From the NCBI RefSeq assembly GCF_000832305.1, contig NZ_CP010536.1, forward strand, positions 2,914,001 through 2,978,000: DNA of 64,000 bases, written 5' to 3'. This DNA is from Cupriavidus basilensis. Lineage in GTDB: Bacteria > Pseudomonadota > Gammaproteobacteria > Burkholderiales > Burkholderiaceae. Positions 1-64,000 of the stretch are shown in pieces. The notes beneath the pieces are model-generated. The model did not search any database, was not told the origin of the DNA, and saw nothing but the letters and a program-made list of their open reading frames with translations. Position numbers and translations under genes: made by a program. Numbering within the stretch: position 1 is the first letter of the stretch; the number at the start of each line of letters is the position of its first letter.

Positions 1-181
1 TCCGGCCTTCGATAAAGGCCTGCTTTTCCTTGGCGGCGTCGTACTCGGCGTTCTCGGAGAGGTCGCCTTGCGCACGTGCTTCGGAAATGGCGTTGATCAC
101 GGCGGGACGTTCGACGGCCTTCAGGCGCTGCAGTTCCTCTTTCAGCAGCTCGGCACCGCGCTTGGTAATCGGAATGCTCAT
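1..181 (-). CDS. greA: Transcription elongation factor GreA (N-terminal part, cut by window edge)
   Basis: GreA binds the RNA polymerase secondary channel and stimulates cleavage of backtracked RNA. Only about the first 60 residues are visible, starting [17 protein letters not shown] and continuing through an [20 protein letters not shown] segment, the conserved tip of the GreA coiled coil with its two acidic residues. The ATG lies at 179-181 on the minus strand. The gene lies downstream of carB on the same strand, 224 bases away, with a GC hairpin between them. The carB-greA order is, from memory, common in Burkholderiaceae. The C-terminal domain lies outside the window. Confidence 0.95.
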
Positions 182-405
182 GTCTTCGTTCAGCAAAAAA
201 ATGAGCCGCAGCGGAGCAGGAACCATGCGCCGGCATCACTGCCCGGGGCACTTCCGCTCAACCGCGGCTTTGAGGTTGTCAGGTTGTATCGACGGTTAGA
301 TCGACGAAATTGCTGTTAGTTTAGGCCAAGACGGCCGCCCGCAGCAACTGCGGGCGGCCCGGAGGCCTTCAGCCGTCTACTCTACCGTCTTTCGGTCTTC
401 GCGCT
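182..405. other. carB-greA intergenic region
   Basis: No gene seen. It holds one strong hairpin (333-359) and presumably the greA promoter, which I could not place with confidence. Confidence 0.5.
333..359 (-). terminator. Hairpin downstream of carB
   Basis: Perfect 12-bp stem, GGCCGCCCGCAG paired with CTGCGGGCGGCC, loop CAA, lying 47 bases after the carB stop. There is no T-run on either side, so it may be a weak or Rho-assisted end, or a stabilising 3' structure. Confidence 0.45.
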
Positions 406-3654
<3,249 letters not shown>

Positions 3655-3719
3655 TGCACGCTCTCATTATTGGCCGGCCCGCACAATCGCGCGGGCCGCA
3701 CCGGATATCAGGATTCGAT

Positions 3720-4400
3720 TCAGTTCAGGGTGGCCGTCGCCAGCTTGGCGCCGAAGCCGATGAACATGGCGCCTACCCCGCTCGCCATGCCCGCCGACAG
3801 TCGTCGTCGGCGGCGAAATGCTTCGGCCAGCCTGGCGCCCACGAAGATGATCGTGGTCAGGTAGGCGAAGCTGCACAACTGGCACACCAGCCCCAGCGCG
3901 ACAAACGACAGCGCCGGGTAGCCGAACTGCGGATCGACGAACTGGATGAAGAAGGAGATGAAGAACAGGATGGCCTTGGGGTTGAGCAGGCTCACCACCA
4001 GCGCCTTGCGCAACGGGCTGACCGCGCGGTCCACAGGCGCTTGAGCCTGCGCCGCCGTCCCGCCGTCGCTGCCACGGCGCAACCATGCGCGCACGGCACC
4101 GCGCAGCATCTGGAAACCGATCCAGCCCAGATAAGCGGCACCGATGGTCTTCACCACGTAGAACAAGGCGGGGCTGGCCTTGAGCAGCGAGGCCACGCCC
4201 GCCGCCGACAGCACCATCAGGATGGCGTCCCCCAGGAACACCCCGCAGGCACCCTTGTAGCCTTCGCGCACGCCGCGTTGCGCCGCGACGGATAGCACAT
4301 ACATCGAGTTCGGCCCCGGCAGCAGCACGATGAAAATCGTGCCAAGCACAAAGGTCCAGAAATCGGTAATGCCCAGCGCGGTATGCATGAAGGCGTTCAT
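3720..4400 (-). CDS. leuE: LysE/LeuE-family amino acid exporter
   Basis: Predicted inner-membrane exporter of the LysE/RhtB family, 226 residues with about six hydrophobic segments. The N-terminus (FWTFVLGTIFIVLLPGPNSMYVL) carries the family's LPGPN signature, followed by a GACGVFLGDAILMVLSAAG segment close to E. coli LeuE (leucine efflux), which is why I chose that symbol. It sits between carA (56 bp away) and carB (65 bp away) on the same strand, so it is probably co-transcribed. The physiological substrate is inferred only from similarity; another neutral or basic amino acid is possible. Confidence 0.8.
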   Translation of the reverse strand: MNAFMHTALGITDFWTFVLGTIFIVLLPGPNSMYVLSVAAQRGVREGYKGACGVFLGDAILMVLSAAGVASLLKASPALFYVVKTIGAAYLGWIGFQMLRGAVRAWLRRGSDGGTAAQAQAPVDRAVSPLRKALVVSLLNPKAILFFISFFIQFVDPQFGYPALSFVALGLVCQLCSFAYLTTIIFVGARLAEAFRRRRRLSAGMASGVGAMFIGFGAKLATATLN

Positions 4401-4456
4401 CGGGTCGTCCTGCGGTCTGCTTGTCTACGTAACTTCTCGTCTTGGCTTGAACGTGC

Positions 4457-5593
4457 TTACTGGCGTGCGTCGGCCATCATCTTGGTAAATCGGTCGAACA
4501 GGTAAGCCACGTCGTGCGGGCCCGGCGAGGCTTCCGGGTGACCCTGGAAGCAGAATGCCGGCTTGTCGGTCAGCGCGAAGCCCTGCAGCGAGCCGTCGAA
4601 CAGCGACACGTGGGTGGCGCGCACGTTGGCAGGCAGGGTATCGGCGTCCACCGCAAAACCGTGGTTCTGCGAGGTGATCACCACGCGGCCGTCGTCGAGG
4701 TCCTTCACCGGATGGTTCGCGCCGTGGTGGCCGAACTTCATCTTCAGCGTCTTGGCGCCGGCGGCCAGGGCCATGATCTGGTGGCCCAGGCAGATGCCGA
4801 ACGTGGGGATGCCGCGGGCGATGAACTCACGGGTGGCACGGATCGCATAGTCGCAGGGCTCGGGATCTCCTGGGCCGTTCGACAGGAACACGCCGTCCGG
4901 GTTGAGCGCCAGGGCATCTTCCGCGCTGGCTTGCGCCGGCAGCACGGTCACCTTGCAGCCGCGTGCGGCCAGCATGCGCAGGATGTTGAACTTCACGCCG
5001 TAGTCAAAGGCCACCACGTGGAAACGCGGCGACTCCAGCTTGCCATAACCTTGGCCCAGCACCCATTCGGTCTGGTTCCACTCGTACGGTTCCTTGACCG
5101 ACACCACCTTGGCCAGGTCCATGCCGGCCAGGCCGGGGAAGGAACGTGCCAGGTCGATGGCTTTCTGCACATTGTCCTCGCCAGCGAGGATGCAGCCGTT
5201 CTGCGCACCCTTCTCGCGCAGGATACGGGTCAGCTTGCGGGTGTCGATGCCGGCAATCGCCACCACCTTTTCCTGCTTCAGGTAATGGCCGAGGGAATGT
5301 TCCTTGCGGAAATTGGAGGCCAGGAGCGGCAGATCCTTGATGATCAGGCCGGCGGCATGGACTTTCGTGGCTTCGACATCCTCAGTATTGACCCCGACAT
5401 TGCCGATATGCGGATACGTCAATGTGACGATCTGCCGGGAATAGCTGGGGTCGGTGAGGATTTCCTGGTAACCGGTCAGAGCGGTGTTGAACACCACTTC
5501 GCCGATGGTATGGCCGGAAGCGCCAATGGAATAGCCACGAAAGACCGTGCCGTCTGCAAGCGCGAGAATGGCGGACGGAAAAGACGGTAACAC
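4457..5593 (-). CDS. carA: Carbamoyl-phosphate synthase small (glutaminase) subunit
   Basis: It hydrolyses glutamine and passes ammonia to CarB. It has 378 residues: an N-terminal CarA domain (about 1-180) and a class I glutamine amidotransferase domain. The nucleophile elbow is [14 protein letters not shown] (Cys about 268), and the catalytic His-Glu pair is in [15 protein letters not shown]. The start codon is GTG at 5593, supported by an AGGAG seven bases upstream and by alignment of [17 protein letters not shown] with family N-termini. It is the first gene of carA-leuE-carB. Confidence 0.97.
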
Positions 5594-5950
5594 GGGTAGG
5601 CTCCTGCTGGATTCACCCCGTGACCGACCTGCTCAACGCCTCTTGCCCCGTTTGTCCGGCGGGGCGACAGGCAGCGCGCGGATTGTCGATTTCGTCGACT
5701 GGGCGCGATGCTTGTCGCCGGGGCCGTTCGCCCGGTGCTCGATACGCCACACAAAACAATGCGGCGGAGCCAGGGCGAAATGGGGGCGGCGGAAGGTGGA
5801 ATTCGGTAGGCGCTAGGGTGAGGGGTTCTGAAAGCGAAACTTTTGGATTATACCCCGCGCCACCCATTTTCTCAAGTTATCAAGGACTTGCGGACGCCTC
5901 CGCCCTCCTCAGCGGGCCCGTCAGCCCGGCGGCATGCCGGGCTGACGTTG
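5594..5950. other. carA leader / ridA-carA intergenic region
   Basis: 357 bases with no gene that I can support. It must hold the carA promoter on the minus strand. A small GCCCCG/CGGGGC stem-loop lies near 5643-5663, and the ridA hairpin at 5920-5946. I see no recognisable attenuator peptide or arginine operator. Confidence 0.4.
5920..5946 (-). terminator. Hairpin at the end of the 2-aminobenzoate operon
   Basis: Perfect 11-bp stem, GTCAGCCCGGC with GCCGGGCTGAC, loop GGCAT, starting 5 bases after the ridA stop. It is GC-rich without a T-run, so probable but not canonical. Confidence 0.5.
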
Positions 5951-6361
5951 TCATTCGCCGGCCGGCACCACCGCCGTCACTTCGATCTCCACCTTGGCGC
6001 GCGCCTCCACCAGATCGGCCACTTCGACCGCCGTCATGGCCGGAAAATGACGCCCGATGGTGGCGCGGTAGTGCTCGCCGATGGCGCGGTAGGCCGCCAC
6101 ATATTCCACCTTGTCCTTCACATACCAGGTCATGCGCACGATGTGCTCCGGACGCGCGCCGCCCGCCGCCAGCACCGCCACGATATTGCGCAGCGCCTGG
6201 CCGACCTGCTCGGAGAAGTCATCGGTCTCGAACTCGCACAGGCCGTTCCAGCCGATCTGGCCGCCGACGAAGAGCAGGCGGCTGCCCACCTGCAATTCGG
6301 TCATGGTGCCGTTCGAGTAGCCGCGCGGCGCGGCCCAGTCTGTTGGCTGGAGAATCTTCAT
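5951..6361 (-). CDS. RidA-family enamine/imine deaminase
   Basis: RidA proteins hydrolyse reactive enamines and imines, releasing ammonia. This 136-residue trimeric-fold protein has the family pattern: GYSNGTMTELQVGSRLLFVGGQIGW near the N-terminus, then FSEQVGQALRNIVAVLAAGGA and a C-terminal TAVEVADLVEARAKVEIEVTAVVP. The conserved substrate-binding Arg of canonical RidA (IEIEAIA context) is not obvious at the end, so it may belong to a subgroup. It is the last gene of the 2-aminobenzoyl-CoA operon, 75 bases after the thioesterase. That position suggests it helps remove nitrogen from the enamine product of the monooxygenase/reductase; this role is an inference. Confidence 0.85.
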   Translation of the reverse strand: MKILQPTDWAAPRGYSNGTMTELQVGSRLLFVGGQIGWNGLCEFETDDFSEQVGQALRNIVAVLAAGGARPEHIVRMTWYVKDKVEYVAAYRAIGEHYRATIGRHFPAMTAVEVADLVEARAKVEIEVTAVVPAGE

Positions 6362-6436
6362 GGTCGGTTTTCCGTAACGTAAGAAGTGATTGGGATCTAG
6401 GATCGGGATCCTGTTTTCTGTTTGGCCGGCTTCGCC

Positions 6437-6895
6437 CTACGCCCCGCACGGGTGCATCGGTGCGGACGCCGGGGCATCGGGCGCGAGGAAGCGCTCCATG
6501 GCCGAGCGGACTTCCGGCGGCAGCGCGCGCGACGCCATCTGCCCGGTGTCCACGCATACCAGCCGCTGGGCGATCTCCACCCGCACATCCCCAGCCGGCC
6601 CGACAAAGCGCACCTGCAACGAAAAGCTGCTGCGACCTAGTTGTGTCACGCGCAGCTCCCGTGTCAACAATTCGCCCAGGCGACTGGGCGCGACAAAGCG
6701 GGTGGACAATTCCGCCGTCGGCACGCCGGCCTGCCCTGCGCCATGCATTTCGGCGAAGGACCAGCCGAGCGCGTCGCGGAACCAGTCCTCGACCAGGTCA
6801 TTGAGCATCTCGAAGTAGCGCGGGAAGAACACGATGCCGGCGGCATCGCAATCCTTGAAGCGCACCCGCGCGCTGTTGCTGAAGCACGCGTTCAC
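6437..6895 (-). CDS. Hot-dog (4HBT-type) acyl-CoA thioesterase
   Basis: 152-residue single hot-dog domain. The N-terminal [30 protein letters not shown] matches the 4-hydroxybenzoyl-CoA thioesterase family, whose catalytic Asp lies in the D-x-A-G segment. The start is GTG at 6895, because its GTGA overlaps the TGA of the upstream CoA ligase, a translational-coupling arrangement. It probably releases CoA from dead-end aromatic thioesters or rescues CoA when the pathway stalls. Homologous thioesterases accompany other aerobic CoA-dependent benzoate and 2-aminobenzoate clusters. Confidence 0.85.
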
Positions 6896-8586
6896 GGCTG
6901 CCTCGCACCCTCGGGTGCCCCGCTCTGCTCGGCCATCTGCCGCAGGCGGAAACGCTGCAGCTTGCCGGTCTCGGTGCGCGGCAGCGCATCGACAAAAATC
7001 ACCTTGCGCGGATACTTGTAGGGTGCGATCTCGGCCTTGACATAGGACTGCAGTGCCGCGCAAGTCTCGTCGCTTGCCGCCACGCCAGGGCGCAGCACCA
7101 CATACGCAGCAACAATCTGGCCGCGCTCGGGGTCGGGCATGCCGACCACGCCGCACTCGGCCACCGCCTCGTGGCGCATCAGTGCGCTCTCCACTTCCGG
7201 CCCGGCGATGTTGTAGCCAGCCGAGACGATCATGTCATCGGAGCGTGCCTGATAGTAGTAATAGCCGTCGGCATCCGCCTTGAAGGTATCGCCCGGCAGG
7301 TTCCAGCCGTCCTTTACGTAGTTGGCCTGGCGCGGGTCGTCCAGGTAGCGGCATCCGGTGGGGCCGCGCACCGCCAGCTTGCCGACCGTGCCATGCGGCA
7401 CGGGTTGCATCTGCTCATCGACGATCTGCGCGATATAGCCGGGCACCACCTTGCCGATAGCACCAGGCCGCACATCGGCGCCCGCGCTGGAAATGAAGAT
7501 ATGCATCATCTCGGTGCCGCCGATGCCGTCGGTCATCTCGATGCCCGTGGCCGCCTTCCAGCTTTGGCGCGTGGCATCCGGCAGCGCCTCGCCTGCCGAC
7601 ACGCTCTTTTGCAGGCTGGACAGATCGTAGCCCGGCGCCAGCGCTGCCATCTGCCGGTAGAAGGTCGGCGCGGTAAACACGATGGTGGCGCGCCAGGACT
7701 GAATCAGCGCCAGCAGGCTTTCGGGCGTGAGCCGTTCCGCCAGCACGGTGGAAGCCCCGACCCGCAGCGGGAAGCACAGGATGCCGCCAAGGCCAAACGT
7801 AAAGGCCAGCGGCGGCGTGCCGCAGAAGATATCGTCCGGGCCGGGCTTGAGGACATGGCGCGGAAACAGGTCACACATCGCGATCACGTCGCGATGGAAA
7901 TGCACCGTGCCCTTGGGCTGCCCCGTCGTGCCGCTGGTGAAGGCAATCAGGCAGATATCATCGGCCGCGGTATCGCAGGCTTCGAAGCCGTCGGGCTTGT
8001 TCGCCATCGCGGCCTCCACCGAACCGGCGCCGCTGCTGTTGAAGTACAGCGCCTGGGTCAGGCTCGGGCAATGGTGCTCGCCGCCTGGCTTGAGGTTGGC
8101 CTCCAGTTCCTCGCGCAGGCGTTCGTCACACAGCGCGGCGCTGACTGCCGCGCGGTCGATCACCTGCTTGAGTTCCTTCGCGCGCAGCAGCGGCATGGTC
8201 GGCACAGCGATCAAGCCTGCCTTGACCACGGCCAGCCAGCATGCCGCCATCATCAGGTTGTTTGGGCCGCGCAGCAGCACCCGACTGCCCGGCACCAGCT
8301 TCATGTCGCCGGTCAGCACATGGGCAATGCGATTCGATAGCGCAGCCAGTTCGGCATAGCTGACGGTACGGTGCGCGCCGTCTTGCTCGTAGCGGATTGC
8401 CACACGCTCGCCGCGCCCCTCGCGCACGTGGCGCTCGACCAGTTCGAGCGCGCAGTTCATGCGCTCCGGATACCGGGTATCGGCGTTGAACAGGAACGCC
8501 GGCCACTGCTGCGGGGGCGGCAGGCGGTCCAGTGCATAGGTATCGAGATGGGCTGTGCTCGCCATGTTTGTCTCCGCTTCCTTCAT
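6892..8586 (-). CDS. 2-aminobenzoate/benzoate-CoA ligase
   Basis: ANL-superfamily adenylate-forming enzyme, 564 residues, activating an aromatic acid to its CoA thioester with ATP. The P-loop motif [23 protein letters not shown] is near residue 210, a TDGIGGTEM motif near 350, the GDTF and [13 protein letters not shown] hinge region near 430-460, and the C-terminal lysine is in the [11 protein letters not shown] segment. Similarity is to benzoate-CoA ligases, but the neighbouring 2-aminobenzoyl-CoA monooxygenase/reductase makes anthranilate the likely substrate. A second in-frame ATG (MASTAHLD) lies 7 codons in and could be the true start. Confidence 0.88.
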
Positions 8587-8636
8587 TCTGGTGATGCTGG
8601 TAAGGGTTATCCGGTTATCCGCTCGCGCCGGCCACG

Positions 8637-9800
<1,164 letters not shown>

Positions 9801-9815
9801 GGCTTGCTATTCCTT

Positions 9816-10667
9816 TCAATCGCCTTCGAACACCGGGCGCGTCTTGGCCACGAACGCGTCGTAGGCGCGGCGGAAATCCCGGGTCTGCATGCAGATGGCC
9901 TGCGCCTCGGCCTCGGCCTCGATGGCTTCGTCCAGGCCCATGTTCCATTCCTGGTGCAGCAGCTTCTTGGTCACACCGTGGGCGAACGTCGGACCAGCCG
10001 CAATCTGCGCGGCCAGTGCCTGCGCCTCGGCGAGCACAGCGTCCGGTGCGTGCAGCGCGTTGAAGAAGCCCCACTGCAGCCCTTCTTGCGCAGCCATCGC
10101 GCGGCCGGTGTAGAGCAGCTCGCTCGCACGGCCCTGCCCGATCACGCGCGGCAGCAGCGAGCAGGCACCCATATCGGCGCCGGCCAGTCCAACCCGCACG
10201 AACAGGAAAGCGGTCTTGGCCTGCGCCGTGCCCAGACGCATATCCGAGGCCAGCGCCATCATCGCGCCGGCGCCGGCGCAGATGCCGTCGACGGCGCTGA
10301 CGATGGGCTGCGGGCAAGCCCGCATGGCCTTGATCAGGTCGCCGGTCATGCGCGTGAATTCCAGCAGCTCCGGCATGGTCATGCGCGTGAGCGGGCCGAT
10401 GATTTCGTGCACGTCGCCGCCCGAGCAGAAGTTGCCGCCGGCGCCGGTGATGACCACCGTCTTGATGTCGGTGGCGTAGCACAGGCCGCGGAATAGGTCG
10501 CGCAGCTCGGCGTAGGAATCAAACGTGAGCGGGTTCTTGCGCTCGGGGCGGTTCAGCGTCACGGTGCCGACCTTGCCGTCGGCCGAGACCGACCACAGGA
10601 AGTGCCGTGGCTGGTAGCCGGCGAAGCTGCGCTTGTGGTGGCGCATGTCCAGTGCTATTTCGCTCAT
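9816..10667 (-). CDS. Enoyl-CoA hydratase/isomerase family protein
   Basis: Crotonase-fold protein of 283 residues. The oxyanion-hole segments are visible: [19 protein letters not shown] (about 75-95) and [19 protein letters not shown] (about 135-155). The start is ATG at 10667 ([11 protein letters not shown]); longer readings run back into the SDR gene. It probably hydrates, or hydrolytically opens, the ring after the monooxygenase/reductase step, as in other aerobic aryl-CoA pathways. It lies 15 bp upstream of the acyl-CoA dehydrogenase. Confidence 0.87.
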
Positions 10668-10719
10668 CTCGTTTCTCGCTTGTTCGTTCTGAATCTGGTT
10701 GGCTTGCAGGCGTTGGCGA

Positions 10720-11520
10720 TCAACCCGCCATGACCTCGCCGCCGGCCACGGCGATCGACTGACCGGTAATCGCGCTGGCCGATGGCTGGCACAGCCATGC
10801 CACGGCGTCCGCGACTTCGTCGGGCTGCACCAATCGCCCCTGCGGATTGCCCTTGGCCAGTTCGGCGCGGGCCTGCGCCTCGGTACGGCCGGTCTTGCGC
10901 ACGATGTTGGCGACCGCGTCGCGCACGATGTCGGTTTCCGTATAGCCGGGGCAGACCGCATTGACGGTGACACCACTGCTCGCCGTTTCCAGCGCCAGCG
11001 CGCGGGTCAGGCCAATCACGCCGTGCTTGGCCGCGCAATAGGCGCTCACATAACCATAGCCAACCAGCCCGGCCGTGCTGGCCACATTGATAATGCGGCC
11101 CCAGCCATTGGCGAGCATGTGCGGCAGCGCGGCCTGCGTGCAGAGAAAGGTGCCGGTGAGGTTGACCTCGAGCATGGATTGCCATAGCGCAAGATCGGTC
11201 TTGCCGAACGGCGCGCTGCGCGCCTGGCCGGCATTGTTGATCAGCAGGTCGATGGGCCCTGCCTTGCCGGCGGCGTCGGCAAAGGCCGCTGCCACGCTGT
11301 CGGCCTGCGAGATATCCGCCGCCACGGTGCAAAGCATGGCGGGCGACACGACCGCCTCGGCCAGCGTATCGGCGGTGGCCGCCAGCGTAGCCGCGTCGCG
11401 GCCCAGCAACGTGACGCTAGCGCCGTGCGAGAGCAGGCGGCGGGCAATGGCGGCACCGATGCCGCGCCCGCCGCCCGTGACCAGCGCGTGCCGGCCTTGC
11501 AGGGAAAGAAGCGTGTTCAT
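10720..11520 (-). CDS. Short-chain dehydrogenase/reductase of the 2-aminobenzoate operon
   Basis: Classical SDR of 266 residues: TGGGRGIG cofactor loop (about 15-22), NNAG, catalytic Ser in NVASTAGL and Y-x3-K in [10 protein letters not shown] (about 158-162). The start is ATG at 11520 ([17 protein letters not shown]), only two bases after the stop of the monooxygenase/reductase gene. It probably oxidises or reduces a hydroxyl/keto intermediate of the dearomatised ring. Confidence 0.87.
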
Positions 11521-11522
11521 GC

Positions 11523-13913
<2,391 letters not shown>

Positions 13914-14006
13914 TTTTTCGTCTCCTGCGTGCCGGCCCCTGGGATTCTGAGTTCCAGGATAGCCGTGCGGCACATGCGATGCGCGGGAGCGCATCTAGAT
14001 CATGCT

Positions 14007-14030
14007 TAAATATTTGACACTTAAAATATT
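14007..14030 (-). promoter_or_regulatory. AT-rich inverted repeat upstream of the 2-aminobenzoate operon
   Basis: Arms AATATTT (14009-14015) and AAATATT (14024-14030) with an 8-base spacer lie in otherwise GC-rich DNA about 100 bases before the monooxygenase/reductase start. It is a candidate operator or promoter core; no regulator gene lies beside this operon. Confidence 0.35.
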
Positions 14031-14078
14031 AGTCGGCATGAGCCCGCCTGGCAAGGACAATCTTTTGCGCAGTGCAGC

Positions 14079-14096
14079 GCCCGCCGGAAGGCGGGC
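14079..14096 (-). terminator. Hairpin after prpE
   Basis: GCCCGCC-GGAA-GGCGGGC stem-loop lies 11 bases downstream of the prpE stop. It has no T-run, so it is a weak candidate. Confidence 0.35.
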
Positions 14097-14106
14097 ACCC
14101 CTGCCT

Positions 14107-15999
14107 TCAGCCTTGCATCGCCGCCTGCAACTGCGCGAGTGCGGTGGGATCCTCAATCGTGGTCAGGTCGCCCGGGTCGCGCCCTTCCGCCACCGCTTGC
14201 ATGGCGCGGCGCAACAGCTTGCCGGAACGCGTCTTGGGCAGCGCATTGACGAAGAACACGCGTGCCGGGCGCGCCACTGCCCCCAGTTGCTGGTCCACGG
14301 TCTTCATCACATCGCCCTCCAGCACCAGCCGGTCTGCCTGGGTGGCGGTGCGGCCCGCGTCGCGCACGATCACAAAGGCCATCGCCGCCTGGCCCTTGAG
14401 CGCATCGTGCACACCCACCACCGCTACCTCGGCCACTGCCGGGTGCGACGAAATGCTCTCCTCGATCTCACGCGTGCCAAGACGGTGGCCCGCCACGTTG
14501 ATCACATCGTCGGTGCGGCCGAGGATAAAGATATAGCCATCCTCGTCCTGCACGCCCCAGTCGAACGTGGAATAGCAGCGCCGTCCCGGCACGCCGGACC
14601 AATACGTCTTGACGAAGCGTTCGTCGTCGCCCCATACCGTGGTCATGCAGCCCGGCGGCAGCGGCCCGTCGATGGCGACCACGCCCTTTTGCCCCGGCGG
14701 GCATTCGGCGCCGGTGGCCTCGTCGATGATCTTCAAGTCGTAGCCGTACACCGGCACGCCCGGCGAGCCGAGCTTGGCCGGCAGCGGGTCAAGGCCGCGC
14801 TGGATCGCGATGATCGGCCAGCCCGTCTCGGTCTGCCAGTAGTTGTCCACCACCGGCTTGCCGATGCCCTGCTGGATCCAGCTCGCGGTGGGCTCGTCCA
14901 ACGGCTCGCCGGCCAGGAACAGCAGGCGCAGGCTGGACAGGTCGTAGCGCGTGAGCCAGGCCGGGTCCTGCTTCTTCAGCACGCGAATGGCGGTGGGCGC
15001 GCTGAACATGATGTTGACGTGGTACTGCTCGACCAGTTGCCACAGGATGCCGCCGTCCGGGCGGATCGGCGTGCCTTCGTACATGATCGTGGCCATGCCC
15101 GCCAGCAGCGGCCCGTAGATGATATAGCTGTGCCCCACCACCCAGCCGATATCGGAACTGGAGAACATGGTGTCGCCGGCCTTGCCGCAGAAGATGTATT
15201 CCATCGAGGCCGCCAGCGCGACCGCGTAGCCGCCGGTATCGCGCTGCACGCCCTTGGGCTTGCCGGTGGTGCCGGACGTATAAAGCACATAGGACGGCTC
15301 GCTCGATTCGAGCCATGCGCACGGCACGCGCGCCGCGCCAACGCGCTCGCGCCAGGCGCCATAGTCTTCATCGCGGCCAGGCGTGAGCGTCATCGGGGAA
15401 AGCTGGCGATCCACCAGCAGCACGCGCTCCGGCTTGTGCGTGGCCAGTTTCACCGCCTCGTCCAGCAATGGCTTGTAGGGCACCACCTTGCCGGCGCGCG
15501 AGCCGGCATCCGCGCTGACGATCACGCGCGGCTGCGCATCGTCGATGCGCGCGGCCAGGCTCACCGAGGCGAAGCCGCCGAACACGACGGAATGAATGGC
15601 GCCGATGCGCGCGCAGGCCAGCATGGCAAACGCGGCCTCGGGAATCATCGGCATGTAGATCAGCACGCGGTCGCCCTTTACCACACCCAGTTGCTGCAGG
15701 ATCGCGGCCATGCGGTTGACCTCGTCGTGCAATTCGGCGTAGCTGTAGGTGCGGTGCTGGCCGGTTTCCGTCGATACGTAGATCAGCGCGGCCTGGTCCG
15801 CGCGCTCGGCCAGATGACGATCGACCGCGTTATGGCAAAGATTGGTGCGGCCACCGACGAACCACCGGGTGAATGGCGGGCGGCTGTCGTCCAGCACGGT
15901 GTCGAACGGGGTTTCCCAGTCGATGCGGCGCGCCTGTTCAGCCCAGAAGCCTTCAGGGTCGCTCAGCGAGCGGGCGTGCAGGGCACGGGTAGCCGTCAT
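14107..15999 (-). CDS. prpE: Propionate-CoA ligase
   Basis: Acetyl-CoA-synthetase-type enzyme, 630 residues, making propionyl-CoA (or acetyl-CoA) from acid, ATP and CoA. Visible motifs: the ACS N-terminal WFVGGRTNLCHNAVDRHL, ATP loop YVLYTSGTTGKPKGVQRDTGGY (about 240-260), WQTETGWP near 400, and a C-terminal acetylation-type motif PKTRSGKLLRR with its lysine. The SMEYIFCGKAGDTMFSSSDIGWVVGHSYIIYGPL segment resembles PrpE more than Acs. It is alone between mltD and the 2-aminobenzoate operon, and an octanucleotide repeat array lies in its 5' region. Confidence 0.88.
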   Translation of the reverse strand: MTATRALHARSLSDPEGFWAEQARRIDWETPFDTVLDDSRPPFTRWFVGGRTNLCHNAVDRHLAERADQAALIYVSTETGQHRTYSYAELHDEVNRMAAILQQLGVVKGDRVLIYMPMIPEAAFAMLACARIGAIHSVVFGGFASVSLAARIDDAQPRVIVSADAGSRAGKVVPYKPLLDEAVKLATHKPERVLLVDRQLSPMTLTPGRDEDYGAWRERVGAARVPCAWLESSEPSYVLYTSGTTGKPKGVQRDTGGYAVALAASMEYIFCGKAGDTMFSSSDIGWVVGHSYIIYGPLLAGMATIMYEGTPIRPDGGILWQLVEQYHVNIMFSAPTAIRVLKKQDPAWLTRYDLSSLRLLFLAGEPLDEPTASWIQQGIGKPVVDNYWQTETGWPIIAIQRGLDPLPAKLGSPGVPVYGYDLKIIDEATGAECPPGQKGVVAIDGPLPPGCMTTVWGDDERFVKTYWSGVPGRRCYSTFDWGVQDEDGYIFILGRTDDVINVAGHRLGTREIEESISSHPAVAEVAVVGVHDALKGQAAMAFVIVRDAGRTATQADRLVLEGDVMKTVDQQLGAVARPARVFFVNALPKTRSGKLLRRAMQAVAEGRDPGDLTTIEDPTALAQLQAAMQG

Positions 16000-16052
16000 G
16001 GCTTGTCTCCTCCGCTTGGATGCGGGCTATTGGTTTGTTTGTCGGGTCGTTT

Positions 16053-16106
16053 GCTGATTTGCTGATTTGCTGATTTGCTGATTTGCTGATTTGCTGATTT
16101 GCTGCC
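16053..16106. repeat. Octanucleotide tandem repeat upstream of prpE
   Basis: Six exact copies of GCTGATTT plus a partial seventh, starting 54 bases upstream of the prpE ATG. The unit length is not a multiple of three. It lies where a promoter or leader is expected. Confidence 0.9.
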
Positions 16107-16231
16107 GCTAGTTTGCCACCACCGGGGCGGCCTGGCGCCTGGCATGCCATGGCCGATCCTGGCCACGGGTTCCCGCAGTCTGCGCATGCCGCCTTACGCA
16201 AGGCTTACCCACGATGCGCCGCACCAGGCAA

Positions 16232-16256
16232 AAGGGCGTGCCACTGGCACGCCCTT
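16232..16256 (-). terminator. mltD terminator
   Basis: Perfect stem AAGGGCGTGCC / GGCACGCCCTT with loop ACT, followed on the minus strand by a short TTTT. It lies 25 bases after the mltD stop. Confidence 0.75.
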
Positions 16257-16281
16257 GATCTGGCTCAAACCCCCTTGCGCT

Positions 16282-17973
16282 TCAGCGCGCGTGCGCCTTG
16301 GTCTTCGCCGGCCCTGCCGCCGATTTGCTGGCCGCCTTGGCACTGGCCGGCTTGGCGCTGGCCTTGGCTGCCGAAACGGTCGGCGCGGGTTTGGCCGATG
16401 ACCTTGCCGTGGCTGCGGCACCCTTGCGCGGCGCGGCCTCGACCGTCACGCGCTGGCGCGGCGCGGCACGTCCCTTGGCCGATCCCCGCACCGGTTCGGC
16501 CCGAACGGGGACCAGCGCGGAAGCGGTGGGCGCCGGGTCGGGCGCGCTGGCAAAGCGAGCCGCCGAGCGCGCCGGCACCATCAGCACCAGGCTCTGCCCC
16601 GCCACCAGCTTGGTGCCGGAGAGCTTGTTCCAGGACTGCACCTGGCCAGCCGACACGCCATAGCGATGCGCAAGCGTTGCCACCGTATCGCGCCGCCCGG
16701 CCCGCACCACCACGCGGCGTGCGTCGGGCACATCAGGCTCCATGGCCATCGTGGCGCTTTCGGCCAGCGTGGCGCTGATGTCCTGGTTGCGATCCTCGGA
16801 GCGCGGCACCACCACCGTGGAGCCGGCCTTCAGCCGCATGCCTTTGGGAATGCGGTTGATCTCGCGAATCGTGTCCGCGTCGATATTCAGCCGTGCCGCC
16901 AGCGCCTCGATGCGCTCGCGGTTATCCACCGTCACGGCCGTCCAGCTCGACAGGCCGCCACGGTAGGTGTTCAGGTTGTACTGGAAGCGCTCGGCGTTAT
17001 CGAAAGGCAGCAGGATCTGGGGATTTGCCGCGCCCAGGATCACCGGCCGGTTGAAGGACGGATTGAGCGCCTTGAACTCGTCGAGCGGCAGGTTGGCGAG
17101 CTTGGCCGCCAGCTTGACGTCGATGTCGCGCGAGGTGGTCACCGTGACAAAGTACGGGTGATCCGGAATATCCGGCAGCTTCACCCCATACATCTGGGGA
17201 TTGGCAATGATGTTCTTGACCGCCTGCAGCTTCGGCACGTAATAGCGCGTCTCGTTGGGCATGTTCAAGCTGGCGTAGTCGGTCGGCAGCCCGCGCGCCT
17301 GGTTGCGCGCGATGGCGCGCGACACCGCGCCCTCGCCCCAGTTATATGCCGCCAGCGCCAGTTGCCAGTCGCCGAACATGTCGTACAGCCGCTGCAGGTA
17401 GTCCAGCGCCGCGTCGGTCGAGGCCAGCACATCCCGCCGCTCGTCGCGGAACATGTTCTGCTTCAGGTTGTAGCTCTTGCCGGTGCTGGGAATGAACTGC
17501 CACATGCCGGCCGCCTTGGCGGTGGACTCGGCCTGCGGGTTGAACGCGCTCTCCACGAACGGCAGCAGCGCCAGCTCCGTGGGCATTTTGCGGCGCTCCA
17601 GTTCCTCGACGATGTGATAGAGGTAGCGGCTCGAGCGCCCCACCATCCGTTCCATGTATTCCGGGCGCTGCGCGTACCACTGCGTGCGATCGTCAACCAG
17701 CGTGCCTTCCAGGTCCGGCATGCCGAAGCCGCGACGGATGCGGTCCCAGATGTCGCTCGACGGCCCGCGCAGCCAGTCCATGCTGTCGCGGTCCACGTTG
17801 ATGACACCTGCGCTGTTGATCGAATTGAGCGGATCGGGCTTGGAAATCGCGGGCCTGGAAGCGGAGGCGGTCGCTGTGGCGCCATCGGCACCCTCGGGCG
17901 GAGTGGGCGTGCTGGCACACGCTGCAAGCAGCGCGGCACACGCAACTACCGCCAGTAATCGACCAATTTTCAT
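16282..17973 (-). CDS. mltD: Membrane-bound lytic murein transglycosylase D with LysM domains
   Basis: Cleaves peptidoglycan glycan strands in the periplasm. It has 563 residues. The signal peptide ends in an LLAAC lipobox (Cys about 19), predicting an outer-membrane lipoprotein. The SLT domain has ELALLPFVESAFNPQAESTAKAAGMWQF (catalytic Glu near 150) and later AYNWGEGAVSRAI. Two LysM-like repeats follow (about 345-400 and 425-475). The C-terminal ~80 residues form an Ala/Lys/Pro-rich basic tail, longer than in E. coli MltD (about 450 residues) and possibly a cell-wall-binding extension. Confidence 0.92.
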   Translation of the reverse strand: MKIGRLLAVVACAALLAACASTPTPPEGADGATATASASRPAISKPDPLNSINSAGVINVDRDSMDWLRGPSSDIWDRIRRGFGMPDLEGTLVDDRTQWYAQRPEYMERMVGRSSRYLYHIVEELERRKMPTELALLPFVESAFNPQAESTAKAAGMWQFIPSTGKSYNLKQNMFRDERRDVLASTDAALDYLQRLYDMFGDWQLALAAYNWGEGAVSRAIARNQARGLPTDYASLNMPNETRYYVPKLQAVKNIIANPQMYGVKLPDIPDHPYFVTVTTSRDIDVKLAAKLANLPLDEFKALNPSFNRPVILGAANPQILLPFDNAERFQYNLNTYRGGLSSWTAVTVDNRERIEALAARLNIDADTIREINRIPKGMRLKAGSTVVVPRSEDRNQDISATLAESATMAMEPDVPDARRVVVRAGRRDTVATLAHRYGVSAGQVQSWNKLSGTKLVAGQSLVLMVPARSAARFASAPDPAPTASALVPVRAEPVRGSAKGRAAPRQRVTVEAAPRKGAAATARSSAKPAPTVSAAKASAKPASAKAASKSAAGPAKTKAHAR

Positions 17974-18165
17974 TAAGTTCTCAAATCGTGACGCTAAAAA
18001 TTTGCCTGATGCTAAGAAAAAGCGGCTTTCGCGTCAATGAAATTCTCCCTGCCGCGGCGCCGGGCCGAGGCCGACAGGGACGTATCGGGTACGTGAAAAA
18101 TGCCGTTCCGGCCAAGCGTGCCCAAGGCTTGCGGGCACGCGAAAGGACGTGAAGGCAAGCGGAAA

Positions 18166-18969
18166 TCAGCGGAAATCATCCTTCCAGCCGCGCAGCGCGC
18201 CAAAGGCCGCCGCGTCATTGCCGGCCACCCCGCCAGCGTGGGCCGCCACCGCCTCGCGTACCGCGGGCACGCGCGAGCGCAGGAAGGGATTGACCTCGCG
18301 CTCCTGCCCGATGGTGGTCGGCACGGTCGGTGCGCCGACCGCGCGCAACGCATCCACGCGTGCCTCCCAGGCTGCCAGCTCGGCATTATGCGGCTCCACC
18401 GCGCGGGCGAACCGCACATTGCTGCGGGTGTACTCGTGGGCGCAGTACACCCGGGTGGCGCCGGGCAGCGCCGCCAGCTTGTCCAGCGACGACAACATCT
18501 GCGCCGGCGAGCCCTCGAACAGGCGGCCGCAGCCGCTGGCAAACAGCGTATCGCCGCAGAAGACCGACGGCCCCGCGCCCGGCAGGTCCGCCACGTACGC
18601 GACATGACCGGCGGTATGGCCCGGCACGTCGAGCACCTTGAGTTGCAGCGACGGATGCGCCACGTTGACGGTATCGCCCTCGCGCACCGCCACGGTACGC
18701 GCGCCGATACGCTCGCCGGCCGGACCGATGACCGGCAACGGGGCGCCATCCGGCGCGGTGGGATGCACCGCCAGCAACCCGGCCACCCCGCCCTGGTGAT
18801 CGCCGTGGTGATGGGTGATTACAATAGCGCCCAGCGTCAGCCCCTCGCGTGCCAGGAAGGCTTCGACCGGCGCGGATTCGCCCGGGTCGACCACGGCGGC
18901 GCAGTGACCGTCGTGGATTGCCCAGATATAGTTATCCTGGAATGCGGGAATCGGCTCCACCTTCAACAT
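18166..18969 (-). CDS. gloB: Hydroxyacylglutathione hydrolase (glyoxalase II)
   Basis: Hydrolyses S-lactoylglutathione to lactate and glutathione in methylglyoxal detoxification. It is a 267-residue metallo-beta-lactamase fold with the [10 protein letters not shown] zinc motif (about 53-62), [16 protein letters not shown] and a [10 protein letters not shown] motif typical of GloB. The start is ATG at 18969 ([16 protein letters not shown]), giving the canonical N-terminus. The divergent methyltransferase starts only 10 bases away, so the two promoters must overlap the opposite coding sequences. Confidence 0.95.
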
Positions 18970-18979
18970 GCGTGCTCCT

Positions 18980-19771
18980 ATGTCCAAGCGTCCGATTATA
19001 AATTGGGAAGACTGGCTTGCCTCGCCACCCGGGCAATACATGCTCCAGTGGGAGCAGGCGCAGTACGACCGGACCGTGGTGGATATCTTCGGCTACCACG
19101 CGGTGCAGCTCGGCCTGCCGCACATCGACACCCTGCGCGAGAACCGCATGCCGTTCTCCGCACTGGCGCTTGCCCCCGGCAACGGGCCCCACGGCCCACG
19201 GGCACAGGCCGATTCGCGCCAGTTGCTGTGCCGCTTCGACGAACTGCCGTTCGAGACGCAAAGTATCGATCTGGTCACCCTGCCCCACATCCTGGAGTTT
19301 TCGGAAGACCCGCACGAGGTGCTGCGCGAGGTGTCCCGTGTGCTGATGCCGGAAGGCCGGGTGGTGGTGACCTGCTTCAACCCCATGAGCCTGTGGGGCG
19401 CCCGCCAAGGCCTCAAGCGGCTTGGCGCTGACCCCTTCCTGCCCAACGACAGCCAGTCCATCGGCTTCGTGCGCATCAAGGACTGGCTCAAACTCCTGGG
19501 TTTCGATATTATCCGCGGCCGGTTCGGCTGCTATTGCCCGCCATACCACACGGAGCGCTGGCTGCAGCGCGCCGCCTTCATGGAGAAGGCCGGCGACCGC
19601 TGGTGGCCGATCTTCGGTTCAGTCTATATGATCTCGGCGGTCAAGCGCGTGCGCAATATCCGCCTGGTCGGGCCCGCCTGGAAGAGCCCCAAGGCTGCCC
19701 TGTCGCCAGTCGCCGCGCCGGTGGCGACCCCCACGGGCACCCACGGCAAGTCCCCCGGCGACGAGCATTAA
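18980..19771 (+). CDS. SAM-dependent class I methyltransferase (YafS-like)
   Basis: 263-residue methyltransferase-11-type domain. [52 protein letters not shown] is a typical motif II-III region. The usual glycine-rich motif I is not obvious. Start ATG at 18980 ([18 protein letters not shown]). The order gloB / methyltransferase / rnhA / dnaQ is the same as gloB-yafS-rnhA-dnaQ in E. coli, which supports orthology. The substrate is unknown. Confidence 0.85.
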
Positions 19772-19858
19772 GCGCCATCATGCGCTGCCGCCCCCCAATC
19801 ACCCCGGTCGGCCCCGCCTCATCGCGGTGCCAACCTTAGCTTAGCTAATCAATACCCA

Positions 19859-20311
19859 ATGGAACCCAGCGAAATCGAAGACGTCATCATCTATTCGGAC
19901 GGCGCCTGCAAAGGCAACCCCGGGCGCGGCGGCTGGGGCGCCGTGCTGGTGTCCGGCACCAATGAGAAAGAGCTGTTCGGCGGCGAAGCCCTCACCACCA
20001 ACAACCGCATGGAAATGACGGCCGTGATCGAGGCCCTGCGCGCGCTCAAGCGCCGCTGCCGGATCAAGGTCTACACCGACTCCCAATACGTGCAGAAGGG
20101 CATCGGCGAATGGCTGCCGGGATGGAAGGCCCGCGGCTGGAAGACCGCCGACAAGAAGCCGGTAAAGAACGCCGACCTCTGGCAGGAAATGGACAAGCTC
20201 GCGCGGCAGCACGACATCACCTGGCACTGGGTCCGCGGCCACAACGGCCACCCCGGCAACGAACGCGCCGATGCCCTTGCCAACCGTGGCGTCGACTCGC
20301 TCAAGGGATAA
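19859..20311 (+). CDS. rnhA: Ribonuclease HI
   Basis: Degrades RNA in RNA-DNA hybrids. 150 residues, the usual bacterial length. The catalytic residues are visible in order: Asp in [17 protein letters not shown], Glu in [13 protein letters not shown], Asp in [12 protein letters not shown], and the final Asp in [16 protein letters not shown] with its His. The basic handle region ([16 protein letters not shown]) is present. Confidence 0.97.
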
Positions 20312-20387
20312 AGCCGGCTCCGTACCGCCTCATCGCGCCCCACGCCGGCCCGACTCCTCCCCTGCCCCACCGGTTAGAATGCCCGCC

Positions 20388-21110
20388 ATGCGACAGATCG
20401 TTCTCGACACAGAAACCACCGGCCTGAGCGCCGCCACCGGCGACCGCCTGATTGAAATCGGCTGCGTGGAGCTGCTTAACCGCCGCCTCACGGGCAGGCA
20501 CCTGCACTTCTACGTCAACCCGGAACGCGATATCGACGAAGGCGCGATCGCGGTGCACGGCATCACCGTGGACTTCCTGGCCGACAAGCCCAAGTTTGCG
20601 GAAGTGGTCAACGAGATCCGGGATTTCGTCCAGGACGCCGAGCTGATCATCCACAACGCGCCCTTCGACCTTGGCTTCCTCGACATGGAGTTCAAGCTTG
20701 TCGGGCTGCCGCCGTTTCGCGAGCACGCTGGCAATGTGATCGACACCCTGCGCGAAGCCCGCCAGATGTTCCCCGGCAAGCGCAACTCGCTGGACGCCCT
20801 GTGCGACCGCCTCGGCGTCAGCAACGCCCACCGTACCCTGCACGGCGCATTGCTAGATGCCGAGCTGCTGGCCGAGGTCTACCTCGCCATGACGCGCGGC
20901 CAGAACTCGCTGGTGATCGATATGCTCGACGGCGGCGGCGCCGACAGCGACGCAGTGGCCGCCACCGACCTCTCCCGCCTCGAGCTGCCCGTGCTGATGG
21001 CCAGCGAAGATGAAGCCACCGCCCACCTGGCGGTGCTCAAGCAATTGGAAAAGGCGAGCGGCGGCAAGGTCGTATGGAAGGAAGCACCGCCGGCGACCGA
21101 AGCTGCATAG
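20388..21110 (+). CDS. dnaQ: DNA polymerase III epsilon subunit (3'-5' exonuclease)
   Basis: Proofreading exonuclease of the replicative polymerase. 240 residues. DEDDh motifs: VLDTETTGL (ExoI), IIHNAPFDLGFLD (ExoII) and HGALLDAELLAEVY (ExoIII). The C-terminal tail that binds the alpha subunit is present. The ATG at 20388 gives MRQIVLDTETTG. An in-frame ATG nine bases earlier (20379) is an equally possible start, and neither has a clear ribosome-binding site. It follows rnhA by 76 bases. Confidence 0.95.
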   Translation: MRQIVLDTETTGLSAATGDRLIEIGCVELLNRRLTGRHLHFYVNPERDIDEGAIAVHGITVDFLADKPKFAEVVNEIRDFVQDAELIIHNAPFDLGFLDMEFKLVGLPPFREHAGNVIDTLREARQMFPGKRNSLDALCDRLGVSNAHRTLHGALLDAELLAEVYLAMTRGQNSLVIDMLDGGGADSDAVAATDLSRLELPVLMASEDEATAHLAVLKQLEKASGGKVVWKEAPPATEAA

Positions 21111-21242
21111 GCAGCTCAAGATTGCCGGCCGAAAGCAGCCAACGGATTTTTTGCAGAAATTTCCAGGAAGGGCTTTACAAGATACAACGGCGCTGACATA
21201 ATCTCGTTTCTCTGCAGCACGACAGTAACAGCGCAGCAGCAG

Positions 21243-21317
21243 GGGTGGTTAGCTCAGCGGTAGAGCACTGCCTTCACACGGCAGGGGTCACAGGTTCAAT
21301 CCCTGTACCACCCACCA
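21243..21317 (+). tRNA. tRNA-Val (anticodon CAC)
   Basis: Acceptor stem GGGTGGT (21243-21249) pairs with ACCACCC (21307-21313), followed by A and an encoded CCA. D-arm AGCTCAGCGGTAGAGC; anticodon stem CTGCC/GGCAG with loop TTCACAC, so the anticodon is CAC at 21275-21277 (reads GUG, valine). T-arm contains GGTTCAATCCC. All four arms fold. Confidence 0.97.
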
Positions 21318-21719
21318 AATTAGTGGCTAGCAACTGCCTACGTTGCCGAAAACCCAGATAGCGAAAGCTCTCTGGGTTTTTTGTTGTCTGGCGTTTGCCA
21401 AGGCCTACCACCGATACCCAACTTTTTTGAGGGTACAGCCTTCAGGATGCCAATGCTGTCATGCCAATCCGCATCAAACCCCTCAGCGACAAGCAGTGCA
21501 GGGATGCGCATCCTCGCCCTCGCAGGGATCCGGTTCCTCCTTCGGTTAGCGATATAAGAGCCCAAAAATGGGGATGCCGCGGTGGCGCGCGGACTCGCTG
21601 GCACGTAGATAATTCGTTACAAAGCTCTGTCTGGCACCTGTCATCGCCGCCAAATTCTGCCGCGTTAGTTGGCCATGTTCGGCAAATTGCACCGAGCATC
21701 AACAACCAGGGAGTTCACT
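21318..21719. other. Gene-free stretch downstream of tRNA-Val
   Basis: About 400 bases. It holds the tRNA terminator (21350-21382); I see no supported gene and no second copy of the tRNA 3' end that would mark an integrated element. Confidence 0.5.
21350..21382 (+). terminator. tRNA-Val terminator
   Basis: Stem AAACCCAGA / TCTGGGTTT with a 12-base internal segment, running straight into a T-run (TTTTTT ending at 21382). It is a canonical intrinsic terminator. Confidence 0.88.
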
Positions 21720-22061
21720 ATGCTTATGCGTAAGGTTATCGGCAGTGTGACTATCGCTGTTCTGGCAGCAGGCATGGCAGGTGGCGCGATGGCCAACGAC
21801 AAAGATACACGGTGGGAGAGAAATCACCCTCGCCGCGAGCAGGTGAACAACCGCCTGTCCAACCAGGACAAGCGCATCCACCACGAGGTCAAGGAGGGGG
21901 AAATGTCGCGTGGACAGGCGGCCAAGCTGCACGGCGAAGATCACCAGATCCGCCAGGAAGAACGCGCGATGGCAAGCCAGAACGGCGGCCATATCACCCG
22001 GACGGAACAGCAGGCTCTCAATCAGCAGGAAAACACCGTGAGCCGGCAAATCGGCCATTGA
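21720..22061 (+). CDS. Small exported protein of unknown function
   Basis: 113 residues. ATG at 21720 is supported by AGGGAG eight bases upstream. A Sec signal peptide (MLMRKVIGSVTIAVLAAG...) should be cleaved near AMA-ND, leaving about 87 very hydrophilic, predicted helical residues rich in Asn, Gln, Arg, Glu and His, with repeated NxxR/QxxR heptad-like spacing (REQVNNRLSNQDKRI, EDHQIRQEERAMASQ). I do not recognise a characterised function. Similar short periplasmic proteins recur in Ralstonia/Cupriavidus (from memory). Confidence 0.75.
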   Translation: MLMRKVIGSVTIAVLAAGMAGGAMANDKDTRWERNHPRREQVNNRLSNQDKRIHHEVKEGEMSRGQAAKLHGEDHQIRQEERAMASQNGGHITRTEQQALNQQENTVSRQIGH

Positions 22062-22098
22062 ATTTTGCCCTGGCGCTGATCAATTATCGCCATTTGCC

Positions 22099-22131
22099 GA
22101 TAGTTGATAGTTGATAGTTGATAGTTGATAG
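22099..22131. repeat. Heptanucleotide tandem repeat
   Basis: Four copies of GATAGTT plus a partial fifth between two converging genes. Confidence 0.85.
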
Positions 22132-22189
22132 CCTCAAGCAAGAGCCAGGCAAGAGGGGCTGCGGCCCCTCCGTCATGCTCTGGTGCTGA

Positions 22190-22783
22190 TTACGCGGCGT
22201 ATCCTGGCAGGCCGACAGCCAGCTTGCCTTTTGCCAGCGTGATGCCTCGCTGAACCGCCGAGTGGAAGTCGGCGCTAAGGTCCTCGACGGCGATGGCGCG
22301 GCGAAAGAAGTCCGCCCACACGAACTCCGCAAAGGCGGTAGGCGTCTTGGTGTAGCCACCAGCATCCCGGACATACCCGGCCAGCGACCGATATGGATCG
22401 TCGACCAGTTTCTCGAGGTGATTGGGAACCGCAGCGTAGCGGTGCCGCACGCCGTGTTCGTCCAGGGGATGAACCCATAGGTTCTTGTCCATCTGCACCC
22501 AGAAATCGTCCTGCGCGCAGGCCGACAGATCGGCCTCCACGGTGAAAAAGCCACTGGTGACGCCGGCCTCCAAGGCTGCCCGCCCGAGATGATGGTGATC
22601 GGTGATGTAAAGCTTGCCGCCCGGCCCGTTCACTACCGGGATCGGATGGGCCTGCAGGAACTCACGCTGCTCCGCAGGCTTTAGCGAGGCCAGGTGTTTC
22701 TTCTTGTCCTGCACTTCGATCATGCCCACCGTCAGTTGCGTCGGGTGGAGCTCGTGAATCAAGGATTCGCGGACCGCTGCCAT
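22190..22783 (-). CDS. ParB-like nuclease-fold protein (ParBc_2 type)
   Basis: 197 residues; ATG at 22783 preceded by GGAGGG. N-terminal HELHPTQLTVGMIEVQDKKKHL followed by PIPVVNGPGGKLYITDHHHLGRAAL resembles the ParB/sulfiredoxin-type nuclease fold, with DHHHLGRA in place of the DGHHR motif of ParB. There is no HTH or partner ParA, so chromosome partitioning is unlikely. The true activity is unknown. Confidence 0.65.
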   Translation of the reverse strand: MAAVRESLIHELHPTQLTVGMIEVQDKKKHLASLKPAEQREFLQAHPIPVVNGPGGKLYITDHHHLGRAALEAGVTSGFFTVEADLSACAQDDFWVQMDKNLWVHPLDEHGVRHRYAAVPNHLEKLVDDPYRSLAGYVRDAGGYTKTPTAFAEFVWADFFRRAIAVEDLSADFHSAVQRGITLAKGKLAVGLPGYAA

Positions 22784-22915
22784 ATTGCCCTCCTCTTCAT
22801 TTTTCCGCACAGGTTCTGCACAAGGCAAGATTAGCAGGCATATCGCCAACACCCAGAACGAATAAGGGATGGACGCCCAGGAGGCAGTCAAGCCGGATGC
22901 GGAATTCGCTCGCCG

Positions 22916-23056
22916 TCAGGTGCGCGGGTAATGCCGTCGGCAACGCCGGACGGGTCTTCCCCGCGCCTTGGGTTCGCGATGAAAGATTGCCCGGATCGCA
23001 AACGCGTACACCCCGACGATCAGCAGGGCAACGACAAGGAGGGAGAGAACCGGCAT
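22916..23056 (-). CDS. Predicted 46-residue single-span membrane protein
   Basis: ATG at 23056 with GGAG six bases upstream; TGA at 22916-22918. The product starts MPVLSLLVVALLIVGVYAFA, one continuous hydrophobic helix, followed by a basic tail (IRAIFHREPKARGRPVRRCRRHYPRT) that would stay in the cytosol. It lies 30 bases downstream of the Gly/His-rich lipoprotein gene, so the two may be co-transcribed. It has no known family that I recognise. Support is the ribosome-binding site and the clean membrane-span/positive-tail pattern only. Confidence 0.45.
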   Translation of the reverse strand: MPVLSLLVVALLIVGVYAFAIRAIFHREPKARGRPVRRCRRHYPRT

Positions 23057-23086
23057 GACGGGCTCCGATTGGGCCTGCTCGAACGC

Positions 23087-23422
23087 TCATCGACCATGGC
23101 CGCCGCCATGGCTGCCACCGTTGTGACCACCACCGTCATGACCACCGCCATGGCCCTCCCCATGCCCCTCGCCGTGGCCGCCATGACCATGGTGACCATC
23201 ACCGCCGTGGCCACCACCATGGAAGAACACAGCGCCACCCCCATAAAACCCAGGCCACCAGCCGTAGTCATAGTAGGGGCCATAGGGGTAAGCGGGATAG
23301 TAAGCGCCGTAAGGATAGGTGCCTTCGGCCGGATAGCCGTAGCCATCATAGGCAGGCACTGCCGCGCACCCGGCCAGCGTCATGGCCGCACCGATTGTGA
23401 GGATTCTGATACATGTGCCCAT
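23087..23422 (-). CDS. Gly/His-rich small lipoprotein
   Basis: 111 residues with a lipoprotein signal peptide (lipobox LAGC, Cys about 19). The mature part has a Tyr/Pro/Gly-rich stretch (DGYGYPAEGTYPYGAYYPAYPYGPYYDYGWW region) and a C-terminal run of about 45 residues made almost only of Gly and His with Asp/Glu. The His-rich tail could bind Ni, Zn or Cu, but no metal gene is adjacent. No function recognised. Confidence 0.7.
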   Translation of the reverse strand: MGTCIRILTIGAAMTLAGCAAVPAYDGYGYPAEGTYPYGAYYPAYPYGPYYDYGWWPGFYGGGAVFFHGGGHGGDGHHGHGGHGEGHGEGHGGGHDGGGHNGGSHGGGHGR

Positions 23423-23578
23423 CGCCAATTCCTGACGCGTTCGTGTAGTTAGACACGAATTTCCAGTGCACATTCCTGGTCCCGGCCTGGCCCAATGCCG
23501 GATTTGCGCGGCAAGGGGAAGTGGCGGTGCTTGGCCGTCACGGCCAGGCGACAAGCCTGGCGCCGCGCTGGCCGCGCC

Positions 23579-24400
23579 CTACAAATTGACTACCGCTCCA
23601 CCTTCCGACGGCCGATAGTCCAGCAACCGGGATAGCTCGCCCGCCGCGCTCCTCACCTGCTCCACCATGCCATGGAGCCGCTCGGGATCGATCCGCGAAG
23701 CCGGGATGGTGGTGCCAAGCGCCGCCACTACCTTGGCGCTGCGGTCCCGCACCGGCGCGGCGATGGTCGAGATGCTGGTTTCGAAGAAGCCTTCCTGCAG
23801 CACGTAGCCGCGCTGGCGGTCGCGCTGGACCATGTCGAACAGTGCTTCGACGGTCTTGGGCGTGCTCTCCGAGAAGACTTCCAGCTGCGGCTCGGGATAG
23901 AGATCACGCAGTTCCGCCAGCGTCAGGTCTTCAAGCAGCACGCGGCCAAGCACGGTGGCGTGCGCCGGCAGGCGGGTGCCGACGTTGACCGAGCTGGCGA
24001 ACGGCGTAGGCGCCACGGACTTGGCCACGTAGACGATGGAGCGGCCGTCACGCACCACCAGGTTGCATGGGTAGTTGACCTCGTCGCGCAGGCGGTCCAG
24101 CAGTGGCCGGCCGAGCTCGGTCAGCTCCAGCGAGGCGAGGTAGTCAAAGCCAAGGCGCAGTACCGCCATGCCGAGCCGGAATTCACGGCCGCCATCGGTA
24201 CGCTCCACAAAGCCCATCATCTCCAGCGTGGTCAGCAGGCGGAACACCGTGGAGCGCGGGACCTGAAGCCGGCGCGCCAGTTCGGCGGCAGACAAGGTCC
24301 GCTCGTTGCGGCTGAACTCGCCCAGCAGGCGCAGGCCGCGTTCCAGCCCCGGCACGATGTACTTGTCCTGGAGATCGGTAGGCTCGAGGGCATCTGTCAT
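23579..24400 (-). CDS. IclR-family transcriptional regulator 1
   Basis: 273 residues: N-terminal winged helix (about 14-75, recognition segment VPRSTVFRLLTTLEMMGF) and a C-terminal IclR effector domain ending SAAGELSRLLDYRPSEGGAVVNL. ATG at 24400 (MTDALEPTDLQDKYIVPGL). It is the last gene of the molybdenum-hydroxylase operon. It is a close paralogue of the IclR protein at 39614-40444; by eye about four residues in five match, and the recognition helix PRSTVFRLL is identical. It probably controls the sites described as IclR-type palindromes in this window. Confidence 0.92.
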   Translation of the reverse strand: MTDALEPTDLQDKYIVPGLERGLRLLGEFSRNERTLSAAELARRLQVPRSTVFRLLTTLEMMGFVERTDGGREFRLGMAVLRLGFDYLASLELTELGRPLLDRLRDEVNYPCNLVVRDGRSIVYVAKSVAPTPFASSVNVGTRLPAHATVLGRVLLEDLTLAELRDLYPEPQLEVFSESTPKTVEALFDMVQRDRQRGYVLQEGFFETSISTIAAPVRDRSAKVVAALGTTIPASRIDPERLHGMVEQVRSAAGELSRLLDYRPSEGGAVVNL

Positions 24401-24584
24401 GGTGATATCTCTGCGAATGAGTACTTTGGCGTGCGATATGGTAACGGCTTTGGCTGCGGCCCTGCTCTGAGGCCCGGCCTGTGCGGATAACGCACCTTGC
24501 ACCCCGATGCGCCGCCCGCGACTGTCCGATATAACACGCCCTGCATCTATCCTCCAGCACTTCCATCACCAAAGCCGCGCGCGC

Positions 24585-25370
24585 TCACTTCAGATAGTCC
24601 CGCAGCCAGGCGGCGCACTCGCCCGCGTGCTGTGCCGGCCAGCGCACGGTAATGGTCGCATTGGGCTGGCGCACTTCGATGCAGATATCCGTGAGCGGAC
24701 CCCTGTCCACAGCGGGCGCGGGCGAGAACAGGCGCGACCACCAGCCTGCGCCGCGATTGGGGCCGGCTTGTACGGTGCGAGCCGGGATGACGGCCGGGCG
24801 AGCGGGAATCCCCTCGATGGCGGAGCCGGGCGCGGCGGGCGAAGGGGCCTGCTCCTTCGCGACCGTTTGCGCCACATCCGCTGCTGCGGGCGCTGCGCAC
24901 GCCGCAGCCGGCGCCGCCTCGGCAGGCGCCACCAGCCGCGCCGACAGATTCGTGCCGAACTCCTCCCACATCCGGTCGGCCTTCGTCTTCATCACGCTCA
25001 GGCCGAACGTGCCAAGGCGGCCCAGCACGTCCACGTTGATCTTCATGCGCAGTTCGGTCTTGCCGTCGGGCTGCCCGGTCAGGAAGATCTCGCTGGACTG
25101 CTTGAGCGAGCTGGCCACGGAGGCGTCCTCGCCCGTGCCTTCGCTACGCAGGTAGTTGGGCGCGCGCATCTCCACGATGGTGGTCTTGATCTTGAAGCGC
25201 GCGCTGACAAAGGCGATCTTGACCTGGATGTGCGAGATGTACTCCACATCGCTGACCACCTCGATCGACTGCATGCCCGGCACGCAGCCGCCCATCACAT
25301 TGGGATCGAGCAGCAGTGCCCAAACTTGCGCCGGTGCTGCGCCGACGATCAGGTTTTTTTCAATTTCCAC
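24585..25370 (-). CDS. CoxG-like SRPBCC protein
   Basis: 261 residues. The first ~150 form a CoxG/SRPBCC lipid-binding-like domain (MEIEKNLIVGAAPAQVWALLLDPNVMGGCVPGMQ). A Pro/Ala-rich linker and a ~50-residue C-terminal segment (LTDICIEVRQPNATITVRWP...AWLRDYLK) follow. CoxG accompanies carbon-monoxide-dehydrogenase-type molybdenum hydroxylases and is thought to help membrane attachment or maturation. Its start overlaps the end of the 2Fe-2S gene by 11 bases, so it belongs to this enzyme's operon. Confidence 0.88.
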   Translation of the reverse strand: MEIEKNLIVGAAPAQVWALLLDPNVMGGCVPGMQSIEVVSDVEYISHIQVKIAFVSARFKIKTTIVEMRAPNYLRSEGTGEDASVASSLKQSSEIFLTGQPDGKTELRMKINVDVLGRLGTFGLSVMKTKADRMWEEFGTNLSARLVAPAEAAPAAACAAPAAADVAQTVAKEQAPSPAAPGSAIEGIPARPAVIPARTVQAGPNRGAGWWSRLFSPAPAVDRGPLTDICIEVRQPNATITVRWPAQHAGECAAWLRDYLK

Positions 25371-25836
25371 GCATTTTCTCCGCGGCGCACAGAATGGATT
25401 CGACGATGCCGACGTAACCGGTGCAGCGGCACAGGTTGCCGTTCAGGCCAGCGCGGACTTCCTCTTCTGTCGGGTTGGGGTTATGCGCCAGCATGGCGCA
25501 GGAGGTCATCAGGAAGCCAGGGGTGCAGTAGCCGCACTGCAGGCCGCCGCACTCCATGAAACTTTGCTGCAGCGGGTGCAGCTCACCGCCAGCGCCTAGG
25601 CCTTCGACGGTGGTCACGTCGCGCCCGCGTGCCTGCACGGCAAGCATCAGGCAGGACTTCATGACTTCGCCGTCCACCAGCACGGAGCAGGCGCCGCAGA
25701 TGCCGGTCTCGCAGCCGCGCTTGGTGCCGGTCAGGTTGAGGTCGTCGCGCAGCAGGTCCGACAGCAGGCGCCGCGCGGGCACTTCCACGCTGTGGTCTTC
25801 GCCGTTGACGGTGAGTTCGATATGGATCTTTTGCAT
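25360..25836 (-). CDS. Molybdenum hydroxylase, 2Fe-2S subunit
   Basis: 158 residues. The plant-type 2Fe-2S cluster ligands are in GCETGICGACSVLVDGEVMKSC, and the second, helical-domain cluster in GGLQCGYCTPGFLM...NGNLCRCTGYVGIV. This is the small subunit of the xanthine-dehydrogenase family, passing electrons from the Mo centre to FAD. It follows the FAD subunit by 9 bases and overlaps coxG. Confidence 0.95.
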   Translation of the reverse strand: MQKIHIELTVNGEDHSVEVPARRLLSDLLRDDLNLTGTKRGCETGICGACSVLVDGEVMKSCLMLAVQARGRDVTTVEGLGAGGELHPLQQSFMECGGLQCGYCTPGFLMTSCAMLAHNPNPTEEEVRAGLNGNLCRCTGYVGIVESILCAAEKMRGN

Positions 25837-25845
25837 GGGGAATCC

Positions 25846-26712
25846 TTAGTCCGTTGCCAGCCCGAACAACGTGGCGATGCTCCGCCGCGCCACGGTCCGC
25901 ACCATCTCGCGGCGATAGTCCGCGTTGCCGCGCATATCGGAAACGGGGTCGATGTCCGCGGCGACGATATCCGCCGCCTCGGCGGCCACTTCCGGCGTGA
26001 CGGCCTTGCCGGCCAGGAACGCCTCGGCGCGCCGCAGCCGCGCCGGAATCGGCGTGGATGCGCCAACCGCAAGGCGCGCCTCGATGCACGTAGCGCCAGT
26101 CCGGCGAGCCAGCAGCGAGACGCTGGCCAGCGGCCGGTGCTCGGCGGCCGTGCGCAGGAAGCGCGCGTAGTGGCCGAGCGCATCCGGCGCCAGCGCGGGA
26201 ATGCGGATCTCGGTCACGATCTCATCGGGCTCGAGCGCCGTGGTGTAGTAGTCGACCAGGAACGCCTCCATCTCCAGCACGCGCTCGCCGCTCCTGCCGG
26301 CAAGCACCACCTGCGCCCCCAGCGCCATCAGGCAACCCGGCGGATCGGTGGCGGGATCGGCATAGCAAAGGTTGCCGCCGATCGTGCCCTGGTTGCGCAC
26401 CTGCGGATTGGCCACGCGCCCCGCCATGCTGGCCAGCATGGGGTAATGCGCCTGCACCAGCGGCGAGCGCGCCACCTGCGCATGCAAGGCCAGCGCGCCG
26501 ATGCGCAAGCCGGTGCGCGGATCGAACTCGATCTTGCGCAAGGCATCAAGTTGGCCAAGCGATACCAGGTGGGTGGGCATGAGCATGCGCTGGCGCATGC
26601 CGAGCATCAGCGCGGTGCCGCCGGCGATTACCCGGCACTCGTCGCCCAGGTCGGCCAGCATGCGGCTGGCTTCCGGCACCGAGCCCGGCTCCAGAAATTC
26701 GAAATTACGCAT
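25846..26712 (-). CDS. Molybdenum hydroxylase, FAD-binding subunit
   Basis: 288 residues of the CO-dehydrogenase-medium-subunit/FAD-binding-5 type: VIAGGTALMLGMRQRM (about 28-43) and RNQGTIGGNLCYADPATDPPG (about 105-125) bind FAD. ATG at 26712 gives MRNFEFLEPGS and overlaps the large-subunit stop by 8 bases. Confidence 0.94.
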   Translation of the reverse strand: MRNFEFLEPGSVPEASRMLADLGDECRVIAGGTALMLGMRQRMLMPTHLVSLGQLDALRKIEFDPRTGLRIGALALHAQVARSPLVQAHYPMLASMAGRVANPQVRNQGTIGGNLCYADPATDPPGCLMALGAQVVLAGRSGERVLEMEAFLVDYYTTALEPDEIVTEIRIPALAPDALGHYARFLRTAAEHRPLASVSLLARRTGATCIEARLAVGASTPIPARLRRAEAFLAGKAVTPEVAAEAADIVAADIDPVSDMRGNADYRREMVRTVARRSIATLFGLATD

Positions 26713-28999
26713 GGCGCGCCTCATTTTCCTTGCGCTCGCGCAGCGCGGCCAGCACCTTCTCCGGCGTGATGGGCAGCGAAGCAATGCGCACGCCGATGGC
26801 GTCATAGACCGCATTGGCAATGGCCGCCGCGCCCGGCAGGATCGCGGTTTCGCTGGCGCCCTTGGCCCCATAGGGCCCATTGGGCTCAACGGACTCGACC
26901 ACATCCGTGCGCAGCGCAGGCACCGCGTCAGCGGTCGGCATGGTGTAGTCGGCGAAGTTGCCGTTCAGGATGCGGCCATCCTCGACCTGCACATGCTCAT
27001 ACAGCGTCCAGCCGATCGCCTGCACGGTGGCGCCGTGCGTCTGGCCGTGCACGGCCAAGGGGTTGATGGCCTTGCCGCAGTCGTCCGACACGAAGCTGTC
27101 GATCAGCGTAATCTGCCCGGTCACCGTGTCCACTTCCACTTCGACAGCCTGCGCCGCGAACGAGTAGGCAGGCGCGATGTTGCCGTAGTAGTTGGCGTCG
27201 TGCATCACGGTGGGCGCATCGTAAGTGGCGCGCACCATCAGGCCCTCGCCGCCATGGCGGAAGATATGCAGCCGCGCGATCTCGGCGAGCGTGGCGCGCG
27301 TGGTGTCGTCATGACGGGCGCGGATCACGCCGTCGATCAGGTCCAGTTCGTCCTGCGGCACACCGAGCTTCCCGGCGGCCACGGCCAGCAGCTTCTGCTT
27401 CGCCTCGCGCGCGGCCCGCATCACTGCGTTGCCGGAAATGATCGTGACGCGCGATGCCAGCGAGCCGAGGCAGAACGGCGCCACATCGGTATCCGGCGCG
27501 CTCACGGTGACGTGCGACAGCGCAATGCCCAGCTCTTGGGCGCAGATCTGGCTGAGCATGGTGTTGGCGCCCTGCCCCATGTCGCACTCGCTGGTGAGCA
27601 GCATGACGCGCCCGTCCTCGTTGACCTTGAGCACGATGGTGGAGCCATCCCAGTTGCCCAGCGTGCGGTTACCGCTGACGTGCATGGCGGCCGCGATGCC
27701 GAGCCCGCGCCGGCGCGTGCCGGTTCGCCGCGAGGCATCGGCGCGGCGCGCATCCCACTGGATTGCCTCGCGCGTTTGCTCGAGGCATTCCACCAGGCCG
27801 CTGCTGCCAATCTTCCAGCCATGCACGCTGGTGTCCCCGGAGCGGATGGCATTGCGCTTGTGGACTTCAATGGGATCCATGCCTAGCATTTCGGCCAGCA
27901 TGGTGAGGTGGCTGTTCAGCGGGAACTGCATCTGCTGGCCGCCGAAGCCGCGGAACGCGCCGCGCGGCGGATTGTTGGTATAGGCGAGCACGGCGTTGGA
28001 GCGCACGTTCTCCACGCGATGCATGTTGTCGCTGCGCATGGCGGTAACGTGCATCACGTCGCCAGCCAGGCCCGCATAGGCGCCGCACTCGGCCACGATG
28101 TTGACGTCCTTGGCGACGATCATCCCTTGCGCATCCAGGCCCATCTTCAGCCAGACCCGCGCCGGCACGCTGGAGCGCGCGCCGAGGAAATCCTCGAGCC
28201 GGTTGTTGACCAGGCGCACCGGGCGGTCGAGCCGCGTTGCCAGCAAGGCCGCGATCAGGCTGTTGCTCTCCTCCACGATCTTGGCGCCAAAGCCGCCACC
28301 GGTGACCGCCTGGATCACGCGGATGGTGGACACCGGCCGGTCCAGCGCCTCGGCAAGGCGCGCGCGCGCCAGGAACACGGACTGCGTCGAGGCCCAGACC
28401 GTGAGCCGGCCATTGCCATCCTGGGCGGCCACGGTGGCCATCGGCTCCAGGTAGCCGGGATACTGCGAGTGCATGTCGTACGTGGCCTCGTAGACCACCG
28501 CGGCGCGAGCGAAGCCGGCTTCGACGTCGCCGCGCTCGATATGCATCTCATGGGCGATATTGCGCGTGCCCGGGTGGAGCTCCGCCGCGCCGTCGGCAAG
28601 CGCTGCATCGGGGCTGAAGATGGCGGGCAGTTCTTCGTACTCCACGCGGATCAGGTCCAGCGCATCGCGTGCGGTTTCTTCGTCCACCGCGACCACCGCG
28701 GCGACCTCCTCACCCACGTGGCGGACCACGCCAGCGGCAAGAATGCGCTGCTCCTTGCGATGCGTGCCCCACAACCGCGACGGCGTGTCCTCGCCGGTCA
28801 GCACCAGCTTGACGCCCCGCAGCGCGCGCGCCGCCGCGGTGTCGATGCGAACGATGCGGGCATGCGGATACGGGCTGCGCAGCACCTTGGCATGCAGCAT
28901 GCCGGCCTGCTTGATGTCGCCGGCATACACGGCCCTGCCCATCACTTTCTCCCGCGCCGTCACTTGCGGCGTGGCGCTTCCCACTGTCGACGTGCTCAT
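26705..28999 (-). CDS. Molybdenum hydroxylase, Mo-cofactor (large) subunit
   Basis: 764 residues, xanthine-dehydrogenase/4-hydroxybenzoyl-CoA-reductase alpha type. Visible: VTGGGFGAKI and PPRGAFRGFGGQQMQF molybdopterin-contact segments, SECDMGQGANTMLSQICAQELG, and EPNGPYGAKGASETAILPGAAAIANAV with the Glu expected to be catalytic. Enzymes of this group hydroxylate electron-poor carbons (often N-heterocycles or aldehydes) with water, or reduce aryl-CoA. The order large-FAD-FeS-coxG favours hydroxylation. The substrate is not determined from sequence. Confidence 0.92.
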   Translation of the reverse strand: MSTSTVGSATPQVTAREKVMGRAVYAGDIKQAGMLHAKVLRSPYPHARIVRIDTAAARALRGVKLVLTGEDTPSRLWGTHRKEQRILAAGVVRHVGEEVAAVVAVDEETARDALDLIRVEYEELPAIFSPDAALADGAAELHPGTRNIAHEMHIERGDVEAGFARAAVVYEATYDMHSQYPGYLEPMATVAAQDGNGRLTVWASTQSVFLARARLAEALDRPVSTIRVIQAVTGGGFGAKIVEESNSLIAALLATRLDRPVRLVNNRLEDFLGARSSVPARVWLKMGLDAQGMIVAKDVNIVAECGAYAGLAGDVMHVTAMRSDNMHRVENVRSNAVLAYTNNPPRGAFRGFGGQQMQFPLNSHLTMLAEMLGMDPIEVHKRNAIRSGDTSVHGWKIGSSGLVECLEQTREAIQWDARRADASRRTGTRRRGLGIAAAMHVSGNRTLGNWDGSTIVLKVNEDGRVMLLTSECDMGQGANTMLSQICAQELGIALSHVTVSAPDTDVAPFCLGSLASRVTIISGNAVMRAAREAKQKLLAVAAGKLGVPQDELDLIDGVIRARHDDTTRATLAEIARLHIFRHGGEGLMVRATYDAPTVMHDANYYGNIAPAYSFAAQAVEVEVDTVTGQITLIDSFVSDDCGKAINPLAVHGQTHGATVQAIGWTLYEHVQVEDGRILNGNFADYTMPTADAVPALRTDVVESVEPNGPYGAKGASETAILPGAAAIANAVYDAIGVRIASLPITPEKVLAALRERKENEARHA

Positions 29000-29071
29000 G
29001 CCGACCTCCTGCTAGTCAGAAAACCACTGAAAACCATGAAGACGCCGGCGAGCGTTGCCGCCGGCGTCGCG

Positions 29072-30052
29072 TCACTCGGCGGTAATGCCGAAATCCTTGA
29101 TGACCTTGCCCAGCCGCTCGTAGTCGGAAGCATTGATCCTTTCCAGCACGGCGGGCGCGCCGCCCACCGGCACCGCGCCGAAGGTGGCCATCTTCTCGGC
29201 GATGTCCGGCATCCTGACGATCTCGTTGAGCTGCTCGTTGAGCAGCTTCACCACCTCGGCCGGCGTGCCCTTGGGCGCCATGACGCCGTGCCATGCGCCT
29301 ACGACGACGTCCTTGTAGCCAAGCTCGGACAGCGTCGGCACATTAGGCAGCAGCGCAGAGCGCTTCGGATCGGTCACGGCCAGCGCGAGCAGCTTGCCCG
29401 TGTTGATGTACTGGGCCACCGGCCCCAGCGTCACGTAGGCAAAGTTGACGTGGCCTGCGACGACATCATTGACGGCGGGCGCGACGCCCCGGTACGGCAC
29501 GTGCTGGATCTTCACGCCAGCGGCGCGGTTGAGCCACTCGCCGGCGATATGCATGGGCGAACCCGCGCCGGGGGTGGCATACGTCAGCGGCTTGCCGGCT
29601 TTCGCCGCGGCCACCATTTCCTGCACCGTCTTGATGCCGGCGCCCGGATACGCCACCAGCAGCACGGTCTGCGTGCCGGTCTGGATGACCGGGGTGAAGC
29701 CATGCAGCGCGTCGTAGCTGGAGCTGGCGGGGAGCTTGAGCACCATCGGCGCCGTCGTGAACGGGTTGGGCGTGAACAGCAGCGTGTAGCCGTCGGCCGG
29801 CGCGCGTCCGACCATGGCGTTGCCGACCACCCCGCCAGCGCCTGGCTTGTTCTCCACGATCACCGGCTGCTTGAGGCGCATCGACAGCTTCTCGGCGTAC
29901 ATGCGCGCCATGGAGTCCGTGTCGCCGCCCGGCGGATAGGCGACCACGATCGTGACCGGCTTGGCGGGATAACCGAGCGCAAAGGCGCTGCCGCCTCCCA
30001 GGGCAATCGCGGCGAGCGCTGTGGCAAGGACGTGTCGGCGGGCAAGGTTCAT
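29072..30052 (-). CDS. Bug/TctC-family periplasmic binding protein 1
   Basis: 326 residues with a twin-arginine-like/Sec signal (MNLARRHVLATALAAIALGGG). The mature start YPAKPVTIVVAYPPGGDTDSMARMYAEKL and VENKPGAGGVVGNAMV are diagnostic for the Bug family, which bind small carboxylates or aromatic acids. No TctA/TctB membrane partners are nearby, as is common for Bordetella/Cupriavidus Bug proteins. It is the first gene of the molybdenum-hydroxylase operon. A close relative is at 46097-47077. Confidence 0.92.
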   Translation of the reverse strand: MNLARRHVLATALAAIALGGGSAFALGYPAKPVTIVVAYPPGGDTDSMARMYAEKLSMRLKQPVIVENKPGAGGVVGNAMVGRAPADGYTLLFTPNPFTTAPMVLKLPASSSYDALHGFTPVIQTGTQTVLLVAYPGAGIKTVQEMVAAAKAGKPLTYATPGAGSPMHIAGEWLNRAAGVKIQHVPYRGVAPAVNDVVAGHVNFAYVTLGPVAQYINTGKLLALAVTDPKRSALLPNVPTLSELGYKDVVVGAWHGVMAPKGTPAEVVKLLNEQLNEIVRMPDIAEKMATFGAVPVGGAPAVLERINASDYERLGKVIKDFGITAE

Positions 30053-30158
30053 CTACGGCTCCTGTGGGGGCGCTCCACTTCAGCGGGGAATGGCATGGTG
30101 GGTGCGGGGTTAGGCACGGCTAAGGGACGGCTAAGGGACGGGAACGCATTCGATGTGC

Positions 30159-30174
30159 GTTTTATTAGCGAAAC
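30159..30174 (-). promoter_or_regulatory. IclR-type palindrome D (molybdenum-hydroxylase operon)
   Basis: Read on the minus strand: GTTTCGCTAATAAAAC, matching palindrome A (GTTTCACCTATAAAAC) at 13 of 16 positions. It lies about 107 bases before the Bug protein start. Candidate operator for the twin IclR regulators. Confidence 0.55.
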
Positions 30175-30218
30175 ATTAGTTCAGGAGAGGAACGCGCTAT
30201 TCATACTAGATCTACATT

Positions 30219-30232
30219 GTTGACTACTCAAC
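30219..30232. promoter_or_regulatory. Inverted repeat in the Bug-MarR intergenic region
   Basis: GTTGA-CTAC-TCAAC, the TTGA-N4-TCAA pattern often bound by MarR proteins; it lies between divergently transcribed genes. A TTGACA at 30249-30254 and an A/T-rich run follow on the plus strand, perhaps the MarR promoter. Confidence 0.35.
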
Positions 30233-30320
30233 TTACGTTAATCCCTAATTGACATATATATCTTTTTATAAATTAAAAGAGAGATTCATGACGAGAAGGA
30301 GGCAGCACATCGGAGTCCCT

Positions 30321-30377
30321 ATGAGACAATCGGCTCCGCCCCCCCCTGATCAGCCGCCGTCCGGCGGCATCTCTTGA
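30321..30377 (+). CDS. Predicted 18-residue Pro-rich leader peptide
   Basis: ATG at 30321 with GGAG five bases upstream encodes MRQSAPPPPDQPPSGGIS. Its TGA (30375-30377) overlaps a TTG (30374-30376) that opens the MarR frame, so translation of the regulator could be coupled to this peptide. The PPPP and PP runs are the kind of sequence that stalls ribosomes without EF-P. There is no protein-level evidence. Confidence 0.4.
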   Translation: MRQSAPPPPDQPPSGGIS

Positions 30378-30961
30378 AAGACATGGATCTGATGAAGCGC
30401 GCAGCCGGAACGACAACCGACACCGGCGACAAGGCAGTGCCCCCGAAAACCGACTGCCCCTGGGCGCAACTGGACGAGCAAGGCAGCGGGCTCGATGTCG
30501 ACGACTTCCTGACGACGATGCTCAGCCAGTTGGTCAACGCGCTGCGGCGCACCGTGACGCTGCCCTACGCCGAGCAGTTCGCGCTCACGGTGCCCGAGTG
30601 GCGCCTGCTGGCCCTGCTGGCGCACGCACGGCAGCTGCCCTTTGCAGAACTGGTGCTGCAATCCACATCGGATAAGGCGCTGGTGAGCCGCACGCTGCGG
30701 CTGCTCGAAGGCCGCGGGCTGGTGAAGCTGGATGCCGAGGGCAACACCCCGCGCAAGAAGCTGATCTGCAGCATCACGCCGGAAGGCCTGGCGCTGCATG
30801 AGCAAGTGATGCCGCTGGCCAGGAAGGGCCAGGCGGAGGTGATCCGGTTGCTTGAGCCGGAGGAGCGCCGAGCGATGTACCAGGCGCTGAGGAAGCTGCA
30901 CGGCCTGTGCGTGACGCCCGGGCGCGGTGACGCCGGCGGGGGCGGGGGCGAAGGCGAATAA
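30374..30961 (+). CDS. MarR-family transcriptional regulator
   Basis: About 195 residues. The winged helix lies at residues about 75-140: LTVPEWRLLALLAHARQLPFAELVLQSTSDKALVSRTLRLLEGRGLVKL, then the wing NTPRKKLICSITPEGLALHEQV. The start is uncertain: TTG at 30374 coupled to the leader peptide, ATG at 30383 or ATG at 30392. The C-terminus has a short Gly/Glu tail. It is divergent from the molybdenum-hydroxylase operon and converges on the MFS gene, so it may control either or both; effector unknown. Confidence 0.9.
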   Translation: MKDMDLMKRAAGTTTDTGDKAVPPKTDCPWAQLDEQGSGLDVDDFLTTMLSQLVNALRRTVTLPYAEQFALTVPEWRLLALLAHARQLPFAELVLQSTSDKALVSRTLRLLEGRGLVKLDAEGNTPRKKLICSITPEGLALHEQVMPLARKGQAEVIRLLEPEERRAMYQALRKLHGLCVTPGRGDAGGGGGEGE

Positions 30962-30984
30962 ATTAGCGCACACGAGAACGAACA

Positions 30985-31016
30985 AAGCCCGTGGCAGCTG
31001 GCGCTGCCACGGGCTT
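30985..31016. terminator. Bidirectional terminator between MarR and MFS genes
   Basis: Perfect 14-bp stem AAGCCCGTGGCAGC / GCTGCCACGGGCTT with loop TGGC, 24 bases after the MarR stop and 26 after the MFS stop. No long T-run. Confidence 0.7.
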
Positions 31017-31041
31017 CATATCGTGCGTCGTGCGTCGCGAA

Positions 31042-32505
31042 TCAGGCCTCGAGTTGCTCGAGCACCTTGCCCTTGGTCTCGATGCCAAGGAAGTGGATGG
31101 TCAGCGCCGCCACGAACGGCACCGTCGCCAGCGCGTAGAAAGCGATGCTGAGATTGCCCGAGCCGATCGTGCTGGCCACCAGCGTCGGCGCGAAGATCGC
31201 CGCCAGCTTGAGCCACGCGCCCCCAAAGCCGCAGCCCATGGCGCGGATGCTGGTGGGATACAGCTCCGGCGTGTACACGTAGGCCGTGATAAAGCCACTT
31301 GCCAGGAAGCCGAGCGAAAGCGCGCAGAGCCCGGCCACGACGTACACCGACTCCGCGTGGAACACGCCGGCCAGCGCCAGCGATATCGCGCACAGGATGA
31401 ACGAGACGTTGATCACCGGCTTGCGGCCCACCTTGTCGACGATCATCGCGCACACCAGCGAGCCGATCACCCCGAGCACCGATGCGCCCGCGGCCAGGTT
31501 CAGCGCCAGTTGCAGCGGTGCGTGATACACCGTCTTGTAGATCGTCGGCAACCAGGTCGACAGTCCGTACTGGATAAAGCCGCAGGTCGCCCACAGCATC
31601 CACACCGCCAGCGTGCGGCCGATATAGGCCTTGCTCAGCAGGTCCCGGACACGCCGGCGCGGGTGCTTTCCGGTCATCGCGTCGTACGCGGATACATCGC
31701 CCAGCGGCGCCAGCGGCCCCTTGGCGCGGGACTCGAACGCCGCGAGCGCACGGTCGGCTTCGGCCAGGCGGCCCTTCTCCGCCAGCCAGCGCGGCGACTC
31801 GGGAATGGCCCGGCGCAGGATGAAGAACAGGACGACTGGGGCGCCGCCGATGAAGTACATCACCGTCCAGCCGAACCGCGGCACCAGCCACGCGCCGACG
31901 GCATTGGAGATCAGCAGGCCGATCGGGAACACCACCTCGTATAGCAACACGAAGCGCCCGCGCCCGTGGGCACGCGTCACTTCGTTGATATAAGTGGCGG
32001 CCACTGGCAGCTCACCGCCCAGGCCAAGGCCCTGCACGATGCGCAGCAAGGCAAAGATCTCGAACGAGGGCGCGAAGCCGCAGGCGATGCTCATCAGCCC
32101 GATGATGCCCGCGCTCCATCCAATCGAGTTCAGGCGGCCAAAGCGCTCGGCCAGCGCGGGAAACAGCAGCGCGCCGATCAGTTGCCCGACCGACGGCGCC
32201 GCGATCAGAAAGCCGATCTGCCCCGGCGTGAGCGACCACATCGAGATCAGCAGCGGTAGCGTGGCGGCGATGGCGATGACGTCAAAGCCATCGAAGAACG
32301 TGGCCAGGCCGATCAGCAGCCGTGCCCTGACATGCATGCCATTGCTGGGCAGGCGCTCGATGCGGGCGATGATCGCGCCCCGGGTGGTTGCCACGGGGGC
32401 GTCAGTGGCGCGCTCGCCACCGCCTGCCGTGATGCTGCTGGATGGGGTCGCCACACCCTCGGCGTTCGCGTTGGCGAACGGGGCCTCTTGTCTCTGGATC
32501 AACAC
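31042..32505 (-). CDS. MFS transporter of the Rieske operon
   Basis: 487 residues, about 12 membrane spans, metabolite:proton symporter type. The motif GRLNSIGWSAG between spans 2 and 3, RIVQGLGLGGELPVAATYINEVTR near span 4-5, and PESPRWLAEKGRLAEADRAL before the central loop are typical of the sugar/aromatic-acid MFS branch. It has a ~55-residue hydrophilic N-terminal extension if GTG at 32505 is the start; a later start is possible. As last gene of the operon it probably imports the pathway substrate. Nicotinate-type transporters (NiaP) are among its likely relatives. Confidence 0.88.
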   Translation of the reverse strand: MLIQRQEAPFANANAEGVATPSSSITAGGGERATDAPVATTRGAIIARIERLPSNGMHVRARLLIGLATFFDGFDVIAIAATLPLLISMWSLTPGQIGFLIAAPSVGQLIGALLFPALAERFGRLNSIGWSAGIIGLMSIACGFAPSFEIFALLRIVQGLGLGGELPVAATYINEVTRAHGRGRFVLLYEVVFPIGLLISNAVGAWLVPRFGWTVMYFIGGAPVVLFFILRRAIPESPRWLAEKGRLAEADRALAAFESRAKGPLAPLGDVSAYDAMTGKHPRRRVRDLLSKAYIGRTLAVWMLWATCGFIQYGLSTWLPTIYKTVYHAPLQLALNLAAGASVLGVIGSLVCAMIVDKVGRKPVINVSFILCAISLALAGVFHAESVYVVAGLCALSLGFLASGFITAYVYTPELYPTSIRAMGCGFGGAWLKLAAIFAPTLVASTIGSGNLSIAFYALATVPFVAALTIHFLGIETKGKVLEQLEA

Positions 32506-32624
32506 GGTGTTTCTCTTCTAAAGTATCCGAGGCAGGCAGCCGCCCCGCGCTGGCGCATTGCCGGACTGCCCGGCAAGGGCCACCACCGTTGGCGCCGCGA
32601 TGGACGCGGCGCGCGGTGGCGCGC

Positions 32625-33581
32625 TTAGAGGTCCAGGACCAGGCGCTTGCCTTTGCAGCCTGACACGCAAACCATCATGGTCTGGTTCGACTCGCGCTCG
32701 CTCTTGCTGAGCACGCCGTCGCGGTGTTCGGGTATGCCTTCGAGCACGCGCGTTTCGCACGAGCCGCATACGCCCTCCCTGCAGCTGTGCTCCACCGCAA
32801 TGCCCGCTTCGAGCAAGGCATCCAGCAAGGACTTGCCTGCGGGCACTTTCAGCTCGCTACCCGTGCTTGCCAGCGCCACGGTGTACTCGCCGTCCTGCAC
32901 CGCCGCCACCGACGGGTCGGCGGCGAAGCGTTCGATATGCACTTCGGGATAGCCATGGCCGGCGCAGGCGGCTTCGAAGGCATTCAGCATCGGGCCCGGG
33001 CCGCAGCAATAGAAGTGCGTGCTGGCAGCTTGCCCGGCGAGCAGCGCGGACAGGTCCGGCGGGCTGCCCGCCTCGTCGTCGAAGTGCATGCGCACCGCGT
33101 CGCCATAGGCGGCCAGTTCGTCCGCGAAGGCGGCTTCCGCGCGCGAGCGTGCGCAGTAAAGCAACGTGAAGGAACGCCCGAGCTCATGCAGCCGACGCGC
33201 CATGCACACGATGGGCGTCACGCCGATACCGCCGGCCACCAACACCGTGTGAGCCGCATCCTCATCCAGCGCGAAGTGGTTGCGCGGCGCCGCCACGGTG
33301 AGCGTGCTGCCCACCCGCAGTTGCTCATGCACGTAGCGCGAGCCGCCACGGCTGCCGCGGTCGAGCAGCACGCCCACCACGTAGCGGTCGCGCAGTTCCG
33401 GCGCGCCGCACAGCGAGTAGCTGCGCACCAGGCCATTGCCCAGATGCAGGTCGATATGCGCGCCCGGCGCGTACTCGGGCAACGCATGCCCGTGCGGATC
33501 GCGCAGTTCCACGCTGACGATGCCGCGCGCTTCGAAACGCATGGCCTGCACGCGCAGGCTCAGGGATTGGCTGGTACTCAT
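32625..33581 (-). CDS. Rieske oxygenase reductase (phthalate-dioxygenase-reductase type)
   Basis: 318 residues with FMN domain first (RSYSLCGAPELRDRY), then NAD domain (HTVLVAGGIGVTPIVCMARRL, YCCGPGPMLNAFE), then a C-terminal plant-type 2Fe-2S domain (EHSCREGVCGSCETRVLEG ... MVCVSGC). This order defines the VanB/PDR class, which feeds electrons from NADH to a Rieske oxygenase with no separate ferredoxin. Its partner is the oxygenase at 41829-42884 in the same operon. A 9-bp repeat array separates it from the upstream dioxygenase gene. Confidence 0.93.
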   Translation of the reverse strand: MSTSQSLSLRVQAMRFEARGIVSVELRDPHGHALPEYAPGAHIDLHLGNGLVRSYSLCGAPELRDRYVVGVLLDRGSRGGSRYVHEQLRVGSTLTVAAPRNHFALDEDAAHTVLVAGGIGVTPIVCMARRLHELGRSFTLLYCARSRAEAAFADELAAYGDAVRMHFDDEAGSPPDLSALLAGQAASTHFYCCGPGPMLNAFEAACAGHGYPEVHIERFAADPSVAAVQDGEYTVALASTGSELKVPAGKSLLDALLEAGIAVEHSCREGVCGSCETRVLEGIPEHRDGVLSKSERESNQTMMVCVSGCKGKRLVLDL

Positions 33582-33614
33582 GGCACTTCCTTCGGTTGCT
33601 TCGTGTTGCTAGTC

Positions 33615-33713
33615 TTGCTTGCGTTGCCTGCGTTGCCTGCGTTGCTTGCGTTGCTTGCGTTGCTTGCGTTGCCTGCGTTGCCTGCGTTGCCTGCGTTGCC
33701 TGCGTTGCCTGTA
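33615..33713. repeat. 9-bp tandem repeat array inside the catabolic operon
   Basis: Eleven units of TTGCYTGCG (last one degenerate), filling most of the 146-base gap between the extradiol-type dioxygenase stop and the reductase start. The array could form a C/G-asymmetric structured leader in the mRNA. Confidence 0.92.
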
Positions 33714-33727
33714 CTGCTACGCCGTGC

Positions 33728-34726
33728 TCAGCGCTTCTCCGTCAGGAACTTGCCCTGCGGGCCGCCCGCGTTCTTCTGCCTGCGCGTATTGCCATCCAGC
33801 CCGCCTTCCACCGCCCACTCGGCGAACATGGTCGGGCCCGGCTCGAAATCGCGCGGCTCCCAATCGGCATCCAGCTGGTCTTCATCGGCGTAGTACTCGA
33901 TCAAGCCGCCGGCCGGATTCTTGAAGTACCAGAAATACGCTGACGAAATCGGATGCCGGCCCGGGCCGAGCTGCGTATCCCAGCCGCTGCGCGACACATG
34001 CAGGCCGCCGCCGAACACCTCGTGGATGTCGCGCACGGTGAAGGCTACATGGTTCAGCCCGCTCTTGGCCTGCGGCAACTGCAGCAGGAACAGGTCGTGG
34101 TGGCCGCCGTCCGGCGCGCAGCGCAGGAAGGCGCCACGGCCCGGATAATGGTCCGACGGCACGAAGCCCAGCTTCCCGGTGTAGAAACGCTCGGTGGCGA
34201 CCACGTCCTTGACGAAGAAGACCACGTGCCCTACCTCGATCGGCGTGGCGCGTTCGTAGATCGGGCTGCGCTGGTTCATGCGCGGCTTGTCGTTCCACGT
34301 GTTCATCGCGGCGCACTCCACCTCGACCTCGCGCTTGCGGGTCAGCTGGAAGCGCACGGCCAGGCCGTTCGGATCCGTGCAGCCAACGCGTTCGCCTTGC
34401 TCGCCCTGCACGCCCTGCACGCCGTGCTCGCCCGTGCTGACAAAGCCCGGCTCGGCGCGGATGGCATCCGCGATCCGGTCCAGCGCAGCTTGCGTGTCCA
34501 CGCCCCACACCACCTCGCGCAACGTCGGGCCGTCTTCCATTGCCGCCGGCAGTGCCGGGTCGTCGGTGCTGCGCACCAGCACGCGGCAGCCGTTCAGCGT
34601 CTCGAAATCCAGCCCGGCGGCATCCTCGCGCACCAGCGTGAGGCCCCAGTCGGCGAAGAAGCGCCGGCAGGCGTCCAGGTCGTCGGCACCGTAGACGATT
34701 TCGTCGATGCCCAGAATCGTGTTCAT
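33728..34726 (-). CDS. Two-domain VOC / extradiol-type ring-cleavage dioxygenase
   Basis: 332 residues: two vicinal-oxygen-chelate modules (about 1-135 and 160-290). The C-terminal module keeps the metal triad of type I extradiol dioxygenases: His167 (EVGHVVFF), His226 (LNHVAFTV) and Glu277 (GGLIEYYADE). The N-terminal module has no such triad. ATG at 34726 follows AGGAGAGGG. A Gly/Gln-rich insert (about 99-112, HGVQGVQGEQGE) between the last strands of module 1 is unusual. With the Rieske oxygenase and SDR upstream, cleavage of a catechol-like intermediate is the natural role. A glyoxalase/epimerase role is not excluded. Confidence 0.85.
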   Translation of the reverse strand: MNTILGIDEIVYGADDLDACRRFFADWGLTLVREDAAGLDFETLNGCRVLVRSTDDPALPAAMEDGPTLREVVWGVDTQAALDRIADAIRAEPGFVSTGEHGVQGVQGEQGERVGCTDPNGLAVRFQLTRKREVEVECAAMNTWNDKPRMNQRSPIYERATPIEVGHVVFFVKDVVATERFYTGKLGFVPSDHYPGRGAFLRCAPDGGHHDLFLLQLPQAKSGLNHVAFTVRDIHEVFGGGLHVSRSGWDTQLGPGRHPISSAYFWYFKNPAGGLIEYYADEDQLDADWEPRDFEPGPTMFAEWAVEGGLDGNTRRQKNAGGPQGKFLTEKR

Positions 34727-34777
34727 TACCCTCTCCTGCTGTGTCGCTTTTGCACCGTCCAATGTCGTCTCGCTCAC

Positions 34778-36250
34778 TTAGTTGGCCCACGGCAGCGGTT
34801 GTTCATGCATGCCCCAGTACACGCTCTTTTGCTCCATGTACTGCAGGATCCCCAGTCGCCCCTTCTCGCGCCCCAGCCCGCTGTCGCGCCAGCCGCCGAA
34901 CGGCGTCGAGATCGAGAACTGCTTGTACGTATTGATCCACACATTGCCGGCCTGCACCGCACGCGCAAAGCGCCACGCGCGCTTGTAGTCGCGCGTCCAT
35001 ACGCCCGCCGCCAGCGCGTACACGCTGTCGTTGGCCTGTGCGATCAGATCGTCCTCGTCGTCGAAGGCCATCGCCACCAGCACCGGCCCGAAGATTTCCT
35101 CCTGGCATACGCGGGCGCTGTTATCCAGCCCCTCGATGATGGTCGGCGTGTAGAAGTAGCCGTTCTCGCAGCCCGCCACCGCAGGGCGGATGCCACCCGT
35201 GCGCAGCTGGCCGCCTTCGGATACGCCAAGCGCCACATACGATTCGATCGAGTCGCGGTGGCGGTCGCTGATCAGCGGTCCCATCTGGGTGCGCTCGTCG
35301 GCCGGATCGCCCACGCGCAGGCGCGCCGCGCCCTCGGCCAGGCGGTCCATGAAAGGCTCATACAAGGAACGTGCCACGAACAGGCGCGAACCCGCGATGC
35401 ACGATTCGCCCGAGGAACTGAAGATGCCGTAGAGCACGCCGTTGACCGCGTGGTCCAGATCCGCGTCGTCGAACACCATGGTGGGCGACTTGCCGCCCAG
35501 CTCCAGCGATACCGGCATCATCTTGTCGGCAGCGATGTGGGCGATATGGCGTCCCGTGGTGGTGCCACCGGTGAAGGACACGCGGCGCACCAGCGGGTGC
35601 TTGGTAATGGCGTCACCGATCACCGAGCCCTTGCCCGGCAGCACGCTGATGAGGCCCTTGGGCACGCCGGCTTCCTCGCAGATGGCGGCGAGTTCCAGCG
35701 CCATCAGCGGCGTGATCTCGGCGGGCTTGATCACCACCGCGTTGCCGGCGGCCAGCGCGGGCGCCAGCTTCTGCGCCTCGCTGGCGATGGGCGAATTCCA
35801 CGGCGTGATCGCCGCCACCACGCCCATGGCTTCATGCACGCTCATGGTGAGGAAATCACCACGCGCGGGCGTGAGGGCCTCCTCCAGGGTTTCGCAGGCC
35901 GCCGCGAAGAACTGGAACGTGCCGGCGGCGCTGGCCACCAGCGCGCGCGTCTCGCTGATGGGCTTGCCATTGTCCAGGCGCTGGCGCTGAGCCAGCGGCT
36001 CGGCGCGCGCGCGGATGAGGTCGGCCACGCGATGCAGCACCGCGGCACGCTCGTGCGGCTTGCGTTGCGCCCAGCCGCTGGTGAGGAACGCGCGATGCGC
36101 GCCCTGCACGGCCTCTTCCACGTCGTCCAGGCTGGCCGCGTTCAACTCCGCGACGACCTCGCCGGTGGCCGGGTAGCGCGTGGCGTAGCGCTCGCCGCCG
36201 CCCAGGCGCCACTGGCCTGCGATACAGATGGGGAGAATCTCTTGCTTCAT
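34778..36250 (-). CDS. NAD(P)-dependent aldehyde dehydrogenase
   Basis: 490 residues. ITPWNSPIASEAQKLAPALAAGNAVVIKPAE binds the cofactor, SLELGGKSPTMVFDDADLD holds the general-base Glu, and SSGESCIAGSRLFV the catalytic Cys (about 285). It is close to betaine-aldehyde and hydroxymuconic-semialdehyde dehydrogenases. It follows the aspartate dehydrogenase and ThDP decarboxylase genes, so it probably oxidises the aldehyde formed by that decarboxylase, or a ring-cleavage semialdehyde. Confidence 0.93.
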   Translation of the reverse strand: MKQEILPICIAGQWRLGGGERYATRYPATGEVVAELNAASLDDVEEAVQGAHRAFLTSGWAQRKPHERAAVLHRVADLIRARAEPLAQRQRLDNGKPISETRALVASAAGTFQFFAAACETLEEALTPARGDFLTMSVHEAMGVVAAITPWNSPIASEAQKLAPALAAGNAVVIKPAEITPLMALELAAICEEAGVPKGLISVLPGKGSVIGDAITKHPLVRRVSFTGGTTTGRHIAHIAADKMMPVSLELGGKSPTMVFDDADLDHAVNGVLYGIFSSSGESCIAGSRLFVARSLYEPFMDRLAEGAARLRVGDPADERTQMGPLISDRHRDSIESYVALGVSEGGQLRTGGIRPAVAGCENGYFYTPTIIEGLDNSARVCQEEIFGPVLVAMAFDDEDDLIAQANDSVYALAAGVWTRDYKRAWRFARAVQAGNVWINTYKQFSISTPFGGWRDSGLGREKGRLGILQYMEQKSVYWGMHEQPLPWAN

Positions 36251-36271
36251 GATGATTGCCTTGCTGCCTGC

Positions 36272-37078
36272 TTAAATCGACATGGCGTGGGCACGGTTGC
36301 CCAGCGCACGCACCACGCTGAACACCGTCAGCGCCGAAGTCTTGGGGTTCGCCGCCAGCGGCTTGCCGCGCATGGTCAGCTCGAAACCACCGAAGGCACC
36401 GCGCGCTTCCACGTGGTGCACGTTTTCATCCACGCCCGGATCCGCCAGCAGCTTGACCTGCGTGTGGTCCAGCCCGAGGCCGGCCACCGACAACGTAGCC
36501 GCCACATTGGCGTTCTTCGGATAGAGCCGCGCGGCTTCGCGGGCGGTGCCCTCGAAGATCACCGTGGATTCGGTCAGCGCGTCGAGGTCGAACAGTGCCT
36601 CGGCCGGCGTGTCCTTCCACGCGCCGGGCGGCTTGCGCCCGGTGTAGACCACCGAGTCCAGCCCGCCCACGCGCGCTGCCGCCAGTGCGTCGATGGCACC
36701 GATGGCACCGGAGAGTAGCTGCACCTGCGTGCCGCCGCGCCGTGCCGCGGCTTCCAGCCGCTCGGCCAGGCCCGGCTCGGAGAGCGCGCCCACCGACACC
36801 ACCATGCAGGCGATGCCACGCTCCAGCGCCGGCACGATGTGCTCCTCCAGCGCATGGTGGCCGGCGCACTCCACCAGCAGGTCAGGCCGTCCATCGGCCT
36901 GGCTCAGGCAGGTGGCAACCCGTGCGTGCGGCGCCAGCGCGGAGACATCATGGCGGGCCTGGTCCATCTGGGCCTCGGGCACCACCACCACGTCGAACAC
37001 CACGTCTGGATCGCTCTTGAGCAGCTCGAGCACACCGCGCCCGATCGCTCCGCATCCCACCATCGACACGTGCAGCAT
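36272..37078 (-). CDS. L-aspartate dehydrogenase (NadX type)
   Basis: 268 residues. Rossmann motif VGCGAIGRGVLELL (7-20), conserved ECAGHHALEEH (70-80), LYPKNANVAATLSVAGLG (185-202) and the HHVEARGAFGGFE region (221-233) with the catalytic His of the family. NadX-type enzymes interconvert aspartate and oxaloacetate through iminosuccinate with NAD(P)H; activity has been shown for the Ralstonia eutropha and Pseudomonas aeruginosa members. Its operon has no NAD-biosynthesis genes, so a catabolic role, or another amino acid as substrate, is likely. Confidence 0.88.
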   Translation of the reverse strand: MLHVSMVGCGAIGRGVLELLKSDPDVVFDVVVVPEAQMDQARHDVSALAPHARVATCLSQADGRPDLLVECAGHHALEEHIVPALERGIACMVVSVGALSEPGLAERLEAAARRGGTQVQLLSGAIGAIDALAAARVGGLDSVVYTGRKPPGAWKDTPAEALFDLDALTESTVIFEGTAREAARLYPKNANVAATLSVAGLGLDHTQVKLLADPGVDENVHHVEARGAFGGFELTMRGKPLAANPKTSALTVFSVVRALGNRAHAMSI

Positions 37079-37090
37079 GTTGCGTCTCCC

Positions 37091-38812
37091 TCAGGCGGTC
37101 ACAGTGCTGCGTTCGGCCGCGCGTGCGGTCTTCTCAGCGTCGGCGTCAGCTTCCTTGTTGACCGGCGGGCCTGCGAACGCGGTCTTGAAAGTGCCGATGG
37201 ACAGCATGTCGATCTCCAGCAGGAACGGGCCGGATTCGATGGTGGCTTCTTCCAGTGCGGCGCCCACGTCGGCCAGGTTGCTGACGCGGCGATGGCGCAG
37301 GGCCAGCGATTGCGACAGTTGCGCATAGTCCGGCGTGTGGAGGTCCACGTAGTGGCGCCGTCCGCCGTATTGCGCGTCCTGGATGTTCTTGATCACGCCA
37401 TAGCCCTTGTCATTCATCAGCACGAAGACCACGTCGGCGCGCTCCTGCACGGCGGTAGCCAGTTCACCCAGGTTCAGGATGAAGCCGCCATCGCCGGCCA
37501 GGCAGAATGTCTTCTTGCCGGAAGCCGTCACTGCCGCGCCCACGGCGGCGCCGATGCCCATCGCCAGGCCCTGTCCGATGCCACCGCCCAGCGCATGCAC
37601 GCCGGCACGCGAGTCGAAAATGCGCAGTTGGCGATTGCCCCAGGTGCTATTGGAGACGGTCACGTCGCGCACCCAGTTGAAATTGCGGCCGACCGCGCCT
37701 TGCAGCGCTTCCACCAGCGCCGAGTATGGGCCCAGGCCATCGATCAGGCCACTCATGGCGACTTCGTGCGCGCCGCGCAGGTCGGCGGCAAAGTTCGGGT
37801 CCACCTTGAGCTTGCCCTCCAGGCGGTCGGCCAGGCCATCGAGTGCCAGCGCTGCATCGCCGCTGGCGAAGTAGTCGCTCTGGTAGCAGCGGCCTTCGGC
37901 GGACGCATCGGCATCCACGCGGAACAGCGGGCGCGGCAGCTTCAGTTCGTACTTCAGCGTTTCATTGCCGCGCAGGCGCGAGCCCACCACCAGCATGGCG
38001 TCGCAGGTTTGATAGAACTGTTCCACCGGCTTGTGCAGGTTGAACGCACCCAGCGAGCGAGGATCGTCTTCGGCCACGATGCCGCGGCCTTGCGTGCTGG
38101 TGACCACGCCAAAGCCCAGCGCCATCAGGCGCTTGACCTGCGCGCCGGCGTGACGTGCGCCGCCACCCAGCCACAGCAGCGGGCGCTTTGCCTTGGACAG
38201 GCGCTCGGCCAGTTCGTCCAGCGCGTGGGCAGAAGGAACATGGGTGGGCACCGCCAGCGGGCGCAGGTCGGTTGGCATCGGGATCAGCGCGGCCTGGATA
38301 TCGATGGGGATTTCCACGCTGACAGGGCCGGTCGGCGCGGTCAGCGCGGTTTGCACGGCGAGCTTGATGGTGCTCAGCGCGGTATCGGCGCTGCGGATGC
38401 GGAACGCGGCCTTGGAGATGGCCTTCAGCATGGTCAGCTGGTCCGGCGCCTCGTGGATGTAGGCCAGGCTCTGGTCCAGGTACGGCGTTTCGATCTGTCC
38501 GGTCAGGTGCAGTAGCGGCGTGCCGGCGGTCAGTGCTTCGACCATGGCGCCGGCGGCGTTGCCCGCGGCGGTGCCGGTGCTGGTCAGGCACACGCCCAGG
38601 CCACCGGTGGTGCGGGCGCAGGCATCGGCCATATTGGTGCCGCCGGCTTCGCCGCGCGCTGGCACGAAGCGGATCTTGCCGCGCTCGCCCATCGCGTCGA
38701 GGATGGGCATGTTGTGGATCGAGATCACGCCAAACGCAGCCTTGACGCCGCATTGTTCGAGGAAGGCGGCGATGGCGTAGCCCACCGTGACTTGTTGCTG
38801 TTCGTTACGCAT
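37091..38812 (-). CDS. Thiamine-diphosphate-dependent 2-oxoacid decarboxylase
   Basis: 573 residues with three ThDP-enzyme domains. The activating Glu is at 55 (VPARGEAGGTNMADACAR) and the ThDP/Mg motif starts at GDG 440-442 (CLAGDGGFILNLGELATA), with Asn 467 completing it (VLMNDKGYGV). Residue 34 region SIHNMP replaces the His pairs of pyruvate decarboxylases. It is nearest in style to benzoylformate decarboxylase/acetolactate-synthase-like enzymes. It overlaps the degenerate SDR gene by 8 bases. Substrate unknown; carboligation is an alternative activity. Confidence 0.88.
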   Translation of the reverse strand: MRNEQQQVTVGYAIAAFLEQCGVKAAFGVISIHNMPILDAMGERGKIRFVPARGEAGGTNMADACARTTGGLGVCLTSTGTAAGNAAGAMVEALTAGTPLLHLTGQIETPYLDQSLAYIHEAPDQLTMLKAISKAAFRIRSADTALSTIKLAVQTALTAPTGPVSVEIPIDIQAALIPMPTDLRPLAVPTHVPSAHALDELAERLSKAKRPLLWLGGGARHAGAQVKRLMALGFGVVTSTQGRGIVAEDDPRSLGAFNLHKPVEQFYQTCDAMLVVGSRLRGNETLKYELKLPRPLFRVDADASAEGRCYQSDYFASGDAALALDGLADRLEGKLKVDPNFAADLRGAHEVAMSGLIDGLGPYSALVEALQGAVGRNFNWVRDVTVSNSTWGNRQLRIFDSRAGVHALGGGIGQGLAMGIGAAVGAAVTASGKKTFCLAGDGGFILNLGELATAVQERADVVFVLMNDKGYGVIKNIQDAQYGGRRHYVDLHTPDYAQLSQSLALRHRRVSNLADVGAALEEATIESGPFLLEIDMLSIGTFKTAFAGPPVNKEADADAEKTARAAERSTVTA

Positions 38813-39608
38813 GACGGGAAAGTCCTCCGGAAATATCGATGTGGCTGCCCGTGGTGTACGAAGACAACGGCGAGGCAAGGAACAGGATCGCGCGTGCGGC
38901 TTCCTGCGGCAGGCCAAGACGGCCAAGTTGAATATGCTTTTGCTGCGCCAGGCGCGCGGTCCACGCGGCCCAGTCGAGGTCGCGCTCGGCATCCGGGCGC
39001 GCTTCGAAACGTCGGCGCCACTGGCCCGACTCGACCAGGCCGAGCAGGATGCCGTTGACGCGGATGCCCTTGGGGGCGAATTCGGTCGCCAGCGAGCGCA
39101 CCAGGTTATGCACGCCGGCACGCGCCGCGGACGTCGCCACCATATGCGGCTCGGGTTGCACGGCCAGCAGCGAGTTCACGCAGACGATGGCACCGCTGTC
39201 CGAGCGCTCCAGTTGCGCAAGGAACGCACGCGTGGCATGGATCACCGAGAAGAACTTGAGCCGCAGCTCTTCGAGCCAGGCTGCGTCCTCGGTGCTCGAG
39301 AACGTGGAGACGCGCCCCTGCCCTGCGTTATTGACCAGCATGTCGGCGGGGCCGAGCGCGGCCTCGCTGGCGGCGGCAAAAGCGGCTACCTGTGCGGGGT
39401 CCAGCACGTCACAGGCAGCGGCGTACAGGCGGGCATCGGGGAAGCGTGCGCACAGATGGCTTTGCGCTTCGCGCAGCCGCGCTTCGTCGCGGCCACACAG
39501 CGCCACGGCAGCGCGCGATTCCAGCAGTAGTTCGACGGTGGCCAGGCCAATGCCCGAGGATCCACCCGTGACGACGGCAACCTTGCCGTCGAGTTCAATC
39601 ATGGACAT
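38805..39608 (-). CDS. SDR-fold protein lacking the catalytic Tyr and Lys
   Basis: 267 residues with an intact cofactor site (VTGGSSGIG, about 11-19; NNAG) but, at the place of Y-x3-K, the sequence HMVATSAARAGVHNLVRSL: aligned to a normal AYSASKAG, Tyr becomes Thr and Lys becomes Arg. The Ser (VNSLLAV) remains. It may be a non-classical SDR or a pseudoenzyme. ATG at 39608 has GGGAG eight bases upstream. It overlaps the ThDP decarboxylase and starts 5 bases after the IclR stop. Confidence 0.85.
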   Translation of the reverse strand: MSMIELDGKVAVVTGGSSGIGLATVELLLESRAAVALCGRDEARLREAQSHLCARFPDARLYAAACDVLDPAQVAAFAAASEAALGPADMLVNNAGQGRVSTFSSTEDAAWLEELRLKFFSVIHATRAFLAQLERSDSGAIVCVNSLLAVQPEPHMVATSAARAGVHNLVRSLATEFAPKGIRVNGILLGLVESGQWRRRFEARPDAERDLDWAAWTARLAQQKHIQLGRLGLPQEAARAILFLASPLSSYTTGSHIDISGGLSRHA

Positions 39609-39613
39609 CGTTC

Positions 39614-40444
39614 TCACTCCCGATACAGGTTGACCACCTTGCCGTGCTCGCGCGGGCGGTAGTCCAGCAGGCGAGACAGCTCGCCCGCGGTGTCTCTGAC
39701 TTTCTCTTCCATCATGTCCAGTTGCTCCGGATCGATGCGCGAGGCCGGGATGGTCACGCCCAGCGCCGCCACCACCTTGCAGGTACGATCCCGCACCGGT
39801 GCCGCGATGGTCGAGATGCTGGCCTCGAAGAACGCTTCTTGCAGCACCACGCCGCGCTCACGGTCGCGCTGCACCATCTCGAACAGTTCTTCGACCGTAC
39901 GCGGCGTGCTGGGCGTGAACACTTCCAGTTGCGGCTCCGGATAGAGCTGGCGCAACTCGGCCAGCGTCAGGTCTTCGAGCAGCACGCGTCCGAGCACGGT
40001 GGCGTGCGCCGGCAGGCGGGTCCCCACGGTGACCGAGCTGCTGAACGGCGTGGGCGCCACCGACTTGGCCACATAGACAATCGAGCGGCCGTCGCGCACG
40101 ACCAGGTTGCACGGGTAGCGAATGTCATCACGCAGGCGATCCAGCAGCGGGCGCCCCAGCTCGGTGAGCTCCAGCGACGCCAGGTACTCGAAGCCCAGGC
40201 GCAGCACCGCCATGCCGAGGCGGTAGTCGCGGCCGCCGTCGGTGCGCTCGACAAAGCCCATCATCTCCAGCGTGGCCAGCAGCCGGAACACCGTGGAGCG
40301 GGGCACCTTGAGCCGGCGCGCCAGGTCGGCCGCCGACAAGGTGCGGTCGCGGCGGCTGAATTCAGCCAGCAGGCGCAGGCCGCGCTCCAGTCCGGGCACG
40401 ATGTACTTGTCCTGGGTGTCTTCCGACAGGCGTTCTTGAGTCAT
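39614..40444 (-). CDS. IclR-family transcriptional regulator 2
   Basis: 276 residues, paralogue of the IclR protein at 23579-24400, with identical DNA-recognition segment VPRSTVFRLL and effector-domain stretches such as RSIVYVAKSVAPTPF and GTRLPAHATVLGRVLLEDLTLAEL. ATG at 40444 (MTQERLSEDTQDKYIVPGL). Lying in the middle of the twelve-gene Rieske operon, it is probably autoregulated with it. Confidence 0.93.
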   Translation of the reverse strand: MTQERLSEDTQDKYIVPGLERGLRLLAEFSRRDRTLSAADLARRLKVPRSTVFRLLATLEMMGFVERTDGGRDYRLGMAVLRLGFEYLASLELTELGRPLLDRLRDDIRYPCNLVVRDGRSIVYVAKSVAPTPFSSSVTVGTRLPAHATVLGRVLLEDLTLAELRQLYPEPQLEVFTPSTPRTVEELFEMVQRDRERGVVLQEAFFEASISTIAAPVRDRTCKVVAALGVTIPASRIDPEQLDMMEEKVRDTAGELSRLLDYRPREHGKVVNLYRE

Positions 40445-40512
40445 GAGAGGTTCGTGTTTCACTGGATCCGGCGCACGGCCGCGGTTGCATTGGCGCGCCG
40501 GCTTCCCGCTTT

Positions 40513-41049
40513 TCAGCGCTTGACCTTGGTGAGCGGATGCTCGGGCGGGTACGTCGGCGTGATCGGCTTCTTGGCGCCGAGCATCACGCACATCAGCGCG
40601 TCTTCCTCGCCGATGTTGATCTCCTCGCGGTACACGCCGGGGGGCACCGAGACCAGGTCGCGGTCGGTCAGGATGGTTTCGAAACGCTCGCCGTCCTTTT
40701 CCAGGATCAGCTTGATCTTGCCGCGCATGACGAAGAAGACTTCTTCCACGTCCGTGTGCAGGTGCGACGGGCCTTCGTGGCCGGCCGGGATGATCATGGT
40801 CGAGAACGTGAAGTTCTCGGACGGCACGGTATTGGTGTCGGTGGCCACGCCGGTGCCGCCGGTGCCGAGGTAACGCATCTGCGCACGGCGGTACTTGGGA
40901 TCGTAGTCGGCCTGGAACTTCAGCGCGTCCCAGTCGTAGCGGCGGGTGGAGAAGCGCGCGACGCGGCTCTCCATCCACTGGTCGAAGGAAGCGCCGGACG
41001 GCTGCTCCCAGGAACGCTTGATGTTGTCTTGTTGGGAAAGATCGCTCAT
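40513..41049 (-). CDS. Cupin-domain protein of the Rieske operon
   Basis: 178 residues with one cupin barrel: motif 1 PAGHEGPSHLHTDVEEVFFVMRGKIKLIL (about 87-115; His-x-His and Glu metal ligands present) and a motif 2 region lacking a clear second His (VPPGVYREEINIGEEDALMCVML). It may be a ring-cleavage or decarboxylating metalloenzyme, or a small-molecule binder. Starts 69 bases upstream of the IclR gene. Confidence 0.85.
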   Translation of the reverse strand: MSDLSQQDNIKRSWEQPSGASFDQWMESRVARFSTRRYDWDALKFQADYDPKYRRAQMRYLGTGGTGVATDTNTVPSENFTFSTMIIPAGHEGPSHLHTDVEEVFFVMRGKIKLILEKDGERFETILTDRDLVSVPPGVYREEINIGEEDALMCVMLGAKKPITPTYPPEHPLTKVKR

Positions 41050-41065
41050 TTGGATTCCTTCTAGC

Positions 41066-41836
41066 TCAGTGCATGACGAAGCCGCCGTTGACGGCCAGCG
41101 TCTGGCCCGTCACGAAGCGGGACAGGTCGGAGAGGGCGAACAGCACGGCCCCGGATACATCCTCGGGTAGCTGCTCGCGGGAGATCGCGCGTTGCTCGCG
41201 ATAGAGGTCGCGCCTCTTCTGGGGCACGTATTCGGTTGCCTCTACCAGGGTCAGCCCCGGTGCGACGGCGTTGACGGTGATCTGGTCGTCGCCCAGCTCG
41301 CGCGCCAGCGAGCGGGTCATGCCGATGATGGCGCTCTTGCTGGCCACGTATGCCAGCAGGTTGGGCGCGCCCCACAGCGGCGTGTCAGACGCCAGGTTGA
41401 TGATGGCGCCACGGCCCGAGGCGCGCAGCGCCGGCAGGCAGGCGGTGGTCATCAGCCAGGTGCCGCGCACGTTGATATTCATCACGCGGTCCCAGGTGGC
41501 GATGTCGATGGCGCTGGCGTCGCGGCCGCCGGAGTCTGTCACCGCGGCGTTGTTGACCAGGCCGTCCAGGCCGCCGAGCCCGGCCGCCGCAGCGGTGGCG
41601 CACGCGCTCACCGATTCGGGGTTGCCCAGGTCGAGCACGAACGGCAGCACCTTCAGTCCGCGGGCCTGCAGCGCAGCGGTTTCCTCAACCAGACGGTCCG
41701 CGAGGATGTCGGCCATGGCGACCGCGCCGCCGGCTTCGGCAATCGCGGTGGCAAAAGCCAGGCCAAGCCCACGCGCGGCGCCGGTCACCAGCACGCGCCG
41801 GCCAGCCAGCAGGTTATGGCGATCGATCTCAGGCAT
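41066..41836 (-). CDS. Short-chain dehydrogenase, probable dihydrodiol dehydrogenase
   Basis: 256 residues, classical SDR: VTGAARGLGLAFA, NNAAV, Ser in NLASDTPLW and Y-x3-K in LAYVASKSAI. ATG at 41836 (MPEIDRHNLLAG) overlaps the Rieske oxygenase stop by 8 bases, so the two are translationally coupled. That coupling suggests it rearomatises the cis-dihydrodiol made by the oxygenase. Confidence 0.86.
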   Translation of the reverse strand: MPEIDRHNLLAGRRVLVTGAARGLGLAFATAIAEAGGAVAMADILADRLVEETAALQARGLKVLPFVLDLGNPESVSACATAAAAGLGGLDGLVNNAAVTDSGGRDASAIDIATWDRVMNINVRGTWLMTTACLPALRASGRGAIINLASDTPLWGAPNLLAYVASKSAIIGMTRSLARELGDDQITVNAVAPGLTLVEATEYVPQKRRDLYREQRAISREQLPEDVSGAVLFALSDLSRFVTGQTLAVNGGFVMH

Positions 41837-42884
41837 GGCTAGCCACCCCGCCAACCGGCTTGAGCATGGCAACGGGCTCGTCGGCCACTTCCTGGTCGGC
41901 ACGGCGGCGCAGCAGGCGGCGCACGCGGGTGATGCCGACATCGTGCTGGTACAGCGTTTCGTGCTCGCGTGCGTTCGGCGCCATCATTTCCAGCACCACG
42001 CGGTCTTGCTCCAGCACGTCCCAGTGCAGGCCCTCCAGGCGGTTGCGGTACAGGAAGCGCCAGACATCGCGCTCCCAACCCTGCACGTGGCGGGTGCGCC
42101 AGAAGAACACCATGCAGTGCTCCTCATCCACCGGCGTGGCGACGCCAACGATGCCGAAGGGACCGCCAGGGCCCACCTTGGCGCGATAGGGGATGGCCAG
42201 GCGCAACCACATCGTGCCGGTTTCGCCGAACTCCACCCAGTCGAAGTTCACGCCGCGCTGGCCGGTCTTCTCGAACACCAGGCCGGTGTCGGTCTCGCGC
42301 ACGGCCATCACAGCCTGCTTTTCGCCGCTGGCCATCGAGTGCGACACCGCGTGCAGGTAAGCGCCGTGCATCGGGTCCATGACGTTGTCGATGGCGTAGC
42401 GGTAGTTGCAGTCCCAGTGCGCCACGCACAGGAAGCTGGTGTGCTCGTCGCTTTCCAGTTCTTCCGGCAGGCGCAGCGCATCGGCCTGCGCCGGAGCGCG
42501 CTCACCGAACCACAGGAAGATGGCACCGGCTTTTTCCTGCACGGGGTAGCTGCGCACGCAGGTCTTGCCTTCGAGCGGGCAGCTGTCCACGGCCGGTACG
42601 CTCTTGACCTGGCCATCGCCACCCACTTCCACGCCGTGGTACCAGCAGGCCACGCGGTCGCCAAGGTTCCAGCCCATCGACAGGCGCGCGCCGCGGTGCG
42701 GGCAGCGATCTTCCAGCGCGTGCACCTGGCCTTCGCCATCTCGCCACAGCACGATGTTCTGGCCCAGGCGCGTAATGCCGACCGGTGCGTGCGTGACCGA
42801 CCATGCGGCCGATACCGGATACCAATAGTTGTGCAGGCCGGTGTTCAGGCGCGCCTCAGCACGCGCTTGCTTGTTCGATTCCAT
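41829..42884 (-). CDS. Rieske non-heme iron oxygenase, terminal component
   Basis: 351 residues. Rieske cluster ligands Cys61/His63 (RCPHRGARLS) and Cys80/His83 (ACWYHGVEV); mononuclear iron ligands in DNVMDPMHGAYLH (His173, His178), as in single-subunit alpha-only oxygenases of the phthalate/vanillate/phenoxybenzoate group. It probably uses the reductase at 32625-33581. Ring dihydroxylation or O-demethylation are both possible; the coupled SDR and extradiol-type enzyme favour dihydroxylation. Confidence 0.93.
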   Translation of the reverse strand: MESNKQARAEARLNTGLHNYWYPVSAAWSVTHAPVGITRLGQNIVLWRDGEGQVHALEDRCPHRGARLSMGWNLGDRVACWYHGVEVGGDGQVKSVPAVDSCPLEGKTCVRSYPVQEKAGAIFLWFGERAPAQADALRLPEELESDEHTSFLCVAHWDCNYRYAIDNVMDPMHGAYLHAVSHSMASGEKQAVMAVRETDTGLVFEKTGQRGVNFDWVEFGETGTMWLRLAIPYRAKVGPGGPFGIVGVATPVDEEHCMVFFWRTRHVQGWERDVWRFLYRNRLEGLHWDVLEQDRVVLEMMAPNAREHETLYQHDVGITRVRRLLRRRADQEVADEPVAMLKPVGGVASHA

Positions 42885-42995
42885 TGTTTGCTCTCTTGCG
42901 GGTACCGGATCGGATCGCTCTTTCGAGGGGCGCCTGATTGCACTGCCCTTCGCGACGCAATCGCTTTGATGTTCTTGAACTGCGTGGTGCCTCGT

Positions 42996-43301
42996 TCAGG
43001 CGCCCAGGCGACGCATTTCGGCGAGGAAACGCTCTTCTGTCCAGGCCTGGCCATCCGCGCCCAGCAATCCCGCCTGGTTGAACGAACGCACGATGTCTTC
43101 CGGGCTTTTCGCACCCGATTCGAAGGCGGCCTCCAGCGCATCGCCCAGCGCGTCTTCATAGGCGGTGGGCATGGCGGCGCGGGTCTGCCACACGATGTTG
43201 GGCACCTTGCCGGGCTGCTCGATGTGGCCCTTGCCGGCGACATTGTTCGGAGCCGGACGCTCCCACGGCGCCAGATTCGGGTTGTATGCGAGGTTTTCCA
43301 T
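42996..43301 (-). CDS. Small protein with recombinase-like helix-turn-helix
   Basis: 101 residues; ATG at 43301 (MENLAYNPNLAPWERP) with AAGGAG upstream. The C-terminal ~35 residues, SPEDIVRSFNQAGLLGADGQAWTEERFLAEMRRLGA, have the pattern of the serine-recombinase HTH (LNxxGhxxxxGxxWTxxxhxxhL). There is no catalytic recombinase domain. It is the first gene of the Rieske operon, right behind palindrome A. Function unknown: a DNA- or RNA-binding accessory factor, or an oxygenase partner. Confidence 0.75.
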   Translation of the reverse strand: MENLAYNPNLAPWERPAPNNVAGKGHIEQPGKVPNIVWQTRAAMPTAYEDALGDALEAAFESGAKSPEDIVRSFNQAGLLGADGQAWTEERFLAEMRRLGA

Positions 43302-43347
43302 TGCGCTACTCCTTTCCCTTTTTGCCAACCGGCTAACCCAGCGTTTT

Positions 43348-43363
43348 GTTTCACCTATAAAAC
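43348..43363 (-). promoter_or_regulatory. IclR-type palindrome A (Rieske operon)
   Basis: GTTTCACCTATAAAAC, 47 bases before the ATG of the small HTH protein. It is nested in a larger inverted repeat, GCGTTTT (43341-43347) ... AAAACGC (43360-43366). Confidence 0.6.
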
Positions 43364-43440
43364 GCTGATTTAAATACTGAACACAGACACCACTATAGAC
43401 AACGAAACTTCAAAAATTGACTGGGGTTTACCCTTCGGAT

Positions 43441-43472
43441 ATGCCGATGCCACGAGAACGTGGCATCGGCAT
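43441..43472 (-). terminator. Hairpin after the alpha/beta hydrolase gene
   Basis: Perfect 14-bp stem ATGCCGATGCCACG / CGTGGCATCGGCAT, loop AGAA, 51 bases after the hydrolase stop. No T-run. Confidence 0.55.
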
Positions 43473-43522
43473 CGGCGCGACAGCCTGAGGCGGGTGGGTA
43501 CGAGGCAGCAGGAAGGGGAAGG

Positions 43523-44410
43523 CTAAGCCGCGGCAAGCCCGCGGCGAATCCATCCCGCGACACGGCTGGCCTGCTCCACATAGCAGGCATGCCCGGCATC
43601 CGGGATCAACTCGAACGGCAAGGCAAAGCGCTCCGCTAGCGCCGCGCACCCGGGCGGCGGCGTCACGACGTCCAGCGCGCCGCAGCCAACCTGCGCCCTG
43701 ACGCCCTGCCCCCGGCGCCCGAGGTAATCGTCAATGGCATCGCCGCACAGCATCGCCACCGCCTGCCGGTAACCGTCCGGATCCAGCCGGCGCATATTCC
43801 AGCGCACCCACGCTTGCATGTCGGCGCTGGCCGCGGCGCTCAGCAGGCGGCCGGGACCCCGCTCGGCCAGGCCTTCCACGCCCACCGCCGCCAGCGCTTC
43901 GAGCCGCTGGCGCGCCACATCCCTTGCCTTGTCCTCCTTGCCGGGGCCGCCGTATCCCTGCGCCGGGCTAAGCAGCAGCAACTGCGCGGGCAGCAGCGCC
44001 GGGCTAGCCTCGGCCACATAGGCGGCCGCCATCAACGCGCCGAGCGAGTGCCCCACGATCACATCGGGCCGTACGTCCAGGGCGCGCATCAGATCCTGCA
44101 GGCGCAGCGCGTAGTCGGCCGCCTTGGGCGCCGCGATGGGCAGGGCCTGCGAATTGCCATAGCCGGGCGCATCCCACGCAATCACGCGCGCGTGCGCCGC
44201 CAGCAGGCTTGCGCACGACAGCCAGGAGGCCGCGCCAGAACTGATGCCGTGCAGCAGCACCACCACAGGCCCGTGGCTGCCGCCGCACCGGTAGGCGAGC
44301 GGCGCGCCGCCGCGGCCGGCGGCTATGCGCCGCTCGCTGAAGCCGCTATCGAGTGCGCGGAGCAACGCTTCATCCGGCTGGAGTGCCCGCGTCGGATTAT
44401 TTTGTTCCAT
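43523..44410 (-). CDS. Alpha/beta hydrolase
   Basis: 295 residues. Oxyanion HGISSGAASW, nucleophile elbow VGHSLGALMAAA (Ser about 122), and the acid/His pair near DVVTPPPG and DAGHACYVEQ. It resembles carbon-carbon hydrolases and lipases of aromatic pathways, so hydrolysis of the ring-cleavage product is plausible. Start chosen as ATG at 44410 (MEQNNPTRAL). A TTG at 44431 is in frame, and neither has a Shine-Dalgarno. The ATG lies inside palindrome C. Confidence 0.85.
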   Translation of the reverse strand: MEQNNPTRALQPDEALLRALDSGFSERRIAAGRGGAPLAYRCGGSHGPVVVLLHGISSGAASWLSCASLLAAHARVIAWDAPGYGNSQALPIAAPKAADYALRLQDLMRALDVRPDVIVGHSLGALMAAAYVAEASPALLPAQLLLLSPAQGYGGPGKEDKARDVARQRLEALAAVGVEGLAERGPGRLLSAAASADMQAWVRWNMRRLDPDGYRQAVAMLCGDAIDDYLGRRGQGVRAQVGCGALDVVTPPPGCAALAERFALPFELIPDAGHACYVEQASRVAGWIRRGLAAA

Positions 44411-44419
44411 ATATGAAAC
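44404..44419 (-). promoter_or_regulatory. IclR-type palindrome C (hydrolase gene)
   Basis: On the minus strand GTTTCATATATGGAAC; it covers the proposed ATG of the hydrolase. The adjoining AAACTATAGTTT (44416-44427) is itself a perfect palindrome. Confidence 0.5.
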
Positions 44420-44909
44420 TATAGTTTGCAAATAAAACTTAAGAAATATAGACCGCCTGAATCTGGAAATTGATCCGGGTTAACCCCCTGCAAAAAAATT
44501 CGGTCGGGCCCGGCTCTCCGCCGGCGTTGGCGCGCCCGCAAATCCCCTTTTTGGCGCCACGGCCTTGCGCAGCCTTGCATACCAATACAGGCGCGGCTCC
44601 CCGCCATGGCGGCCGCTCGCCCGCCCTCCTCGCCGCTGCGCAGCATGGCGCGCAGCGGCACCGTTCTGGTGCGAAACACGCGTCGCGTCTCCACATCACT
44701 AGGGATTACCCACCCATGTATTTCCCGAAATGACCAGCTATATTTTGCTTGTTGTTTCTTATGTAGTTTGATGTTTTACCTATAAAACACAAGAAGCAGG
44801 AAAGTGCGCCTTACGGTATGCATATACCCAGCTCGAAGATGGCCTGACGAAGCGCTGCAACGCCAACCAACCGACACGGCGGAAAAGGAAAAGGAAGAGG
44901 AAACGAACG
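44411..44909. other. Hydrolase-porin divergent intergenic region
   Basis: About 500 bases with no supported gene. It holds palindromes C and B near its two ends. The middle (44430-44760) shows nothing I can name. Confidence 0.5.
44773..44788 (+). promoter_or_regulatory. IclR-type palindrome B (porin/Bug unit)
   Basis: GTTTTACCTATAAAAC, 122 bases before the porin ATG; a single base differs from palindrome A. TATAAA inside it could be a -10 element. Confidence 0.6.
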
Positions 44910-46007
44910 ATGAAACCTGGACGGATTGCACTGGCTGCCCTTGCAGCCGCAGTACCCATGCTGGCCTCGGCCCAATCGACGGTGACGCTGTATGGCGTCG
45001 TCGATACCGGCATCGAGTATGTGAACAATGTTGGCGTGGCGAAAGACAACTTGGCCCGCATGAACACCCTGACGGGCACGGTGCCGTCGCGCTGGGGCAT
45101 CCGCGGCACGGAAGATCTCGGTGGCGGGCTCAAGAGCCTGTTTGTGCTCGAATCCGGATTCGCTCCCGATTCCGGCACCTCCAACCAGGGCGCGCGCCTG
45201 TTCGGCAGGCAAGCATTGGTGGGACTCTCCGGACCCTGGGGCCAGGTCGCCCTGGGCCGGCAGTACACCATGCTGTTCTGGGCCACGCTGGACCCTGACA
45301 TCCTCGGCCCCAACGTGTACGGCTCGGGCTCGCTCGACAGCTATCTGCCGAACGCGCGCGCCGACAACGCCGTTTCCTACAAGGGCACGTTTGGCGGCTT
45401 CACGGTGGGTGCCACCTATAGCTTTGGCCGCGACACGGTGAACGCGGGCCCGAGCCCGGCCGGCGCCAACTGCGCGGGCGAGAATGCGGCTGACAGCAAG
45501 CAATGCCGCGAATGGTCGGCCCTGCTCCAGTACGACAACAAGTGGTGGGGCGTGGCCGCGGCCTACGACTCGCTGCGTGGCGGGCCTGGCGCGTTTGGCG
45601 GCCTGACCAAAAGCAACCTGACGGACGACCGTCTCTCGCTCAATGGCTACGTGCTGCTGTCCAAGACCAAGATGGGCCTGGGCGTGATCCGCCGCGACAA
45701 TGACGGCAGCCCCACGCCGCGCAGCGAACTCTGGTATGCGGGCCTTGCATATGACATCACGCCGGCGTTCACGCTGGCCGGCCAAGTCTACTACCTCAAG
45801 TACCACAACAGCGACAACAAGGCGATGCTGTACGCGCTGCGTGGTACCTACGCCTTCTCCAAGCGCACCTCCGTGTACGCCACAGCTGGCTACATCGACA
45901 ACGGCGGCCAGCTCGCCCTGTCGGTCAGCGCTGCCCAGACGGGTTCCAACCCGAAGCCCGGCGGCAACCAGCTGGGCACGATGATCGGCATCAAGCACAC
46001 GTTCTAA
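44910..46007 (+). CDS. Gram-negative 16-stranded porin
   Basis: 365 residues. Signal peptide ends ASA-QS; mature start QSTVTLYGVVDTGIEYVNN is typical of the Burkholderiales general porin family (Omp32-like), with TLTGTVPSRWGIRGTEDLGGG and a terminal LGTMIGIKHTF whose last Phe is the outer-membrane assembly signal. GGAAGAGG precedes the ATG. It is followed by a Bug binding protein, suggesting one uptake unit across outer membrane and periplasm. Confidence 0.95.
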   Translation: MKPGRIALAALAAAVPMLASAQSTVTLYGVVDTGIEYVNNVGVAKDNLARMNTLTGTVPSRWGIRGTEDLGGGLKSLFVLESGFAPDSGTSNQGARLFGRQALVGLSGPWGQVALGRQYTMLFWATLDPDILGPNVYGSGSLDSYLPNARADNAVSYKGTFGGFTVGATYSFGRDTVNAGPSPAGANCAGENAADSKQCREWSALLQYDNKWWGVAAAYDSLRGGPGAFGGLTKSNLTDDRLSLNGYVLLSKTKMGLGVIRRDNDGSPTPRSELWYAGLAYDITPAFTLAGQVYYLKYHNSDNKAMLYALRGTYAFSKRTSVYATAGYIDNGGQLALSVSAAQTGSNPKPGGNQLGTMIGIKHTF

Positions 46008-46096
46008 GCGCCGGCGCGTCGCTGCGCGGCACTGGCTGGCATGCGCCGCGCAACGCGCTGCATGCCAGCACGAAGTCAATCTAGAGGCGTTTCCCC

Positions 46097-47077
46097 ATGA
46101 AGCTCGCAACTCGCATTCTGTTTGCCGCCATCGCGGCCACGACTGCCATGATGGCAGGCGGCGCCGGAGCGCAGGCCTATCCCACCAAACCCATCACGCT
46201 GGTCGTTGCCTACCCGGCCGGCGGCGATACCGACGTGCTGGCCCGCCTACTCGCCGAGAAACTCTCGGGGCGCCTGCGCCAGTCCGTGGTGGTCGAGAAC
46301 CGCACCGGCGCGGCCGGCACCATCGGCAGCGCATACGTCGCCAAATCGGCCGCCGATGGCTATACCTTGCTGGTCGCGCCCAACACCGTTGCCATCGCGC
46401 CGCTGGTGCTCAAGAACGGCACGGGCGCCAGCTATGACGTGCGCGGCGATTTCACGCCAGTGGCCCAGCTTGGCGTGCAGTCGCTGTTCGTGGTGGTCAA
46501 CAAAGGCACGGGCATCACCAAGCTGCCCGAGCTGGTCGCGCGCGCCAAGGCGGGTACGGTGCGGACCTACGCCTCGCCCGGCAACGGATCGCCCATGCAC
46601 ATCCTTGGCGAGCTGTTCAACAAGGCCGCGGGCGTGAACATCTCACAGGTGCCGTATCGCGGCACCGCGCCGGCGGTGGTCGACGTGCTCGGCGGGCAAG
46701 TGCCGATGACGTACTCCACGCTGGGCGCGGTGGCGCAGTACATCGGCACGGGCGCCATCGTGCCGCTGGCCGTCGCGGACCTGAAGCGCTCGCCGTTCGC
46801 GCCGAATGTACCGACGCTCGCGGAGCTGGGCTACAAGGATGTGGAGGTGGGCGCGTGGCAAGCGCTGCTGGCACCCAAGGGACTGCCGCCGGAGTTGGTG
46901 AAAACGCTGAATACGCACATCAACGACATCCTGAAAATGCCTGACGTGGTGGCACGCATGGCAACCATCGCCATCACGCCCGTTGGCGGCGAGCCCGCTA
47001 CGCTGAGCAAGTTGATCGCGTCGGACGCGACACGCTACGCCAAGATCGTCAAGGAGTTCGGCATCCAGGCCGATTGA
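46097..47077 (+). CDS. Bug/TctC-family periplasmic binding protein 2
   Basis: 326 residues with Sec signal peptide and the same family signatures as the protein at 29072-30052 (YPTKPITLVVAYPAGGDTDVLARLLAEKL; VENRTGAAGTIGSAYVAK). The same length, and shared blocks such as GNGSPMHILGE and VPYRGTAPAVVDV, show the two are paralogues. It sits 89 bases after the porin. No membrane components nearby. Confidence 0.93.
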   Translation: MKLATRILFAAIAATTAMMAGGAGAQAYPTKPITLVVAYPAGGDTDVLARLLAEKLSGRLRQSVVVENRTGAAGTIGSAYVAKSAADGYTLLVAPNTVAIAPLVLKNGTGASYDVRGDFTPVAQLGVQSLFVVVNKGTGITKLPELVARAKAGTVRTYASPGNGSPMHILGELFNKAAGVNISQVPYRGTAPAVVDVLGGQVPMTYSTLGAVAQYIGTGAIVPLAVADLKRSPFAPNVPTLAELGYKDVEVGAWQALLAPKGLPPELVKTLNTHINDILKMPDVVARMATIAITPVGGEPATLSKLIASDATRYAKIVKEFGIQAD

Positions 47078-47107
47078 TGGATGCGCTGGCTCAGCCTGTG
47101 CAAGACG

Positions 47108-47144
47108 GCGGCGTCCGGCTTCCCCCGCGGAAACCGGACGCCGC
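47108..47144. terminator. Hairpin between Bug 2 and the old yellow enzyme gene
   Basis: 11-bp stem GCGGCGTCCGG / CCGGACGCCGC with a 15-base loop, lying between two converging stops; short T-rich segment follows on the plus strand. Confidence 0.55.
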
Positions 47145-47161
47145 TTGCTTTCCGGCGCAGC

Positions 47162-48283
47162 CTAGCGCTGCCCGAAACTGGCATCCATGAACAGGTCCTT
47201 GTACTCGCGCGGCTGCGAGCGCCAGTATTGCTTAGGCGCATGCACCTGCGCGCCAAGCTTGGCCGCCGCATGCCATGCCCAGCGCGGATCGTAGAGCATG
47301 GCGCGCGCCAGCGACACCGCATCAGCTTCGCCGCTGGCAATGATGGCTTGCGCCTGCTCGGGCTCGGTGATGAGCCCCACCGCGATGGTCGGCAAGCCCA
47401 CCTCCGCCTTGACCCGCTGCGCGTAAGGCACCTGGTAGCCCGGCCCCAGCTTGATCGCCTGCGCTGGCGAAACGCCGCCGGTGGTCACATGGATGGCCGC
47501 GCAGCCACGTGCCTTGAGCGCGTTCGACAGCGCGATCGTGCCTTCGATGTCCCAGCCGCCCGGCACCCAGTCGGTGGCCGAGATGCGAGCCCAGACTGGC
47601 TGGTCCGCGGGAAAGGCCGCGCGCACGGCGTCAAACACCTCGATCGGGAACCGCATGCGGTTCTCCAGGCTGCCGCCGTATTCGTCATCACGCTTGTTCG
47701 CCAGCGGCGACAGGAACTGATGCAGCAGGTAGCCATGCGCCATGTGGAGCTCGATGCCATCGAGTCCGAGGCGGGCCGCGCGCCTGGCCGCGGCAACGAA
47801 ATCGTCCCGCACCTTGTCCATGCCCGCGCGGTCGAGCGCCAACGGCGCATCCTCGCCCTCGGCGTGCGGCACGGCGGATGGCGCCAGCGTCTTCCAGCCT
47901 GACGGCTGGTCCGGCAGGATCTGGCTGCCGCCTTCCCAGGGCGCGCGGCTCGATGCCTTGCGCCCGGCATGCGACAGCTGTATCGCCAGCGCGATCGGCG
48001 AATGCGCCCTGACGGCCTTGATCACCTTGCCGAGCGCCGCCTCGTTCGCATCCGAGTACAGGCCGAGATCCCCCGGCGTAATGCGCCCCTGCGGCGACAC
48101 GGCCGACGCCTCGATGATCAGCATCGCGGCGCCCGACAGCGCGAGCTGGCCGAGGTGGATCATGTGCCAGTCGCCAGCCGAGCCCTCCTCGGCCGAGTAC
48201 TGGCACATGGGCGCGATCACGATGCGGTTTTCCAGCCGAAGATTGCCAATCGAAAAGGGTTGGAACAACGGGCTTTCACTCAT
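47162..48283 (-). CDS. Old yellow enzyme, YqjM/XenA class
   Basis: 373 residues, FMN-dependent ene-reductase: VIAPMCQYSAEEG (Cys modulating the flavin, YqjM class), LSHAGRKAS, GIELHMAHGYLLHQFLSPLANKRDDEYGGSLENRMRF and VSLARAMLYDPRW. ATG at 48283 preceded by AAGGAG. It reduces activated alkenes, quinones or nitro compounds. It is the third gene of a TetR-MFS-OYE operon, parallel in logic to E. coli nemRA. Confidence 0.92.
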   Translation of the reverse strand: MSESPLFQPFSIGNLRLENRIVIAPMCQYSAEEGSAGDWHMIHLGQLALSGAAMLIIEASAVSPQGRITPGDLGLYSDANEAALGKVIKAVRAHSPIALAIQLSHAGRKASSRAPWEGGSQILPDQPSGWKTLAPSAVPHAEGEDAPLALDRAGMDKVRDDFVAAARRAARLGLDGIELHMAHGYLLHQFLSPLANKRDDEYGGSLENRMRFPIEVFDAVRAAFPADQPVWARISATDWVPGGWDIEGTIALSNALKARGCAAIHVTTGGVSPAQAIKLGPGYQVPYAQRVKAEVGLPTIAVGLITEPEQAQAIIASGEADAVSLARAMLYDPRWAWHAAAKLGAQVHAPKQYWRSQPREYKDLFMDASFGQR

Positions 48284-48375
48284 GAGGGAGACTCCTTGCT
48301 GTCTGTGGCGCCGGCTTGCGCCAGGCATGGCATCCCATTCTAGAACGCCTGGTTTTTTTGCGTCGCCGCGCCATT

Positions 48376-49602
48376 TCAGTGCGCAGCCACCGCAAGCGGC
48401 GCGCGCCGGGTGAGGAGATCGGCGACCAACGCCACGCCCAGCGCCATGGCGCCGCACAGGAAGATCAGCGCGTAATTGTTATGGGACACCGTGAACAGGT
48501 ACGAGTAGCCGTAGCCGCCAAGCGCCTGGAACAGCGCGAAAGCGGTGGTGGCGCGGCTCCACGCGGCGCGCTGCTCGGCATGGTCATGCGCAACCATCTC
48601 GTGAATGCGCCCAAGCACGAGCGGCACGATGCCGGGCGTGAACAGGCCCAGGACCACGGTGGCGACGCCGACCAGCACAGGGCTGCCCGACAACGCGAGC
48701 GTACCCACGGCAATCGCCTGCAACAGCAACGCAAGGCGATAGGCAGGGCCAAAGCCGATGCGATCGGCCACGTTGCCGCACACCAGGGGGCCGGCGATGG
48801 CAGCGACACCATACAAGACCCAATAGCCTGCGCCGATCTGCGCACCACGGCCGAGCCCGCGCGCCACGTAGTCGACCAGCAGCACCATGGCGGGCACAAG
48901 GCCCAGCGCGTTCGCGGCGTACTGGCCATACAGCACGCGCATGGCGGTGCTCGCACGCCGAGCCGGCCTTGCGGTCACGCTGGACGCCGCTACCGCCGGT
49001 GCGGCGCCCGGCCAACCGAACCAGCTCACGGCGGTGAGGATGGCCGCGAACACGCCCAGCCCGATCCACGTGTCCTTCAAACCCAGGCGCAGCAACTCCG
49101 GAATGATGGTGCCCGAGGCGGCGATGCCCAGCCCGAGCCCCAGGAAGATCATGCCGCTGGCAAAGCCGCGCCGCGCGGCCGGGATATGCGGCAGGACCGT
49201 GGTGGCGACCAGCACCATGATGGCGCCGCCGGACACGCCGGAAGCAAAGCGCCAGACAAAGAACCAGCTCACCGACAACGGGTACGCGCAGGCAAAGAAC
49301 GCGGCGGTGGCAATCACCATCAGCAAACGCAGCGCGTTACGGTTCGACAGCGCCGTGGCAATCGGCCGGCCCAGCAGCGCGCCGGCCAGGTAGCCCGCGA
49401 AGTTTGCCGCGCCCAGCGTCACCGCCTGCGACGACGTGAACCAGTGCGCCTGGATCAGCGGCGGAATCAGCGGCGTGTAGGCGAAGCGCGCCAGGCCGAT
49501 GGCCACCAGGCTGGCACACAACCCTGCGAGCGTGGCGGACAACGCGCGGGCATCGAGCGTCAATGCCGTGGGACCGGGGATGGTGGCTGTCTGCTCGGAC
49601 AT
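48376..49602 (-). CDS. YbfB/YjiJ-family MFS transporter
   Basis: 408 residues, about 12 spans. GLARFAYTPLIPPLIQA in span 1 and LGAANFAGYLAGALLGRP in span 2 are typical of the YbfB/YjiJ group. It lies 57 bases after the TetR gene and 92 bases before the old yellow enzyme. Probably an efflux pump for the compound sensed by the TetR protein; direction of transport is an inference. Confidence 0.88.
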   Translation of the reverse strand: MSEQTATIPGPTALTLDARALSATLAGLCASLVAIGLARFAYTPLIPPLIQAHWFTSSQAVTLGAANFAGYLAGALLGRPIATALSNRNALRLLMVIATAAFFACAYPLSVSWFFVWRFASGVSGGAIMVLVATTVLPHIPAARRGFASGMIFLGLGLGIAASGTIIPELLRLGLKDTWIGLGVFAAILTAVSWFGWPGAAPAVAASSVTARPARRASTAMRVLYGQYAANALGLVPAMVLLVDYVARGLGRGAQIGAGYWVLYGVAAIAGPLVCGNVADRIGFGPAYRLALLLQAIAVGTLALSGSPVLVGVATVVLGLFTPGIVPLVLGRIHEMVAHDHAEQRAAWSRATTAFALFQALGGYGYSYLFTVSHNNYALIFLCGAMALGVALVADLLTRRAPLAVAAH

Positions 49603-49659
49603 GGTGCATTCCTATGGATACGTGTGGTGTTTGTTATGCTCATGCAAGCTCATGCAGGC

Positions 49660-50274
49660 TCATGCCGTACGCGGTCCGGCGGGCAGCGGCGGCAGGCCCA
49701 GCAGGCTAAGCACCGGCGCAACGGCCGCCGTCAGCAACGCCCGTTCCGGCCTGACCCGGGCCAGCACGCGCACGCCGAGCAGCACCGCCAGCAGATGCGC
49801 AGCTGCATCCGCCGCCGGCACGGCCGCGGGAATCTCGCCGCTCGCCTGCCCCGCTACCATGCAGCGCTGGAAAAAATCCTGGATCTGGGCGAGTTCATTG
49901 GCGATGCCGCTCCGGCAGGCTTCGTCGCCGGGCGTGGACTCCACCGCCGCATTGACCAGCATGCAGCCGCGGCGCTGCACGTCCGCGACCGAGCGCTCGA
50001 CGATCTCGCCAAAGAACGCCGCAATGGCATGCGCGGGCGATTGCGAAGTTTCCAGCCGGCCGATGCGCTCGCGCAGGGTACGGTCGAGGTAGTGCTCCAG
50101 CGCGCGCAGGAACAACCCGCGCTTGTCGCCAAATGCGTTGTACAGGCTGGGCTGCGTCAAGCCCGTGCACTTCACGAGATCGCGCGTGGAGGTGGCCTCG
50201 AAGCCATTCGCCCAGAATGCGTCTCCCGCTGCCTCCAGCACCTGCTTCTCATCAAATTCACGTGGTCGCGCCAT
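49660..50274 (-). CDS. TetR-family regulator (AcrR-like)
   Basis: 204 residues. N-terminal HTH AAGDAFWANGFEATSTRDLVKCTGLTQPSLYNAFGDKRGLF (about 15-55), then a ligand domain with RRGCMLVNAAVE, the TetR_C pattern of electrophile-sensing members; the Cys in RGCML could be redox-active. It starts the TetR-MFS-OYE operon, and two strong palindromes lie 45-92 bases upstream of its ATG, predicting autoregulation. Confidence 0.92.
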   Translation of the reverse strand: MARPREFDEKQVLEAAGDAFWANGFEATSTRDLVKCTGLTQPSLYNAFGDKRGLFLRALEHYLDRTLRERIGRLETSQSPAHAIAAFFGEIVERSVADVQRRGCMLVNAAVESTPGDEACRSGIANELAQIQDFFQRCMVAGQASGEIPAAVPAADAAAHLLAVLLGVRVLARVRPERALLTAAVAPVLSLLGLPPLPAGPRTA

Positions 50275-50318
50275 GGTGGCTCCGGCTTGCCTGACTTGGG
50301 TCGGTTGGGGTGGATATA

Positions 50319-50340
50319 TTCTGTATCACACGATACAGAA
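50319..50340 (-). promoter_or_regulatory. TetR operator 1
   Basis: Perfect 9-bp arms TTCTGTATC and GATACAGAA separated by 4 bases, between the TetR ATG and upstream DNA. Confidence 0.8.
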
Positions 50341-50344
50341 CGCA

Positions 50345-50366
50345 TTGTATATCAGTCGATATAGAA
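50345..50366 (-). promoter_or_regulatory. TetR operator 2
   Basis: Arms TTGTATATC and GATATAGAA with a 4-base spacer; same design as operator 1 and offset by 26 bases, so two dimers could bind along the promoter. Confidence 0.75.
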
Positions 50367-50526
50367 CGCAAGACAAAAATGCGGGCAAGCGTGGGCAACG
50401 CAGGCGGCCGCCCAGATGGACGGCCTGCATTCCGTGATGAACAAGGGGAGCGGCGCGGGCGCCGGGAACTGCCGGTGCCGCGCAAGTGGACAGAACGCCC
50501 CGCCGTTGCGGCGGGGCGGGCGGCAA

Positions 50527-51525
50527 TCAGCCCTGGCTGGCGGCCACCCGTTGCGGCCTGGACTGGCCGCCCGTGACCTGGCCGATCGCGGCGAGCACGT
50601 CCGCAATCTCCGGCACCACGCCACGCGCGCCAACGGAGACGGACTGCCCGGGCGTGTTAATGCCGAAGTGCTGGCTGTCGGTGACCGTGAACAACATCAC
50701 CGACGGCTTGCCCAGCGCATCCGCCAGATGCACGAAGCCGGTATCGGTGCCAACCACGAGCGCGGCGGCATCCACGCGTTGCGCGCATTCGGTAATGGTC
50801 ATGCGCGGCAGGACCTCGGCACCGGGGATCTCCGCCGCCAGGGCTTCGGATTGCTCGCGCTCCGCGGGCGAGCCCCAGGGCAACTGGATCTTGTAGCCAC
50901 GCTCGGTGAGCGTCTTGCCGACCGAGATCCAGCGCTGCGCAGGCCATTTCTTGGCCTCGACGGAGGTCGCGTGGAACAGCATCGCGCGTGGCACGCCATC
51001 GGCATTGAGCGGTGCCGCGGGCGCGGGCACGCGCAGCGCGTAATGCTCAACGGGATCCAGCGCATAGCCAAGCCCGTTGGCCACCACCATGCGCATCTTG
51101 TGACGCGCGGTAGCGTCGCCATGCGGCCCGAAGATCTGCGTGTAGGCAAACACGGCGCGCGCCTCGCCAAGGTACTCGGCGGCGTAACCCAGGCGCCGGC
51201 TGGAGCGCGCCAGCCAGGCCACGATGGCGCTCTTGTACACGCCGTGCACATCCACCACCACATCGTACTTCTCGCGGCGCAGGGCCCACAGCGCGCCGAT
51301 GATGGCACGCAGGTCGGCCCAGCTGCGGGATTTCTTGAAGCCGCGCAGCGGCGGCGCGATCACGCGATCCACGCCCACTGCCCAGCGCGGAATATCGGCA
51401 CACGACGCATCGGCCACCCAGTCGATCTTTGCCTCGGGATAGGCGCGCCGCAGGTCGGACACCAACGGCAGTGTGTGCACCATATCGCCCAAAGAGGTGA
51501 TCTTGATGAGGAGAATGCGTTTCAT
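50527..51525 (-). CDS. waaC: Lipopolysaccharide heptosyltransferase I
   Basis: Adds the first heptose to Kdo in the LPS inner core, on the cytosolic face of the inner membrane. 332 residues, GT9 fold. N-terminal MKRILLIKITSLGDMVHTLPLVSDLRRAYPEAKIDWV and VVVDVHGVYKSAIVAWLARS belong to the acceptor domain; VVGTDTGFVHLADALGKPSVMLFT to the ADP-heptose site. ATG at 51525 fits family N-termini. Isolated here from other LPS genes. Confidence 0.9.
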   Translation of the reverse strand: MKRILLIKITSLGDMVHTLPLVSDLRRAYPEAKIDWVADASCADIPRWAVGVDRVIAPPLRGFKKSRSWADLRAIIGALWALRREKYDVVVDVHGVYKSAIVAWLARSSRRLGYAAEYLGEARAVFAYTQIFGPHGDATARHKMRMVVANGLGYALDPVEHYALRVPAPAAPLNADGVPRAMLFHATSVEAKKWPAQRWISVGKTLTERGYKIQLPWGSPAEREQSEALAAEIPGAEVLPRMTITECAQRVDAAALVVGTDTGFVHLADALGKPSVMLFTVTDSQHFGINTPGQSVSVGARGVVPEIADVLAAIGQVTGGQSRPQRVAASQG

Positions 51526-51677
51526 GGAAATGGAAAATCGGTTGCGGACGGATCTCGCTGGCTGGCAGCGAGGCCGTAGTATGCACCAGCCCCATGGGCG
51601 GCGCACCAATTTGCAAGCCGTGCGACGGCCCCGCGCGGCCCCGCACGGGATCCGCCCGGCACCCCTTTCCAGCCAAC

Positions 51678-52286
51678 TCAGGCCCAGGCGCCAGGGCCAG
51701 CCACCACGGTGGCAAAGCGGTCATGCAGCGCCGCCAGCGAGTGACGGTGGATTTCCGCTGCCGAGAGCGGCGCCCCGCCCAGCGGGTCAGGCAGGTCGCG
51801 CGTGGCGCAGGCCGATGCCACCACCGTGCTGCGATAGCCATGATCGAGCGCTGAGCGCACCGTGGCGCTGATGCACATATGCGTCTGGAAGCCCGCCACG
51901 ATCAGCTCCTTGCGCCCTAGCTTGTCCAGCATGGCCGCCAGCGTTGTGCCGGCAAAGCTGTTGGGCAGGCCCTTGACCACGGTGTGCTCGCCGCCAAGCG
52001 GCTCCAGGCCCTGGATGATGGTCGCATATGGGCCCTCGGGATCGAAGGCGCCGCCGCTGCCGGCCCGCCCGTGATGCACCACGTGCACCACCGGGCTGCC
52101 ATGGCGGCGCGCCAGCGCCAGGAGTTCGCCGCAGGCCGCGGTGGCAGCGGGCATGCCCACCAGCGGGAGCTTGCCGTCGACATACTCGCGCTGGTGGTCG
52201 ATCAGCACCAGCGTGGCGGCCTCCCACGCCGAAGGAAGACGGCTGGCGCCGGCGAGGTCGAGCAGGGTAAAGGGTGTGGTCATCAT
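51678..52286 (-). CDS. Isochorismatase-like cysteine hydrolase
   Basis: 202 residues. The Asp30-Lys105-Cys138 triad is visible (VLIDHQREY, TVVKGLPNSF, GFQTHMCIS) with the cis-peptide preceding the Cys. Such enzymes hydrolyse amides, for example nicotinamide or N-carbamoyl compounds, or detoxify small electrophiles. It is divergent from a LysR regulator, which probably controls it. Substrate unknown. Confidence 0.88.
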   Translation of the reverse strand: MMTTPFTLLDLAGASRLPSAWEAATLVLIDHQREYVDGKLPLVGMPAATAACGELLALARRHGSPVVHVVHHGRAGSGGAFDPEGPYATIIQGLEPLGGEHTVVKGLPNSFAGTTLAAMLDKLGRKELIVAGFQTHMCISATVRSALDHGYRSTVVASACATRDLPDPLGGAPLSAAEIHRHSLAALHDRFATVVAGPGAWA

Positions 52287-52303
52287 GGCTCCTTTTGCTT
52301 ATG

Positions 52304-52315
52304 CATCACGTGATG
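52304..52315. promoter_or_regulatory. CATCACGTGATG palindrome
   Basis: Perfect 12-bp palindrome in the 136-base gap between the hydrolase and the divergent LysR gene; candidate operator. Confidence 0.35.
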
Positions 52316-52422
52316 GAAACTGCGTGGGGATGAACGGGTAGGCACGACGAGGGCGACTACCATGCAAGCGATGATAAGCCGCGCTATGCTGTTCGCCAAT
52401 TCTCAACCGGCTCACATCCATT

Positions 52423-53295
52423 GTGCAAAAACGCTCACTCCACTGGGATGACCTGCTCACCCTGTCCACGCTGATCCGCACCGGCAACTACTCGGCCTGC
52501 GCCCGCGAGCTTGAGGTCACGCACGCGACAGCGATCCGCCGCATCCGGCGGCTTGAGACAGCGCTCGGCAAGCCCGTGGCAACACGCACCGATGGCGCGT
52601 TCGCGCTCTCGGCGGCCGGCCGCTCGGCACTGGCCGCGGCGCAGCAGATGGAGAGTTCGGCGCAGCGCTTGCTGCGCGAAGTGGAGGACGCCGGCAGCGG
52701 CGTCTCCGGCGTGGTCAGCATCGCCTGCACCGCCGCGCTCGGCAGCCACTTCCTGACACCACGCATGTTCGGGCTCTATCGCGCGCACCCGCAACTCGAG
52801 GTCAGGCTGGAAACGGACAACCGCATCGCCAGCCTGGCGCGGCGCCGCGCCCACATCGCGGTGCGGCTGGCGCGGCCGCAGGAAAGCGATGCCATCGCGC
52901 AGCGCGCGGGCAGCATGGGCTTTGGCCTGTATGCGCCGGTACGGCCCGACAACGCCGGCCCGTGGCGCGAGCAGGATCTCGACGGCGCGCCATTATGTGG
53001 CCTGCTGGACGAAGGCCTGGCGCTGCCGGAATCCGAATGGACGCGCACGCTGGCGGCACGCACGGGGTTCCAGTCGAACAACCTGCTGGCAGTGCGCGAG
53101 GCCATCCGCAACGGCTTGGGCATCGGCCTGCTACCGCACTACCTGGCGCGGGACGATGCCCGGCTCACGCTGGTGCGCGAGGTCCCGGAGGTGGTGCGGG
53201 AAATCTGGCTGGCATATCCACGGGAATTTCGCGGCGCTTCCCGGTTCCGGCCCGTGATCGACTGGCTGGCCGGGGCACTGCGGCAATGCCCGTGA
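52423..53295 (+). CDS. LysR-family transcriptional regulator
   Basis: 290 residues. N-terminal HTH WDDLLTLSTLIRTGNYSACARELEVTHATAIRRIRRLETALG (8-50) is a typical LysR domain; the effector domain starts near 90 (VSGVVSIACTAALGSHFLTPRM). GTG at 52423 is the start. It diverges from the isochorismatase-like gene. Confidence 0.88.
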   Translation: MQKRSLHWDDLLTLSTLIRTGNYSACARELEVTHATAIRRIRRLETALGKPVATRTDGAFALSAAGRSALAAAQQMESSAQRLLREVEDAGSGVSGVVSIACTAALGSHFLTPRMFGLYRAHPQLEVRLETDNRIASLARRRAHIAVRLARPQESDAIAQRAGSMGFGLYAPVRPDNAGPWREQDLDGAPLCGLLDEGLALPESEWTRTLAARTGFQSNNLLAVREAIRNGLGIGLLPHYLARDDARLTLVREVPEVVREIWLAYPREFRGASRFRPVIDWLAGALRQCP

Positions 53296-53423
53296 GCCAC
53301 GCAAGCAGTTGAAAACGCGGGGGCAGGCAGTATAGTTGCCTCAAGCATGCCCGCCCCCACGGGCTCGCGCACGGTGCTGTCGGCAGGCCGCCACTGGCCA
53401 CCGATGGCACGGGGAGCTTCGCC

Positions 53424-54818
53424 ATGGATCGGAATTCACCGGCAACGCTGGACGCAGGCGCACTCGGGCTGGGCGAATCCGTCGTCATGGGCGTAGCGGG
53501 TACGGCGCCCGCCTTCAGCCTGGCGGCCACCACCGCCACGCTGGTCGCGATGGTGGGGAGCCTGGCGCCGGCCAGCCTGCTGTATTGTGGCCTGATCATG
53601 TTCGGCGTGACGCTGTCCTACCAGCAACTGAACCGGCTGCAGCCCAGCGCGGGCGCCTGCTACACCTGGGTCTGCGAGATCTTCCATCCGGTGCTCGGTT
53701 TTTTCGCGGGCTGGACGCTGTTGGTGGCGTCGGCGGTATTCATGGTATCCGGCACCATTCCGGCCGCCACCGCCACCCTGCTCCTGCTCGATCCGGCGCT
53801 GGCGGAGCGCCCGCCCGTGGTGACCCTGGTCGCCGCAGGCTGGCTGCTGGCGGTAAGCGTGGTCGTGGTCAAGGGGGTCAAGCTGACCAGCTACACCCAG
53901 GTGGCGATGACGCTGGTCGAGGTCGGGGTGCTGGGCGCGATCGTGCTCGCTGCCCTGCTGCGCGCGCCACTGCCGCTTGCCCACCCGCCCTCGCTGGCCA
54001 TGCTGTCGCCATTTGGCTTTACCCCGCAACTGTTTGCCAATGGAGCGCTGGTGGCGTTGTTCTTCTTCTGGGGCTGGGACGTGACGGCTAACCTGACCGA
54101 AGAAACGCGCGATCCGGCGCGTGCGCCCGGGCGCGGCGCCTTGATGGCGATGGTCATCGTGCTGGCACTGTTCATGGCCTTCGTCATCGCCAGCCAGGCC
54201 GTGCTGAGCGACCAGGAAATCCGCCGAGCCGGCACCAACGTGGTGTTTGCGCTCGCCGCGCGGCTGTTCCCGCGCCCGTGGGACTACCTGGCCGTGCTGG
54301 CCGTCATGCTCAGCACCGTGGGCACGCTGGAGACCTCGATCCTGCAATTCACCCGCACGCTCTACGCTAAAGGCCGCGATGGCCTGCTGCATCCGCGCTA
54401 TGCCGAGCTGCACCGCACCTGGCGCACGCCGTGGGTGGCCACCGCGGTGATCGCCTCGTTCGGCTTGCTGCTGCTTGCGCTGTCGGCATGCTTCAACAGC
54501 GTGGGCCAGATCATCCAGGACTCGGTCAATGCCATCGGCTTCCAGGTGGCGTTCTATTACGGGCTGGCCGGCTTCGCCTGTGCCTGGCACTGCCGGCGCG
54601 GTAGCGCCCGCGCACCCGCCAGGCTGTTGCTGCTAGTGCTTTGGCCGGCTTGCAGCGCAGCGTTCCTGTGGTTCATCGGGCTGTACAGCATCCCCAGCTT
54701 CGACCTGGCCACGCGCGTGGTGGCCCTGGGCGGCATCGCGGTTGGCGCGGCACCGCTCTGGTTCAACCGGCGCCGGCGGCTCGCCGCGCGCGCAGCGCTC
54801 AGGGCCCCGGGCCCGTGA
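53424..54818 (+). CDS. APC-superfamily amino acid permease
   Basis: 464 residues with about 12 membrane spans. GLGESVVMGVAGTAPAFSLAATTATLVAMVGSLAPASLLYCG and FFFWGWDVTANLTEETRDPARAPGRG are characteristic of the amino acid-polyamine-organocation family (span 1 GxG and span 6 unwound region). Substrate not predictable. Its last 20 bases overlap, tail to tail, the converging TetR gene. Confidence 0.9.
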   Translation: MDRNSPATLDAGALGLGESVVMGVAGTAPAFSLAATTATLVAMVGSLAPASLLYCGLIMFGVTLSYQQLNRLQPSAGACYTWVCEIFHPVLGFFAGWTLLVASAVFMVSGTIPAATATLLLLDPALAERPPVVTLVAAGWLLAVSVVVVKGVKLTSYTQVAMTLVEVGVLGAIVLAALLRAPLPLAHPPSLAMLSPFGFTPQLFANGALVALFFFWGWDVTANLTEETRDPARAPGRGALMAMVIVLALFMAFVIASQAVLSDQEIRRAGTNVVFALAARLFPRPWDYLAVLAVMLSTVGTLETSILQFTRTLYAKGRDGLLHPRYAELHRTWRTPWVATAVIASFGLLLLALSACFNSVGQIIQDSVNAIGFQVAFYYGLAGFACAWHCRRGSARAPARLLLLVLWPACSAAFLWFIGLYSIPSFDLATRVVALGGIAVGAAPLWFNRRRRLAARAALRAPGP

Positions 54819-55401
54819 CACGCCCCGGGGCCGCCCAGGCGGATACCGATGCCGTCAACAGGTCCGCCGCCGCCTCGATACGCTGCGGCGCGCCGAACAG
54901 CCGCGCAACCACCAGCCCGCTTTGCAGCGCGCCAAACACGGCTTGCGCCAGCGCCTGCGGCGGAATCGGCAAGGCCTTTTGCCGCACGGCCTGCGCGGTT
55001 TCCAGCAGGCGCGTGAGCCAGGTCTCGTGCAGGCGGTAGAAGTCCTTGAGGATGCGATGCACAGCTTCCGGCAGGAACACGGCATCCGTGGACAGCATGC
55101 CCACCAGGCAGATGGCGTCGCCACCCGCAGTGGCCAGCCAGGGCGCGAGGTAAGCGCGAGCCTGCGCGTCCACCGGCAGGCTGGTGTCGATGTCGCGCAC
55201 GCGCTGCGCGTTGCGGGCGCTGTACTCCGTCACCGCCGCCTGCACCAGGTCCTCCTTGGAGGGAAAGTGATAGTGGATGCTGGAGGTCTTGACCCCTACC
55301 CGCTCGGCAAGGTCCCGATAACTGAATCCATTGAAACCCCGCTGCCGCACCAGCATCAGGGTGTGCTCCAGCAGTTGATCGCGTACGGACGGAGTCGTCA
55401 T
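54799..55401 (-). CDS. TetR-family regulator beside the TDGAR gene
   Basis: 200 residues from ATG 55401 (MTTPSVRDQLLEH); an in-frame ATG at 55410 is possible. HTH: RGFNGFSYRDLAERVGVKTSSIHYHFPSKEDLV (about 20-55). The ligand domain includes CLVGMLSTDAVFLPEAV. It lies downstream of the TDGAR-repeat gene on the same strand. The 16-bp TATCTAC/GTAGATA palindromes upstream of that gene are of the type TetR proteins bind, so I infer it represses its own operon. Confidence 0.88.
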   Translation of the reverse strand: MTTPSVRDQLLEHTLMLVRQRGFNGFSYRDLAERVGVKTSSIHYHFPSKEDLVQAAVTEYSARNAQRVRDIDTSLPVDAQARAYLAPWLATAGGDAICLVGMLSTDAVFLPEAVHRILKDFYRLHETWLTRLLETAQAVRQKALPIPPQALAQAVFGALQSGLVVARLFGAPQRIEAAADLLTASVSAWAAPGRVTGPGP

Positions 55402-55445
55402 GGCATGCATCCACCCTTCGGCGGACCCTCGAGGCGCCGGCAATG

Positions 55446-55474
55446 GCAAAGAGCCGGTGTTACCGGCTCTTTGC
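55446..55474 (-). terminator. Hairpin between TDGAR and TetR genes
   Basis: Perfect 13-bp stem GCAAAGAGCCGGT / ACCGGCTCTTTGC, loop GTT. It follows the TDGAR stop by 63 bases and may limit read-through into the TetR gene. No T-run beyond the stem. Confidence 0.6.
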
Positions 55475-55537
55475 ATGTATCACCGCATTCATTGGATGAC
55501 CGATTGATTCACAGCGTGTTCAGGCGTCGCGCGTAGC

Positions 55538-56014
55538 TCAGGCGTTGGCGCCTTCCGTGAACACGTCGAACTTGCCGGTACGTGCACCGTCGGTATAGGC
55601 ATCCACGCTGCGAGCCGGGCTGCCCGACACACCGGTGCGATCCAGGCCAGCGACGATACGTGCGCCATCGGTGTACGGGTCGAACTTGCCGCTGCGGGCG
55701 CCGTCGGTATAAGCGTCAACGCTGCGGGCCGGGCTAGCCGACACACCAGTGCGGTCCAGGCCGGCTACGATGCGGGCACCGTCCGTGTACGGGTCGGCCT
55801 TGCCAACGCGAGCCCCTTCGGTGAACGGGTCGAACTTGCCGCTGCGCGCGCCGTCGGTAAAGGCGTCGGGCGTGGTGGTGCGGAACACGTAGCCGTACTT
55901 GTCACCCGAGAACGTGCTGTCCTTCGGGCCCGAAGCCTGGGCGGTACCGGCAACGAACGCGGCGGCAAGGGCGGCGGCGGTGATCAGGGTCTTGGCGAAG
56001 AGGTTCGAGGTCAT
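55538..56014 (-). CDS. Secreted TDGAR-repeat protein
   Basis: 158 residues from ATG 56014 (GGAG six bases upstream). A Sec signal peptide ends near AQA-SG (about 28). The mature part is built from eight D-[AP]-[FYT]-T-[DE]-GA[RN] units, most followed by GK[FA]D or by the longer insert IVAGLDRTGVSxSPARSVDAY, which occurs twice in a near-identical 37-residue (111-base) tandem duplication. No Cys. I know no characterised function. Small periplasmic proteins with this motif seem common in Burkholderiales. Confidence 0.8.
   Translation of the reverse strand: MTSNLFAKTLITAAALAAAFVAGTAQASGPKDSTFSGDKYGYVFRTTTPDAFTDGARSGKFDPFTEGARVGKADPYTDGARIVAGLDRTGVSASPARSVDAYTDGARSGKFDPYTDGARIVAGLDRTGVSGSPARSVDAYTDGARTGKFDVFTEGANA
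55560..55790. repeat. 111-base tandem duplication within the TDGAR gene
   Basis: Two near-identical copies encode GARIVAGLDRTGVS[AG]SP and ARSVDAYTDGARSGKFDPYTD-type blocks. The copies differ at few synonymous or conservative positions; boundaries are approximate. Confidence 0.7.
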
Positions 56015-56097
56015 GATGTTCTCCATTTGCATTTGAGGATCCGCGCTTGGGCGGAATCGAATCGGTACGCTTTGGAACCCTTTGCTTTTCTCGCCGT

Positions 56098-56113
56098 TAT
56101 CTACCAGTAGATA
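56098..56113 (-). promoter_or_regulatory. TetR-type operator 1 (TDGAR gene)
   Basis: TATCTACCAGTAGATA followed by GATA, 84 bases before the TDGAR ATG. On the minus strand a weak TTGGCT-18-TAGATA promoter overlaps it. Confidence 0.7.
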
Positions 56114-56125
56114 GATAAGCTAGCC

Positions 56126-56146
56126 AAAAAAAACGGGGAGTCCCCG
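56126..56146 (-). terminator. Terminator between the two TDGAR operators
   Basis: On the minus strand CGGGG-ACT-CCCCG runs directly into eight T residues: a canonical intrinsic terminator placed about 70-85 bases after the upstream promoter and before the TDGAR gene. Confidence 0.8.
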
Positions 56147-56217
56147 GGTGCTGCGCTGGATCCTCTTTCCTGCTTCAGCTTTCTTGCTGGGGCGGAGCAG
56201 CGGCTTCCATGTGCTGA

Positions 56218-56246
56218 ATATTATCTACTGGTAGATAGATAGTCAA
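56218..56246 (-). promoter_or_regulatory. Strong sigma-70 promoter with embedded TetR-type operator
   Basis: Minus strand: -35 TTGACT (56246-56241), 17-base spacer, -10 TAATAT (56223-56218). The 16-bp palindrome 56222-56237 (TATCTACTGGTAGATA on plus, the exact reverse complement of operator 1) fills the spacer, so a bound repressor would exclude RNA polymerase. Confidence 0.8.
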
Positions 56247-56297
56247 GGGATTTTTGGGGAGATCGCTTTTGTCGATAACGCATCACAAACCCCGGAA

Positions 56298-56323
56298 GAA
56301 AAAACGGTGGCACGAGGCCACCG
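56298..56323 (-). terminator. glpV terminator
   Basis: On the minus strand CGGTGGC-CTCGT-GCCACCG followed by a run of T residues (56304-56298); it ends the glycerol ABC operon, 26 bases after the glpV stop. Confidence 0.88.
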
Positions 56324-56348
56324 TCCGCTACGCCATCAAGGATGACGC

Positions 56349-58091
56349 TTACCGCACCTTCCCTTCCTTCCACGCCTGCAACAACTTGTCATAGGCGATG
56401 GTCTCGCCCTTCGGCTTCTCGTTGGCCAGCTTCTTCCAGGGCGCGTGGTCGTCGGACAGCCACTTGGCGGGATCGCCCTTAGGGTTGAGCTTGGGCGCGC
56501 AGTTCGTCATGCCGGCGCGTTGCAGCCGCCCCATCACCTGGTCCATTTCCTCGGCCAGGTTGTCCATCGCGGCCTGCGGCGTCTTCTCGCCGGTTACAGC
56601 GGTCGCCACGTTCTTCCACCAAAGCTGGGCCAGCTTGGGGTAGTCGGGCACGTTGGTGCCGGTGGGCGTCCACGCCACCCGCGCCGGGCTGCGATAGAAC
56701 TCGATCAGGCCGCCGTACTGGGCCGCGTTCTTGGTAAGGTACTCATGATGGATGTCGCTGTCGCGGATAAAGGTCAGGCCGGTGAGCGACTTCTTCAGCG
56801 ATACCGTCTTGGACGTCACGAACTGCGCATAGAGCCAGGCCGCCGCGAGGCGATTGGGATCGGTGTTCTTGAAGAAGGTCCAGGAGCCAACGTCCTGGTA
56901 GCCATTCTGCATGCCCTGCTTCCAATACGGGCCATAAGGCGACGGCGCCATGCGCCACTTGGGACTGCCGTCGGCATTGACCACCGGCAAGCCCTTCTTG
57001 GTCATGTCAGCAGTAAAGGCGGTGTACCAGAACACCTGCTGCGCGATCTGCCCTTGCGCCGGGACCGGACCGGCTTCCGAGAAGGTCATGCCCATGGCCT
57101 GCGGCGGTGCGTATTTCTTCATCCAGTCAATGTACTTGGTGAGCGCATAGACCGCGGCCGGGCTGTTGGCGGCACCGCCGCGCGCAACCGACGCGCCCTC
57201 CGGCGTGCACTTGTCGGCGCCAACGCGGATGCCCCATTCGTCGACCGGCATGCCGTTGGGCAGGCCCTTGTCGGCGGCACCGGCCATCGACAGCCAGGCA
57301 TCGGTAAAGCGCCAGCCGAGCGACGGGTCCTTCTTGCCGTAGTCCATATGGCCGTAGACTTTCTTGCCGTCGAGCTCCTTGACGTCGTTGGAGAAGAAGT
57401 TGGCGATGTCTTCGTAGGCCGACCAGTTGGTGGGCACGCCCAGGTCATAGCCGTACTTGGCCTTGAACTTGTCCTGCAGGTCCTTGCGCGCGAACCAGTC
57501 GGCACGGAACCAGTACAGGTTGGCGAACTGCTGGTCGGGCAGCTGGTAGAGCTTGCCGTCCGGCGCGGTGGTGAACTTGGTGCCAATGAAGTCCTTCACG
57601 TCCAGCCCGGGATTGGTCCACTCCTTGCCGGCGCCGCTCATGTAGTCGGACAGCGGCAGGATGGCGCCATAGCGGTAGTGCGTGCCGATCAGGTCGGAGT
57701 CGGAGATCCAGCCGTCATAGATCGACTTGCCCGACTGCATCGAGGTCTGCAGTTTCTCCACCACGTCGCCTTCCTGGATGATGTCGTGGTTGACCTTGAT
57801 GCCGGTAATCTCCTCGAACGCCTTGGCCAGCGTCTTGGATTCGTATTCGTGGGTGGTGAGGGTCTCGGACACCACGCTGATCTGCGTCACGCCCTTGGCC
57901 TTGAGCTTGGCGGCAGCATCCATGAACCACTTCATTTCAGCAAGCTGCTTGTCCTTGGCGAGCGACGACGGCTGGAACTCGCTGTCGACCCACTTCTTGG
58001 CCTCGGCCTCGCCTGCCCAAGCGGCGTGGCCGCAAGCGAGCGCCGCTGCGCAGGCCAGCGCCGTCATGCCCAATTTCACGTGCACCTTCAT
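56349..58091 (-). CDS. glpV: Glycerol-type ABC transporter, periplasmic binding protein
   Basis: 580 residues, large for a binding protein, matching GlpV of the Rhizobium glycerol transporter (GlpSTPQV). Signal peptide MKVHVKLGMTALACAAALACGHAAWA. Family-type segments include ISVVSETLTTHEYESKTLAKAFEEITGIKVNHDIIQEGDVVEKLQTSMQSGKSIYDGWISDSD and QLPDQQFANLYWFRADWFARKDLQ. ATG at 58091 avoids a non-signal N-terminal extension. Last gene of the operon; substrate glycerol or a related polyol is inferred from the whole cluster. Confidence 0.9.
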   Translation of the reverse strand: MKVHVKLGMTALACAAALACGHAAWAGEAEAKKWVDSEFQPSSLAKDKQLAEMKWFMDAAAKLKAKGVTQISVVSETLTTHEYESKTLAKAFEEITGIKVNHDIIQEGDVVEKLQTSMQSGKSIYDGWISDSDLIGTHYRYGAILPLSDYMSGAGKEWTNPGLDVKDFIGTKFTTAPDGKLYQLPDQQFANLYWFRADWFARKDLQDKFKAKYGYDLGVPTNWSAYEDIANFFSNDVKELDGKKVYGHMDYGKKDPSLGWRFTDAWLSMAGAADKGLPNGMPVDEWGIRVGADKCTPEGASVARGGAANSPAAVYALTKYIDWMKKYAPPQAMGMTFSEAGPVPAQGQIAQQVFWYTAFTADMTKKGLPVVNADGSPKWRMAPSPYGPYWKQGMQNGYQDVGSWTFFKNTDPNRLAAAWLYAQFVTSKTVSLKKSLTGLTFIRDSDIHHEYLTKNAAQYGGLIEFYRSPARVAWTPTGTNVPDYPKLAQLWWKNVATAVTGEKTPQAAMDNLAEEMDQVMGRLQRAGMTNCAPKLNPKGDPAKWLSDDHAPWKKLANEKPKGETIAYDKLLQAWKEGKVR

Positions 58092-58226
58092 TGACGTCTC
58101 CTCGAGAATCCCCCTCCCTGCTCTTTGTCTGGGTCGCGGCCCGGGGAAGGTGCAGGCCGCCATGCCCATTGACGAAAAATCCGTCGCTTTATTCTTGTCG
58201 GCTCAGGTGCGCGATCCGCATGCCGC

Positions 58227-58535
58227 TCAGCCTTTGCGCATCACCAGGCCCAGCGCAAGCATGGACAGCACCAGGCTGATCCAGATCGAAGGCTCCTCCG
58301 CCAGCGAGAACCACGCCATCATCTTCTCGCCCAGGCCCACCCACGCGAGGTTGATCCAAGCGGCGCACATCAGGCCGATGAACAGGCGGTCGCCGCGGGT
58401 GGTGGCGATGGGCAGGAAGCCCTTGCGCTCCATGGTAGGGGCTCGCGTCTCCCACATCGTCATGCCAACCAGCATCACCGCGACGCTGATGAAGAACACG
58501 GCCACCGGGGTGGTCCATACCATCCAGCTGAACAT
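58227..58535 (-). CDS. DUF2160-family small membrane protein of the glycerol ABC operon
   Basis: 102 residues with three predicted spans (MFSWMVWTTPVAVFFISVAVMLVGM, RLFIGLMCAAWINLAWVGL, EPSIWISLVLSMLALGLVM). A protein of this type is regularly encoded inside glpSTPQV-type operons; from memory it belongs to DUF2160. Role unknown, possibly an accessory subunit. Confidence 0.82.
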   Translation of the reverse strand: MFSWMVWTTPVAVFFISVAVMLVGMTMWETRAPTMERKGFLPIATTRGDRLFIGLMCAAWINLAWVGLGEKMMAWFSLAEEPSIWISLVLSMLALGLVMRKG

Positions 58536-58547
58536 GGCATCCTCTCC

Positions 58548-59373
58548 TTACACGCGGCCCATCGCGAAGCCCTTCGCGATGTAGTGCCGCACAAACCAGA
58601 TCACGATGCCGCCGGGCACGATGGTGAGCACGCCGGCCGCGGCCAGCACGCCCCAATCCATGCCGGAGGCCGACACCGTGCGCGTCATGGTGGCAACGAT
58701 CGGCTTGGCGTTGACCGAGGTCAGCGTGCGCGCCAGCAGCAGCTCCACCCAGCTGAACATGAAGCAGAAGAAAGCGGCCACGCCCACGCCGGCCTTGATC
58801 AGCGGCAGGAAGATGGTGATGAAGAAGCGCCCAAAGGAGTAACCATCCACATACGCCGTCTCGTCGATTTCGCGCGGCACGCCGGACATGAAGCCCTCCA
58901 GGATCCACACCGCCAGCGGCACGTTGAACACCAGGTGCGCCAGCGCCACGCCAAGGTGCGTGTCCATCAGGCCGATGGTCGTGTAGAGCTGGAAGAATGG
59001 CAGCAGGAACACCGCCGGCGGCGTCATGCGATTGGTCAGCAGCCAGAAGAAGACGTGCTTGTCGCCGATGAACCGGTAGCGCGAGAAAGCATAGGCCGCG
59101 GGCAGCGCCACTGTGATCGAGATCACCGTGTTCATCGCCACGTAGATCATCGAGTTGATGTAGCCCGAGTACCAGGACGGATCGGTGAAAATGGTCTTGT
59201 AGTGCTCCAGCGTGAAATCGTTTGGCCACAGCGACAGCGTGGAAACGATCTCCTCGTTGGACTTGAACGACATGTTCAGCATCCAGTAGATCGGCAGGAT
59301 GGCGAAGACCAGGTACACCACCAGGAAGACTGCACGCCAGTAAGTGGCGCTTTGCTTGGCTTCACGTTTGGCT

Positions 59374-59381
<8 letters not shown>
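58548..59381 (-). CDS. glpQ: Glycerol-type ABC transporter, permease Q
   Basis: 277 residues, six spans, MalG-like. The ATPase-coupling EAA loop is VPREIDETAYVDGYSFGRFFITIFLPLIKAG (about 165-195). It overlaps the preceding permease gene by 8 bases. The symbol follows the Rhizobium glpSTPQV naming, not the glycerophosphodiesterase of the same name. Confidence 0.9.
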
Positions 59382-61370
<1,989 letters not shown>

Positions 61371-61371
61371 C

Positions 61372-62472
61372 TCAGGCTCCCAGCTCGGCAGTGGCGGGGG
61401 CGACCTTCAACGGCCGGCTGGGCGCATGAATGCGCATGCCGTCGGCGTCGAACAGGTAGAGCTGCGCGGGATCGAGGTGCAGCGTGAGCGGCGCGCCCAG
61501 TTCCAGGTCGACCACCCCCGGAAACTGCGCCACCAGGTTGCCGACCGGGGAATCCATGTGCACGAAGGTGTCCGACCCGGACAGCTCGGCCAGCGCCACC
61601 CGGCCCGCCACCGGCACCGAGCCGGGCACGGCGTCCAGGCGCAGCGCACCGGCCCGCACCCCGACCGTTACCGTGCCGCCTTGTTCCACTGCCCCGGGCA
61701 AGGGAACGACGACGCCGCCGGGCAGCGTGACCGCGCCGGCCAGCAGGTTACCGGCCATCAGGTTCATGGGGGGATCGCTGAAAGCACGCGCCACGCGCAG
61801 CGAGGCGGGATAGTGGAAGACCTCTGGCGTGGGCCCGTACTGCAACAGCTCGCCGGCATCCAGCACCGCGGTATAGCCGCCCAGCAACAGCGCTTCGGCC
61901 GGCTCCGTGGTGGCATAGATCACGGTGGCATTGCCATGCGCGAAAAGCTGGGTCAGTTCCTCGCGCAGCTCTTCGCGCAGCTTGTAGTCGAGGTTGACCA
62001 GCGGCTCGTCGAGCAGCATCAGTGGCGCGCCCTTGGCCAGCGCGCGTGCCAGCGCCACGCGCTGCTGCTGCCCGCCGGAGAGCTCGGCGGGAAAGCGCTC
62101 GAGCAGGTGCTCGATATGCAGGCGGGTGGCCAGCGCCCTCACTTGTCCATCGATATCCCTGGAACGCCGCAGTTTGAGCGGCGAAGCAATATTGTCGAAG
62201 ACGGTCATCGACGGGTAGTTGATGAACTGCTGGTAGACCATCGAGACGTTGCGCTCGCGCACCGGCATGCCGGTCACGTCGATGCCGTCCACCTCGACAC
62301 GCCCGGCACTGGGCCGGTCCAGCCCCGCCATGACCCGCATCAGCGAAGTCTTGCCGGCCTGGGTGGCACCTAGCAGGATGGTCACCGCGCCCGGCACGGG
62401 CGTCAGCGACATGGGATATAGATACGCCTGCGAGCCTGCTTGCTGGGCGATGCCTTCCAATCTGAGCTGCAT
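61372..62472 (-). CDS. glpS: Glycerol-type ABC transporter, ATPase S (lacks switch His)
   Basis: 366 residues from ATG 62472 (MQLRLEGIAQQAG). Walker A GATQAGKT (35-42), canonical signature LSGGQQQR (131-138) and Walker B LMLLDEP (151-157) are present; the switch histidine is replaced by Thr189 (IYATTEPAEAL). A TOBE-type C-terminal domain follows. It is the first gene of the operon and diverges from the DeoR regulator. Confidence 0.9.
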   Translation of the reverse strand: MQLRLEGIAQQAGSQAYLYPMSLTPVPGAVTILLGATQAGKTSLMRVMAGLDRPSAGRVEVDGIDVTGMPVRERNVSMVYQQFINYPSMTVFDNIASPLKLRRSRDIDGQVRALATRLHIEHLLERFPAELSGGQQQRVALARALAKGAPLMLLDEPLVNLDYKLREELREELTQLFAHGNATVIYATTEPAEALLLGGYTAVLDAGELLQYGPTPEVFHYPASLRVARAFSDPPMNLMAGNLLAGAVTLPGGVVVPLPGAVEQGGTVTVGVRAGALRLDAVPGSVPVAGRVALAELSGSDTFVHMDSPVGNLVAQFPGVVDLELGAPLTLHLDPAQLYLFDADGMRIHAPSRPLKVAPATAELGA

Positions 62473-62560
62473 CGAGTCTCCGATTCCGAATGCCACACAC
62501 ATCACATTTATTGCAATGATGCAAACGCACAAATCCTTGCTTCCCGCTCGTTTTAGAGCA

Positions 62561-62606
62561 AAAACGAAAATAAAACAATCATGCACCGCATCATTTGTTT
62601 TCGTTT
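62561..62606. promoter_or_regulatory. Candidate GlpR/DeoR operator pair
   Basis: AAACGAAAA (62562-62570) and TTTTCGTTT (62598-62606) are inverted copies of one box in the 156-base gap between glpS and the divergent regulator. GlpR-type DeoR proteins bind TTTCGTTT-like boxes. Confidence 0.55.
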
Positions 62607-62628
62607 GTGTTTGAACTAGAATGCCGGC

Positions 62629-63396
62629 ATGACGCTAAATCCACGCCAGACCGCCCTGCTGGAAGAGGTTCGCAGCCAGGGCTTCGCTTCCATCGACGAA
62701 CTTGCCCGCAAGTTCGGGGTGACCCTGCAAACCGTGCGCCGGGACGTCAACCTGCTGGCTGAAGCCGGCATGCTGGCGCGCTTTCACGGTGGCGTGCGGG
62801 TGGAGGGCTCCACGGTGGAGAACATCGCCTATCGGCAGCGCCAGGGGCTCAATGCCGAAGGCAAGGCCCGCATTGCGCGCGCGGTGGCCAGCGCCGTGCC
62901 CGAGGGTTGCTCGCTGATCCTGAACATCGGCACCACGGTCGAGGAAATCGCGCGCGAGCTCATGCATCACCGCGGCCTGCGCGTGATCACCAACAACCTG
63001 AACGTGGCGAGCATCCTGGCCGACAACCCCGATTGCGAAGTGATCGTCGCCGGCGGCGTGCTGCGCTCGCGCGACCGCGGCATCGTGGGCGAGGCCACGG
63101 TGGAGTTCATCAGCCAGTTCAAGGTGGATATCGGCCTGATCGGCATCTCGGGCATCGAGGCCGATGGCACGCTGCGCGATTACGATTTCCGCGAAGTGAA
63201 GGTGGCGCGGACCATCATCGAGCATTCGCGCGAAGTCTGGCTGGCGGCGGACGCCAGCAAGTTCAACCGGCAGGCCATGGTGGAACTGGCGCACGTCTCG
63301 GAGATCGACCGGCTCTTCACCGATGAGCCGTTGAAGCCGCCATTCGAGAGCATGCTGGAAGAAAGCGGAGTGCGCTGTGTGGTCGCGCAGGCCTGA
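62629..63396 (+). CDS. glpR: DeoR-family regulator (GlpR-like)
   Basis: 255 residues. N-terminal DeoR HTH ALLEEVRSQGFASIDELARKFGVTLQTVRRDVNLLAEAGMLARFHGGV (9-57), then the sugar-phosphate-sensing domain with NIGTTVEEIARELMHH and IGISGIEADGTLRDYDFREVKVART. Orthology to GlpR (repressor released by glycerol-3-phosphate) is inferred from sequence style and the divergent glycerol ABC operon. Confidence 0.88.
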   Translation: MTLNPRQTALLEEVRSQGFASIDELARKFGVTLQTVRRDVNLLAEAGMLARFHGGVRVEGSTVENIAYRQRQGLNAEGKARIARAVASAVPEGCSLILNIGTTVEEIARELMHHRGLRVITNNLNVASILADNPDCEVIVAGGVLRSRDRGIVGEATVEFISQFKVDIGLIGISGIEADGTLRDYDFREVKVARTIIEHSREVWLAADASKFNRQAMVELAHVSEIDRLFTDEPLKPPFESMLEESGVRCVVAQA

Positions 63397-63511
63397 GGGC
63401 GGCCAGCCACGGCGCCGGCTCCCCCGCGGGCGAGGCGGCGCCGGCGCGACGGGCGCCGGGCACCTGGTGAAGGGTTTGCTTGAGGACTTGCTTGGGAGCT
63501 CGCCCGAAGTC

Positions 63512-64000
63512 TTACTTGAAGACGACGGTCTTGTGGCCGTTGAGCAGGATGCGGTGCTCGGCATGCCATTTGACGGCACGCGCCAGCGCCACGCACTCCA
63601 CGTCACGCCCCACCGCGGTGAGCTGCTCGGGATCCATGCTGTGGTCCACGCGCTCGATTTCCTGCTCGATGATCGGTCCTTCGTCCAGCGCCGCGGTCAC
63701 GTAGTGGGCGGTCGCGCCGATCAGCTTCACGCCACGGTCGTGCGCCTGATAGTAAGGCTTGGCGCCCTTGAAGCTGGGCAGGAACGAGTGATGGATATTG
63801 ATGGCGCGGCCGGCCAGCTTGCGGCACAGGTCGTCGGACAGCACCTGCATGTAGCGCGCCAGCACCACCAGGTCGATGTTCTGCTCGCGCACGATCTCGA
63901 ACACCTTGTTTTCTTGCGCGGCCTTCTGCTCAGCCGAGGCGTTCATCATCGGCAGATGGAAGAACGGGATATCGTACGACGCGGCAAGCTGGTAGAAATC
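63512..64000 (-). CDS. purU: Formyltetrahydrofolate deformylase (C-terminal part, cut by window edge)
   Basis: Hydrolyses 10-formyl-THF to formate and THF. The visible 162 residues are the formyl-transferase-type domain: [74 protein letters not shown], with the Asn-His-Asp catalytic set (INIHH, LDEGP). The reading frame is open to the window end ([20 protein letters not shown]). The N-terminal ACT domain lies outside. Confidence 0.95.

Follow-up and report, generated by a model that had tools for sequence, protein, structure and literature searches.

Among the closest described counterparts of the system considered here are the group-1 motifs of IclR-family regulators analyzed by Suvorova and Gelfand in 2021 (PMC8222616), whose main text gives GTT...AAC half-sites of the form GKTYCRY / RYGRAMC around a W3-4 spacer, 17-18 bp overall, and tandem sites with 18-22 nt between centres. 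According to the same text, the sites of PcaU, PobR, and HmgR carry an extra half-site; it mentions neither Cupriavidus nor Ralstonia. PheR of Sphingobium is presented in PMC13273656 as an IclR repressor that couples the uptake and catabolism of an aromatic compound, phenanthrene, much as we propose here, although in a different bacterium and a different pathway. The titles and abstract openings listed in literature searches gave no description of the catabolic cluster that is the subject of this analysis.

The window is the whole stretch of Cupriavidus basilensis DNA that was analyzed, 64,000 nucleotides in length. It contains four gene units, A to D, and two IclR genes, as follows.

26705-30052, minus strand: first two genes of unit A, a Bug/TctC receptor (29072-30052, BugA) and a molybdenum-hydroxylase large subunit (26705-28999)
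Further genes of unit A toward IclR1, minus strand: 2Fe-2S subunit (25360-25836), CoxG (24585-25370), and, by inspection only, an FAD subunit between them
23579-24502, minus strand: IclR1, with HTH_IclR and IclR_C domains, last gene of the BugA/molybdenum-hydroxylase run; its true start may be internal
30374-30961, plus strand: divergent MarR-family gene, probably encoding a separate regulator of the BugA promoter
31042-32505: MFS gene after unit B
32625-43301, minus strand: unit B, with a small protein (by inspection), Rieske oxygenase, SDR, cupin, IclR2, SDR, ThDP enzyme, aspartate-dehydrogenase-like protein, ALDH, glyoxalase/extradiol-type protein, and ferredoxin-type reductase
39614-40486, minus strand: IclR2, with HTH_IclR and IclR_C domains, in the Rieske operon; this is the range searched, and the true start may be internal
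43523-44410, minus strand: unit C, an alpha/beta hydrolase
44910-47077, plus strand: unit D, a porin (44910-46007) and a Bug/TctC receptor (46097-47077)

These gene groups look made for the uptake and breakdown of a ring-shaped compound, conceivably by a kynurenate/quinaldate-like route. Solved-structure searches did not name the pathway substrate, nor did a protein search with the Rieske oxygenase, which gave generic names among the 120 of its 2962 matches that were listed. HTH_IclR (PF09339) and IclR_C (PF01614) score above the Pfam cut-offs in both IclR1 and IclR2, which places them among the IclR-family regulators, and the two proteins are 83% identical. Their best NCBIfam match is TIGR02431 (PcaR/PcaU/PobR), with scores of 176.5 and 179.4 bits that fall below its cut-off of 284.75, and the second-best solved relative of IclR2 is 8eju, a Pca-regulon regulator. 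The pair may work like PcaR, PcaU, and PobR, but we do not file it as a member of that family.

A preliminary description of this DNA reported a shared 16-bp palindrome at the 5' ends of four transcription units, and all four 16-mers were confirmed in position and strand. It had counted 1-3 differences among the first three sites, which is too few, since the pairwise differences are 1, 3, and 4. In this genome the sites are imperfect palindromes, but perfect forms occur in relatives, for example GTTTTATATATAAAAC. The statement that nothing else in the window looks like them overlooked AGTTTGCAAATAAAAC (44423-44438; 3 mismatches), which contains the second box of the hydrolase operator. At up to 3 mismatches, GTTTYRCYWATAAAAC matches the window 6 times against a shuffle mean of 0.47, and GTTTNNNNNATNNAAC picks out the four sites and no others, where the shuffles average 0.07; none of 100 shuffles reached 6 or 4, respectively, with both patterns having been derived from the tested sites themselves.

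The strict consensus has 3 exact matches in the 8.42-Mb genome, all of them inside the window. Loose matching of this consensus is uninformative, because at up to 3 mismatches it returns 73 matches genome-wide versus 133 for the reversed control. A looser symmetric pattern, GTTYYRNNNATRRAAC, finds 7 distinct sites in the genome, 4 of them in the window, with 5 matches for its reversed control. Outside the window, hits of equal quality are scarce, which favours the proposal of the preliminary description: the symmetric scan adds 3 sites, and one of these is plausible as a further promoter of the regulon. The palindrome set is confirmed as real and far above chance. It is extremely improbable that the likeness stems from a duplication of promoter DNA, or from chance similarity between AT-rich promoters, without any regulator being involved. 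The genome is GC-rich and the promoters that hold the sites are AT-rich, but the shuffles, the symmetric genome scan, and the co-occurrence described below led us to reject chance and AT-richness; the boxes keep their positions where a large part of the flank changes between species, and the sites are absent together with this IclR.

In 8/9 promoter sets the palindrome is preceded by a second box, with a start-to-start distance of exactly 19 bp; the exception is the g10 operon set, which has GATCC instead of GTYYY at that position. From this we conclude that the predicted operator is a tandem, an arrangement published for many IclR proteins, with a 15-bp and a 16-bp box whose centres lie ~19.5 bp apart, and that the four palindromes are the downstream halves. 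The preliminary description had found half of each operator, and it missed the tandem box, the promoter plan, and a fifth unit. The parts assigned at each promoter are as follows.

30159-30174, minus strand: BugA/molybdenum-hydroxylase operator, downstream palindrome GTTTCGCTAATAAAAC (genome scan and relatives' loci)
30179-30193, minus strand: the same operator, upstream box GTTCCTCTCCTGAAC, with a 4-bp spacer and its start 19 bp upstream
30203-30208, minus strand: predicted -10 of the BugA promoter, TAGTAT (sequence and conserved alignment region)
30226-30231, minus strand: predicted -35 of the BugA promoter, TTGAGT, with a 17-bp spacer to the -10
30219-30232, no strand assigned: separate palindrome GTTGACTACTCAAC over the BugA -35, a probable operator of the MarR gene (alignment)
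43348-43363, minus strand: Rieske-operon operator, downstream palindrome, GTTTTATAGGTGAAAC in the operon-strand reading (genome scan and alignment)
43368-43382, minus strand: Rieske-operon tandem operator, upstream box GTTCAGTATTTAAAT (alignment)
43392-43397, minus strand: predicted -10 of the Rieske operon, TATAGT (alignment and composite pattern)
43424-43433, minus strand: element X of the Rieske operon, GGGTAAACCC, centred near -44 of the predicted start
44404-44419, minus strand: hydrolase operator, downstream palindrome GTTTCATATATGGAAC, including the predicted hydrolase ATG (44408-44410)
44424-44438, minus strand: hydrolase tandem operator, upstream box GTTTTATTTGCAAAC (alignment)
44445-44450, minus strand: predicted -10 of the hydrolase gene, TATATT (composite pattern)
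44477-44486, minus strand: element X of the hydrolase promoter, GGGTTAACCC
44773-44788, plus strand: porin/Bug operator, downstream palindrome GTTTTACCTATAAAAC (genome scan and alignment)
44754-44768, plus strand: porin tandem operator, upstream box GTTTCTTATGTAGTT, left arm only, the right arm being degenerate
44739-44744, plus strand: predicted -10 of porin/Bug, TATATT (composite pattern)
44702-44711, plus strand: element X of the porin/Bug promoter, GGGATTACCC

As in group 1 of Suvorova and Gelfand (2021), many of the half-sites are of the GTTYC type and the sites lie close to gene starts, and the ~19.5 bp between centres falls within the 18-22 nt given in the main text of PMC8222616. The 16-bp palindrome is 1-2 bp shorter than the 17-18 bp of the classes described there, so that its spacer does not fit, and the paired boxes are unequal (15 and 16 bp), unlike the group-1 motifs in that text. 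Many arms fit the group-1 half-site (GTTTCAT, GTTCCAT), while others, including that of the porin site here, have T at the fifth place (GTTTTAC, GTTTTAT). With PcaU, PobR, and PcaR, the regulators of 4-hydroxybenzoate/protocatechuate genes, the system shares its nearest curated family and boxes of the GTT...AAC type. It differs from them in its 16-bp palindrome without the CGAT core, in the place predicted for the repressor, which lies after the -10, in the presence of two paralogues, and in its gene set.

The tandem lies just downstream of a conserved -10-like box, which was recognized in the promoter sets except the iclR1 and g10 porin sets. This placement suggests repression by the tandem-bound regulator. 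PcaR/PcaU/PobR-type proteins include activators, and therefore the sign of regulation could be opposite, with the IclR pair binding these operators as an activator, or as activator and repressor. This we consider unlikely, even though that family is the nearest curated one, the IclR family at large includes activators and dual regulators according to the main text of PMC8222616, and the Rieske, hydrolase, and porin promoters show no clear -35 when their alignments are inspected by eye. A tandem downstream of the -10-like box, where that box is recognized, would be an unusual position for an activator, and inspection of the homologous operon in a distant genus shows TTGACT or TTGACC, N17, and TATAAT directly before the boxes.

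A further element, X, has the form GGG-N4-CCC; its centre is near -44, and it precedes by 26-27 bp a -10 without a good -35. In combination with CTATANT, X matches the genome 5 times and the reversed control not at all, and 4 of the 5 are regulon promoters, including a replicon-2 promoter that was not used in defining it. X alone has 107 genome matches (some counted on both strands) versus 28 in the control. We tentatively entertain a two-key promoter, in which X would be the putative site of an activator acting beyond the regulon and the IclR paralogues may form mixed tetramers on the unequal 15- and 16-bp boxes. The full form of X is present in 22/22 Rieske rows and 23/24 porin rows, but its presence in only 6/21 hydrolase rows counts against this reading. 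The Rieske site also carries a large inverted repeat, AGCGTTTT/AAAACGCT; it is found in C. basilensis-like rows, is absent from the Ralstonia rows and L072, and was rejected as a conserved feature.

The sites are kept at the same promoters in Cupriavidus relatives and, before the oxygenase operon, also in Ralstonia, as would be expected from the preliminary description. A strict site precedes BugA in 17/18 loci (two of which are overlapping pieces of one contig), the sole miss, L054, having a site with one mismatch, and precedes the Rieske operon in all 14 loci with the region in view (11 from Ralstonia; L038 is out of view). Among 13 loci with marR followed by iclR, 10 have a strict site directly upstream of iclR, while L037, L040, and L041 have no strict or 2-mismatch site between the two genes. 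The rows drawn from 24 loci, 22 for the Rieske operon, 21 for the hydrolase, and 24 for the porin, align without gaps, with the boxes fixed in place while much flanking sequence diverges between species. Three loci of the distant genus, whose IclR is 53-56% identical, have GTTTCACCAATGAAAC ahead of a unit that continues into the homologues of the SDR, cupin, hydrolase, and iclR genes; in L123, the one inspected closely, this unit is headed by ABC-transporter-like genes.

These loci also bear on a rival assignment of the palindromes, to the MarR protein whose gene diverges from that of BugA. Many Cupriavidus loci have marR next to the BugA or iclR1 sites, and by inspection a MarR-like gene lies near the replicon-2 site, but all 11 site-bearing Ralstonia loci lack a MarR match (E <= 1e-25) within the stretch covered, at most about 10 kb to either side of iclR. 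The BugA set has another palindrome, AAGTTGAGTNGTCAAC, conserved next to marR, and the core of this one recurs in the iclR1 set, L040 and L041 keep marR but miss both kinds of site, and the boxes and their spacing resemble IclR motifs. MarR ownership is very unlikely, and we rejected it, the Ralstonia sites having no MarR match in the stretch covered around iclR.

Of the 60 Cupriavidus genomes sampled, 48 encode this IclR, as do 15 of 16 from Ralstonia. A composite pattern of the -10 box plus the palindrome is found in 47/48 IclR-positive versus 1/12 IclR-negative genomes of the genus (Fisher p 4e-10, relatedness ignored), and its reversed control matches none of the 60. The exceptions are G047, IclR-positive and 54% complete, with no composite match, and G004, which has a match without IclR support. 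The tight 16-mer is found in 36/40 IclR-positive versus 0/10 IclR-negative genomes of the same genus and in 15/15 IclR-positive Ralstonia genomes (g24), and the four IclR-positive genomes without it all have a composite match. In other genera 19/283 genomes matched, about the level of the reversed control (24/283), and another looser pattern, found in 59/60 genus genomes, does not separate IclR-positive from IclR-negative ones. Site presence follows the presence of this IclR lineage.

The preliminary description held that the two paralogues have identical recognition helices. The core PRSTVFRLL is indeed the same in both, but the residue that follows is A or T. This core occurs in none of the 26 other IclR loci of the genome that could be read (53 HTH_IclR matches in total). 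It is possible, though we think it the lesser prospect, that only one paralogue uses the sites and the other recognizes something else. The Ralstonia genomes and G015 show one IclR copy and keep the sites, and the paralogues, which differ by ~17%, stand apart as two lineages within the C. basilensis group in a tree of 56 IclR rows with long branches and weak inner forks. The shared helix core, the single site type preceding the units of both iclR genes, and the two IclR matches listed in 44/48 IclR-positive Cupriavidus genomes argue for use by both.

The fifth promoter is on the other replicon, before a Bug/TctC-like gene, and has the same plan. L117, L118, L161, and L162 support this Bug-headed unit; in L160 (G015) the site lies, by inspection, before transporter-like genes. 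Several other matches were set aside. In the C. basilensis genome analyzed here, L031 (C2:1305428), L032 (C2:3785619; a DNA-ligase-like gene by inspection), and L004 (C1:57345; 1 mismatch) have no visible regulon context. Elsewhere, L163 looks accidental, as it lies inside an open frame or on its border, whereas L164 is an ambiguous case: it falls in the 3' part of an open frame, and a CoxG-like match follows closely. L119, L121, and L122 have another AT-rich element in common, and no cluster surrounds the matches L127-L129 in other genera.

The proposal that the palindromes are operators of the IclR pair, uniting hydroxylase, oxygenase, ring cleavage, hydrolase, and uptake, is supported by their rarity, conserved placement, and co-occurrence with the IclR. 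The boxes, their 19-bp offset, their placement after the -10-like box, their conservation between species, and this co-occurrence can be read from the sequences and their comparison; it is very likely that one IclR lineage, IclR1 and IclR2, binds the tandem operators and represses until a pathway compound releases it. An IclR tetramer would sit on each tandem just downstream of the predicted start, at about +1 to +38, and block transcription. The pathway compound would free the tandem and open at least five promoters together: those of BugA/molybdenum hydroxylase/IclR1, the Rieske/ring-cleavage operon that includes IclR2, the hydrolase, porin/Bug, and the Bug-headed cluster on the second replicon. 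The loop would be autoregulated if each iclR shares a transcript with its unit. The BugA promoter is probably also a target of the MarR protein, by way of the separate palindrome that overlaps the -35.

The outcome is a predicted operator and regulon, both concrete and testable, for a catabolic cluster of which our literature searches found no description. The predicted regulon would tie the molybdenum hydroxylase to the oxygenase operon, and it indicates a target on the second replicon. A paralogue pair with a common operator would also offer a natural case in which to ask why duplicated regulators persist.

The preliminary description assigned four related 16-bp palindromes to one IclR regulon, and a direct check of the window found each of them where it had been placed. 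When the window was shuffled 100 times, no shuffle reached their number. The palindromes stand before units A to D, each of which appears from its gene order to be one operon:

Unit A, minus strand: Bug receptor (BugA), Mo-hydroxylase subunits (FAD subunit by inspection only), CoxG, IclR1
MarR gene, divergent from unit A
Unit B, minus strand, first genes: small protein (by inspection only), Rieske oxygenase, SDR, cupin, IclR2, SDR
Unit B, minus strand, later genes: ThDP enzyme, aspartate-dehydrogenase-like protein, aldehyde dehydrogenase, glyoxalase/extradiol-type protein, reductase
MFS gene, beyond unit B
Unit C: alpha/beta hydrolase
Unit D, plus strand: porin and Bug receptor

The whole genome (8,421,483 bases, with the window at G000:C1:2914001-2978000) was scanned for equally good matches. 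GTTTYRCYWATAAAAC is confined to the window, with 3 exact matches genome-wide, while the symmetric pattern GTTYYRNNNATRRAAC has 7 distinct sites, 4 of them inside a 14.6-kb stretch of the window, versus 5 matches for its reversed control. The 3 GTTYYRNNNATRRAAC sites beyond the window lie on the second replicon, at C2:639472 upstream of a Bug/TctC-like gene, and at C2:1305428 and C2:3785619 without a visible link to the regulon.

Orthologous regions in relatives have kept the sites. A GTDB contig scan yielded 52 loci, 45 of them from close relatives (Cupriavidus, Ralstonia, or records named Burkholderiaceae bacterium). The strict symmetric pattern precedes BugA in 17 of 18 loci (counting L038 and L049, which are one contig), and the sole miss, L054, has a site with a single mismatch. 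The pattern also precedes the Rieske operon in each of the 14 loci that cover this region, and it stands immediately before an iclR gene in 10 of the 13 loci where iclR follows the MFS/marR end of the cluster without BugA. L037, L040, and L041 have no site before iclR, even allowing 2 mismatches. When 20 regions from genus genomes are added to the window and to three previously obtained loci, the alignments are gap-free around the palindrome (22 Rieske, 21 hydrolase, and 24 porin rows, a few being the same genome twice). The hydrolase operator contains the inferred ATG, so that one operator arm also codes for the first residues. In eight Ralstonia loci the operon is followed by a second palindrome, e.g., GTTTCGCATACGAAAC or GTTCCACCTATGAAAC (near 17754-17780 in L042, L043, L045, L046, and L048; at 19174 in L050, 19136 in L061, and 19084 in L078), and all but L050 (7/8) have a weak porin match (29-31%) after the reductase. 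The same IclR may also act on this palindrome.

The sites also co-occur with the regulator. With IclR+ defined as an IclR2 protein match at E <= 1e-60, 48 of 60 genus genomes are IclR+. The composite CTATANT-N18-42-palindrome likewise occurs in 48, comprising 47 IclR+ genomes and one IclR- genome (G004), and its reversed control in 0/60; G047, the sole IclR+ genome without it, is 54% complete. The Fisher p of 4e-10 for this association overstates independence, since the species are related. A looser palindrome pattern matches 59/60 genus genomes and on its own does not discriminate between IclR+ and IclR-. Across 349 genomes sampled from the family, the tight 16-mer GTTTYAYYWATRAAAC occurs in 36/40 IclR+ versus 0/10 IclR- genomes of the same genus, in 15/15 versus 0/1 in Ralstonia (g24), and in 19/283 genomes of other genera (reversed control, 24/283). 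Four of those 19 contain GTTTCACCAATGAAAC, which in all three cases examined precedes a unit with SDR, cupin, and hydrolase genes and an IclR that is 53-56% identical and has the helix PRTTVFRLL; the closely inspected unit, L123, is headed by ABC-transporter-like genes, not a Rieske gene. Three genomes (L119, L121, and L122) share an AT-rich element, GTTTTA-N4-TAAAAC, near GAGTACGTACTC-like motifs and unrelated to the cluster.

The palindrome is one half of a tandem operator, a second conserved box having come to light in the promoter alignments. We scanned nine promoter sets (20 Rieske, 19 hydrolase, and 22 porin distinct rows among them) for the box GT[TC][TC][ACT] at offsets 8-59. In 8/9 sets, half or more of the rows have this box at an offset of exactly 19 bp upstream (100% in seven sets, 89% in hydrolase, 0/2 in the g10 operon), which puts the box centres about 19.5 bp apart. 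Apart from this, two sets share an offset only at 37, and these are the Rieske set and the Ralstonia operon set, which are homologous. In 90-100% of Rieske, porin, and Ralstonia rows, the distance from the start of the -10 TATA to the palindrome is 34 bp; the hydrolase promoter of the own genome has it 3 bp closer. If transcription begins about 7 bp beyond the -10, the tandem would span about +1 to +38, a placement that suits a repressor. In the BugA promoter, which has the sequence TTGAGT-N17-TAGTAT, the tandem would occupy about +4 to +38. Over its inferred -35 lies GTTGACTACTCAAC (window 30219-30232), a MarR-like palindrome distinct from the IclR boxes and retained alongside marR in the BugA alignment set; it is a probable MarR operator and second control layer.

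The same plan recurs in a fifth unit:

G000:C2:639393-640558 (L114), second replicon: Bug-like gene with tandem-operator promoter

Its promoter (C2:639393-639487) combines element X (GGG-N4-CCC upstream of the -10), CTATATT, the box 19 bp upstream, and the palindrome GTTTTATATGTAAAAC. Nearby are MarR-, SDR-, enoyl-CoA-hydratase-, and acyl-CoA-dehydrogenase-like genes (named by inspection). This plan is conserved in close relatives: the perfect palindrome GTTTTATATATAAAAC is retained in the homologous stretches of G003 (92% identical) and G005 (88% identical), and in G040 and G006 genes that match BugB are preceded by promoters resembling this one. A profile search (150 of 531 candidates scored) gave no IclR HTH between C2:593447 and C2:786475, which would make regulation at this promoter trans-acting.

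Element X lies 26-27 bp before the -10 of three promoters of the own genome:

Window 43424-43433, near -44: element X, Rieske promoter
Window 44477-44486, near -44: element X, hydrolase promoter
Window 44702-44711, near -44: element X, porin promoter

Across species its full form is found in 22/22 Rieske, 23/24 porin, and 6/21 hydrolase rows. Element X with CTATANT has 5 genome matches, 4 of them regulon promoters (control, 0). By itself (AGGGWWWNCCC) it has 107 matches, some on both strands, versus 28 in the reversed control; given this enrichment, element X is probably not confined to the regulon and may be the site of a wide-acting regulator.

IclR1 and IclR2 are 83% identical, whereas IclR2 shares 36% identity with the next closest IclR of this genome. 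Both are IclR family proteins; the PcaR/PcaU/PobR model is their nearest, yet they score below its cut-off. Among 53 HTH_IclR matches in the genome, the helix comparison took in L131-L159, and the core PRSTVFRLL is absent from all 26 other loci compared (excluding L131, which is IclR1, and L147 and L148, which had no row). Another IclR, with the helix NRVTVMRLL and about 34-38% identity to IclR2, is repeatedly encoded close to IclR1, some 1.5-6 kb past it (L052, L054, L055, L058, L060, L063-L067, L069, L071, L073-L076, L079-L081); in the own genome an IclR of this type is on replicon 2 (L132).

Among the records listed by literature searches, none describes this regulon; the group might be listed in the supplementary tables of PMC8222616. 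Passages of PMC6449761 concern other IclR regulators. The tandem arrangement of IclR sites is already known: according to Suvorova and Gelfand (PMC8222616), TFs of 94 IclR groups have tandem sites with a spacing of 18-22 nt, which they relate to tetramers. Compared with the published group-1 motif, the operator here is a slightly short variant.

Taken in silico, the regulon is well supported. We consider it highly likely that an IclR of the IclR1/IclR2 lineage owns the palindromes, and its effect on the units is probably repression. IclR1 and IclR2, alone or mixed, would bind the tandem operators and repress the units, and a pathway compound would release them. The gene set suggests that this compound may be a ring-hydroxylated, possibly N-containing aromatic.
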